This document shows, one piece after another, positions 1-46,821 of a stretch of 46,821 nt of DNA. The notes below the pieces were generated by a model. It searched no databases. It had not been told where the DNA came from and worked only from the letters and a program-made list of their open reading frames with translations. Made by a program: the position numbers and the translations under genes. Position 1 is the stretch's first letter. Every line of letters begins with the position of its first letter. Origin of the DNA: Betaproteobacteria bacterium. GTDB lineage: Bacteria > Pseudomonadota > Gammaproteobacteria > Burkholderiales > JAHFQX01. The DNA lies in assembly GCA_023259135.1 (NCBI GenBank), contig JAHFQX010000001.1, positions 77,833-124,653 on the forward strand, given 5' to 3'.

Positions 1-725
1 TTGAGCACACGGTCACGGTATTTACCCAGCGTCTCGCGTTGCACCACGGAAATCCAGTTTTGTGACGGGGCGACATACTTGATCCCGGCCTCGGCGCCCT
101 CCTGCTGGTAGTTGCCAACCGCCTCGAAAACCTTGCTATTGCGCGAGCGCACATCGAGCAGACCGCTCAGCACATGCACTCCGGCGCCGATATCGGCGTC
201 GATCGTGAACAGGTGGGTCTGGTTGGTCTGGATACTCTTGTCGGCGATATTGGGGAAATCGGAAAAATTGTTGAGCACTTGTTTCTGGTCTGCCAGCAGA
301 ATGCCGCTGACCCTCGGCGTCAGATGCCATAGCCAGGCCGCACGATAATTGAACGCGCTGTAATCAAGAAAGCTGTACGTCCGATATTTGTTGTCGACCA
401 GCATTGCATCCAATTGGAAGCGCTGCAACGAGTATGGTTTGTCGAGCTTGATGCCGGCGTTGGTGGAATAGACCCAGTCGGATTTCTGCGATGTACCGAG
501 AAACGGCTGCGGACTTTCGGAATCGGACAAGCGGAACAGGTTGTTGTCGTAGCGCATCCCGGCGCCGAACGAAAAATTCAGCGTATCGTCCAGGCCGGCC
601 GCTCCGGAATCAGCCACCGCGGTGACCGGTCCCGACAGAATAAGGGCCGATGAAAGGATAAAACTTAATTTTCGGCGAGGCGGAATTCTTAACAAAAAAT
701 CAAAAGAACTGCCGAAACTTAACAT
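1..725 (-). CDS. epsL: EpsL-like outer-membrane beta-barrel protein of the EPS locus (3' end beyond window)
   Basis: About 241 codons are visible; the gene runs off the left edge without a stop. From the ATG at 725 (AAGGGGG about 7 bases upstream) there is a positively charged start, a hydrophobic stretch to about residue 37 and a likely cut after AVA, then beta-strand-like alternation with phrases such as FSFGAGMRYDNNLFRLSD, typical of outer-membrane barrels that begin with GxxYDxNxxR. This fits the EpsL family, the outer-membrane protein of PEP-CTERM-linked polysaccharide clusters, which is thought to help secretion of the finished polymer. It is last in the visible unit GT26-galE-galU-epsL. 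The family call rests on this N-terminal pattern and on context; another capsule-type porin is possible. Confidence 0.65.
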   Translation of the reverse strand, partial: MLSFGSSFDFLLRIPPRRKLSFILSSALILSGPVTAVADSGAAGLDDTLNFSFGAGMRYDNNLFRLSDSESPQPFLGTSQKSDWVYSTNAGIKLDKPYSLQRFQLDAMLVDNKYRTYSFLDYSAFNYRAAWLWHLTPRVSGILLADQKQVLNNFSDFPNIADKSIQTNQTHLFTIDADIGAGVHVLSGLLDVRSRNSKVFEAVGNYQQEGAEAGIKYVAPSQNWISVVQRETLGKYRDRVL

Positions 726-796
726 CGGGTATGCCCCCTTTGGCTAAGCGCACACACTTGCCGGAGAACATGCCAGAATATGCGATTATAGGCACC

Positions 797-1741
797 TCAT
801 TTTTTACTCTCGACAACGACCAGTTCGCGCTGTTTTTTCTGCGGGGTTTTTTCCGGATGCTGGAAGTTGTTGTTGAACATGGCTTCCAGCATCGCGCGAA
901 ATTCCGCGCCGCATTCCTGGTGGCGCAGCCCGAGTTTAACCGTAGCCTCCAGGTAGCCGCTCTTGGAACCACAGTCATAGCGTACGCCGTCGAAGCGATA
1001 GGCCAGCACCTGTTCTTCGTTAAGCAGCTTGGCGATGCCATCCGTCAATTGGATTTCGCCGCCGGAGCCAGCCTTGATGTTTTCCAGATGAGAGAAAATC
1101 CTCGGCGTCAGGATATATCGCCCGACGACGCCCAGCGTAGACGGGGCATCCTCCGGCTTGGGCTTTTCCACGATGCCTGATACCTGTTCGATGTTTTCGC
1201 TCACCGGGCGGCTGGCAACGATTCCGTAACGGGTGGTCTGTTCCAATGGAACGTTTTCAACGCCCAATAGCGAGCAGCGATAGTAATCGTAGACGCCCGT
1301 CATCTGTTTGAGGACCGGGGTACTGCCGTCCAGCAAGTCGTCGGCAAGGAGCACGGCAAAGGCGTCGTCGTTGATGACGGGTTTCGCCAGCAGTACCGCG
1401 TGCCCCAGCCCCAGAGCCTTGGGCTGGCGGATATAAATGCAATTGACGTGCTTGGGCACGATGTTTTGCACCAGTGCCAGCATGGCCTTGTTACCCTTGC
1501 GTTCAAGTTCGTTCTCTAACTCATGGGCCGCCATGTCGAAATGGTCCGAAATGGAGCGCTTGTTACGGCCGGTAATAAAAATGAGGTTGGTGATGCCGGC
1601 CGCCATTGCTTCCTCGACCGCATACTGAATCAGGGGCTTATCTACAATGGGCAGCATTTCTTTCGGGTTGGCCTTGGTGGCGGGTAGAAAACGGGTGCCG
1701 AGGCCAGCAACGGGGAAAACAGCTTTAGTTATTTTTTCCAT
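797..1741 (-). CDS. galU: UTP-glucose-1-phosphate uridylyltransferase
   Basis: Makes UDP-glucose from UTP and glucose-1-phosphate in the cytoplasm, supplying glucose units for the polysaccharide and, with GalE, UDP-galactose. The 314-residue protein has the usual length. The nucleotide-binding start [19 protein letters not shown] is at residues 13-31, [11 protein letters not shown] follows near 35, and the VEKPKP sugar-binding signature is near 193. The ATG at 1741 has GAGAAG upstream. It lies 49 bases after galE and 71 before epsL on the same strand, so it is probably co-transcribed from the sigma-54 promoter at 3671-3687. Housekeeping copies are often elsewhere in a genome, so this may be a cluster-dedicated copy; that cannot be tested here. 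Confidence 0.95.
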
Positions 1742-1790
1742 GGTCTTCTCAATAATATTTCGAGTTAATCAAAGAGCTTGATTTTGGCCA

Positions 1791-2789
1791 TTAGGCGACG
1801 CGACGTTTGCGTTCACTCAGCAGGCGGACGCCTAGCGACTCCCACGCGTGCAAGATGATAGTTTCGAGGTCGGGATAGGCCGGCACCCACCCCAGCTCTT
1901 CGCGGGCCGGCGTCGGGTCTGCCACCAGCCGGGCCGGGTCGCCCGGGCGCCGGGGGCCGTCGATCACTTTCATCTTATATCCGGTCACGCGTTTGGCGGC
2001 ATCAATGACTTCCTGTACCGAATAGCCTTGCCCGTTGCCCAGGTTGTAGCGGCGACTCAGGCCGGTCGCCATCAGCCTGCCCAAGGCCATTCCATGGGCG
2101 GCACACAAGTCGACGACATGAATGTAGTCACGGATGCAAGTACCGTCCGGCGTATCATAGTCACGGCCGTACACGCATATGCCGCCTCGCTTTCCAGATA
2201 TCGCTTGTAGTGCCAGCGGGATCAAATGGGTTTCTGGTTCGTGGCGCTCGCTCAGCAGCCCCGAGGGGTCGGCGCCGGCGGCATTGAAGTAACGCAGGCA
2301 GGTTGATTTCAGGCCGTAGGCGCGTTCATAGTCCTCCAATATCTGTTCTATCATCCATTTCGAGCGCCCGTAGGGGTTGAGCGGGTTCTTGGGATGCGCT
2401 TGGTCGATCGGAACGTATTCCGGTTCGCCGAAAATGGCAGCACTGGAAGAAAAAATGAAATACTCTACCTCATGCCTGACCATTGCGTTGAGCAGGTTCA
2501 GGGTATTGGAAACATTATTGAAATAGTACTTGTCGGGGTGCTTCACCGATTCATCCACCCGGATATGCGAGGCAAAGTCCATTACGGCATCCGGTTGATG
2601 CGCGTCGAAGACCTCATCCAGCTTCGCCTGATCGGCTAGATCACCCCTGATGAAATCACCCCCCAGCACGGCATCCTGGAATCCCGAAGACAGATTATCG
2701 AAGGTCTTGACTGCGTGCCCTTGTTCAAGCAGCATTTTTACCATGTGTGACCCGATGTATCCTGCACCGCCCACCACTAGAATTTTCAT
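1791..2789 (-). CDS. galE: UDP-glucose 4-epimerase
   Basis: Interconverts UDP-glucose and UDP-galactose (extended short-chain dehydrogenase family, NAD-dependent). The 332 residues start with the Rossmann motif GGAGYIGSH (7-15); the catalytic region has SSSA (114-117) and Tyr140-x3-Lys144. NAAGADPSG and the NLGNGQGYSV stretch are typical GalE substrate-binding segments. Its ATG overlaps the stop of the upstream GT26 gene by four bases (ATGA), indicating translational coupling. Next to galU, it supplies UDP-galactose, so galactose is a likely residue or precursor of the polymer. Some relatives act on UDP-N-acetyl sugars or uronates; the sequence alone does not settle substrate breadth. Confidence 0.93.
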   Translation of the reverse strand: MKILVVGGAGYIGSHMVKMLLEQGHAVKTFDNLSSGFQDAVLGGDFIRGDLADQAKLDEVFDAHQPDAVMDFASHIRVDESVKHPDKYYFNNVSNTLNLLNAMVRHEVEYFIFSSSAAIFGEPEYVPIDQAHPKNPLNPYGRSKWMIEQILEDYERAYGLKSTCLRYFNAAGADPSGLLSERHEPETHLIPLALQAISGKRGGICVYGRDYDTPDGTCIRDYIHVVDLCAAHGMALGRLMATGLSRRYNLGNGQGYSVQEVIDAAKRVTGYKMKVIDGPRRPGDPARLVADPTPAREELGWVPAYPDLETIILHAWESLGVRLLSERKRRVA

Positions 2790-3610
2790 GCTTGCCCCTT
2801 TTTGAGCTGCGGATGAGTAATAATGGTTTTTGTCCTTCTCAAAAGTTCACTTGGTTTACCAATACTCCCACTTCCCGCGCTTAAATCCCGGTACTGAAAG
2901 CAGTAAGCAAAAAAAGTCAGCATGTCGACCGTGTATCGGCGCAACAGTCGGCGTGGTTCCAGCAAGAGTCGATAGAACCATTCCATTCGGATCTTCTGGA
3001 CGAACAGTGGCGCCCGAGATTTGTTGCCCGACCAGAAATCGAACAGCGCGCCAACGCCGGCGACGATATCTACATCCAATGTGTCACGGTGGTCGAGTAT
3101 CCACTGTTCCTGTAGCGGGTTGCCAAGGGCAACCAGCAATACCTCTGCCTGTGAGCGATTGATCCTTTCGATAAGTTCAGCGGTATTGTTGATGCCGCTG
3201 TAACCGTCGCAGTAGCCGACCACCGCCTGGCCAAGTTCGTGGGAGACATAATTGGCCGCCTGATCGACAACATTCGGCCGCCCGCCCAGCAGAAAGACGC
3301 GCAGTGGCCTGGCGGACTTCCGAAATAGGTAGGGAGTGAAATCGGTGCCATTCAAGTTGGCCGTGAATCCGCGGCCGCGGAGGAGCCGGGCCGCGATATC
3401 CAGCCCAACGCCATCGTTGACGATAGTCACGCCCTCATTGCGCATTCGATTCAACAATGGCTTGCACTTAACGATAAAATTGCTGTTGGCGAACAAAAGC
3501 GATGTTTTCTTGTGTCGTCGCAACGTTGACAACAGATACGTCGCCAAATCTTGCTGGGTGGCTTCCAGGATGGGAAATCCTGCGATAGAAACGGTTTTGC
3601 CGGGGCTCAT
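2786..3610 (-). CDS. WecG/TagA/CpsF-family glycosyltransferase (GT26)
   Basis: A 274-residue cytoplasmic or membrane-associated glycosyltransferase of family GT26, which adds an early sugar to the undecaprenyl-linked primer (examples: WecG, TagA, GumM). Family landmarks are VNDGVGLDIAARLLRG (about 64-79), NGTDF (87-91), VGALFDFWSGNK and the EWFYRLLLEPRRLLRRY stretch near the end, which in this family lies by the membrane. The ATG at 3610 has GGAGGG nine bases upstream. It is the first gene after a sigma-54-type promoter with an upstream palindrome, and galE overlaps its end. The donor sugar cannot be read from sequence; glucose, glucuronate and ManNAc are all known in the family. Confidence 0.9.
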   Translation of the reverse strand: MSPGKTVSIAGFPILEATQQDLATYLLSTLRRHKKTSLLFANSNFIVKCKPLLNRMRNEGVTIVNDGVGLDIAARLLRGRGFTANLNGTDFTPYLFRKSARPLRVFLLGGRPNVVDQAANYVSHELGQAVVGYCDGYSGINNTAELIERINRSQAEVLLVALGNPLQEQWILDHRDTLDVDIVAGVGALFDFWSGNKSRAPLFVQKIRMEWFYRLLLEPRRLLRRYTVDMLTFFAYCFQYRDLSAGSGSIGKPSELLRRTKTIITHPQLKKGQA

Positions 3611-3670
3611 TCTTCATTCCCTCCGAAAGTGCGAGAAAAGACGAAACCAAAGTGATACGGGATTAACAAT

Positions 3671-3687
3671 GGCAAGCCCCATGCCAG
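3671..3687 (-). promoter_or_regulatory. Sigma-54 (-24/-12) promoter for GT26-galE-galU-epsL
   Basis: Read on the minus strand the sequence is CTGGCATGGGGCTTGCC. GG at 3685-3684 and GC at 3673-3672 are separated by exactly ten bases, and TGGCA and TTGC match the RpoN consensus with one deviation (T for C after TGGCA). The start of transcription would fall near 3660, about 50 bases before the GT26 ATG. An AT-rich stretch lies between it and the palindrome at 3740-3779. Confidence 0.8.
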
Positions 3688-3739
3688 AACAGTAACATAT
3701 TGATTTATATCTTAAATTCACTATTTTCTCGAAAATAAA

Positions 3740-3779
3740 AATGGGGCTGATGTCGCCAGCGAGCGACATCAGCCCCATT
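3740..3779. promoter_or_regulatory. Perfect 17-bp inverted repeat, probable enhancer site; copy 1 of the ATGTCGC-N6-GCGACAT motif
   Basis: Left arm 3740-3756 and right arm 3763-3779 are perfectly complementary around a six-base centre. The core ATGTCGC-N6-GCGACAT is shared with the palindrome before epsA at 18874-18905. Its centre lies 87 bases from the -12 GC of the downstream sigma-54 promoter. On the minus strand it is followed by a T-rich run, so it could also terminate the long operon ending at 3860. The second copy has no gene to terminate in its orientation, which favours a protein-binding role. Both roles could coexist. Confidence 0.75.
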
Positions 3780-3859
3780 ACGATTACTAACTATATGATT
3801 TTTACTTTTTAAATTTGTCTCCGTATGCAGACAGCGTTGCTTTTGAATAATTAATCGAA

Positions 3860-4861
3860 TTAGGGCTTACCATAATTCATCGGCAAAAACTGCAGCCGAT
3901 CCCACGGGAATCCGTTCAGCACCGCATAGGCCGGCTTTCCCTCGAACAAGGCAGGATAAGGGTCCGGTTGTCCCAGCACCATATACGAAATGGCGTTCTG
4001 CGCCCGCAGCGCGAGTGCCCCCGACTTGTCCCAGACGACGAAACCATATCTCTGTGCCGCTTTCGCAATCACCTTGCCGGCCCTGCTCATGGGAAGCGCA
4101 TCCACATTGACCGCCGGATCGAGCCGGAAACGCAAGCCTTGCGGAATCCGGTTAGGCGCATTCTGCGGATTGAAACCATCCGAGCGGTTCGCCGGCCAGG
4201 AAAAGATGCTGGCAGTTTCGGCATCGACCACCGAAAATCCAATGGCATGGCGGATCTCGCCGCGCCGCAATTCCTCGGCTGTAATCTGCCCGCCCAGGAA
4301 AGGCAAACTCGTCGCGGTAGTGCCGTAGTATTTATAGAATACGCCGCTGCTGCTGGAAGCGTTCTGCAATCTCCCGCCCCAACATGCCTGCCATCCGCCG
4401 TCGGCTTTCTTCGCCTGCCAGAATTCCCACACGGTGTCAGTGGAAGGCTGGTAGACCGTCATTTCACCATCAGTGCCCTTGGACTGCACGGCGTAGTCGG
4501 GAATGGGCACGGCCGCCCACTGCTCCGCCAGGCTGGCATCGCTATAACCTTTTTTCTGGCAATCCCATTGCGTCACCTTGACCGTGGGTGCGCCGGCGGA
4601 TGCAATATATACTGGGCTGGTGTATTCCCGCGTATTGATCATGACCGTGCCGTAGTAAGCGGCCTTCTGCCGGATGATTTCCTTTACGAAATTGGCGGAA
4701 TTGGCGTGTAGCGGCGCATTGGCCGGGATAGGCGTGTACCAGAAACTGGTGGGCGAGAACACCGCATCGGTAATCAGCGATTGCGCTCCGGTGGAATTCG
4801 GCGCAAGTTGGTAAATGCCCAACAATAGTCCCGCGGCGATACGTCTGTTACTTAAGTTCAT
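3860..4861 (-). CDS. Uncharacterised secreted protein of the EPS locus
   Basis: A 333-residue protein with a signal peptide (NRR, hydrophobic 8-20, likely cut after TGA at 26). I cannot name a family. The mature part is aromatic-rich: SFWYTPIPANAPLH near 40-53, VPIPDYAV, TDGEMTVYQPSTDTVWEFWQ, LPFLGGQITAEELRRGEIRHA, a DALP motif and AKAAQRYGFVVWDKSG. From memory the same order of motifs (FW.TPIP, VPIP, EFWQA, DALP, RYG) occurs in unannotated secreted proteins of other bacteria such as actinobacteria. Two cysteines (WDC and QAC) could pair outside the cytoplasm. The ATG at 4861 overlaps the end of the acyltransferase gene upstream, so it is an integral operon member. A role in binding, cutting or modifying the polysaccharide is inference only. 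Confidence 0.8.
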   Translation of the reverse strand: MNLSNRRIAAGLLLGIYQLAPNSTGAQSLITDAVFSPTSFWYTPIPANAPLHANSANFVKEIIRQKAAYYGTVMINTREYTSPVYIASAGAPTVKVTQWDCQKKGYSDASLAEQWAAVPIPDYAVQSKGTDGEMTVYQPSTDTVWEFWQAKKADGGWQACWGGRLQNASSSSGVFYKYYGTTATSLPFLGGQITAEELRRGEIRHAIGFSVVDAETASIFSWPANRSDGFNPQNAPNRIPQGLRFRLDPAVNVDALPMSRAGKVIAKAAQRYGFVVWDKSGALALRAQNAISYMVLGQPDPYPALFEGKPAYAVLNGFPWDRLQFLPMNYGKP

Positions 4862-5840
4862 ACGCCCTTATTAGCCGTAGCTTCACGGAAAGCCTCTTGC
4901 CCAGAGCGATGCATCTCTGTTCGTAATAAAAGGTGGATATGTGCGCACTGACAAACAGCACCGCAAACAACAGGGGCCGTTTCGCATATTTTTCCCAGCC
5001 GGTCCCGCTGCCCAGCCAAGTGGCGGCAAGGAAGGGGTGAAGCACATAGAGCGCGTAGGAAATCGTCGCGATATAAAGTAGCGTGCGGCTACCAAGGAAC
5101 TCGGCTGTCCGTGTTTCCGGATTGAACAGCGTGGAACCCACCGTTGCTGCCGCCAGATAGGGCCGAAAATAATTCATGAATCCGCTATCGGGGTGACAGG
5201 AAATCAGCAGCAGCAGGAACAGTCCTGGAAAATGGGCGCCACGCAGAGAAATGCGCAGCCCGCCACCAATCTTGCCATTATGAATCAGCGCCAGGGATGC
5301 GCCAGCCAGAATTTCGTCCACGCGAAAATGCGTGATGACCGAGTAATGCATGCCATACGCGACTCTGAGCAAAGTGAAAGCAACGCACAACACCGGAATG
5401 AGCTGCAAGCCTCTCCGCTTGAACAGCATGGCCAGCGTCGCTATGCCGATATAGAAATGTATTTCCACGCATAGCGACCATAGATGATCCGTCACTGGGA
5501 TCAGGGGCTTGGGCGGGTAATTGGCGTAGAAGAAGAAATGCGCCGCCCAAATTTCCTTGGGTACCGGATAAACCAGGAACATTAACGCCATATACAGCCA
5601 AGCCAGCGGAACAATGCGGAAAAACCGCCGGATCAGGAAATCCATGGTCTCGTGGTGATTGATCAGGAAATGCGTCACCAGGAATCCGGACAAGGTGAAA
5701 AACAGAGACATGCCCAGCAGCCCGGTTCCCACGTTCAAATGCCAGGGCTTCGGTCCCAGAGGCAAAAAATGAGCCGCCAGCACCAGCAGAATGCTGATGC
5801 CGCGCCAGCCGTCCAGCACATTGAACCGATCGCTTTTCAT
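4848..5840 (-). CDS. Membrane acyltransferase, family 3 (probable polysaccharide O-acetyltransferase, first of two)
   Basis: An integral-membrane acyltransferase-3 protein of about 330 residues. These proteins move acetyl groups across the inner membrane onto sugars. It opens with LDGWRGISILLVLAAHF (the RGxxxxxVxxxH motif with the catalytic-type His), then LFFTLSGFLVTHFL and IRRFFRIVPLAW, which are the family's signature segments, followed by several hydrophobic helices and LYVLHPF near the end. The ATG at 5840 shares its A with the stop of the upstream gene (TGATG); a GTG three bases earlier is also possible. It lies between a second acyltransferase and the secreted protein gene. The acceptor sugar is unknown. 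Confidence 0.88.
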   Translation of the reverse strand: MKSDRFNVLDGWRGISILLVLAAHFLPLGPKPWHLNVGTGLLGMSLFFTLSGFLVTHFLINHHETMDFLIRRFFRIVPLAWLYMALMFLVYPVPKEIWAAHFFFYANYPPKPLIPVTDHLWSLCVEIHFYIGIATLAMLFKRRGLQLIPVLCVAFTLLRVAYGMHYSVITHFRVDEILAGASLALIHNGKIGGGLRISLRGAHFPGLFLLLLISCHPDSGFMNYFRPYLAAATVGSTLFNPETRTAEFLGSRTLLYIATISYALYVLHPFLAATWLGSGTGWEKYAKRPLLFAVLFVSAHISTFYYEQRCIALGKRLSVKLRLIRAYELK

Positions 5841-6898
5841 CACCTCACCAAGCTTCTTTCATTTCGGCGTTTCGCAAAAAACTCCCTGGCCGGCTCCTCG
5901 ATGCAGCGATAACTAAGCGTCGCCACACTCAAGGCCAGCAGGATGAATACAGAAATAGTCAGCGGGCTGAACGCATCGCCGAGCGGATACAGACGCTCTT
6001 GCACCCTGACGAACAGCGCCAGGGTGAAGAAATGCGAGAGATACAATGAGTACGAAACATCCCCCAACCGTGCAAATGGCCTGATGAAAACCATATTTGC
6101 CTTGCTGCCCTCGGACAAGGCCGCTGCGGCAATCAGCGCGAAGGCGGCGGCACCCCACACCAAAACCCGCGTGGCCGCAGAATCGTGAAAAATGTTGACC
6201 AGCACCCCACTTGCCGCCAGCGCTAGCAACCCCGCCTGCCAATCCTTCAGGCGCATGCCCCGCATATGTAGCGCAGCCACCAGGCTTCCCAGCAAAAATT
6301 CGAAGATCAATGGACTGGTCACCACTTGCAGCAATGGCGCCGAAGGCCGGCAAGCCACCCCGGCAACGGCGCAGCCGGTAAAACAGAACGCCATGAAGCG
6401 CAGCCGCGCGACCGGTCGCAAGCCGAGCGCCAGCGCCAGGGCGAAAACCAGGTAAAAGAACCATTCGTAAGTTAGCGTCCACGCCATCGGGATGACATAG
6501 GCCCTGTACGCATCCGTACTCATTTCAATGGTGGGCTCGCTGTACGGCAGGAACAGCATGGACATAAGGAATTTTCCGAGGTCAATATGGGTATTGATAG
6601 AACCGGACGCTAGCGACGCCAGGGCGAAGGCGGCGGCGGTCAGCATCCAATACAGCGGGGCGATGCGAAGCAGCCGGCGCGCCAGAAAGCGCCTTGCCGA
6701 AAAATCGCCGGCGGAGCCGAGCTGGGTGATCGTCATGATGAATCCGCTGATCACGAAGAAAATGTCAACGCCCGAGCCGCCGAAATACAGCAGCCACTGA
6801 CCGACGTCCGCACCCCGGCCCGCCTGCGCCGCGACATAGTGGTGACACACCACCATCGCGGCGGCCAGGCCTCTCAGTGCCTGTATCCATATAAACAT
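5840..6898 (-). CDS. Membrane acyltransferase, family 3 (second copy)
   Basis: A 352-residue acyltransferase-3 protein with about ten predicted membrane helices. IQALRGLAAAMVVCHHY carries the RGxxA...H motif near residues 5-20, then VDIFFVISGFIMTIT and ARRLLRIAPLYWMLT, all family signatures; SYSLYLSHFF is near the C-terminus. The start is ATG 6898 with GGAGCAGGA directly upstream; an upstream in-frame ATG at 6967 would overlap the preceding glycosyltransferase and lacks a ribosome site. It is only weakly similar to its neighbour, so the two are not a recent duplication and may modify different positions or sugars. Acetyl, succinyl and other acyl groups are possible. Confidence 0.9.
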   Translation of the reverse strand: MFIWIQALRGLAAAMVVCHHYVAAQAGRGADVGQWLLYFGGSGVDIFFVISGFIMTITQLGSAGDFSARRFLARRLLRIAPLYWMLTAAAFALASLASGSINTHIDLGKFLMSMLFLPYSEPTIEMSTDAYRAYVIPMAWTLTYEWFFYLVFALALALGLRPVARLRFMAFCFTGCAVAGVACRPSAPLLQVVTSPLIFEFLLGSLVAALHMRGMRLKDWQAGLLALAASGVLVNIFHDSAATRVLVWGAAAFALIAAAALSEGSKANMVFIRPFARLGDVSYSLYLSHFFTLALFVRVQERLYPLGDAFSPLTISVFILLALSVATLSYRCIEEPAREFFAKRRNERSLVR

Positions 6899-6938
6899 TC
6901 CTGCTCCAGAAATCGTTTTCGTCGAGGAACCGGGCTCG

Positions 6939-8117
6939 TCAATCCCGTCTGGAACGCACCCACTCAACTTGGCGCTTAATCAGGAATCTCAAATACAGGG
7001 GCACCTTGCCCAGCGCATAAAATGGCGCATAGACTAAGTTGTTCAGCGATAGGATGCCGCGCCCAAAGCGTATCCAGGCCATCAGCACGGCGATAGCCAA
7101 CAGCATGAGATTAAGAAAAGCCAGGGCCCAGGGCAGCACGACGCCCGTCACGCCCCAAAGCACGCTGCCCACCACGCACAAGCTCAGTACCAGCAGCGTC
7201 AGCAGCGCGAGCGGTGGCACGCACATATCGACAACCAAGGTGAACAAGTCGGCATTCCTCGTAGCCAAGCTTTTCATCAGTCGTCGTGGCCCTTCTCTCA
7301 GCAGCACGCTCAGGTGCCCGTGCTCCCAGCGCGTGCGTTGGGACCGCATGCCTTCCGTATTAGCGGGGAACGTGCTGGTGACTGTCGCTTCCGGGCAAAA
7401 CTGCGGAGCATGGCCCGCTTCAGCGAAATCCAGGCCGAGCATCAGGTCCTCTACGATATGGCCACTCGCCAGTTCCGCCCGCCGTATAAGATGCCAAGGA
7501 AAGGCCATCCCGGAGCCCATCAACTGGCACGGCAATCCTACTCGACAATATCCCAACGACCGGACGCGGTTCTTTACCGCCGAGGCGAATTCAGCCACCT
7601 TCGCCTTGAGCCCGGCGCCTGGCGGCGCATGCATCAAATACAATGCCTGCACGGGTTTTCCGCTTTCCGCGCAACGTCGCGCCAATAGGTCGAGGGCATT
7701 ACCGTGCACTAGGCAATCGGCATCCACGACGATCACTACCCCCGGCGGCGAGGCTTCCAGATGGCGGACACCAAAGTCAAGCGCATAGCCCTTGCCCCGA
7801 CGTTCGGCATCGCTGCGCACGATCACCTCCGCGCCGTTGGCCCGGGCTATCTCCGCGGTATCGTCGGTACAGTTATCGGCCACTACCAGCACGCGGTCTT
7901 CGGCGCGCAATTGTGCCCGGATCGCATTCAGCGGCCGGATGATTCCAGCGGATTCGTTGTGTGCGGGAACCAGCACCGCGATACGGGGCCGCACCCCGCA
8001 GAGTTCTCTTTTCCTTTTGAGAGCCGGTAGCGCAAGTCCCACCTGCAAAGCGAACACCAGTGCCGGCAGAAACAGCGCCAGGAATAGCAGCACGAATAGG
8101 CTCCGCAGCAGGATCAT
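6939..8117 (-). CDS. Glycosyltransferase family 2, membrane-bound, processive-type motifs
   Basis: A 392-residue GT2 enzyme. An N-terminal membrane helix (3-27) is followed by the GT-A domain: PAHNE (51-55), VVDADC (131-135, metal/nucleotide binding), ED (223-224) and QRTRW (260-264). The last motif is the QxxRW signature also found in processive or membrane GT2 enzymes. Further helices follow (about 285-350). The ATG at 8117 overlaps the upstream GT4 stop by four bases (ATGA); the earlier in-frame ATG at 8183 lies inside that gene and is rejected. It probably adds one sugar of the repeat unit at the cytoplasmic face. Donor and acceptor are not predictable. Confidence 0.9.
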   Translation of the reverse strand: MILLRSLFVLLFLALFLPALVFALQVGLALPALKRKRELCGVRPRIAVLVPAHNESAGIIRPLNAIRAQLRAEDRVLVVADNCTDDTAEIARANGAEVIVRSDAERRGKGYALDFGVRHLEASPPGVVIVVDADCLVHGNALDLLARRCAESGKPVQALYLMHAPPGAGLKAKVAEFASAVKNRVRSLGYCRVGLPCQLMGSGMAFPWHLIRRAELASGHIVEDLMLGLDFAEAGHAPQFCPEATVTSTFPANTEGMRSQRTRWEHGHLSVLLREGPRRLMKSLATRNADLFTLVVDMCVPPLALLTLLVLSLCVVGSVLWGVTGVVLPWALAFLNLMLLAIAVLMAWIRFGRGILSLNNLVYAPFYALGKVPLYLRFLIKRQVEWVRSRRD

Positions 8118-9367
8118 ATGAAATTCTTCTTCTCGACAAGGATCGGCTGCGGCAGGGTTTCCGCAGCGGCATGGAAAAGCCATGCCAGCTTAGCCGCTTC
8201 GATATCGATCGCATGACGCTTCAGCACCCGATCGCGGGCGGCTTCGCCCATGCTCGCCAGCCTGGCAACACCGGTTGCCAGGCACTCTTCGAGGGCGGTA
8301 GCCAGCGCTGCCGCATCCCCGGCCGGGAACAGCCAGCCGTGCCTGCCGTGCTCGACCAGTTCTGGGATGCCGGCTACATAAGTGGTGAGCACCGGCCGAC
8401 GCAGGGCCATCGCCTCCATGATGACTACCGGCAACCCTTCCGCGAAACTGGGGAGGACCAGCGCCCGCGCGGCAAGAATTTCCTCGCGCACCCGGTCGCC
8501 GCTTATCCAGCCGGTGATGCGTACTTGGCTTTCGAGTTTGCGCTGGACGATCAGGCGCTCTATGGCGCTGCGCATTTCGCCGTCACCTGCCAGCACCAAC
8601 TCGATGTCGATACCTTTGCGCACCAGCTGGCCGACCGCCTCCAGCAATAACAATTGCCCCTTCTGTTCGCACAGGCGGCCGACGCAGACGATGCGCGGCG
8701 CCGAGATCGATCCCGCCGGGGCGCTGTAAAAATCCGGGTCCAGGCCGCAATGCACGACCTTGATCTTCACCCAATCGGCGTATTCCGCCCAGCGACAGAT
8801 CTGGCTGCGGCCAAAAGAACTGATCGCGACGACGAACGCAGCATGCTTGACCTTCTCGCGCAGCTTGAGGAACTGCGGCTTATCGAATTCTTCCGGGCCG
8901 TGGACGGTGAAGCTGAAAGGCGGTCCGCCCAGCATGTGGGCCAACAGCGCGACCTCGGCGGAATTGGTGCCGAAATGCGCGTGCACGTGCCGTGCGCCGG
9001 AGCCCTTCAGCCAGGGCACGATGCGGCAGGCTTCGGCCAGGTAAACGAGGTGATACGGCCACGGACGATCCGCCCGCCGGCCCATATTCAAGGCCATCCG
9101 CAACGCAGCCGCAAAACGGGGAGGATGCGAGATGAGCATGCGCACACAGGCCGACAGCAGGCCAGCCATGCCACCTTGCAGTACATACCGTGTCCGTCCG
9201 CGCTCGCGCAGATCCTCGTCGTCCACCGCGTCGCCATTCCAGCCGCGCAGCGCGATGCGCTGGACCTCCAATCCCAGCCGTTCGAGCGCCAGAATCTCGC
9301 GCCGGATAAAGCTGTGGCTGACTTTGGGGTATTGGTTGACTAAATATGCGATGCCGAATCTATTCAT
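8114..9367 (-). CDS. Glycosyltransferase family 4
   Basis: A 417-residue GT-B enzyme adding a sugar from a nucleotide donor to the lipid-linked repeat unit. The N-terminal half begins YLVNQYPKVSHSFIRREI, a signature of exopolysaccharide GT4 enzymes, and contains HVHAHFGTNSAEVA and FTVHGPEEFD. The C-terminal donor domain has VGRLCEQKGQ and the PSFAEGLPVVIMEAMA segment with the two glutamates of the EX7E motif. The start is taken at ATG 9367; a GTG three codons upstream is also in frame. It overlaps the GalE-like operon style of close spacing: the acetyltransferase gene upstream ends at 9360. Retaining stereochemistry is expected for GT4; the sugar is unknown. Confidence 0.92.
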   Translation of the reverse strand: MNRFGIAYLVNQYPKVSHSFIRREILALERLGLEVQRIALRGWNGDAVDDEDLRERGRTRYVLQGGMAGLLSACVRMLISHPPRFAAALRMALNMGRRADRPWPYHLVYLAEACRIVPWLKGSGARHVHAHFGTNSAEVALLAHMLGGPPFSFTVHGPEEFDKPQFLKLREKVKHAAFVVAISSFGRSQICRWAEYADWVKIKVVHCGLDPDFYSAPAGSISAPRIVCVGRLCEQKGQLLLLEAVGQLVRKGIDIELVLAGDGEMRSAIERLIVQRKLESQVRITGWISGDRVREEILAARALVLPSFAEGLPVVIMEAMALRRPVLTTYVAGIPELVEHGRHGWLFPAGDAAALATALEECLATGVARLASMGEAARDRVLKRHAIDIEAAKLAWLFHAAAETLPQPILVEKKNFI

Positions 9368-9899
9368 GCTGGCCACCGGTTGTTTTCATCGAGGGACGGA
9401 TAATTCTCGCTGGCACACCGACCGCGCTGCACCCGTCTGGCACGTCGTTCAGCACCACGGCCATCGCGCCTATCTTGCAATCGTTACCGATCCGGACCCC
9501 GCCCAGCACCTGAGCGTAGGCGCCGAATTCCACGTTGTTACCGACCAGCGGCACCGCCCCGTCCTCGGTACGGTTACCTATCGTGACTCCTTGCCGCAAG
9601 GTGCAATTAGCGCCAATGCGGGCATCGGGATGGATGAAAATCCCGCCGAAATGCCATATCCGCAAGCCCGGCCCGATCACTGCGGATTTGGGCAGGCTGA
9701 TCGCCAGCAGTGTTTCGACCAGACGGAACAGCAGCCAGTACACCTGCGTCATCAACCGCTTCCGTAAACCGTGCGGCAGGCGGTCGACACTCCGTCCGAA
9801 GCGGTAGACCCATACCGCCCAGATTGACTGTTCTTTCAGGAAAGGCCGCGGTGCCGAACAGCGGCGTAGGTCGGCCTGCCAGTCAGGATCGTGCTTCAT
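9360..9899 (-). CDS. Serine-acetyltransferase-like hexapeptide-repeat acetyltransferase
   Basis: A 179-residue left-handed beta-helix acetyltransferase of the CysE/WcaB type. The N-terminal helical region (1-65) is followed by hexapeptide repeats with the GLRIWHFGGIFIHPDARIG region holding a catalytic His, TLRQGVTIGNR, GNNVEFGAYAQVLGGVRIGNDCKIGAMAVV and the end VPARIIRP. In EPS clusters these enzymes acetylate nucleotide or lipid-linked sugars using acetyl-CoA in the cytoplasm; a true CysE role is unlikely here because the gene sits between a polymerase and a glycosyltransferase, two bases from the former's stop. With the two membrane acyltransferases it makes three candidate O-acetylation enzymes in one cluster. 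Confidence 0.88.
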   Translation of the reverse strand: MKHDPDWQADLRRCSAPRPFLKEQSIWAVWVYRFGRSVDRLPHGLRKRLMTQVYWLLFRLVETLLAISLPKSAVIGPGLRIWHFGGIFIHPDARIGANCTLRQGVTIGNRTEDGAVPLVGNNVEFGAYAQVLGGVRIGNDCKIGAMAVVLNDVPDGCSAVGVPARIIRPSMKTTGGQHE

Positions 9900-9901
9900 G
9901 C

Positions 9902-11308
9902 TTACGCGGGCTCTTGAGAAAGCCGTGATCGGGGCACGGCCGGGCCCGCTTTAAGTTCAGGCTGCAGCTCTGCCTTGGGGATTAGCGCCAGCGCGCAGGC
10001 GGCGCCCACGAAGAACCAGTAGTACCAATTGAATGCCAGGTAATCCAGCATGTTGTCCGAGAACGCAAAGAACAGGTATTCGATCAGCAACGTGATCACG
10101 ATGAGCGTACCGAGCTGGTCTTCCTTGGCACCCAGTTTCAGCGTGAAGAACAGTCGAACGTACATCCATATGGAACTCAGCACGCCGATCATGCCGGTTT
10201 CGAAATACCATTGCACATAGGTGTTGTGCGCGCCCCGGGGAATTCCGCCCGCCAGCGGAAAGAATATTGTGGAATAGTGCTTGAACGCGTTGAGTCCGTA
10301 GCCGAATACCGCATTCGACCAATCCATCCACTCCAGGCTGGCTTTCCAGATCAATTGCCGCCAAGCGAAGGAATTGAGCTTGGCGTACTGCACATATTCA
10401 TTGCCGCTGCCAAGGTCGAGCAGGCGGTCGCGCACACTGGGAATCAAAAGCGCCAACATCGGCAAAAGCAGCAGATAGACCAGATACTTGCGCTCGAACA
10501 CCAGGCCATAGATGGCAAAAATCACGAGGCAACCAAACCAGGCGCTGCGGGTCTGTGTCAACAGCAGCAAGCCGAGCAGCAGGAACATATATATCCACAG
10601 CGGCCAACGCCAAGCCTGCGATGCATTGATCATGGTCGTCTTGAGCCGGTAGAGCAGCAGTGAGATATTCAGTACCAGGTAGAACGCCAGGATGTTGGGA
10701 TGAGTGAAAGTGCTTTGCAGGCGGAAGTCGTTCCCCGACACCATGCCGGCATGCTGGGCGATATCGACGAAGGCATACAGCGTCGGGATTAGCGATGACA
10801 GCAGGATCACAGTAATACATCGTTCGAAATCGGCCTTCGACCGGACCACGTAGAATGCAATCGTGAATATTGCGCAGTACGATACCAGCGCAAGAAAAAC
10901 ACGGATCGCGTCCTTGAGTTCGGGGGCATGGGGAATGGCTGCCAGAGCTACCAGCAACACCGGTCCCCAGATCGAGACTATCCGGCGGGACAAGCCAGAA
11001 GGCTGTTCCAATACAAACAACAGCGCGATCAAAATAATCAACGCGTTGATAAGGCCGCCGATGCCAATGCCGCTGGCGAATTTGGAGGACTCGAACGCCA
11101 AGTCGCCAGACGCACGAAAGAACAAGATCAAGAAAAACAGCTTGCGCTTGTCCAGCACCAGCATCAGTAGCATCGCCAACACGAACGGAAGCGCTGAAAC
11201 CAAGATCGGATTGCCTTTGACTAGCGACACGTACACGACCGCGCCTAGGCCGGTGATCATGCCGGCAAGAAGGATCGCGAAGCTGCTAAAAATCGGCTTG
11301 ACGATCAT
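9902..11308 (-). CDS. Wzy-like O-antigen ligase/polymerase family membrane protein
   Basis: A 468-residue protein with about twelve hydrophobic helices and a large periplasmic loop between about 300 and 370, the layout of the Wzy_C/O-antigen ligase family. The loop has GYGLNAFKHYSTIFFP and PRGAHNTYVQWYFETGMIGV, matching the family pattern (G.G.n.f, HN.yl......G). The enzyme would join undecaprenyl-linked repeat units in the periplasm. It sits between a GT2 and the hexapeptide acetyltransferase, and together with the flippase and EpsE/F/G completes a Wzx/Wzy pathway. An assignment as ligase rather than polymerase cannot be excluded from sequence, but there is no other polymerase candidate in the window. 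Confidence 0.88.
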   Translation of the reverse strand: MIVKPIFSSFAILLAGMITGLGAVVYVSLVKGNPILVSALPFVLAMLLMLVLDKRKLFFLILFFRASGDLAFESSKFASGIGIGGLINALIILIALLFVLEQPSGLSRRIVSIWGPVLLVALAAIPHAPELKDAIRVFLALVSYCAIFTIAFYVVRSKADFERCITVILLSSLIPTLYAFVDIAQHAGMVSGNDFRLQSTFTHPNILAFYLVLNISLLLYRLKTTMINASQAWRWPLWIYMFLLLGLLLLTQTRSAWFGCLVIFAIYGLVFERKYLVYLLLLPMLALLIPSVRDRLLDLGSGNEYVQYAKLNSFAWRQLIWKASLEWMDWSNAVFGYGLNAFKHYSTIFFPLAGGIPRGAHNTYVQWYFETGMIGVLSSIWMYVRLFFTLKLGAKEDQLGTLIVITLLIEYLFFAFSDNMLDYLAFNWYYWFFVGAACALALIPKAELQPELKAGPAVPRSRLSQEPA

Positions 11309-11317
11309 GGCGCCGCT

Positions 11318-12397
11318 TCAGGTGGATAGCCCCGAACAGGTGAGTGTCAGAATAGGCTGTTTTTTAAGGCCGCGGATCAGCCAGGATCTGACCGTACGCC
11401 ATTCCACATGGTGTATCCCATGTTGCGCTGCGTGGCCGGCATAGCGCGCCGCCATTACCGTCCTCGATCGATTGGAAATCGCCTTGCGATACGAAAGCTC
11501 ACGCCGCAACTCGTCGCAATGCGGCATGACCTTGCTCATCACCCGCTGCAGCCGGGCATATTCTTCCGAAAAGTCGGCTTTATTGTCGAAATTGAACAGA
11601 TTCACGCCGTGGTTGCAGAAGGGCGCCGGATCGAAATATTCCACGCCGTGCATGATTGCCAGCGATTCGGCGAGATAGCGCGAGATGTTGAGTGCCGCCT
11701 GCGTCTGGTCGACGTATTTGGTTGCACCGACATTGCCGCCATGCCAGCGGTACTTGATCAGGCTGCGGCGAATGTTCATGCACTGGCTCACCAGCGCCAT
11801 CTGGCCAAACAGAAAATAATCCTCGGCCAACCCCGGCACTCGGATCCTCCTGTCCGCAGGTATCGCGCCGATGAAATCCATGCCATAGCGGGCGCCCAAG
11901 CCGCATATCGCATCCAACCGCATCGCCACGGTGGGATGGGCTACCGGCGTGCGGAACGGCGTGCTGATCAACACGCCATGCTGGCCGGTCGGCATGTCGA
12001 GGATGCCGATCCTGCGACCCTTGGAATCGACGACATCCCCCAGAGAGCCGACCAAGGCCAACTCCCGGTTCTCATCCAACGCCCGCGCCAGCACTTCCAT
12101 TCGATCCGGCAGAGAAACGTCGTCGGCGTCCTGGCGCAGCACGTACTCGCAGTCGCATAGGTCCAGCCCGATATTGAGCAGCCCCGCCAAACCCTCGGCC
12201 GCGGGCAACGAATACACCTTGATGCGCGCATCGCGCTCCGAATAATCCTGCGCCAGATCGAAACTTCCGTCGGTGGAGCCGTGATCCAGGATCAGCACGC
12301 GCCAGTCGCGGTATGTCTGCATGCAGATGCTGTCTAGCGCTTCCGCCAGATAGTCGATGCCATTCTTGACCGGCAGTAACACGTCGAAAGTAGCCAT
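11318..12397 (-). CDS. Glycosyltransferase family 2
   Basis: A 359-residue soluble GT2 enzyme. The N-terminal GT-A fold has LLPVKNG (7-13), LDHGSTDGS (38-45) and the DXD motif as QDADD (89-93), followed by PDRME and a C-terminal region without obvious membrane helices. The ATG at 12397 is chosen because the protein then starts at the GT2 domain (MATFDVLLPV); the earlier ATG at 12460 lies inside the pyruvyl transferase gene. A weak AAGAGA is upstream. It likely adds one sugar of the repeat unit. It may be co-translated with the pyruvyl transferase, whose stop is ten bases upstream. Confidence 0.9.
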   Translation of the reverse strand: MATFDVLLPVKNGIDYLAEALDSICMQTYRDWRVLILDHGSTDGSFDLAQDYSERDARIKVYSLPAAEGLAGLLNIGLDLCDCEYVLRQDADDVSLPDRMEVLARALDENRELALVGSLGDVVDSKGRRIGILDMPTGQHGVLISTPFRTPVAHPTVAMRLDAICGLGARYGMDFIGAIPADRRIRVPGLAEDYFLFGQMALVSQCMNIRRSLIKYRWHGGNVGATKYVDQTQAALNISRYLAESLAIMHGVEYFDPAPFCNHGVNLFNFDNKADFSEEYARLQRVMSKVMPHCDELRRELSYRKAISNRSRTVMAARYAGHAAQHGIHHVEWRTVRSWLIRGLKKQPILTLTCSGLST

Positions 12398-12407
12398 TGC
12401 TCGTCTC

Positions 12408-13403
12408 TTAAGCGGTTTGCAGCGATACCAGATCGCTACTGCCGGTCCATGCCCTGACATAAGCGGAATTCTTGCCGTAACTGTTGTCCAGCACGGTGTT
12501 GGGCTTGCTCAGTAGGCAGGCCAGAATATGGCCGTGCAGGCGGTCGGTGATAACCCGGTCGTGGGTCGAGAACAACGCGACCGCGTCGTTGATCAGCTTG
12601 CCCGAATAGGAGATCCAAAGCCGGGATAGCACCTTGTTTCCACCCCAGCCCAGGCCGAGCCGGTACGTCATGCGCATCGCTCTGCGGAAACGGTCAATCC
12701 GGGACTCGCGGTCGCCGACAACGAGCGGCCAGTCGGTCGTCGCCGCAACCTCGAAATCGGCCGTCTCGCCCGTCTGTTTTTTCTCGCTGTCCATACGACT
12801 GATCCGCAGTGCCCCGGCCGCCGTATCGTACAGAGGGAGGATCGGATAGAGTTGGTGCGCCATGTCCGGCAATAGGTAAACATGCTCGGTGAATTCATGG
12901 GCGACTTGGTAAGAGGCTTGGTCGCGCACGCATATATGCACGTCTGGATGAGTACGGAACAGCTTTGCGGAACGGCGCTTCTCTTCCGCCGAAGAGAAAT
13001 AAATGGTCTGCGGCAGAACGACGATACGGTTTTCCGGCCGTGTCCGCACGACGGCTTCGCGCAGTGCCTGCGTCCCGTATTCGTAATAAAGATCCCCGAA
13101 ATTGCCCCCGCCGTGAAAGATCACGACATCCCCCCCCCGGATCCACCGCGGATCGTAAGCGAATGCCGCGGCGCTTATCCTGGGCACCAAGTGGTAGCGC
13201 TCGAAAAACGCCAGGGTGCCGTGCATGATCAGAAGGTCGCCGATATTTCCGTGCACCGGAAAATCCACATAGTGGAAAGGGCGGTTGCCGATCAGCTCGA
13301 CAATGATCCCGTGCCTGTCGGACAGCCCAGCCATCAGCGCGGCATGGCCGGGATCGGGAGCGCTCAGTTGCCTCAGGATTTCCGGATTGACGCGCTTATT
13401 CAT
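12408..13403 (-). CDS. Polysaccharide pyruvyl transferase (EpsO/ExoV-like)
   Basis: A 331-residue member of the polysaccharide pyruvyl transferase family, which places a pyruvate ketal from phosphoenolpyruvate on a sugar of the repeat unit, adding negative charge. Family signatures: HGNIGDLLI (51-59), VVIFHGGGNFGDLYY (93-107), VVLPQTIYF (128-135), CVRDQASY (158-165), LLPDMAHQLYP (177-187) and TDRLHGHILACLLSKP near the C-terminus. It resembles EpsO of methanolan clusters. The start at 13403 overlaps the end of the flippase gene. The pyruvyl transfer step is thought to occur on the lipid-linked unit at the cytoplasmic face, so it should act before flipping. Confidence 0.92.
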   Translation of the reverse strand: MNKRVNPEILRQLSAPDPGHAALMAGLSDRHGIIVELIGNRPFHYVDFPVHGNIGDLLIMHGTLAFFERYHLVPRISAAAFAYDPRWIRGGDVVIFHGGGNFGDLYYEYGTQALREAVVRTRPENRIVVLPQTIYFSSAEEKRRSAKLFRTHPDVHICVRDQASYQVAHEFTEHVYLLPDMAHQLYPILPLYDTAAGALRISRMDSEKKQTGETADFEVAATTDWPLVVGDRESRIDRFRRAMRMTYRLGLGWGGNKVLSRLWISYSGKLINDAVALFSTHDRVITDRLHGHILACLLSKPNTVLDNSYGKNSAYVRAWTGSSDLVSLQTA

Positions 13404-14694
13404 AGCAGCGCCTTGTAAATAACCTGAATGCGGCCACGCAATCCGACGAGGTCGGCAGCATTTTCGGGATGCGTTCTTTCAGCGCCAAGGGGTACAGCCC
13501 CAGGGTGACGATCAGCCTGAGCGCGGCGCCGACCAGCATCAGCGCGCTGAGGTAAATGTGAATATCCTGTCTGGGCAGGAACGGCAGCGCCAGGAACACC
13601 GGCAATACCGAAATAAGTTGCCGCACGAACACCAGGCCGGGGCGGCCGCCGGCATTGAAGCGCTGGGCCAGCGTCCAGCTGGCGCCGGTGATCACGCATT
13701 CGAACAGCAGGATCGCAAACGGAATTGTCGTGGAGGCAAAAGATTCGCCGTACACCCAGACGATCAACCATGGCGAAAGCGCCGCCCCGATTGCCGCCAG
13801 TATCAGCATCGGCACGAAGGTCAGGCGGAAGGCGCCCCGGACATGATGCGACAACTCGTCCACATTCCTGCCGGCAAAGCGCGAGTAGAGCGCCGTGGAA
13901 ACGGCCTCTTGTACCGCGCCGATCAGGCGGGAAGTGGTGAAGGCCAGGGCGTAGAAGCCATATTCAACAATAGTGCCGATACTGAGCAGCGCGATCTTGT
14001 CGAAATTGACCAGCAACAGGCTCAACAGTACCGTGCCGTGATGACTTGCGCCGTAGCCCAGCACGCTTCTCCAGGTGGCAGGTTCCCCGCCCGGCGCGAC
14101 ACCGTTCCAGACCTCGTGCTTTTTCGCCCAGAATATGCCCAGCACCGTCAGCAGGCCGCTGACGACTATCTGCGCGATCAGGATATCCTTGAAATGGACC
14201 TCGTCCAGGGTCAGGACCAGCAACAGCAGCAATAGCAGATTGCCGGCTATCAGCAGGAAGCGCATCAGGTTGAAAAAACGCAGACGGTCGTGCAATTGGC
14301 TTAGCCCGTAGAAATATCCCTGTCCGGCCGAAACCCCGGTCATGAGCAGGATCAATCCGATCTGATCGTGCAGTTGCGCTTCGCCGGTAATACCCATCCC
14401 CAGCCACGCCAGCAGCACAGAGAAAACCGCGACGAATAGCAGCGAGAGGATCATGAAGCCGCGATAGTCGAACGGCCGGCCGGCGCCCTTGTGATAAATA
14501 AAGCTGTTGGCGAGCCCGAACAGCGACGCATTGGCAGACAGCATGGCGATCAACAGCGCCCCGGACAGGAGGCCGCGCCCTTCCGGACCAAGGATGCGGG
14601 CGGTGATCACCGAGGAAAGAAACCCCAGCGCGGCGATCACGATTGTCATCATCAGCGTCGTACCCGACGATTTGAATAAGGCTCTGGAAACCAC
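13396..14694 (-). CDS. Wzx-type polysaccharide flippase (GTG start)
   Basis: A 432-residue polytopic membrane protein of the MOP/MATE flippase superfamily with about twelve hydrophobic helices. It begins ALFKSSGTTLMMTIVIAALGF and has TARILGPEGRGLLSG (about 30-44), the classic N-terminal signature of polysaccharide flippases. It moves the undecaprenyl-linked repeat unit to the periplasm. The start is a GTG at 14694, preceded by AAAGGAAA; an in-frame TGA stands directly before it, so no longer version is possible, and a nearby ATG at 14698 is in another frame. It lies between EpsG and the pyruvyl transferase, in a tight operon. Confidence 0.9.
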   Translation of the reverse strand: MVSRALFKSSGTTLMMTIVIAALGFLSSVITARILGPEGRGLLSGALLIAMLSANASLFGLANSFIYHKGAGRPFDYRGFMILSLLFVAVFSVLLAWLGMGITGEAQLHDQIGLILLMTGVSAGQGYFYGLSQLHDRLRFFNLMRFLLIAGNLLLLLLLVLTLDEVHFKDILIAQIVVSGLLTVLGIFWAKKHEVWNGVAPGGEPATWRSVLGYGASHHGTVLLSLLLVNFDKIALLSIGTIVEYGFYALAFTTSRLIGAVQEAVSTALYSRFAGRNVDELSHHVRGAFRLTFVPMLILAAIGAALSPWLIVWVYGESFASTTIPFAILLFECVITGASWTLAQRFNAGGRPGLVFVRQLISVLPVFLALPFLPRQDIHIYLSALMLVGAALRLIVTLGLYPLALKERIPKMLPTSSDCVAAFRLFTRRCYE

Positions 14695-14758
14695 TCATTT
14701 CCTTTCAATCATGAAAAAAAGCACATGCAAACAGAGCCAGCAGTCGGTCGGTGATTCC

Positions 14759-15634
14759 CTACAGCAGGACCGCAGCAACGATCTGTACATCGCTCACGAG
14801 CAGTTGATCCTGCACATTGGCCAGATCGGATAAAGGAGTTGCGTTGAGTCGTGACACCAGCAGCGCGCCGCCGCAGCGCGTAGCCACTGCCTGAGCATCC
14901 GATGTCAGCGTAGCAGGGGGAGTGTCGATGATTACGACATCGTAGATTTCCTGCACTAGACGCAGTAGATCGGCGAGGTTCTTGCGGTTAAGCAGTTCCT
15001 GCGGGTTGGGGGGAGCGGGACCGGCGCCCAACACGGAAAGATTGGATAGCGCATCGATCCTGGAAATCACATCTACCCCCGCACGGCCGATCAGAATATC
15101 CGACAGCCCTTGCGCCTTGCGTAAGCTGAACATGGATCGCTGTGCCGGCTGCCGCAGATTCGCGTCAATCAGCAAAGTCTCTTCGCCCAACTGCGAGAAC
15201 ACTACCGCCAAATTGGCGGCGAGATAGCTGCAACCCTCTCCTGGATTGGCCGAGATCACCGCTAGCGCTTTGTTCCCGGTGTTCAACCAGCGCAGGGACA
15301 CTTGACTGCGCAAAGCCCGCAGGGCCTCTACCTGCGGAGAAAATGGCTGATAGGCGGCAACTAGCTCCTTGCTAAAGTGACTCTGATCGGCAGGCAAATA
15401 GGGATAGTCGAACTGGATCGCGAGCGCCCGCTGAATATCTTCTTGGGTCACGAACCCAAGCTTTCTTGCGGCCTCGCCGAACCGCAAGCCCTCCTTGCTT
15501 TGCAGTTGCAGGGTCCGCTCGATTTGCTCCGGCGTTATCTTTCCCATCTCCAGCAGCAGGTGGCCGATCATGGTTTCCCGGTAGTTGCTTGCCGAGAGCG
15601 GCAGCGGGCTCGGGCTGATATGGCTGATGTTCAT
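14759..15634 (-). CDS. epsG: EpsG-like tyrosine-kinase-family protein with degenerate P-loop
   Basis: A 291-residue protein of the BY-kinase/ParA-like fold that partners the chain-length protein EpsF, as the split Wzc of these clusters. An N-terminal MshEN/GspE-like region (about 22-80: IGHLLLEMGKITPEQIERTL) is typical of EpsG. The Walker B is VVIIDTPP near 233-240. The Walker A reads NPGEGCSYLAANLA: Cys135 replaces the catalytic lysine. The Walker A' reads LLIDANLR, with Asn159 in place of the second Asp. There is no C-terminal tyrosine cluster (it ends VSDVQIVAAVLL). The start is ATG 15634 with AAGGAA upstream. It may act as a structural regulator rather than an active kinase. Confidence 0.85.
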   Translation of the reverse strand: MNISHISPSPLPLSASNYRETMIGHLLLEMGKITPEQIERTLQLQSKEGLRFGEAARKLGFVTQEDIQRALAIQFDYPYLPADQSHFSKELVAAYQPFSPQVEALRALRSQVSLRWLNTGNKALAVISANPGEGCSYLAANLAVVFSQLGEETLLIDANLRQPAQRSMFSLRKAQGLSDILIGRAGVDVISRIDALSNLSVLGAGPAPPNPQELLNRKNLADLLRLVQEIYDVVIIDTPPATLTSDAQAVATRCGGALLVSRLNATPLSDLANVQDQLLVSDVQIVAAVLL

Positions 15635-15643
15635 CAATATTCC

Positions 15644-17047
15644 TTATGGCGAAGGCAGATACTTGCTGGATGGACCGTGCAGCAGCCGCAAACCGGTCAC
15701 CACCGGTCTCTCCTGCCTAAGCGCCACTACCGGCACCCGGAGCAGATTGGCGAGATCGCTGCTGCTGCGTATCCTGCGATCCAGCAACTCCGCGATCAGG
15801 CCCAGCCCGATGCCCATCAATCCGCCCAGTACGGCCGAAAGCATGATGTTCAGGCTCACCCTGGGGGTAGCGGGCAAGCCAGGCGGCTGGGCCTCATTCA
15901 GGATGGCAATGTCATTGTGGTTGGACTGCCCTTCCATGCTAGTTTGGGAAAAGCGCTGAGTCGCTGCATCCAACGCCTTCTGTGCGGTTTCGACATCTTT
16001 CTGCAGCACCGCCAGCTCGTCGCGCATGCGGTTAAGCTCCAATACTTTGATCTTCTGCAGCGCCACTTGTGCACGCAACTCTCCTTCGCGCTGCTGCTGG
16101 ATCCTCGCGGTGCCGTCTATGCTGCTGGTCGCGCTGCGGATTTCGCTTTGCAACTGGGCTTGAGTCTTGCCGAGTTCGGCCTTCGCTGCTTCGTATTGAG
16201 GATGGTTCGGCCCCAACCGTTGCCCAATCTCGGCGAGTTTAGACGCCGCTTTCCCGGCATCGATCCGCAAACTCTGGACCACAGGACTCAGCGCGACATC
16301 GGGAGAATCTTCCGGATTCCCTTGTGCGTTCTGCCGGCGCGACCTAGCCTCAATCGCCAATGCCTGAGCCATCACCAGTTGCTGCGACAGCTCGCTCAGG
16401 CGGGCGCTTTCGACGTCAAGCCTTTCGTCAGCGCTAGTGATGCCTTTTTCCTGCTGATACCGTGACAATCTGGACTGCGCCTGCTCTAGGTTATCGCGCA
16501 GCATTTTTGCTCGCGTGCTGAAATAATTGGCCGCTTCCTGTGCCGGTTCCACCTTGAGCCGTGTGCTGAGGTCCTTGTAGGATTGCGCAAACGCATTTGC
16601 CACAGCCGCGGCCAGTACCGGATCCTGATCGCTGTATCCGATGTTGAGCACGTTGCTGCCGCGTGACGATTCGACATCCAGCTTCTTGAGCAAGCGTTCC
16701 GCGATCCAGTCCCGGAATTGGCCACGCCCGCCCGTGGCATCGATGAACTCTTCCTTCAGTGGCGCGCTCTCGGAAAGCCTTAGGCCATCCACCACCTTGA
16801 GCGCGACGCTCCGGTTCTTGATGATATTTATCTGCGTTTCCACATAACCCGGCAATTGCAGGGCAAGCAACGGTGTGCCGGTCACCGAATCCACCCCGGT
16901 ATAGCTCAGCACTATCTGGGTTGTCGCCTTGTAGTACTTGGGTAACACCAAGCTCACTGCAGTCGCGGTCAGCACGGTAATCAACAATGTCGCCAGCACG
17001 ATTTTGATGCGCGCCTTCAAAATGAGAGGCAAGCCGGCGAGATTCAT
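15644..17047 (-). CDS. epsF: EpsF-like polysaccharide co-polymerase / chain-length determinant
   Basis: A 467-residue inner-membrane protein of the Wzz/GNVR type that sets polymer length and links polymerisation to export. An N-terminal helix (about 15-37) and a second near 400-425 (LNIMLSAVLGGLMGIGLGLIAELLDRRIR) flank a long periplasmic region rich in coiled coil (about 170-380: DNLEQAQSRLSRYQQEKG and further heptads). LPKYYKATTQIVLSY follows the first helix, as in EpsF proteins. There is no fused kinase domain; the kinase-like partner EpsG follows six bases later. The ATG at 17047 has AAGGGG upstream. Confidence 0.92.
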   Translation of the reverse strand: MNLAGLPLILKARIKIVLATLLITVLTATAVSLVLPKYYKATTQIVLSYTGVDSVTGTPLLALQLPGYVETQINIIKNRSVALKVVDGLRLSESAPLKEEFIDATGGRGQFRDWIAERLLKKLDVESSRGSNVLNIGYSDQDPVLAAAVANAFAQSYKDLSTRLKVEPAQEAANYFSTRAKMLRDNLEQAQSRLSRYQQEKGITSADERLDVESARLSELSQQLVMAQALAIEARSRRQNAQGNPEDSPDVALSPVVQSLRIDAGKAASKLAEIGQRLGPNHPQYEAAKAELGKTQAQLQSEIRSATSSIDGTARIQQQREGELRAQVALQKIKVLELNRMRDELAVLQKDVETAQKALDAATQRFSQTSMEGQSNHNDIAILNEAQPPGLPATPRVSLNIMLSAVLGGLMGIGLGLIAELLDRRIRSSSDLANLLRVPVVALRQERPVVTGLRLLHGPSSKYLPSP

Positions 17048-17056
17048 GAGGGCCCC

Positions 17057-17860
17057 TTAGAACAGGCTTTCGCCCACGTAAAGCACGTCATTCGGGCGAA
17101 TAAGGTCCATCATTTTTGGGCTCAGCTCTTCGGCAATCCCATTCGCATTGTGGCGCAGCAATTTGATGTTTCTCTGCGTACCGCGTGCGGTAGGGCCACC
17201 GCCCTGAGCCAGCGCCTGGATCACCGTCATGTTTCGCTCGATGCGGTAGGATCCCGGGTTCTGGGCTTCGCCGTAGATGTAGAACACCGGGGCGCGATGC
17301 ACATAAATCTCGTCGCCAGGGACGATCCGGATATTTTCTTCGCTTTTGTCGTTGAGAAAGATGGAGGGGATATCGACTTCCTTGCGATAGGGCCGACCGT
17401 CACGCTGACCGGAAATAACGACCACATCGGAGGCATTAGGCATCACGCCGCCGGCAAGTGCGATAATTTCCGCCAGCCGCGTGTTGGATGTCTCCAGCGG
17501 GAAGCGACCGGGTTTGTTGACGAGACCCAGCACGGCTACCTGACTACCGCGCACTTCAATAAGGGCGATGTTGACCTGCGGGTTCTTGATGAAGTTTTCG
17601 TCCTTCAGCCGCTGCGCGATCAGCCGCTCGGCCGCGGCAGACGACAAACCGCCGACCGGCACCGAACCGAGCAGCGGAAAAGTAATGTTGCCGCTTTCCG
17701 ACACACGGGTCTCCAGCGTGAGGTCCGGATTCTGAAATACGGTAATACGGATCGCATCTCCCGGGCTCAACAGGTAATCGAATTTGTCCTGTGCCGGCGA
17801 TGCCAGTGTAAACATCAGCATCCCTACCCCGACGAGCATATGCAACAGTTTTCTAGTCAC
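17057..17860 (-). CDS. epsE: EpsE-like periplasmic/outer-membrane polysaccharide export protein (GTG start)
   Basis: A 267-residue polysaccharide export protein of the Wza family, with a signal peptide (VTRKLLHMLVGVGMLMFTLA, cut near SPA) and no lipobox. The Poly_export domain begins YLLSPGDAIRITVFQNPDLT; two SLBB-type regions follow (VAVLGLVNKPGRFPLET and FYIYGEAQNPGSYRIERNMT). It would form the periplasmic channel with EpsF. The start is taken as GTG 17860, preceded by AAGGGAG and giving a proper signal peptide; the ATG at 17920 has no ribosome site, overlaps the upstream gene and would bury the signal peptide behind 20 polar residues. Confidence 0.9.
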   Translation of the reverse strand: MTRKLLHMLVGVGMLMFTLASPAQDKFDYLLSPGDAIRITVFQNPDLTLETRVSESGNITFPLLGSVPVGGLSSAAAERLIAQRLKDENFIKNPQVNIALIEVRGSQVAVLGLVNKPGRFPLETSNTRLAEIIALAGGVMPNASDVVVISGQRDGRPYRKEVDIPSIFLNDKSEENIRIVPGDEIYVHRAPVFYIYGEAQNPGSYRIERNMTVIQALAQGGGPTARGTQRNIKLLRHNANGIAEELSPKMMDLIRPNDVLYVGESLF

Positions 17861-17913
17861 GTCATTCTCCCTTTTCCGACTGAACCAGGGCCCCGACCGG
17901 GGCAAAGCGATGC

Positions 17914-18432
17914 TTACCATACGGCACCCGGCAAAACATGGGCGTAAGCTTCACGCAGATGCACCGACATCGTCCGCAACAGGGTTAGCAGAAATTTATT
18001 ACCCAGTCGCGGGGCCTGTAACAAAATATGGTTGAGCGCATCCCGGGTGAGGACTGCGAAATCCGTGGGGGTAGTGGCGACGCAGCTCACGCAGCGCGGC
18101 TGGCTACCCGCCATCGTGGCCTCGCCTATGGCCGATCCGGCGGAAACCTCGGTAATTTTTTCGCTGCCGGCGCCCGGTACCCGTTTTCTCAGCTCGGCCA
18201 TGCCCGTCAGTATCAGCACAAGATGGTCGCCGCTGGCGCCTTCCTTCAGCAACGCATAATTACGTGGCGCCGCGTAGCAGCGCATGTAGTGACAGATCAC
18301 TCGTATTTCATCCCTGTCCAAGTCATCGAACAGCCTGACCCGATGGGCGATTTCCAGTATCTCGTCGAGATAGCGATCGGCTCTTCCGAGATCCTCGATA
18401 TCGCCATAAAGCTGGTTAAGCGCGTTAGTCAT
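17914..18432 (-). CDS. Cyclic-nucleotide-binding-domain protein without a DNA-binding domain
   Basis: A 172-residue protein that is mostly one cNMP/Crp-type beta-barrel (about 30-150: LFDDLDRDEIRVICHYMRCY, then GDHLVLILTGMAEL and the phosphate-binding-cassette-like GSAIGEATMAGSQPRCV, with the Gly-Glu and Arg of the cassette kept). No helix-turn-helix follows; the end is a helix (LLRTMSVHLREAYAHVL). It is first in the long minus-strand EPS run, 53 bases before epsE. It may bind a cyclic nucleotide and regulate assembly or a partner protein; ligand and role are inference. The ATG at 18432 has only a weak ribosome site, so the start is less certain. Confidence 0.8.
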   Translation of the reverse strand: MTNALNQLYGDIEDLGRADRYLDEILEIAHRVRLFDDLDRDEIRVICHYMRCYAAPRNYALLKEGASGDHLVLILTGMAELRKRVPGAGSEKITEVSAGSAIGEATMAGSQPRCVSCVATTPTDFAVLTRDALNHILLQAPRLGNKFLLTLLRTMSVHLREAYAHVLPGAVW

Positions 18433-18799
18433 TCAAATCAAAGTGGAACGTCAACATGCTAAAGGCAACGCCCTGATAAGACGGTCGCTGATGACTGTCG
18501 AAACAATCCCGGCCCAAGGCGGGTTGACATCCATTGCGCGCCTTATCAGAAACGATTGCATCGTAGTTATCCTGCTTACCCTCAACAATAGGCCGATCAG
18601 ACTAACGAAGCCGGAGTTCTTCCTGTTTTCCATATTCCAATCCATCGGCATCATGCTGCTGATTTTTGTTCATGCCGAAAGGTGATCCGGGATTTCGCTG
18701 GCGAAGAAATTCTCGGTTGGCGTGCTGTCCCGGCAGTTGCCCTTGCGGCTCATTGAGCGGCCTGCCCCATATTCTCATTTCTACTTTTCCTTCCAAATA

Positions 18800-18813
18800 G
18801 CATTGGCTGGCCC
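18800..18813 (-). promoter_or_regulatory. Weak sigma-54-like site, possible promoter of the minus-strand EPS operon
   Basis: On the minus strand GG (18813-18812) and GC (18801-18800) are ten bases apart, reading GGGCCAGCCAATGC. Only the GG, one C, the T before GC and the T after it agree with the consensus. Its -12 GC lies 89 bases from the centre of the palindrome at 18874-18905, close to the 97 and 87 of the two good promoters. Chance cannot be excluded. Confidence 0.3.
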
Positions 18814-18834
18814 TTGTCTGCATCCGGAGACAAG
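18813..18834. repeat. Inverted repeat, 7-bp arms with 8-base spacer
   Basis: CTTGTCT (18813-18819) and AGACAAG (18828-18834) are perfectly complementary. The site lies between the divergent EPS operons and touches the weak minus-strand -24 element, so it could be an operator for a second regulator such as EpsA. Small repeats of this size also occur by chance. Confidence 0.35.
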
Positions 18835-18873
18835 TCTAGTTATTTAAAATCACAGAGTTATAGACACGCACCC

Positions 18874-18905
18874 GGATTAATGTCGCCGAGTGGCGACATT
18901 AATCC
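18874..18905. promoter_or_regulatory. Perfect 14-bp inverted repeat, probable enhancer site; copy 2 of the ATGTCGC-N6-GCGACAT motif
   Basis: Arms 18874-18887 and 18892-18905 are perfectly complementary around GAGT. The core ATGTCGC-N6-GCGACAT and the flanking T-R and Y-A are identical in layout to the palindrome at 3740-3779. The centre lies 97 bases from the -12 GC of the epsA promoter. A T-rich stretch follows (18906-18928), giving a terminator-like look, but no plus-strand gene lies upstream, so a terminator would have nothing to end. A binding site for a sigma-54 activator with an intervening bendable AT-rich region is the better reading. Confidence 0.8.
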
Positions 18906-18972
18906 CATTTAATTTTTTATTTTTCCGGCCGCGCATTCCTAAGTTATTTTGTTATTCAAATACTTGTTGTGA

Positions 18973-18988
18973 AGGCACACTTCTTGCG
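18973..18988 (+). promoter_or_regulatory. Sigma-54 (-24/-12) promoter for epsA-epsB-vanZ-like
   Basis: AGGCACACTTCTTGCG has GG (18974-18975) and GC (18986-18987) exactly ten bases apart, with GGCAC and TTGC both matching the RpoN consensus. Transcription would start near 18999, giving a leader of about 73 bases before epsA. Confidence 0.85.
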
Positions 18989-19071
18989 AATTCCTTTGAC
19001 TGCAATCACGCATCCGCGTCAGGACTGTTGCCCTGATTACGCTTCACGCCACAGGTACGCTCAAATCCGAT

Positions 19072-19854
19072 ATGTCACCCCATATCAATCTGGATAAGGC
19101 TGAAATGGTGCAGTTCATTGCGCTTCTTCAGGAGGCGCTGAAAGTACGCTCCCACTTGGAATTTCTGCTTTGGTCGCAAGGCAGTCTGCAGCAATTTTTA
19201 CCTCATGACATCATGCTCGCCGCCTGGGGAGATTTTTCGCTGGGCTTGATACACTTCGACATCGTGCCGGCGATCCAGGGTACCCAGGCATCACGGCCCC
19301 ATAACGCCAACCTCGTCCCCTTGCTCAAACGCCTCTTCGGCCATTGGAGCGAGCGCTCGCGCGTGCCTCTCGAACTTTCCGTGGATCGGGGCATATTCAT
19401 GGAAAGCGAACTCGAGCACGGCAAGCTGGACGTCAACTTCAGACACATGAAATCTGCACTGGTGCATGCGATCAAGGACGGGCGTGGCCGACACGACTGC
19501 CTCTACGTGTTGATGCGCGCATCAACCAAGGGGCCGCCATCTGCCAGGGCCATGATAGGAATCCTATTGCCCTATATCGACAGTACGCTGCGGCAGTTGG
19601 ATCGCCTGCCCGCGTGCGCCGCCAAGGAGGAGCCGGCGGAAGACGATGCGGGCGCCTTATCCGGGCGCGAACTGGAAATCATGGAATGGGTGCGCAACGG
19701 CAAGACCAATTTCGAGATCGGCATGATCCTCGACATCAGTGCATTCACCGTCAAGAATCATCTGCAGCGCATTTTTAGGAAGCTCGATGTCGTGAACCGC
19801 GCACAGGCCGTTGCCAAGCTGAGCGGACTGCGAGAGCTCAATGAATCGCTATAG
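19072..19854 (+). CDS. epsA: EpsA-like LuxR-family transcriptional regulator
   Basis: A 260-residue regulator. The N-terminal part (LDKAEMVQFIALLQEALKV, then FLLWSQGSLQQFLPHDIML) matches the sensor-like region of EpsA, the LuxR-type regulator that opens methanolan-type EPS clusters. The C-terminal LuxR helix-turn-helix is at about 195-255: LSGRELEIMEWVRNGKTNFE, then ISAFTVKNHLQRIFRKLDV and RAQAVAKL. The start at 19072 keeps the whole family N-terminus but has a poor ribosome site; ATG 19105 with AAGG upstream would drop eleven residues. It follows a sigma-54 promoter and overlaps epsB by 14 bases, so it is made together with the first enzyme of the pathway. Its ligand, if any, is unknown. Confidence 0.88.
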   Translation: MSPHINLDKAEMVQFIALLQEALKVRSHLEFLLWSQGSLQQFLPHDIMLAAWGDFSLGLIHFDIVPAIQGTQASRPHNANLVPLLKRLFGHWSERSRVPLELSVDRGIFMESELEHGKLDVNFRHMKSALVHAIKDGRGRHDCLYVLMRASTKGPPSARAMIGILLPYIDSTLRQLDRLPACAAKEEPAEDDAGALSGRELEIMEWVRNGKTNFEIGMILDISAFTVKNHLQRIFRKLDVVNRAQAVAKLSGLRELNESL

Positions 19855-21256
19855 CCCGGCGTCCGGTTTGCGCAAAGCGCTCGGTGTCGCAATCGCCCGC
19901 GACAACATCCTGTATATCACAGAGGCATTGCTTGATCCGCTGGTTATGGTGCTGACGCTGTGGCTGGTGGGCTTCATGCATGAGCAAGCTTTGCGGCCCC
20001 CCTACCTGATACTCTCGATCATCCTGTTTTCCTTGACATTTCCGGGCGGTTCCAAGGTCGGTCCAACGCGGGGTGAAGTCATCAACAATACGTTGGTCAA
20101 CTGGGCGCTAGTGGCCGGATTGCTGATCGCGTTTGGTCTCGCGACCGGATACCTCTCTCTGTTTGCGCCGGACGCGATCCTGTTCTGGTTGTGGCTGACG
20201 CCGACCTGTCTGCTGTTGGCGATTTTCGGTTTGCGCATGGCGGCACCGATGCTGGTCAAATTGCAAGAGCCGATCAAGCGCACCATCATAGTCGGCGTCA
20301 CCGAACAGGGTCTCGCCCTGGCAGACCGCCTCACGGGAAGCCGTTATATTGCCGCAGAACTGCTCGGCTTTTTCGAAGACCAGCAGCAGGACCGTATTCC
20401 GATAGCTGAACTGAGATACCCGCTGCTTGGCACACTGGACGACATTGCCGCCTACGTGAAAGAGCACCGCGTCAACATCATCTATCTTTCGCTGCATATG
20501 ACAAGTCAGCCGCGTATTGTGAAGCTACTCGCGGAATTGAAGGATACGACTGCCTCGATCTATTTCGTGCCGGATATTTTCGTGACCGACCTGATCCAAG
20601 CGCGCGTCGGCCAGATCGACGGTATACCCGTCGTGGCAGTTTGCGAAACCCCTTTCATTGGGTTCAACGGGCTACTGAAGCGTCTGGCGGACGTCCTGCT
20701 GTCGCTGGTAATCCTGACCTTGATACTGCCCGCGCTGATCGTGATCGCTGTCGGCGTCAAGTTGAGTTCATCAGGCCCTATCATTTTCAAGCAACGACGC
20801 TACGGCCTGTACGGAGAGGAAATTCTCGTCTACAAATTTCGCTCGATGACGGTATGCGAAGATGGGTCCGCTATAACGCAGGCGACGAAACAGGATCAGC
20901 GCGTGACGCCGTTTGGAGCTTTCCTGCGCAAGACTTCGCTGGACGAGCTGCCGCAGTTCATCAACGTGTTACAGGGGAGGATGAGCATCGTCGGTCCTCG
21001 CCCGCACGCGGTCGCGCATAACGAGATGTACCGAAAATTGATCACCGGCTACATGATCAGACACAAAGTGAAACCGGGCATCACCGGTTGGGCTCAAGTC
21101 AACGGTTTGCGCGGCGAAACCGAGACCCTAAGCAAAATGAAAGCACGTATCGATTATGACATCGATTATCTGCGCAACTGGAGCCTGAAATTAGACCTAT
21201 ACATCATCCTGAAAACCATCCTGGTGGTTTTCAAGGGGCAACATGAAGCCTATTAA
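19841..21256 (+). CDS. epsB: Undecaprenyl-phosphate sugar-phosphate transferase (EpsB, WbaP/WcaJ-like)
   Basis: A 471-residue polyisoprenyl-phosphate hexose-1-phosphate transferase that loads the first sugar phosphate (probably glucose or galactose) onto undecaprenyl phosphate. Four N-terminal helices (about 20-130) are followed by a Rossmann-like middle part (about 145-265) and the C-terminal catalytic domain: [58 protein letters not shown] and [17 protein letters not shown], all signatures of the family, with the Asp-Glu pair in LDELPQ. It overlaps epsA and the next gene. UDP-glucose from GalU or UDP-galactose from GalE is the likely donor. Confidence 0.95.
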
Positions 21257-21617
21257 CCCCGCCATGCGGCGGCTGTTTGCCATTTTTGGCTGTCTGGCGC
21301 TGGTCGGATCGATCTTCATTGGGGGAGAACAGCCGGCTGCCGGCCATCTGTTCCCCCCACTTTGGGACAAGGCCGCACATCTGGCCGCCTATGGCGCAAT
21401 GGGGGTCCTCGCTGCCCTGGCCTTTCCCGCGCAATCGCTACTGACGATTCTGTTGGTGGTAGGAGGGATCGGGGGTGCGGACGAAATCCATCAGATGTTT
21501 ATTCCCGGCCGTCAGGCCGGGCTGGGCGATTTGCTGGCGGACTTGGGGGGCGGCCTCATCATATTGCCAGCCATCACTAGATTGAGATGCTTTTATTATC
21601 ATACATCGGACTCATGA
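21243..21617 (+). CDS. VanZ-like small membrane protein
   Basis: A 124-residue membrane protein of the VanZ-like family. Landmarks are DKAAHLAAYGAMG (about 41-53) and DEIHQMFIPGRQAGLGDLLA (about 81-100), which match the family's core; three or four short helices surround them. The ATG overlaps the epsB stop, with AAGGGG upstream, so it belongs to the epsA-epsB unit. VanZ-like proteins are common in EPS and PEP-CTERM loci, but their biochemical function is unknown. The stop codon lies inside the hairpin at 21610-21649. Confidence 0.85.
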   Translation: MKPINPAMRRLFAIFGCLALVGSIFIGGEQPAAGHLFPPLWDKAAHLAAYGAMGVLAALAFPAQSLLTILLVVGGIGGADEIHQMFIPGRQAGLGDLLADLGGGLIILPAITRLRCFYYHTSDS

Positions 21618-21649
21618 AAACGCCTGGTTGCAGGCTTTTTCATGAGTCG
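21610..21649. terminator. Bidirectional hairpin terminator between the VanZ-like gene and the PEP-CTERM-like gene
   Basis: GACTCATGAAAA (21610-21621) pairs perfectly with TTTTCATGAGTC (21638-21649), and the loop holds a further GCCTG/CAGGC stem. The A and T tracts inside the stem make it work in both directions, for the converging genes ending at 21617 and 21656. Confidence 0.75.
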
Positions 21650-21655
21650 TCGGCT

Positions 21656-22000
21656 TTACTGCTGCATCAAGCGCCGCCTGTGCGCGATTAGCGCCATCAT
21701 CCCAAGGCTGGCCAGCATCATTCCGTAAAAGTCCCTATCGCCCCCCTCTGTCACGGGCAGGTCATAGGGTCCGGCAAAGGTCTCTCTGACGGGAGAGGAA
21801 TATATGGGTTTTTTGTGTTCCGAGCCGTCATCGGCAAAATCATCAAAAAATGAGGCGATCATGGAGAACCAGGGTCTCTTGCCATCGGGGACGCTCATCG
21901 CGCCAGGTTCGGGCAAGGCAGTCTCCGCGTGAGTGATGGGGGTCGCTATCACGCAGATACCCAATGCCACCACCGCCGCAGTAAGCTTTTTTCTCACCAT
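21656..22000 (-). CDS. Small secreted protein with PEP-CTERM-like C-terminal anchor lacking the PEP motif
   Basis: A 114-residue protein. The signal peptide is MVRKKLTAAVVALGICVIA with a likely cut after THA at 25. The mature part is short and acidic. The C-terminus has the layout of a PEP-CTERM sorting signal: an aromatic position and helix DFYGMMLASLGMMALIAH (90-107) followed by RRR (108-110), comparable with the consensus pattern ETYAMLLAGLGLxGFxARRR. The PEP itself is missing; TEGGD stands in its place. A PEP does occur near the mature N-terminus (LPEP, 29-32). The ribosome site AAGGAG is excellent. It sits at the edge of the EPS cluster, facing the epsA unit. Processing by an exosortase outside the window, or simple membrane anchoring, are both possible. 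Confidence 0.7.
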   Translation of the reverse strand: MVRKKLTAAVVALGICVIATPITHAETALPEPGAMSVPDGKRPWFSMIASFFDDFADDGSEHKKPIYSSPVRETFAGPYDLPVTEGGDRDFYGMMLASLGMMALIAHRRRLMQQ

Positions 22001-22084
22001 TTTTTACTCCTTTTTCGGATTGAGTTAAAAAATAGCTTGAAGCCAAGGTTGAATTCATTAGACCTGACCGGATGAACTGCTCCA

Positions 22085-22102
22085 ATAGCCCGAATGGGCT
22101 AT
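22085..22102. repeat. Short inverted repeat upstream of the PEP-CTERM-like gene
   Basis: ATAGCCC (22085-22091) and GGGCTAT (22096-22102) flank GAAT. It lies 85 to 102 bases before the start of the small secreted protein and could be an operator or chance. No sigma-54 site or ATGTCGC motif was found in this upstream stretch. Confidence 0.3.
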
Positions 22103-22223
22103 CACCGGCGCGAATGCGATGACTACGGGGATGGTTCGAATGGGAAGCTGAAGTGGCCACAAAAACGGCGGGCCGCTACTGCTGCTCTATTTGTCGTCTG
22201 ACTTTCGGGGCCCTTTGGGGCCC

Positions 22224-23999
22224 TTATTTTTTTGGAAAATAAAGATCGGTGATGGTGCCGTCGGCGATTTCGGCGGCGAGGCCAACAGTCTCCGAGAGGC
22301 TGGGGTGGGGGTGGATGGTGAGGGCCATGTCCTGGGCGTCCGCGCCCATTTCCAGGGCCAACGCGGTTTCGGCGATGAGCTCTCCGGCGTGGAGACCGAC
22401 GATGCCCGCCCCCAACAGCCGCCGCGTCCGGCGGTCGAAGAGCAGCTTGGTGCAGCCTTCGTCACGGGCACTGGCCAGGGCCCGGCCGCTGGCGGCCCAG
22501 GGGAACACGGCCCGCTCGTAATCGGCGCCGCCGGCCTTGAGTTGGGTTTCGGTAGCGCCCACCCAGGCGATTTCCGGATCGGTGTAGGCCACCGAGGGAA
22601 TGGCGCGGGCGTCGAAGGCGGCCTTGTGGCCGGCGATGACTTCGGCGGCCAGCTTGCCTTGGTGGCTGGCCTTATGGGCCAGCATGGGCTCGTCGGCGAT
22701 GTCGCCGATGGCGAAGATGTGCGGGACGTTGGTTCGCATCTGCTGGTCCACGGGAATAAAGCGCCGTTCGTTCACGGCGACCCCGGCGAATTCCGCGCCG
22801 ATCTCCGTGCCATTGGGCCGCCGCCCCACCGCCACCAGCACCCGGTCGTAGCGCTGCGCTCCTGGGGCACCGTCGCCCTCGAAGCTCACCTGGAGGCCGT
22901 CGCTTGCCGTCTCGATACCCGCCACCTTGGTTTTAAGGTGAATGGCTTCATAGCGTTTGGCGATGCGCCGGGCCAGGGGCTTGACCAAATCGGCGTCGGC
23001 GCCAGGGATGAGCTGATCCTGCCATTCCACCACCGTGACGCGGGAGCCCAGGGCGTCGTAGACCGTGGCCATCTCCAGGCCGATGATGCCGCCGCCGACG
23101 ACCAGCAGATTGCCGGGGATGTCGGCCAATTCCAGGGCGGCGGTGGAATCCATCAGACGCGGATCGTTGTTGGGAAAGCCCGGCATGGGCGCGGGCCGGG
23201 AGCCCGCGGCGATGATGCAGGCATCGAAGGAGATCGTCTTGTCGCCCTCGGCGGTCGCCACAGCCAGGGTGCGGGGCGATGTGAAGCGACCGGCGCCTTG
23301 CACCACTTGCACCTTGCGCTGCTTGGCGAGGGCCGTCAGGCCCTGGGTGAGCCGCGCCACCACGGATTGTTTCCAAGCCCGCAGCTTGTCGAGATCCACG
23401 ACCGGCTTGCCGAAGCGGATGCCATGGACCTCCATTTCCTCGGCTTCGGTGATGACCCGAGCGGCATGGAGCAGCGCCTTGGAGGGAATGCAGCCGACGT
23501 TGAGGCATACCCCGCCCAGCACCGAATCGCGCTCCACCAGCACCACCCGCTTGCCCAGATCGGCGGCGCGGAAAGCGGCGGAATAGCCGCCGGGGCCGGC
23601 CCCCAGCACCAGCACCTCGGCGTGCAGATCGGCATCCGCCGGCGGTTTCGGGGCGTCGGCGGCGCGGGGCGCGGGGGCCGCTACAGAAGTAACGGGGGCA
23701 GAGGGGATGGCGGGAGCCGCGGTTTCGGCGAGGGGCGAAGGCGGCGCGGAGGTCTCCGGGGTTGCTTCCAGCAACAGAATCACCGAGCCTTCGGAGACCT
23801 TGTCCCCCAGCGTCACTTTCAATTCCGCCACCACCCCGCTTGCTGGAGAGGGAATTTCCAAGGTGGCCTTATCCGATTCCAGGGTGACCAAGGATTGTTC
23901 CTTGCTCACCCGATCCCCCGGCTTGACCAGGATTTCGATAACCGGGATATCCTTGAAATCTCCCAGGGCGGGGACGCGAACCGGAACGGCGGAACTCAT
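22224..23999 (-). CDS. lpdA: Dihydrolipoyl dehydrogenase with N-terminal lipoyl domain
   Basis: A 591-residue E3 flavoprotein that re-oxidises the lipoyl groups of 2-oxoacid dehydrogenase complexes with NAD. The N-terminal lipoyl domain (1-80) has ESDKATLEIP with lipoylated Lys44; a Pro/Ala linker runs to about 125. The FAD motif GAGPGGYS is at 133-140, the redox disulfide GGVCLNVGC gives Cys165/Cys170, the NAD motif VVGGGIIGLEM follows, and HPHPSLSE near the end holds the His-Glu pair. The lipoyl-E3 fusion is usual in betaproteobacterial pyruvate dehydrogenase. The start is ATG 23999 with CAGGAG upstream; a longer in-frame version would run into proA. No E1 or E2 gene is nearby, which is atypical. 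A GC-rich hairpin directly follows the stop (22207-22222). Confidence 0.95.
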   Translation of the reverse strand: MSSAVPVRVPALGDFKDIPVIEILVKPGDRVSKEQSLVTLESDKATLEIPSPASGVVAELKVTLGDKVSEGSVILLLEATPETSAPPSPLAETAAPAIPSAPVTSVAAPAPRAADAPKPPADADLHAEVLVLGAGPGGYSAAFRAADLGKRVVLVERDSVLGGVCLNVGCIPSKALLHAARVITEAEEMEVHGIRFGKPVVDLDKLRAWKQSVVARLTQGLTALAKQRKVQVVQGAGRFTSPRTLAVATAEGDKTISFDACIIAAGSRPAPMPGFPNNDPRLMDSTAALELADIPGNLLVVGGGIIGLEMATVYDALGSRVTVVEWQDQLIPGADADLVKPLARRIAKRYEAIHLKTKVAGIETASDGLQVSFEGDGAPGAQRYDRVLVAVGRRPNGTEIGAEFAGVAVNERRFIPVDQQMRTNVPHIFAIGDIADEPMLAHKASHQGKLAAEVIAGHKAAFDARAIPSVAYTDPEIAWVGATETQLKAGGADYERAVFPWAASGRALASARDEGCTKLLFDRRTRRLLGAGIVGLHAGELIAETALALEMGADAQDMALTIHPHPSLSETVGLAAEIADGTITDLYFPKK

Positions 24000-24027
24000 G
24001 GGTGGATTCTCCTGAACGGGGGCGGCG

Positions 24028-25284
24028 TCAGGTCCGGACGTGGCCGTCCCCCAGCACGATGAATTTCTGGCTGGTGAGTCCTTCCAGGCCCACCGGCCCG
24101 CGGGCGTGGAGCTTGTCGGTGGAGATGCCGATCTCCGCGCCCAGGCCGTACTCGAAGCCGTCGGCAAAGCGGGTGGAGGCATTCACCATCACCGAGCTGG
24201 AATCCACCTCCCGCAGAAAGCGCAGGGCATGGGAGTAGTTCTCGGTGACGATAGCGTCGGTATGCTGGGAACCGTATCGGGCGATGTGGGCGATGGCTTC
24301 GTCCAGTCCCGCCACCACCCGCACCGCCAAAATGGGCGCCAAGTATTCGGCATACCAGTCCGATTCCTGGGCCGCTTGCATGAAAGGCACCAGGGTGCGG
24401 GCTTCCGAATCTCCTCGCAACTCGACCCCTTTGTCGCGGTAAATGGCGCACAGCGGCGGCAGCGCCCGGGGCGCGATGGCCCGGGCCACCAGCAGGGTTT
24501 CCAGGGTGTTGCACGTGCCATAGCGCTGGGTCTTGGCGTTGTCGGCAATGGGAATGGCTTTGTCCAGGTCGGCGGCGTCGTCAATGTAGACGTGGCACAC
24601 ACCGTCCAGGTGCTTGATGACCGGGATCTTGGCTTCGTTGCTGATGCGCTCGATCAGGCTTTTGCCGCCCCGCGGAATGATGACGTCCACGTATTGCTTC
24701 ATGGCGATGAGCTCGCCCACCGCGGCGCGGTCCTCGGTTTCCACCAGTTGCACGGCGTCTTCCGGCAGCCCGCCGGCCCGTAGCCCCTGACGCACGCAGG
24801 CGGCGATGGCCTGGTTGGAGCGCAACGATTCCGAGCCGCCCCGCAAAATGGCGGCGTTGCCCGCCTTCAGGCACAGCCCGGCGGCGTCGGCGGTGACGTT
24901 GGGGCGGGATTCGTAAATGATGCCGATGACTCCCAGGGGCACGCGCATGCGGCCCACCCGGATGCCGGAAGGACGGGACGCCAAGCCGCTGATCTCGCCC
25001 ACCGGATCGGGCAGCGCGGCGATTTCCCGCAATCCGTCGGCCATGGCCTGGACGCTCTGGGTGGTGAGGGTGAGCCGGTCCACGAAGGCGGCGTCCTGGC
25101 CGCGGCGCTGGGCGTGGTCCGCGTCCTGGGCATTGGCTTCCAGCAAGCACTCCCGGCTTTGCAGCAAGGCTTCGGCGATGGCTGTCAGGGCCCGGTTCTT
25201 GGCGCCGGTCTCGGCCCGAGCCATGAGCCGGGACGCGCTCCGGGCCCGCTCGCCGACGGATTGGATATAAGCATGAAGATCCAT
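24028..25284 (-). CDS. proA: Glutamate-5-semialdehyde dehydrogenase (gamma-glutamyl phosphate reductase)
   Basis: Second step of proline synthesis: NADPH-dependent reduction of glutamyl-5-phosphate. The 418 residues match the family length. [18 protein letters not shown] (123-140) and [12 protein letters not shown] (142-153) are family signatures, and the catalytic cysteine is Cys258 in [30 protein letters not shown] near the C-terminus is also diagnostic. It ends the leuS-lptE-holA-proA series on the minus strand, a common betaproteobacterial arrangement. Confidence 0.97.
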
Positions 25285-25327
25285 GGTCGTTCCCTGGTGG
25301 CCGATTCTGTTTCTGGGCTAGAGTCGA

Positions 25328-26392
25328 TCAAACGTAGCCACTAAAGGGCCACGAGAAGTTCATATCATAGCGGGATTGGGGCGCGGCGTCGGGAACGCAG
25401 CATGCCAGCGCCAGGCTCATCAATTCGTCCCACACCCTGCCGCCCGATAGGCCTTTGGCCACCCGGTCCGCCCGGCAAGCCCCTGCCAGCAAGGCTTCCA
25501 GACGATCGCGGGACAGCCGCCGCAGCGCCGCCGGAATCAACTCCTGGCGCGGGCCCCATACCCGAGCTGCCCGCAGGGCCTCGGCCCGCGACCGGCCCGC
25601 GGCAACTTGCTCGGCGATGTTCAGCAGGACGCGGATTTCCTGGGCGATGGCCCACAGCACCAAGGGGGGCGCGGCGCCCTCCCCCTGCAAGCCGTCGAGA
25701 ATCCGCACCGTCGCGGCCGCGTCGCCCTTGAGCAGCGCGGCCCCCAATTGAAAAACGTCATAGCGGGCCACGTCCAGCACCGCGTCCTTGACCTGCTCGA
25801 AACTCAGGGTGGCGGCCGGATACAGCAGGCCGAGCTTCTGGATTTCCTGGTGAGCCGCCAGCAGATTGCCTTCCACCCGTTCGGCCATGAAAGCCAGGGC
25901 GGCGGCCTCGGCGCTTTGCCCCTGACTCTTGAGGCGAGCGCCGATCCAGGCCGGCAGGCGCTCCCGGGCCACCGGCTCCACCGCCACCACCACCCCGCGG
26001 CGCTCCAAGGCCTCGAACCAGGCGGTGGTCCGGAGCTGGCGGTCCAGCCGGGGCAGGATGATCAAGGTCAGGGTATCGACAGGCAGCGCCGCGACATGGC
26101 GGGCTAGGGCGGCCCCGCCGTCGATGCCGGGCTTGCCGGCGGGGATGCGGATTTCCAGCAGCCGCTTGGCGGCGAACAGCGACAAGCTGGCAGCGGCCTC
26201 CGCGAACCGAGACCAATCGAAGCCCCGCTCCACGATAAACGTTTCCCGCTCGCCGAAATCCGCCGCGGCAGCGGCTTGCCGCACCGCATGGGCAGCTTCC
26301 CACACCAGCAGCGGCTCATCGCCGCAAATCGCGTACAGCGCCGCCGGGCCTTTTTCCAGGTGGCGGGGCAGTTGTTCGGGGGCGACGCGCAT
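25328..26392 (-). CDS. holA: DNA polymerase III delta subunit
   Basis: Opens the sliding clamp within the clamp-loader complex. The 354 residues begin LEKGPAALYAICGDEPLLVWEA, the conserved N-terminus of HolA (YxxxGDExLL), followed by the AAA-like domain and the C-terminal collar region (LWAIAQEIRVLLNIAEQV and further). It lies 14 bases after lptE on the same strand, as in many beta- and gammaproteobacteria. The tail after about residue 335 (YDMNFSWPFSGYV) is not conserved and may reflect local drift near the stop. Confidence 0.93.
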   Translation of the reverse strand: MRVAPEQLPRHLEKGPAALYAICGDEPLLVWEAAHAVRQAAAAADFGERETFIVERGFDWSRFAEAAASLSLFAAKRLLEIRIPAGKPGIDGGAALARHVAALPVDTLTLIILPRLDRQLRTTAWFEALERRGVVVAVEPVARERLPAWIGARLKSQGQSAEAAALAFMAERVEGNLLAAHQEIQKLGLLYPAATLSFEQVKDAVLDVARYDVFQLGAALLKGDAAATVRILDGLQGEGAAPPLVLWAIAQEIRVLLNIAEQVAAGRSRAEALRAARVWGPRQELIPAALRRLSRDRLEALLAGACRADRVAKGLSGGRVWDELMSLALACCVPDAAPQSRYDMNFSWPFSGYV

Positions 26393-26406
26393 CCCGGCGC
26401 CGGTCC

Positions 26407-26922
26407 TCAGGAAGCGCCCAGCGCCGCGAGACGGCGCAGCAACTGCTGGGCGGCGTCGCCGCGCATGTCCCGGAACAACTGGACCTCTTCCGCCTCCTTG
26501 GCCAGCACCTGGGCGGCATCGTAGGATTGCTCCCGCCTCAGCACGATTTCGCCGGCGGGGATCAAGGTTTTTCCGGCTCGGTCGCTCAACCGGAACCTCA
26601 CCCGGTAGCGCAGCAGATAATCCGTCACCCGGCCCGCGCCGCCCAGGGAGAGAATCGTTTTCTCGGTGTTTTCCGAAGTGATTTCCAGCACCGCCTGGGC
26701 TTGCTCGGCGCTATCCACGGTGCGGGTCCCCGACCCCACCCGCAGGGCGCGCTTCAGATCGGAGGCCAGTAGCGATTGCTGGGGGGCCGAGATGAACAAG
26801 GTCTCGAAGGGCAAGCTGGCTTGGCCGCGCAACTGGAAGCCGCAGGCCCCCAGCGCCAAGGGCAACAGCCATGTCAGCAGCGCAAGCCGGCGGGATCTGA
26901 GTAAACGCGACAAAGACCGCAT
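26407..26922 (-). CDS. lptE: LPS-assembly lipoprotein LptE
   Basis: A 171-residue outer-membrane lipoprotein, the plug partner of LptD in lipopolysaccharide insertion. The signal peptide ends in the lipobox LGAC (24-27), with the mature GFQLRG start that is diagnostic of LptE. The middle holds the usual small alpha/beta fold with DYLLRYRVRFRLSD, and the C-terminal helix reads FRDMRGDAAQQLLRRLAAL. It is encoded five bases after leuS, the standard arrangement. Confidence 0.95.
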   Translation of the reverse strand: MRSLSRLLRSRRLALLTWLLPLALGACGFQLRGQASLPFETLFISAPQQSLLASDLKRALRVGSGTRTVDSAEQAQAVLEITSENTEKTILSLGGAGRVTDYLLRYRVRFRLSDRAGKTLIPAGEIVLRREQSYDAAQVLAKEAEEVQLFRDMRGDAAQQLLRRLAALGAS

Positions 26923-26927
26923 GATCG

Positions 26928-29845
<2,918 letters not shown>

Positions 29846-30718
29846 ATGAAACTCACCCGATGGATCTTGGCCATTCTGTTGGCGGGGCTGTGCGCCAGCG
29901 GTTTCGCCGCTCCCTACGCCGTGGTGGAAGGGGTGCAGATGCCCGCCTGGCTGGAGCGTTCGGCCAGCTTGACGCCGTTGCTGCCCGGCATGGCCCTGGA
30001 AAATACCGACCTTATCCGCACCGGGGCCAACGCCCGGGTGCTGCTGCGTCTGGCCGAAGGCAGCGACGTCAAGCTGGGGGAAAACGCGGTCCTCAAACTG
30101 GACAATATGAATTTGGGGCAAGGCGGCAAGCTGTTTTCCGGAAGCCTGGAAGTGCTCAAGGGCGCTTTCCGTTTCACCACCAAGGCGCTGTCGAAATTGC
30201 GCGTCCGGCGGGAAATCAACGTCAGCATCGCCAGCGTCACCGCCGGGATTCGCGGCACCGATCTGTGGGGCAAGGCGGCGGACGACAAGGACATCGTCTG
30301 CCTGATCGAGGGCAAGATCACCGTCAATCGGGGCAGCGACCCGCAGGTGGTGATGCAGGATCCCCGGTCGTTCTATATCGCCCCGAAGAATGCCGCTCCC
30401 CTGCCGGTGGCTCCCGTGGACGCCGAACAGTTGCGCCGCTGGTCGCTGGAAACGGAAATCGCCCCAGACCAAGGCGCCGTCCGCAAAGGCGGCCGCTGGA
30501 AGGTCTATGTCGCCCAAAGCAAGGAACAGGCCGAGGCCTTGGCGGTTTACGATCGCTTGCGGGAACAGGGCTACGGCGCCGAAATCCACGTCACCAAGGG
30601 CGGCGCAGGCATCGACTACCGGGTGCGGATCGCCGGGCTGCCCACCCAGGCCGCGGCCCAGGCGCTGGCGGCGCGGCTGGCTCAACTGGGCATCGAACAA
30701 CCGTCCGCATCCCGTTAA
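29846..30718 (+). CDS. Secreted FecR-domain protein with C-terminal SPOR domain
   Basis: A 290-residue periplasmic protein. The signal peptide is MKLTRWILAILLAGLCASGF, cut after FAA at 22. A FecR-type domain follows (about 30-165: LLPGMALENTDLIRTGANAR, GSDVKLGENAVLKLD, then SIASVTAGIRGTDLWGK, the hallmark of the domain). A basic linker leads to a SPOR domain (about 218-285: GRWKVYVAQSKEQAEALAVY and YRVRIAGLPTQAAAQALAAR), which in other proteins binds denuded peptidoglycan. The start at 29846 has GGAGG five bases upstream. The gene stands alone with its own promoter. A link between envelope stress sensing and septal wall is inference. Confidence 0.88.
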   Translation: MKLTRWILAILLAGLCASGFAAPYAVVEGVQMPAWLERSASLTPLLPGMALENTDLIRTGANARVLLRLAEGSDVKLGENAVLKLDNMNLGQGGKLFSGSLEVLKGAFRFTTKALSKLRVRREINVSIASVTAGIRGTDLWGKAADDKDIVCLIEGKITVNRGSDPQVVMQDPRSFYIAPKNAAPLPVAPVDAEQLRRWSLETEIAPDQGAVRKGGRWKVYVAQSKEQAEALAVYDRLREQGYGAEIHVTKGGAGIDYRVRIAGLPTQAAAQALAARLAQLGIEQPSASR

Positions 30719-30743
30719 AGGAAGCTCGCTAAAGAATATCTCT

Positions 30744-30983
30744 CTACCCCGCCGCCAACTCCCGTTCCCGCAGGGCACGCAAGCGGGGGGGATCCAGTTC
30801 TCCCAGATAGCTGGCGACGATGCGGCCCCGCTTGTCGATGACAAACGTGGTGGGGGTGAGCTGGACATCTCCAAAAGCACGGGCCAGGGCGCCGCCCCCA
30901 TCCAAGGCCACCTTGAAGGGCAGGGCATGGCGCTCGACATCCGAGAACCGCGAACACCATGATTCTGGAGAACTCGCAGGTCC
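30744..30983 (-). pseudogene. C-terminal remnant of a TlpA/thioredoxin-family protein
   Basis: The minus-strand frame ending at TAG 30744 gives about 80 residues with clear thioredoxin-fold character: HALPFKVALDGGG, ARAFGDVQLTPTTFVIDKRG and RIVASYLGEL, which match the second half of TlpA/ResA proteins including the cis-proline TPTTF. An in-frame TAA lies at 30984-30986 and the N-terminal half with the CxxC motif is absent; rsmD starts at 31012 on the other strand. No start codon is evident. It is most likely the tail of a gene truncated when rsmD came to lie here. Confidence 0.75.
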
Positions 30984-31011
30984 TTATCGCCCCCGGCGGT
31001 CGCGCACAATC

Positions 31012-32044
<1,033 letters not shown>

Positions 32045-32066
32045 TCTCCAACTGAAATCCATATAG

Positions 32067-32333
<267 letters not shown>

Positions 32334-32466
32334 CCGACCGGAACCGGTACACGCCCTGGAATTTGCGATGCTTGCGGCCCTGGGCGAAGCAGGCGCTGCC
32401 GGTGGAATACAACTGCTTCAACGTTCCCGCTTTCCCGGCGCCGCCGTTTGTGGTGGAATGGGCTCC

Positions 32467-34239
32467 ATGGACACCACCCACGACATCGCCCAAACCATCC
32501 TGGCGGGCTTCGACAAGCACTACCGGCTGTTCCGCGAAATCAGCGCGGGGGCTCGGGATATCTTCGAGCGGGCCGATTGGGCGGCGGGACACGCGGCGCA
32601 GAAGAGCCGCATCCAGATGTACGACCAGCGGGTCAGTGAGGGGGTAACGGCGGTATTGACCCGTTTTCCGGAGGCCGAGCACGACGATACCTTGTGGCCC
32701 CGGATCAAGCTCGCCTACATCGGGCTGCTCTATAACCACTTGCAGCCCGAATTGGCCGAGACCTTCTATAACTCGGTGGCCTGCCAGGTGCTGCACCGAA
32801 AGTACTATCACAACGATTACATTTTTTGGCGGCCCGCCGCCTCCACCGAGTTTCTGGAAGGTGACGAGCCCATCTACCGCTGCTACTATCCCAGCGCCCG
32901 CGGGCTGCGCCGCGCACTGTTGGAAATGATCGCGGATTTCGGGCTGAAAAACCGCTTCGAGCACCTGCGGCGCGATGTCCTCCGCTTGGCGCGGGCGCTG
33001 CGCGCCCATTTCCCCGATACCTGGCAGCCTACCGCGAGCTTCCAGGTGCAGGCGTTGGGTTCCCTGTGCTATCGCAACAAGGCCGCTTATATCGTGGGAC
33101 GGGTGATCGATGGGGGCAGGGAATATCCTTTCGTCGCCCCCATTCTCCAAAACAGCCGGGGCGAGCTCTACATCGACACGCTGTTGCTGTCTCCGGAGCA
33201 TATCGCGATATTGTTCAGCTTCACCCGCGCCTACTTCATGGTGAATATGGAGGTGCCGTCCGCCTACGTGACTTTCCTGCGCAGCCTCATGCCCAACAAG
33301 CCGAAATGGGAAATCTACACCCTGCTCGGGCTGCAAAAGCAGGGCAAGACGATGTTTTACCGCGACCTGTTTCACCACCTCCAGCACTCCAGCGATAAAT
33401 TCGTGGTGGCTCCCGGCGTCAAGGGCTTGGTGATGCTGGTGTTCACCTTGCCCTCGTTTCCCTACGTGTTCAAAGTGATCCGGGATTTTTTCCCCCCGCC
33501 CAAGGACGTGAGCCGCGAAACCGTCAAGGAAAAATATCTGCTGGTCAAATACCACGACCGGGTGGGCCGGATGGCGGACACCCTGGAATATTCCTACGTG
33601 GCCTTGCCCCTGGATCGCTTTAGCCCGGAGCTGTTGGAAGAATTGAAAATCCATGCCGCCTCCGGCATCGAGTTTGAGGACGGCCGACTGGTGATCAAGC
33701 ACATGTACATCGAGCGCCGCATGACTCCGCTCAACATCTATCTGGACAAGGCCGACGAGGCCCGCAAGCGGCATGCCGTCCGGGAATACGGCGAGGCCAT
33801 CCGCGACCTGGCGGGGGCCAATATTTTTCCCGGCGACATGCTGCTCAAGAATTTCGGCGTCACGCGCCACGGCCGGGTGGTGTTTTACGACTACGACGAG
33901 ATTGGCTACCTGACCGAATACCACTTCCGCCGCATCCCCCAGGCCCGCACCCTGGACGACGAAATGGCGTCGGAACCCTGGTACGCGGTGGGGCCCAAAG
34001 ACGTGTTTCCCGAGGAGCTGCCGACCTTCCTGTTCAGCAACCGGTCCACCCGCGAGTTGTTCCTGCGATACCACGGCGACCTGGCCCGCGCCGAATTCTG
34101 GATCGAAAAACAGCGGCAAATTCGGGCCGGCATTCAGCAAGACGTGTTCCCTTATCCGGAAAGCCTGCGCTTTTGCAAGCAGGCCCCCCACGCCGACGAG
34201 CGGCGGCAAACGCGCCTGTCTCTTGCCAAGGCCGGTTAG
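32467..34239 (+). CDS. aceK: Isocitrate dehydrogenase kinase/phosphatase
   Basis: A 590-residue bifunctional enzyme that switches isocitrate dehydrogenase off and on by phosphorylation, steering carbon to the glyoxylate bypass. IAQTILAGFDKHYRLFREIS opens the regulatory half; the kinase half has the ATP-binding APGVKGLVMLVFTLPSFPYV, VFKVIRDFFPPPKDV, then the catalytic stretch with GDMLLKNFGVTRHGRVVFYD and DYDEIGYL. The start is taken at ATG 32467, where family similarity begins; ATG 32458 and a frame extending back to 32368 are possible but add unconserved residues. No aceA or aceB lies nearby, so the bypass genes must be elsewhere or this enzyme serves another flux control. Confidence 0.95.
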   Translation: MDTTHDIAQTILAGFDKHYRLFREISAGARDIFERADWAAGHAAQKSRIQMYDQRVSEGVTAVLTRFPEAEHDDTLWPRIKLAYIGLLYNHLQPELAETFYNSVACQVLHRKYYHNDYIFWRPAASTEFLEGDEPIYRCYYPSARGLRRALLEMIADFGLKNRFEHLRRDVLRLARALRAHFPDTWQPTASFQVQALGSLCYRNKAAYIVGRVIDGGREYPFVAPILQNSRGELYIDTLLLSPEHIAILFSFTRAYFMVNMEVPSAYVTFLRSLMPNKPKWEIYTLLGLQKQGKTMFYRDLFHHLQHSSDKFVVAPGVKGLVMLVFTLPSFPYVFKVIRDFFPPPKDVSRETVKEKYLLVKYHDRVGRMADTLEYSYVALPLDRFSPELLEELKIHAASGIEFEDGRLVIKHMYIERRMTPLNIYLDKADEARKRHAVREYGEAIRDLAGANIFPGDMLLKNFGVTRHGRVVFYDYDEIGYLTEYHFRRIPQARTLDDEMASEPWYAVGPKDVFPEELPTFLFSNRSTRELFLRYHGDLARAEFWIEKQRQIRAGIQQDVFPYPESLRFCKQAPHADERRQTRLSLAKAG

Positions 34240-34404
34240 TGGTCGGCTTCGCAAGTGGCTGAACGATCGGAGCCGCTCGGCCGCAACGGATCGGGGCGAG
34301 AGAAGCGACACCGGGGAGGGAATAGGCTGAATCCACAGGCCTGCGGAAGCCTTGATCGTTGGGCTACAATCCGACTTCCTGCCCAGTGATGCTTCCCTTC
34401 CGTC

Positions 34405-35202
34405 ATGGAGTCCCCTCTATTCTCCGGAAAGACCGCGATCCGCGCCCGAGCGTTGTGCATCGGCGAGCGCATTGATTTGCGCGCCTTCGAGGCCACCGAG
34501 CGCCTGGCTAGCGCGCCCCTTACCGTTGCCGCTGGCGCCCATGGTTGCGCCGTGCTGTTCCGCTATGGCGTGGTGGTGCTGTTGGATATGGGGTCCCTGG
34601 AAGAAGTGGCCTTCCTGCGCAACCTGGAGCCCCTGGTGGGTGACCGGTTCCAGGCCCCCGAAACCGAGGAGGCGGAAATTGCCCCCTCTTCTCACGAACA
34701 GGAGGGGGTGGTGGGCGGGATGATCCACCTTAAAGAAAGCTCGGTGGAGCGTATTCAACTGCTGGCCGAGATTCTCGCCAAGAGCGTGATGCTATCCCAT
34801 TACGAGACCAGCGTGGCCCAAGTGTTCGAGCGCATCGAGCCGATGGCGCGGCGCTTGCAGGAAGGGCGGGGCTGGCGGCGAGGCGCGGATCTCACCCGCT
34901 ATATTGGCGGCACCTTGATGATCCAGCAGAAAATGGTAGGGCGGGTGGAAATTCTGGAAAAGCCCGAATTGTTGTGGGAACGCCCCGAGCTGGAGCGCCT
35001 CCACGCCCGCCTGGAGGATGAATACGAGCTTCGAGAACGGCATCTGGCCCTGGAGCGCAAGCTGGATCTCGTTTCCCACACCGCCCAGACGCTGCTGGAC
35101 ATGCTCCAGAACACCCGCTCGCTGCGGGTGGAGTGGTATATCGTAGTGCTCATCCTGCTGGAAATCGGGCTGTCCCTTTACGATCTGTTCTTTCGGGCCT
35201 GA
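34405..35202 (+). CDS. RMND1/Sif2-like DUF155 protein, tail-anchored
   Basis: A 265-residue protein of the DUF155 family (yeast RMD1/SIF2, human mitochondrial RMND1). HGCAVLFRYGVVVLLDMGSL (about 47-66) and the long helical part (ILAKSVMLSHYE, RYIGGTLMIQQK, LWERPELERLHARLEDEYEL) are family signatures. The last 25 residues form one membrane helix, RVEWYIVVLILLEIGLSLYDL, giving a tail anchor facing the cytoplasm. The bacterial function is unknown. It stands alone between aceK and a decayed gene on the other strand. Confidence 0.88.
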   Translation: MESPLFSGKTAIRARALCIGERIDLRAFEATERLASAPLTVAAGAHGCAVLFRYGVVVLLDMGSLEEVAFLRNLEPLVGDRFQAPETEEAEIAPSSHEQEGVVGGMIHLKESSVERIQLLAEILAKSVMLSHYETSVAQVFERIEPMARRLQEGRGWRRGADLTRYIGGTLMIQQKMVGRVEILEKPELLWERPELERLHARLEDEYELRERHLALERKLDLVSHTAQTLLDMLQNTRSLRVEWYIVVLILLEIGLSLYDLFFRA

Positions 35203-35231
35203 GGCCCGGCAGGGCACGGGCCTGGCGCCGC

Positions 35232-35698
35232 TCAATAAGTCTGGGTGCCGACCGCGTCGGCGATGTAAACGATTCCAGGAATGAAAAAGGCCAACAACAG
35301 CTTTTCTTCCAGCCTCGCGCCGAAATAGCTCACGATGTCAGCCGCCGCCAAAGCGCCCCCCAGGCCCAGCAGCAGCCACGGCATTCGGTGCCAGAAGCGG
35401 CGGCGCATCGGCTCCTCGCTGGCAAGGCGGGCGGTCGTGGATTTCTTGAGAACCCCCCGACTCGGGCCATGTCTTCGTCGTGCTCTCGGAGAAGCACCGC
35501 CAACAGCCGGTCGGGAGGGATGATGCCGACGAACTTCCCTTGCGCATTCGTAGGCGCGCGGCCCAGGATGGCCGCGCGCAACTGCGCGACGGTTTGCCAG
35601 GGGCGGGCAACCGGCACGTTGGTGCAGGCATGTTCCAGCGCCGTCTCGAACAGCCCTTGGCCGTTTTGTGTTGGTTGCTCGATTTCCATGATCTTCAC
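35232..35698 (-). pseudogene. Decayed MgtE-like divalent-cation transporter gene
   Basis: Two minus-strand frames together recall MgtE-like transporters with N-terminal CBS domains. From 35698: ALEHACTNVPVARPWQTVAQ then GKFVGIIPPDRLLAVLLREH and DEDMARVGGF, with most of the expected first CBS domain missing between the two parts. After the G6 run near 35455 the match shifts frame (one base lost) to LKKSTTARLASEEPMRRRFW, a membrane helix region and KLLLAFFIPGIVYIADAVGT, then a stop (QTY then TGA at 35232) where the family continues with several more helices. Internal deletion, frameshift and a truncated C-terminus together mark a pseudogene. Confidence 0.75.
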
Positions 35699-35832
35699 TT
35701 CCTGTCCAGTGGGCTTATTATCCTAAAACTGGGGTTGCCTGCGCATCGGGAAAATTGACGCGGTGGCCGGACCAAGCTTTTTCGATGTTTATGGATTCGC
35801 CGGCGGCTCGGTTCTAGAGCGGATTGCGAGGC

Positions 35833-35862
35833 TTTAGAAACGGACTTTAATTGCGCTAAAAT
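35833..35862 (+). promoter_or_regulatory. Sigma-70-type promoter of efp
   Basis: TTTAGA (35833-35838, four of six to TTGACA) and TAAAAT (35857-35862, five of six to TATAAT) are separated by 18 bases. The leader to the efp ATG would be about 30 bases. Confidence 0.55.
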
Positions 35863-35898
35863 AGCGTGTTTTTATTTCCCTGACGAGAATAGCCAAAC

Positions 35899-36459
35899 AT
35901 GAAGCAAGCTCAAGAATTACGCGCCGGCAACGTTGTCATGGTCGGCAAGGATCCCATGGTGATACTCAAGGCCGAGTACAACAAATCCGGCCGCAACGCC
36001 TCGGTGGTGAAGATGAAACTCCAGAACCTGCTCACCGGGACGGGGATGGAAACGGTTTACCGGGCCGACGACAAGTTCGACGTGGTGCAGTTGGAGCGCA
36101 AAGAAGTCACCTACTCCTATTTCGCCGATCCGGCCTATGTGTTCATGGATGCCGAATACAGTCCGGTGGAAGTGGATGCCGAGAACCTGGGCGATGCGCT
36201 GAATTTCCTTGAGGATGGCATGACCTGCGAGGTGGCGCTTTACCAGGGCAAGCCCATTTCCGTGGAGCTGCCCAATACGGTGGTGCGGGAGATCACTTAC
36301 ACCGAGCCGGCGGTGCGCGGGGACTCTTCGGGAAAAGTACTGAAGCCCGCCAAGATCGGCAGCGGCTTCGAAGTCGCCGTGCCCTTGTTCTGCGACACCG
36401 GCGACAAGATCGAAATCGACACCCGCACCGGCGAATATCGCAACCGCGTGAAAAGCTGA
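35899..36459 (+). CDS. efp: Elongation factor P (Arg32 type)
   Basis: A 186-residue EF-P, which relieves ribosome stalling at polyproline. Three beta-barrel domains are recognisable: the N-terminal part with the tip loop NKSGRNAS, the [16 protein letters not shown] segment and the C-terminal signature [20 protein letters not shown]. The tip residue is Arg32 in place of the Lys of enterobacteria, which in betaproteobacteria and pseudomonads is rhamnosylated by EarP using dTDP-rhamnose. No earP or dTDP-rhamnose genes are in the window. Confidence 0.97.
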
Positions 36460-36491
36460 ACTCGAAACTCAAAACTCAAAACCCGAAACCC
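36460..36491. repeat. A-rich short tandem repeats between convergent genes
   Basis: Between efp and the acyltransferase gene four near-repeats of the form AACTC(A/G)AA and AACCCGAA follow one another. No hairpin is visible. It may be slippage-prone spacer. Confidence 0.4.
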
Positions 36492-37367
36492 TTATTCGTC
36501 GTACAGCCGCGCCTCCCCCGGCGGGCGGGTCTTGAAGCGCTTGTGCAGCCAGAAATACTGCTCGGGCATTTCCCGCACCCGCTCCTCGATGAAGGCGTTC
36601 ATGCGCCGGGTGTCGGCTTCCACATCCTCCCCCGGAAAATTCTCCCAAGCCGGATAAAATCGCACCGCGTAGCCCCCGCCGCCGGGAAGCTGCCGCGTGA
36701 CGCAGGGCACTACCGCCGCGCCGCTGATGCGGGCCAGGCGGGACAGGGCGGTGACGGTGGCGGCGGGCACGCCGAAAAACGGCACGAAGATCGCATCCCG
36801 GGGACCGAAATCCATGTCGGGCAAGTAATAGAACGGCAGCCCCTGCGCCAAGGCCCGCAGCACCGGCCGCAGTCCTTGCTGGCGCGACACCAGCAGCGGC
36901 GGCTGGAAGCGAGTGCGGCCGCGATACAGCACCGCGTCGAAGCGCGGGTCTTTCTGGTGGGCGTACATGGAGACCACCCGCTGCTCGGTGGCCAGGCGGA
37001 TTCCTCCCATGTCCAGGCCGACAAAGTGGGGCGCCAGCCAGATCACCGGTCTGTCCCGCGCCGCTTGCCAATGCTCGATGCCCTCCACTCGCACCAGCCG
37101 CCGCACCCGCTCCTCGGGCGACCACCACAGCACGCCGCACTCCAGCAGGCTGCGGCCGAAGGCGCGGAAATGCCGGCGCACCAGAACCTCCCGCGGAGCG
37201 GCAGCCAGTTCCGGGAAACATAAGCCGATGTTGGCGCGGGCCACCCGGCGGCGCTCCCGGGCCAGCCCATAAAGAATTTGGCCGAAGACCCTGCCGATCC
37301 AGCTTTGCGCCGGCAACGGCAGCCAATGGATCAGCCAGATCACGGCGAGCCCTAGGCGCAAGCCCAT
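36492..37367 (-). CDS. Lipid A / lysophospholipid acyltransferase (HtrB/LpxL family)
   Basis: A 291-residue inner-membrane acyltransferase of the lipid A late-acyltransferase family. N-terminal hydrophobic helix; FGQILYGLARERRRVARANI then GLCFPEL are family signatures. The catalytic HX4D motif is APHFVGLDMGG, with YLPDMDFGPRDAIFVPFFGV following, and FIEERVREMPEQYFWLHKRF near the C-terminus. Its ATG shares a base with the stop of the second acyltransferase (TGATG), so the two are translationally coupled. It probably transfers a secondary fatty acid to lipid A. Confidence 0.92.
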   Translation of the reverse strand: MGLRLGLAVIWLIHWLPLPAQSWIGRVFGQILYGLARERRRVARANIGLCFPELAAAPREVLVRRHFRAFGRSLLECGVLWWSPEERVRRLVRVEGIEHWQAARDRPVIWLAPHFVGLDMGGIRLATEQRVVSMYAHQKDPRFDAVLYRGRTRFQPPLLVSRQQGLRPVLRALAQGLPFYYLPDMDFGPRDAIFVPFFGVPAATVTALSRLARISGAAVVPCVTRQLPGGGGYAVRFYPAWENFPGEDVEADTRRMNAFIEERVREMPEQYFWLHKRFKTRPPGEARLYDE

Positions 37368-38212
37368 CAGTGGTTTCCCCTCGGCAATGCGGCGCGCTCG
37401 CCTCGCGGCGCTTTATAGCGGTGATAGCCCCACAGGTACTGCTCGGGACGGCGCCGGATCAGCGCCTCCAGCGCCCGGTTGAGGGTCTCGGGTTCCAGGG
37501 TTGCGTCGTGGCGCACCAAATGCAGCCGGTAGCCCCGCCCCTGGGGCAAGCGTTCGGCGAAAGCGAGAATGACCGCGCAGCCGGTGGCTTGCCGCAGCCG
37601 TTCGGCCAAGGTCATGGTGTAGGCCGGCCGGCCGAAAAACGGCGCCCAGGCGCCGTCCCCGGCGGAAGGCACCTGATCCGGCAGCAGGCCCACCGCCTCG
37701 CCTCGCTTCAGCGCCCGCAACAGACGGCGTACGCCGCCGACATTGGCCGGGGCCAACCCCATGCCCCGCCGTCCCGCCGCCATCCAGGGCTCCAGCCAGG
37801 CCTTGCGGGGCGGGCGGTAGAGCACGGTCATCGGCATGCGCTGCGCGCCATAACGAGCGGAGATCTCGAAGCAGCCCAAGTGCGGCGTGAGAAACAGAAT
37901 GCCTTGGCGCCGGGCTAGTGCCTGTTCGACCTCTTGCCAACCGTCGCAGTCCCGCACCAGGCCGTTCACCGCGCCCGGTTCCCGGAACCATAGCGGAACG
38001 AGTTCGGCAACCGTCTTCCCGGCTTCCGCCGCGGCTCGCCGGACCATGGCAGAGGTAACCCGGCCGCTGCCTTGCAAGTTTTCCCGGAGCCGGCGGCGAT
38101 AGCGCGGCGCCAGGGCGTAAACAGCCCACCCGAGCAGCCCACCGACGGTGTGGAAGCCCCGCAAAGGCAACCGGGCGATCAGGCGCAGCACGAAAAGGGA
38201 ACGGAAATCCAA
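37367..38212 (-). CDS. Lysophospholipid/lipid A acyltransferase family protein (second copy; start uncertain)
   Basis: About 281 residues of the same LPLAT fold. The catalytic motif is HX4E ([10 protein letters not shown]), followed by [15 protein letters not shown] and [35 protein letters not shown] is at the C-terminus. The first in-frame candidate is a TTG at 38212 and a GTG at 38191; neither has a good ribosome site, and no ATG precedes the conserved region. It lies divergent to metK with 68 bases between, as in many betaproteobacteria. It is diverged from its partner, so the two probably handle different acyl chains or acceptors. Confidence 0.88.
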
Positions 38213-38280
38213 TTTGGGGGAATGGGAGGAGTTTGGTAGACTTGCCGGCTTTGACAGTCCTAATCAGCCAGGGTCGCGCG

Positions 38281-39444
38281 ATGAACGAATACCTGTTTAC
38301 TTCCGAATCGGTGTCGGAAGGCCATCCCGACAAGGTGGCCGACCAAATCTCCGACGCCGTGCTGGACGCCATCTTAACCCAGGACAAACACGCCCGGGTA
38401 GCCGCCGAAACCCTGGTCAATACCGGGCTGGTGGTGATGGCCGGAGAAATCACCACCCACGCCACCGTGGACTACATCGGCATCGCCCGGGACACCATCA
38501 AGCGCATTGGCTACGACCATTCGGATATCGGCTTCGACTACCACACCTGCGCGGTGCTGACCGCCTACGACAAACAGTCCCCCGACATCGCTCAGGGCGT
38601 CAACGAGGGCCAGGGACTGGATCTGGACCAGGGCGCCGGCGACCAAGGCTTGATGTTCGGCTTCGCCTGCGACGAAACCCCGACCTTGATGCCGTTCCCC
38701 ATTTATTACGCCCACCGGCTGATGGAGCGGCAGGCGGAGCTGCGCAAGGACGGGCGACTGCCCTGGCTGCGGCCGGACGCCAAATCCCAGGTCAGCGTCC
38801 GCTACGTGGACGGCCGCCCCAAGCACATCGAGACCGTGGTGCTGTCCACCCAGCACCATCCCGACGTCTCCTACAACACCTTGCGAGACCTGGTCATCGA
38901 GGAAATCATCAAGCCCGTGCTGCCCAAGGACATGCTGAGCGGGGACACGCACTACCTCGTCAACCCCACCGGGCGCTTCGTGGTGGGCGGCCCCATGGGG
39001 GACTGCGGCCTGACCGGACGCAAGATCATCGTCGACACCTACGGCGGGGCAGCCCGCCATGGCGGTGGCGCCTTCTCCGGCAAGGATCCGTCCAAGGTGG
39101 ACCGCTCGGCGGCCTACGCCGGGCGCTACGTGGCGAAGAACATCGTCGCCGCGGGGCTCGCCGCCCGCTGCGAGGTGCAAGTCGCTTACGCCATCGGCGT
39201 GGCCAAGCCGGTGTCGCTGATGGTCAACACCTTCGGCACCGGCAAGATCGGCGACGGCAAAATCGCCCAATTGGTGCAAAAGCATTTCGACCTGCGGCCC
39301 AAGGCCATCATCCAGAGTCTCGACCTGCTGCGTCCCATCTATACCCGCACCGCCGCCTACGGCCACTTCGGCCGGGACGAACCGGAATTCACTTGGGAAC
39401 ACACCGACAAAGCGGAGGCCCTCAGGGCTGGTGCCCGGCTATAA
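38281..39444 (+). CDS. metK: S-adenosylmethionine synthetase
   Basis: Makes S-adenosylmethionine from methionine and ATP. The 387 residues begin [20 protein letters not shown] (ATP-binding His in GHPDK), with [15 protein letters not shown] (about 118-132) and [17 protein letters not shown] as further signatures. The start is ATG 38281; the frame extends upstream without family similarity. The SAH riboswitch and ahcY follow directly, so the product SAM and its spent form SAH are handled by neighbouring genes. Confidence 0.98.
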
Positions 39445-39452
39445 GTCACACC

Positions 39453-39530
39453 CCCGCCGAGGGGCGCTGCGAGAGCCCGCCGGGCTCCCAGGCTCGGCGG
39501 GCTCGGAAATCGCAACAACGGCGCCCGTTC
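39453..39530 (+). ncRNA. S-adenosylhomocysteine (SAH) riboswitch upstream of ahcY
   Basis: The 5' part CCGAGGGGCGCTGCGA and the later CAGGCTCGG and GCAACAACGGCGCCC match the conserved SAH riboswitch sequence. GGGCGC (39462-39467) pairs with GCGCCC (39521-39526) as P1, an internal GC-rich hairpin (AGCCCGCCGGGCT) forms P2, and CCGAG/CTCGG supports the pseudoknot. It is placed 20 bases before the ahcY ATG, with TTTTTTT and AAGGAG between, so SAH binding would raise ahcY expression. Confidence 0.9.
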
Positions 39531-39550
39531 ATTTTTTTAAGGAGCATAAA

Positions 39551-40969
39551 ATGAACGCGGTGATCCAGTCCAACAAACCGTCCACCGACTACCACGTCGC
39601 CGATCTGTCCCTGGCCGCCTGGGGGCGCAAGGAAATCGCCATCGCCCAGACCGAGATGCCCGGCCTCATGGCGACCCGCGAGGAGTACGCCGCCGCCCAG
39701 CCCCTCAAGGGCGCCCGCATCGCCGGGTCGCTGCACATGACCATCCAGACGGCGGTGCTCATCGAGACCCTCCGGGCGCTGGGAGCCGAAGTGCGCTGGG
39801 CTTCCTGCAACATTTTTTCCACCCAGGATCACGCCGCCGCCGCCATCGCCGCGGCCGGCATCCCGGTATTCGCCTACAAGGGGGAATCCCTGGAGGAATA
39901 TTGGGAATTCACCCATCGCCTGTTCGAATGGCCCGGCGAGGGCGCCAACATGATTCTGGACGACGGCGGCGACGCCACCTTGCTGCTCATCCTGGGCACG
40001 GCGGCGGAGCAGGATGCCTCGGTGATCGCCCGCCCCGCCAACGACGAGGAGCGGGCCCTGTTCGGCTCCATCGGCAAGCGCCTGGATAGCCAGCCCGGCT
40101 GGTATTCGAAGCGGCTGGCCGCCATCCGCGGCGTCACCGAAGAAACCACCACCGGCGTCAAGCGTCTTTATCAGATGGAAAAAGAGGGCCGGCTGCCGTT
40201 CCCCGCCATCAACGTCAACGACTCGGTGACCAAGTCCAAATTCGACAACCTCTACGGCTGCCGTGAATCCCTGGTGGATGGCATCAAGCGCGCTACCGAC
40301 GTGATGATCGCCGGCAAGATCGCGGTGGTGGCCGGCTACGGCGACGTCGGCAAGGGCTGCGCCCAGAGCCTGCGGGGCTTGGGCGCGACGGTATGGATCA
40401 CCGAGATCGACCCGATCTGCGCCCTGCAAGCGGCCATGGAGGGCTACCGGGTCATGACCCTGGATCGGGCCGCCGACCAAGCCGATATTTTCGTCACCGC
40501 CACCGGCAACCTCAACGTTATCACCCACGACCACATGCTGCGGATGAAACACAATGCCATCGTCTGCAACATCGGCCACTTCGACTCGGAAATCGATATC
40601 GCCGGCCTGCGTCGCTACCCGTGGGAGAACATCAAGCCCCAGGTGGACCACGTGATCTTTCCCGACGGCAAGCGCATCATCGTGCTGGCGGAAGGACGCC
40701 TGGTGAACCTCGGCTGCGCCACCGGGCATCCCAGTTTCGTCATGTCCACTTCCTTCACCAACCAGGTGCTGGCGCAGATCGAATTGTTCGCCCGCGGCGA
40801 GCGTTATGGCAAAAAAGTCTATGTGCTGCCCAAGCATCTGGACGAGAAAGTGGCGCGGCTGCACCTGAAAAAAATCGGCGCGGAATTGACCGAGCTCACC
40901 GCGGAACAGGCCGCCTATCTCAATTTGCCGCCGGAAGGGCCGTACAAGCCGGAACATTATCGGTATTGA
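39551..40969 (+). CDS. ahcY: S-adenosylhomocysteine hydrolase
   Basis: Splits SAH to adenosine and homocysteine, removing a methyltransferase inhibitor. The 472 residues have [20 protein letters not shown] near 52-71, [16 protein letters not shown], the NAD-binding [18 protein letters not shown] and the C-terminal [12 protein letters not shown]. The start at 39551 has AAGGAG eight bases upstream. It follows metK and a SAH riboswitch and precedes metF, the order seen in many proteobacteria. Confidence 0.98.
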
Positions 40970-41007
40970 CGGGGTTGGGCTCAACGCCACCGTATCGGAG
41001 CCTGCGC

Positions 41008-41850
41008 ATGCCACCCAAACCGAATCCTCGTACTTTCAGCTTCGAGTTTTTCCCCCCTCACACCCCGGAGGGAATGGAGAAGCTGCGGGCCACCCGGGCC
41101 GAACTGGCCCGCCTCCACCCCGCCTTTTTCTCGGTAACCTACGGCGCGGGAGGCTCCCCCCGGGAGCGCACCCTGGCCACCGTGCTGGAAATCCAGGCCG
41201 AGGGTCACGAGGCCGCCCCGCATCTATCCTGCATCGGCGCCGACCGGGAAAGCCTGCAAGCCACCCTGGAACTCTACAAGCGCCACGCTATCCGGCGCAT
41301 CGTCGCATTGCGCGGGGATTTGCCGTCGGGCTCGGTGGATTGCGGAGAATTTCGCTACGCCAACGAATTGGTCGGTTTTATCCGGGAGCGCTTCGGCGAT
41401 GCCTTCCACATCGAGGTGGCGGCCTACCCCGAGTATCACCCGGAGGCCCGCTCTCCCGAAGAAGACCTGCTGCACTTCCAGCGCAAGGTGGAAGCGGGCG
41501 CCGATTCGGCCATCACCCAATACTTCTTCAATGCCGACGCCTACTTTCATTTCGTCGACCGGTGCGCCGCCCGCAGCATCACCCTTCCCATTATTCCGGG
41601 CGTCATGCCCATCGGCCGCTTTCCCCAGTTGGCGCGCTTCTCCGACGCCTGCGGAGCGGAGATCCCCCGCTGGATCCGCAAGAAGCTGGAAGCCTATGGC
41701 GACGACGAGGCCAGCGTGCGGGCCTTCGGCTTGGATGTGCTCACCGAGATGTGCCGCCGGCTGCTGGAGGGGGGCGCGCCGGGCCTGCATTTCTACACCC
41801 TCAACCAGGCGGGATTGTCCGCCGCCATCTGGAAGCGGCTGGGGTTGTAA
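41008..41850 (+). CDS. metF: 5,10-methylenetetrahydrofolate reductase
   Basis: Makes 5-methyltetrahydrofolate for homocysteine methylation. The 280 residues start with FSFEFFPPHTPEGMEKL (the conserved FEFFPP), then FFSVTYGAGGSPRERT, HLSCIGADRE, RRIVALRGDLP and DSAITQYFFNADAYFHF, all MetF signatures of the FAD TIM barrel. ATG 41008 has GGAG eight bases upstream. It completes the methyl-cycle block metK-ahcY-metF and converges on ppk1, with only eight bases between. Confidence 0.96.
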   Translation: MPPKPNPRTFSFEFFPPHTPEGMEKLRATRAELARLHPAFFSVTYGAGGSPRERTLATVLEIQAEGHEAAPHLSCIGADRESLQATLELYKRHAIRRIVALRGDLPSGSVDCGEFRYANELVGFIRERFGDAFHIEVAAYPEYHPEARSPEEDLLHFQRKVEAGADSAITQYFFNADAYFHFVDRCAARSITLPIIPGVMPIGRFPQLARFSDACGAEIPRWIRKKLEAYGDDEASVRAFGLDVLTEMCRRLLEGGAPGLHFYTLNQAGLSAAIWKRLGL

Positions 41851-41858
41851 TAAGCTGC

Positions 41859-43961
41859 CTAGGCGGACAGCTTGCCGGTAAAAAGCTCCAATAAGGCCAG
41901 TTGCGCGGAGTAAGGCTTGGCCCGGCGGGCAGTTCGCTTGCGGTAGCAGCCGGTGTCGTCCATTTCCCAGGCTTGGCGATTGTCCTTGAGGTAGGGTTTG
42001 AGTCCCTCGTTGATCACCCGCCGTTTGAGCCGCTTGTCCAACACCGGGAAACAAGTCTCGATGCGCCGGAAAAAATTCCGATCCATCCAGTCGGCGCTGG
42101 ACAGATAAACGTCTTCCGCGCCGGCGTTGTAGAAATAAAACACCCGGCTGTGCTCCAGGAAGCGCCCGATCACCGAGCGGACACGGATATGTTCCGACAC
42201 CCCGGCCATCCCCGGCCGCAAAGCGCACACTCCCCGCACCACCAGATCGATCTTCACCCCGGCCTGGGAGGCGGCGTACAGGGCGGAGATGATCTCCGGC
42301 TCCAGCAAGGCGTTCATTTTGGCGATGATCCGGGCCGGCCGGCCGGCCCGGGCTTGTTGGGCTTCGTTGCGGATGGCGCGGAGCATTTGCTGGTGCAAGG
42401 TGAAGGGGGATTGCCACAGGTGCTGGAGTTTCCCGGCGCGGCCCAGGCCGGTCAGTTGGGTAAATATCTCGTTGACGTCGGCGCAGACGCCCTCCCGGCA
42501 AGTAAACAGGCCGAAATCAGTGTAAGCGACGGCGGTTCGCGAATGATAATTGCCAGTGCCCAAATGCACATAGCGGCGCAAGCCCTGCTCCTCGCGGCGG
42601 ACTACCATGGCCATCTTGGCGTGGGTCTTGTGGCCCACCACGCCGTAGACCACATGGGCTCCCACCTCCTCCAGCCGGCCCGCCCAGTTGATGTTGGCTT
42701 CCTCGTCGAAACGGGCCAACAGCTCCACTACCACGGTCACTTCCTTGCCGTTGCGCGCCGCCTCCACCAGGGCCTCCATCAACACCGACTCGGCGCCCGT
42801 GCGATAGACCGTTTGCTTGATGGCCACCACCTGGGGGTCCGTCGCCGCCAGCAGAATGAAATCGATCACCGGCTGAAATGATTGAAACGGGTGATGCAGC
42901 AGGAGATCCTGCTTGCGGATCGCCTCGAAGATGTCTCGCCGCTTGTTCAAGCCCGGCAGGGGAGCCGGCAAAAAAAAAGGGAACTTGAGATCGGGGCGGT
43001 CGAGCCGGTCCGGAACCTGCATGAGGCGCACCAGATTGACCGGCCCGTCTACCCGGTAGAGATCCTCGGCGGCCAAGTTGAACTGCTGAAGCAGAAATTC
43101 CGTCATTGCTGGGGGGCACGAATCGGCAACCTCCAATCGCACGGCGTTGCCGAAATGGCGCTGGGGCAACTCCCCCTGCAGGGCGATCCGCAGATTTTTC
43201 ACCTCTTCTTCATCCACGAACAGATCGCTGTTGCGGGTGACCCGGAATTGGTAGCAACCCCGCACCGCCATGCCGGCAAACAGCTCTCCGACATGGGCGT
43301 GCAGAATCGAGGAAAGGAACACGAAGCCATATTCGCAACCGGCGATGTCGCGGGGCAAGGGAATCACCCGCGGCAGCACCCGGGGCGCCTGCACGATGGC
43401 CGTGCCGGAGCTGCGGCCAAAGGCGTCCCGACCCTCCAGCTCCACCGCGAAGTTCAAGCTCTTGTTCAGCACCCGAGGGAAAGGGTGCGCGGGGTCCAGG
43501 CCGATGGGGGTCAACATCGGCATCAATTCTCCGAAGAAAAATTCCTTGACCCAGGCTCGCTGGGCCTCGTCCCAACCGCTGCGGCGCAAAAACCGAATCC
43601 CCTGCTCCGCCAGTCCGGGGAGGATCTCCCGGTTCAGCAGCCGGTATTGCCGCTCCACCAATTCGTGAGCGCGCTGCGCCACCATCCCGAAAACCTTCCG
43701 GGGCGGCATTCCATCGGGTTCCGCCGACGGGGCATTGCCGTTGATCTGCTCCTTGAGTCCGGCCACCCGGATTTCAAAGAATTCGTCCAGATTGCTGCTC
43801 AGAATGCACAGGAAGCGCAACCGCTCCAGCAACGGCATGGCGGGATCCTCGGCCTGGGCCAGCACCCGCCGGTTGAATTCCAGCAGTCCCAGTTCCCGGT
43901 TAAGGTATAACTCGGAAGCGATGGGCACGGCTACGGCAACGGAGCGGAGGGCACTCGTCAT
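41859..43961 (-). CDS. ppk1: Polyphosphate kinase 1
   Basis: Makes long-chain polyphosphate from ATP. The 700 residues show the four-domain layout: ELYLNRELGLLEFNRRVL and LSSNLDEFFEIRVAGLKEQ at the N-terminus, YRTGAESVLMEALVEAARNG, ELLARFDEEANINWAGRLEE, the active-site His in VYGVVGHKTHAKM (about 440) and YVHLGTGNYHSRTA, then SSADWMDRNFFRRIETCFP at the end. The start is ATG 43961 (a TTG precedes it in frame); a clear ribosome site is lacking. It is 22 bases after the YggX gene, probably in one operon. Confidence 0.97.
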   Translation of the reverse strand: MTSALRSVAVAVPIASELYLNRELGLLEFNRRVLAQAEDPAMPLLERLRFLCILSSNLDEFFEIRVAGLKEQINGNAPSAEPDGMPPRKVFGMVAQRAHELVERQYRLLNREILPGLAEQGIRFLRRSGWDEAQRAWVKEFFFGELMPMLTPIGLDPAHPFPRVLNKSLNFAVELEGRDAFGRSSGTAIVQAPRVLPRVIPLPRDIAGCEYGFVFLSSILHAHVGELFAGMAVRGCYQFRVTRNSDLFVDEEEVKNLRIALQGELPQRHFGNAVRLEVADSCPPAMTEFLLQQFNLAAEDLYRVDGPVNLVRLMQVPDRLDRPDLKFPFFLPAPLPGLNKRRDIFEAIRKQDLLLHHPFQSFQPVIDFILLAATDPQVVAIKQTVYRTGAESVLMEALVEAARNGKEVTVVVELLARFDEEANINWAGRLEEVGAHVVYGVVGHKTHAKMAMVVRREEQGLRRYVHLGTGNYHSRTAVAYTDFGLFTCREGVCADVNEIFTQLTGLGRAGKLQHLWQSPFTLHQQMLRAIRNEAQQARAGRPARIIAKMNALLEPEIISALYAASQAGVKIDLVVRGVCALRPGMAGVSEHIRVRSVIGRFLEHSRVFYFYNAGAEDVYLSSADWMDRNFFRRIETCFPVLDKRLKRRVINEGLKPYLKDNRQAWEMDDTGCYRKRTARRAKPYSAQLALLELFTGKLSA

Positions 43962-43983
43962 CAAAATGCAAAAACCCCGAAAA

Positions 43984-44256
43984 TCAAGGCTGGGGCGGCA
44001 CGAATCCGGAAGGGCGTTCCGCCCCCTCGCCGAAGAAGTGCTTCTCCATCTGGGCCTCCAGGTACTTGCGGGCCTGGAGATCCGCCAGATTGAGCCGGTT
44101 TTCGTTCACCAGCATTTTTTGGTATTCCAGCCAAGCTTTCCACGCCTCCTTGGAAACGTTCTCGAAAATGCGCTTCCCCAGCGCTCCGGGATAAGGCGGA
44201 AAATCCATTCCCTCCGCTTCCTTGCCCAATTTGATGCAGTTCACCATCCTGGCCAT
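43984..44256 (-). CDS. YggX-family Fe(2+)-trafficking / oxidative-damage protection protein
   Basis: A 90-residue protein of the YggX family, which limits iron-driven damage. [20 protein letters not shown] (with Cys7), [20 protein letters not shown] and MEKHFFGEG are nearly the family consensus. The start is ATG 44256 with AAAGGAAA upstream; a frame reaching back to 44346 is not conserved. It lies between ppk1 and the signalling gene. Confidence 0.96.
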
Positions 44257-44285
44257 GAATTGTTTCCTTTGTGTAACGACGCGAA

Positions 44286-46821
44286 TTACAATTTTAGCGC
44301 CGGATGGTCTTCCATGGGCATTTCCAGATGATACCCCTGGACGCAATCCACCCCGAAGCGCCGCAACAGCTCCAGCGTCGCCTCATCCTCCACGCATTCG
44401 GCGACGGTGATCTTGCGCAAGCCCCGGGCCACGTCCACGATGGCCTTGACGAATAATTGATTGCCCCGATCGTGCGGCAGATCGCGGATGAACTGGCCGT
44501 CTATCTTGAGAATATCCACTTGCAAATGCTTGAGGTAGGCGAAGGAGGAGAAGCCCGCGCCGAAATCGTCGAGGCACACCCGGCAACCGGTGATCCGCAG
44601 CGCCTCGATGAACCGCTGGGCATCGTGCAAATCCCCCACCGCCGAGGTCTCGGTCAACTCCACCAATAGCCGCTGGGGAGCCACTCCCCAATGCCTGAGC
44701 TGCTCGGCGATAAATTGCGGCAGGGTGGGATCATCGAAGGACCGGCCGGAGATATTCACCGCCAGGGCGGGCAGGGTTTCGCCGCGGGACAGGCAGGCAA
44801 TGGCCCCGGAGATCACCCAACGGTCGATGTCCAGGATCTTGCCGGTTTTTTCCGCTACGGGAATAAAGTGAGACGGCATGATCGGATGGTTGGGCCGGTC
44901 CGGATCGGCCATCCGGACCAAGGCCTCCAGATGCATCAAGGAAGCTTGTCGGGCGGAATAAACTCCCTGGAAATGCAGTCGGAACAGTTCTTGCTCCAAG
45001 GCTTGCTCTATTCGATCGTTCCAGCTCAAGCGGGCCACCATGCGACGGGAAGGGTCCCGCTCTTCCCGATACATGCGCCAGGTGTTCTTGCCCGCTTCCT
45101 TGGCCTGATACATGGCGGCATCGGCATGGGCCACCAAGTCCTCGCTGTTGACGGCGTGGTCGGGGAAGACGGCTATCCCCATGCTGCTGGTGAGCCGCAG
45201 ATTGTGGCCCTCGAACTGGAAAGGGATGCGGGAAATGGCCCGCACGATGCGCTCCGCCAGGACCTGCGCTTCTTCGTCGGTAGCCTCGGGGGCCAAGATG
45301 GCGAACTCGTCCCCGCCCAAACGGGCCAGGGTCTCGCTGCGCCGTACTTGAGCGCCCACTTCCCCCGCCACCCGGACCAGCATGGTATCCCCCGCCCGGT
45401 GGCCGAAAGTGTCGTTCACATACTTGAATTCGTCCAAGTCGAAGAACAACAAAGCCACCCGGGTTTTGTGCCGCTCCGCCTCCGCCAGCATGCGATGCAG
45501 CTCTTCCTGGAAGCGGTGGCGGTTATGCAGGCCGGTCAGCGCATCCCGCTCGGCCAGGTAAATGAGCTGCTCGGCGGTCTGCCGCTCGCGGGTGACGTCC
45601 TCGTAAATCCACAGCCGCCCCACCAGGCGGCTTTCCGAGTCCCGCACCGGATAGCAGATTTGCATGATGATCCGGCCGTCCACCAGTTGTATTTCCACGC
45701 TGTCGGACACTTCGTGGGCCTCCACCACCTGCAGGATGTGCTTGGAAAAATGATCCGGCTGGGCCAGCACGTTCCGGGAGTAGCCCAGCACTTCCGCGGC
45801 ATCCCGCCCGACGAAGGGGGTGTTGGTGGCATTAAGCATCCAAATCTGTTCGAAAGCCGGATTGTGGTACACCACCCGGTTATCGGGCCCCACGAACAGA
45901 ATGCCGATGTTCATGGCCGACAGCAGGGCGGAAAGCCGGGCCCGCTCGTCCTGCGCCTGGATCAGATAGGCCCGCTCGGCGGTCCGCGCCCGCTCCAGAT
46001 CTTGAATCGTGCTACGTAGGGCCTGTTCCGCCTCCTTGCGCCGGGTGGCATCGCGCATGCTGGCCCGCACCCCCTTGTACTGATTCCCCTGCACGAATAC
46101 CGGCCGCCAATTCATTTCCACCGGAACGGTAGAACCATCCTTGCGGCGCATGGCTATTTCCAGCCCTTCCCCGCTCCCGCCGTTAAGAGACAAGCGAAAC
46201 GCCTCCATTACCTCCTCGGCCCGCTCCGGAGGAATGAAGGGTTCCGGGAAATTGGGCATCTCCAGGCATTCTTGGGGAGTGAAGCCGGTGAGGGCCTGCA
46301 CCGAGGGGCTGATCCAAGTCAAGCGGCCCTCCGAATTGATCCAGACCTCCACGTCGTAGCTATAGTTGGCGATGGCGTGGAACTTGGCCTCGCTCTCTTG
46401 CAAGCGCAGCATCCGCCGCTGGATTTCCTCCGCCATAGCATTGAAAGTCTGGGCGAGCTGCCCCACTTCGTCGGAACTGGTCACCTCCACCCGAACTCCG
46501 TAATCCCCGCGAGACAAAGCCCGGCCGGCCTCGCCAAGGCGCCTTAGGTGCCGCGTCAGCCACAATCCGGTGGCCCATACCAGCAGTATGGCAACGGACA
46601 GCGCTATCCCGGTGATGGCGAAATTTTGGAGGGCAATTTGCCGCTGGGCGGATTTCAAGAATTCGGTGGACAGGCCGAACCGCAGCGTCCCATAGGTCTG
46701 GCCGGCGATCTCGATGGGGATCTCGCCATCGAAGCGGCGACGGTCCTCCTGATCCAGGCTCTCCTCCAGGCTGCGCTCCGTGGCCGGCAGCGGCCGGCCG
46801 CGGGGCCAGCCCATGGCGGCT
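44286..46821 (-). CDS. PAS-GGDEF-EAL cyclic-di-GMP protein with periplasmic sensor (5' end beyond window)
   Basis: At least 842 residues; the N-terminus lies past the right edge. Order: part of a periplasmic domain, a membrane helix ([20 protein letters not shown]), HAMP ([20 protein letters not shown]), two PAS domains ([40 protein letters not shown]), GGDEF with [10 protein letters not shown] and [12 protein letters not shown], then EAL with [39 protein letters not shown] and [10 protein letters not shown]. All catalytic landmarks of both domains look intact, so it could make or break cyclic-di-GMP; no RxxD inhibitory site precedes GGDEF. Its stop is 30 bases from the yggX start on the same strand. 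It could influence polysaccharide production through cyclic-di-GMP, an inference only. Confidence 0.93.

Follow-up and report, generated by a model that had tools for sequence, protein, structure and literature searches.

Paired predicted GlrR boxes upstream of two σ54 promoters in a betaproteobacterial exopolysaccharide locus

Introduction

GlrR (also designated QseF or YfhA) is a σ54 enhancer-binding response regulator. The GlrK/GlrR (QseE/QseF) system is known chiefly from enteric bacteria, where it serves envelope homeostasis via glmY and rpoE (PMC6075780). The target at E. coli glmY is a small RNA, and its promoter carries three UAS of the form TGTN12ACA and depends on IHF and σ54 (PMC6075780); the published QseF consensus is TGTCN10GACA (PMC8745638). 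QseEF knockouts affect the EPS amylovoran in Erwinia amylovora (PMC4490474); the part of that report dealing with these knockouts presents the phenotype without describing a promoter array. Operons of the qseEGF type are widespread beyond enterics, including in Betaproteobacteria and Acidithiobacillia (PMC12691602), and the targets of these non-enteric loci are not named in the sections of that source that treat them. A second described system with a link to EPS is the PEP-CTERM box of PrsR, in which a two-part activator motif with the half-site TTTACA accompanies a σ54 site and which goes with PrsR and an exosortase (PMC1569441). Here, we compare these systems with an EPS locus in a 46,821-nucleotide stretch of betaproteobacterial DNA, analysed as a whole and referred to below as the window.

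Results

Two Perfect Palindromes Precede σ54 Promoters of Two EPS Units

Profile matches agree with the two transcription units that the first-pass annotation of this DNA had placed under the palindromes described below. The minus-strand unit starts with a gene encoding a WecB/TagA/CpsF-type glycosyltransferase (GT26; 2786–3610; TIGR00696, 125.8 bits), followed by galE (1791–2789; TIGR01179, 410 bits), galU (797–1741; TIGR01099, 365 bits), and epsL. The plus-strand unit contains epsA (19072–19854; TIGR03020, 254 bits, above the cut-off), epsB, which encodes an undecaprenyl-phosphate glucose phosphotransferase (WcaJ; 19841–21256; TIGR03023, 489.5 bits), and a gene encoding a VanZ-like protein (21243–21617; NF037970, 46.7 bits). 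While epsA had been counted among the "initiating enzymes", it encodes here a LuxR-type regulator of XrtB-type EPS loci. The main EPS operon (3860–18432, minus strand) lies between the two promoter regions and encodes a cNMP-binding protein, EpsE, EpsF, EpsG, Wzx, a pyruvyl transferase, GTs, Wzy, a hexapeptide transferase, acyltransferases, and an unknown protein of 333 aa.

Both palindromes are perfect, share the core ATGTCGC-N6-GCGACAT, and lie exactly where they had been placed, at 3740–3779 and 18874–18905. The σ54-like sites reported upstream of both units were likewise located, one (TGGCATGGGGCTTGCC; 3671–3686, minus strand; score 19.3) in front of GT26–galE–galU–epsL and one (AGGCACACTTCTTGCG; 18973–18988, plus strand; score 18.7) in front of epsA–epsB–vanZ; these scores use consensus weights. 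Recomputation by hand from the coordinates gave the same distances between palindrome centre and −12 GC (87 and 97 bp) as reported before. When TGTCGC-N6-GCGACA was searched for across the 2.58-Mb genome, as the first-pass annotation had proposed, it was found at two exact places, both of them the window palindromes (reversed-pattern control, 0), and the inner 12-base core had no further exact copy in the genome; a genome-wide repeat family was therefore dropped as an explanation. With up to two mismatches, the core was not enriched in the genome (178 places vs. 237 in the control), and evidential weight thus comes only from the exact form and its setting. Within the order, 47 of 100 genomes, including the one studied here, carry at least one exact core copy. 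The σ54-like sequence TGGCAC-N5-TTGC, with at most one mismatch, occurs at 188 genome sites (93 + 95; control, 59 + 46).

A second dyad (TGTCTGCATMCGGAGACA) is located 65–66 bp further upstream of the palindrome at both promoters, accompanied by IHF-like sites. On the GT26 side (minus strand), the proximal predicted GlrR box (TGTCGCTCGCTGGCGACA; 3751–3768) is at −82 from the first T of the promoter and the distal one (TGTCTGCATACGGAGACA; 3816–3833) at −147, with IHF-like sites at −19 (AATCAATATGTTA; 3693–3705; 9/9) and, between the two boxes, at −114 (AATCATATAGTTA; 3788–3800; 8/9). On the epsA side (plus strand), the proximal box (TGTCGCCGAGTGGCGACA; 18881–18898) is at −92 and the distal box (TGTCTGCATCCGGAGACA; 18815–18832) at −158, making this array one helical turn longer, and IHF-like sites are found at −19 (ATTCAAATACTTG; 18954–18966; 8/9) and, between the boxes, at −125 (AATCACAGAGTTA; 18848–18860; 8/9). 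IHF-like sites, scored against a consensus, recur at −19 and about −114. The first-pass annotation had overlooked both distal dyads, and also that the palindromes form terminator-like hairpins.

The window contains four exact TGTC-N10-GACA dyads, compared to 0.59 expected from its composition. A full array, defined as two boxes each matching at least 7/8 positions, at set spacing, before a σ54 site scoring at least 18.5, is present twice in the window, but neither in any of 60 window-size Markov sequences nor in Markov sequence of intergenic composition totalling 3.55 Mb; a chance origin of the palindromes and their promoter settings is rejected. The scan found no array on the strand of the main EPS operon (3860–18432). 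Array scans took in 30 of the 188 σ54-like sites and 13 of the 17 listed one-mismatch cores, in each case those with fetched loci.

The Genome Encodes a GlrR Orthologue but No PrsR above Cut-Off

The window boxes equal the published GlrR/QseF consensus TGTC-N10-GACA, with two boxes per promoter at both promoters. The same scan applied to E. coli glmY recovers three boxes, one of which is TGTCGCTTTCTGGCGACA; at the E. coli rpoE control, it recovered no array. Judged by their sequence, the boxes are GlrR/QseF sites. The genome encodes what is, by similarity, a GlrR orthologue: its best NCBIfam match is GlrR (628 bits; next best, 427), and it is 59.5% identical to E. coli GlrR over 98%. It also falls in a clade with E. 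coli GlrR (support 100/100) in an enhancer-binding-protein tree that holds seven of the 13 GlrR-like loci, a motif filter having removed six, and in which the rows of the genome's own C39 and C80 proteins are long and unsure. The curated GlrR cut-off (763 bits) was reached neither by this protein nor in any of the 19 genomes tested. The gene sits in a kinase–lipoprotein–glrR operon; the kinase shares 34% identity with GlrK across 410 aa (E 4e-63), and the QseG-like lipoprotein occupies the expected operon place, although it resembles the QseG of E. coli only weakly (blastp E 0.29, hhalign probability 8%). RpoN is also present in the genome (463 bits; cut-off 277), and a further array of this genome is located directly after glrR.

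The genome encodes several NtrC-family proteins, and one of these (C36b, C44, C80, C39, or C72) might own the boxes. However, in the fetched loci of these proteins (L075–L083) the array was found only at the GlrR locus, C44 groups with E. coli NtrC (in a tree without C72), and it is the published GlrR site that matches the boxes; ownership by another member of the family appears very unlikely.

The activator had previously been proposed to be PrsR, with the palindromes representing its PEP-CTERM box. The published box does combine a two-part motif with a σ54 site at a similar distance (PMC1569441), and the EPS locus is of XrtB type. However, no TIGR02915 match above the cut-off was found in the genome, which is 98.99% complete (best 377.3 vs. 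502.6), and this best match is itself a GlrR orthologue; the same genome has no PF09721 match for an exosortase, and the half-site here is GACA, as opposed to the TTTACA ending given for motif 1 in the published description (PMC1569441). With no PrsR above the cut-off and no exosortase, the attribution to PrsR fails, and its probability is practically negligible; the boxes are instead predicted to be the GlrR/QseF site.

Array Spacing Is Kept in the Nearest Relatives

A two-box array before epsA was identified in five of 71 fetched related loci (L129–L132 and L165; reversed control, 0/71), in all of which the proximal box is at −82/−83 and the distal box at −147/−148; the fetched stretch of the other 66 loci with an EpsA relative contained no array. 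In a set of 25 EpsA loci for which 500 bp of upstream sequence was inspected, 21 were without the array; the 500 bp were measured from the start of the match, which in several of these loci is not the start codon. A TIGR03020 search of 369 genomes gave five matches above the cut-off, and among the 12 best TIGR03020 loci (L045–L056) only the window's own locus carried the array. Methylobacillus sp. MM3 likewise carries the GT26–galE–galU array. In other genomes, 13 GlrR-like loci were scanned; a two-box array adjoins glrR in five of them, and a single box in one more. An alignment of 14 arrays has 20 invariant columns. Locus L240, which came from a wrong contig, was excluded from the analysis, and its two weak-scoring boxes do not enter the counts. 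GlrR was found in all five array-bearing genomes (at least 565 bits) compared to seven of 14 other genomes tested; these seven, which include three named Methylobacillus species, have GlrR without the array.

These distributions also bear on the possibility that the palindromes are an operator through which the neighbouring EpsA regulates its own gene. EpsA has a GerE HTH, its gene adjoins a palindrome, and dyad sites suit LuxR-type proteins. However, glrR-linked genes and E. coli glmY have these boxes too, far upstream of σ54 sites, where a LuxR-type protein is not known to act alone, and the absence of the array from 21 of the 25 EpsA loci also speaks against autoregulation, which we regard as extremely improbable. 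The spacing kept in the nearest relatives, the presence of RpoN, and the appearance of the sites are consistent with the earlier proposal that these are sites of a σ54 enhancer-binding protein and that a common switch probably controls both units.

The GT26-Side Palindrome Is Probably Also an Intrinsic Terminator

On the GT26 side, the palindrome (3740–3779, minus strand) forms an 18-pair hairpin (z −7.3) that includes the proximal box and is followed by TTTATTTT; it lies, with this T run, 80 bp beyond the upstream stop codon and probably acts as intrinsic terminator for the operon that ends at 3860. In Methylobacillus sp. MM3, a 15-pair hairpin occupies the corresponding position, and its stem shows a compensating change. 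The epsA-side palindrome (18874–18905, plus strand) forms a terminator-like 14-pair hairpin (z −4.6) that also includes the proximal box and is followed by CATTTAATTTTTTATTTTT, with a delayed T-rich tail; the only co-directional frame ahead of it is a 64-aa ORF (18491–18685). Window positions 1–20000 contain 34 terminator-like sites (shuffle mean, 21.5), and no stem among these is longer than those of the two palindromes, a fact that, together with the GT26-side fold, would fit intrinsic terminators that share their stem sequence by chance. This reading, however, leaves unexplained the distal boxes, which fold weakly (z −1.2 on the GT26 side and −2.5 on the epsA side), the fixed spacing of the boxes to σ54 sites, the relatives' boxes at epsA, which fold less strongly (z −3.3, −2.5, −2.8, and −0.1), and the recurrence of the boxes at glmY and glrR; in addition, the short ORF is the only co-directional frame before the epsA-side hairpin. 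Terminators alone are thus a highly unlikely explanation, which was dropped; termination is retained solely as an additional function of the GT26-side palindrome.

Discussion

We consider it probable (roughly 0.88) that GlrK/GlrR, together with σ54 and probably IHF, co-activates both EPS units through the paired boxes. GlrK, a membrane kinase, and the QseG-like outer-membrane lipoprotein would sense an envelope condition, and GlrK would phosphorylate GlrR, which would bind the two boxes 65–66 bp apart, the palindrome holding the promoter-proximal one. IHF would probably bend the DNA between the boxes and after them, so that GlrR may contact σ54 polymerase at −24/−12 and open the promoter, turning on epsA–epsB–vanZ and GT26–galE–galU–epsL together. 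EpsA, as a LuxR-type regulator, may in turn drive the 14.5-kb operon that separates the two units, and at the GT26 promoter, where the box would also be the stem of an intrinsic terminator, the hairpin may shield the unit from read-through.

The predicted arrays resemble the E. coli glmY promoter in their TGTC-N10-GACA boxes upstream of −24/−12, in the IHF-like sites between the boxes and before the promoter, and in the putative glrK–lipoprotein–glrR operon; this operon order is shared with the qseEGF loci known from Betaproteobacteria and Acidithiobacillia (PMC12691602). Unlike E. coli glmY, which has three boxes (−107, −170, and −203), the promoters here have two (−82 and −147 on the GT26 side), a terminator-like hairpin overlaps the array, and the predicted targets are EPS and envelope protein genes rather than a small RNA.

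A more tentative idea, which we hold to be possible but somewhat doubtful, is that the EPS locus represents a portable cassette with GlrR enhancers at both ends that plugs into the GlrK/GlrR system of any recipient proteobacterium, and that the 40-bp element on the GT26 side doubles as enhancer DNA and, once transcribed from upstream, as terminator hairpin. Hints in this direction come from the identity of the EPS proteins to those of Methylobacillus sp. MM3 (18 of 20 at 60–84%; the others, 59.6% and 51.7%) compared to 62% for GlrR and 46% (over 302 aa) for the kinase, a contrast that may stem from differing rates of change, from the GT26-side hairpin kept in Methylobacillus sp. MM3 with its compensating change, and from the Rhodocyclaceae locus L165, where a GlrR paralogue is encoded inside the EPS locus.

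The arrays would add new targets to a type of switch that is already known. They name candidate direct targets of GlrR outside enterics, i.e., the EPS units, the envelope gene adjoining glrR, and possibly mdoG–mdoH, and the predicted arrays would link slime production to envelope sensing at promoters that are open to direct testing.

Paired Boxes Upstream of Two EPS Promoters

The main EPS operon is flanked by two palindromes, one (3740–3779) separating the GT26-galE-galU-epsL unit (minus strand; σ54 site at 3671–3686) from the last gene of this operon, whose stop codon is at 3860, and the other (18874–18905) in the divergent region ahead of epsA-epsB-vanZ (plus strand; σ54 site at 18973–18988). 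The palindromes, the σ54 promoters, and the distances between them all agree with the first-pass annotation, and the exact 12-base palindrome core had no third copy anywhere in the 2.58-Mb genome. A scan upstream of the σ54 sites also identified a second dyad, absent from that annotation, at each promoter (positions are relative to the promoter's first T); TGTCTGCATACGGAGACA is found at −147 of the GT26 promoter, with the proximal box at −82, and TGTCTGCATCCGGAGACA at −158 of the epsA promoter, with the proximal box at −92. The form common to the boxes of both promoters is TGTC-N10-GACA. These two arrays are alike far past the boxes (alignment score of 28 versus a mean of 3.0 and a maximum of 10 in 300 shuffles), raising the possibility that one arose by copying of the other.

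Among the terminator-like sites of the region, the strongest is the GT26-side palindrome itself (18 pairs and a T run, 80 bp past the upstream stop codon; folding z of −7.3), and Methylobacillus sp. MM3 has a 15-pair hairpin at this position with a compensating base change but a poor T run. The epsA boxes of relatives fold more weakly, with no single long stem on the box; this weaker folding, with the hairpin kept at the GT26 side, argues for an enhancer function as the general one across arrays and for termination as a likely second role of the palindrome at the GT26 promoter.

GlrR as the Predicted Activator

The palindromes had initially been attributed to a PrsR-type activator of PEP-CTERM genes. 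This attribution was abandoned, as the genome presented no PrsR above the cut-off and no exosortase match, and as the PEP-CTERM motif in the literature has TTTACA at its end, unlike the GACA half-site of the window boxes. TGTC-N10-GACA is the consensus given for QseF (i.e., GlrR) in PMC8745638; PMC6075780 describes glmY as a GlrR/QseF target with three upstream TGTN12ACA sites, IHF, and σ54, and names rpoE as another target. In our control scan, three boxes (−107, −170, and −203) were recovered in the E. coli glmY region, and TGTCGCTTTCTGGCGACA, one of the three, carries the core of the window palindromes; no array was recovered at E. coli rpoE by the box/σ54 scan.

Exact TGTC-N10-GACA sites numbered 28 in the genome, versus 11 for a reversed-pattern control. 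All 28 were checked for a promoter, and six, which mark four promoters, had a σ54 score of at least 18.5 in array position. Two of these promoters are those of the EPS units; the others are C3:73064 and one on contig C36. The C36 array directly follows a response regulator gene whose product had GlrR as its best NCBIfam match (628 bits versus 427 for the next family, and below the cut-off of 763), shares 59.5% identity with E. coli GlrR at 98% coverage (ZraR, 45.7%), and falls with E. coli GlrR in a nine-member clade with 100/100 support in a tree of 18 rows; by these sequence comparisons, we identify it as GlrR. The linked kinase shows 34% identity to GlrK. The lipoprotein encoded between kinase and glrR has a lipobox and a short C-terminal likeness to QseG, no more, in agreement with the QseG divergence reported in PMC12691602.

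The C3:73064 promoter (L084:15065), 4.8 kb left of the window, has a near-perfect σ54 site and one GlrR box at −161, and precedes mdoG-mdoH, genes for periplasmic glucans and a possible further GlrR target with a single recognised box. A candidate fifth promoter, C17:3572 (L091), was also picked up by the array scan: its exact σ54 site (TGGCACGGTCGTTGC) is preceded by two GlrR-like boxes, each 7 of 8, at −91 and −158, in a region that comes after a lytic-transglycosylase-like ORF. Among the other exact TGTC-N10-GACA sites, those in loci L221 and L222 had σ54 scores of 18.7 (at −215) and 18.2 (at −120), respectively; the L221 match looks like chance.

Conservation of the Array and Distribution of GlrR

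Searching the genome collection with an alignment of EpsA yielded 71 loci. The array precedes epsA in four of the first 25, those of the four nearest relatives (Methylobacillus sp. MM3, a Methylotenera MAG, HGW-Betaproteobacteria-1, and Methylophilaceae UBA7525), at −82/−83 and −147/−148; the other 21 had no array before epsA. A wider scan of all 71 loci, the window, and six further stretches of its genome (1.33 Mb) gave 10 matches, including one weak (L167) and one single-boxed (mdoG of the window's genome), versus one in the reversed control, and added a Rhodocyclaceae MAG (L165) to the array-bearing epsA loci. A strict scan found arrays in 5/71 EpsA loci (reversed, 0/71); the stretches scanned in the other 66 contained none. 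In Methylobacillus sp. MM3, a second array stands ahead of GT26-galE-galU, on a stretch placed beside the epsA-side locus (L129) by a 1-kb overlap. Among 14 aligned two-box arrays, box-to-box spacing was 64–68 bp; at E. coli glmY, two of the three boxes are 63 bp apart. In the alignment of the 14 arrays, 20 columns were invariant, including bases of the boxes and of the promoter as well as a TCA element lying between boxes. IHF-like sites (8 or 9 of 9, forward) were found at −19 in six of seven EPS promoters and between the boxes (−114 to −125) in 10 of 16 promoters scanned; the background was 20 in 3232 upstream positions overall, counted promoter matches included.

GlrR (at least 565 bits) was present in 12 of 19 genomes tested, the remaining seven peaking at 344; these 12 comprise all five genomes with an epsA array and 7 of the 14 without. 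Two-box arrays lie beside glrR in 5 of 13 GlrR-like loci, and a single box in one more. The gene after glrR encodes a glycine-zipper protein (by homology or sequence) in the window's genome, L204, and L210; in L206 and L208, its product is a BON/EF-hand protein, with look-alikes in L201 and L207. The Rhodocyclaceae locus (L165, the same DNA as L220) carries a GlrR paralogue (11774–13336), the second in that genome, inside the EPS locus just after the array-bearing epsA-epsB.

The EPS proteins encoded at 797–21617 are mostly 60–84% identical to those of Methylobacillus sp. MM3 (L129, L239), versus 62% for GlrR and 46% for the kinase, while EpsA of a same-order genome (L046) is merely 32% identical; these values hint at horizontal transfer of the locus. 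EpsL is represented by two adjacent ORFs (1–725 and, leftward, L241:191–1458), each matching one half of TIGR03014, indicating a split gene, a frameshift, or an assembly error. An SAH riboswitch (RF01057, 68.1 bits) was found at 39453–39533 (plus strand).

Proposed Regulation of the EPS Locus

Among the matches listed in a literature search that covered few subscription papers, none described GlrR sites at promoters of EPS genes. A review (PMC4490474) reports that QseEF knockouts affect amylovoran biosynthesis in Erwinia amylovora, and Francke et al. (PMC3162934) make a general link between σ54 and EPS and include a QseF-like group in their count of activators.

The N terminus of the EpsG tyrosine kinase (14759–15637) carries a c-di-GMP-binding motif of the MshE type (NF053729, 52.6 bits; cut-off 38), and the first gene of the main EPS operon (17914–18432) encodes a cNMP-binding protein, suggesting possible control of this locus by nucleotide signals as well.

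The epsA array is 10–11 bp longer than the GT26 array, i.e., by one helical turn, which is compatible with looping. We infer, with a probability close to nine in ten, that phosphorylated GlrR would occupy both boxes and, probably with IHF, loop the DNA to σ54 polymerase, thereby opening both EPS promoters.
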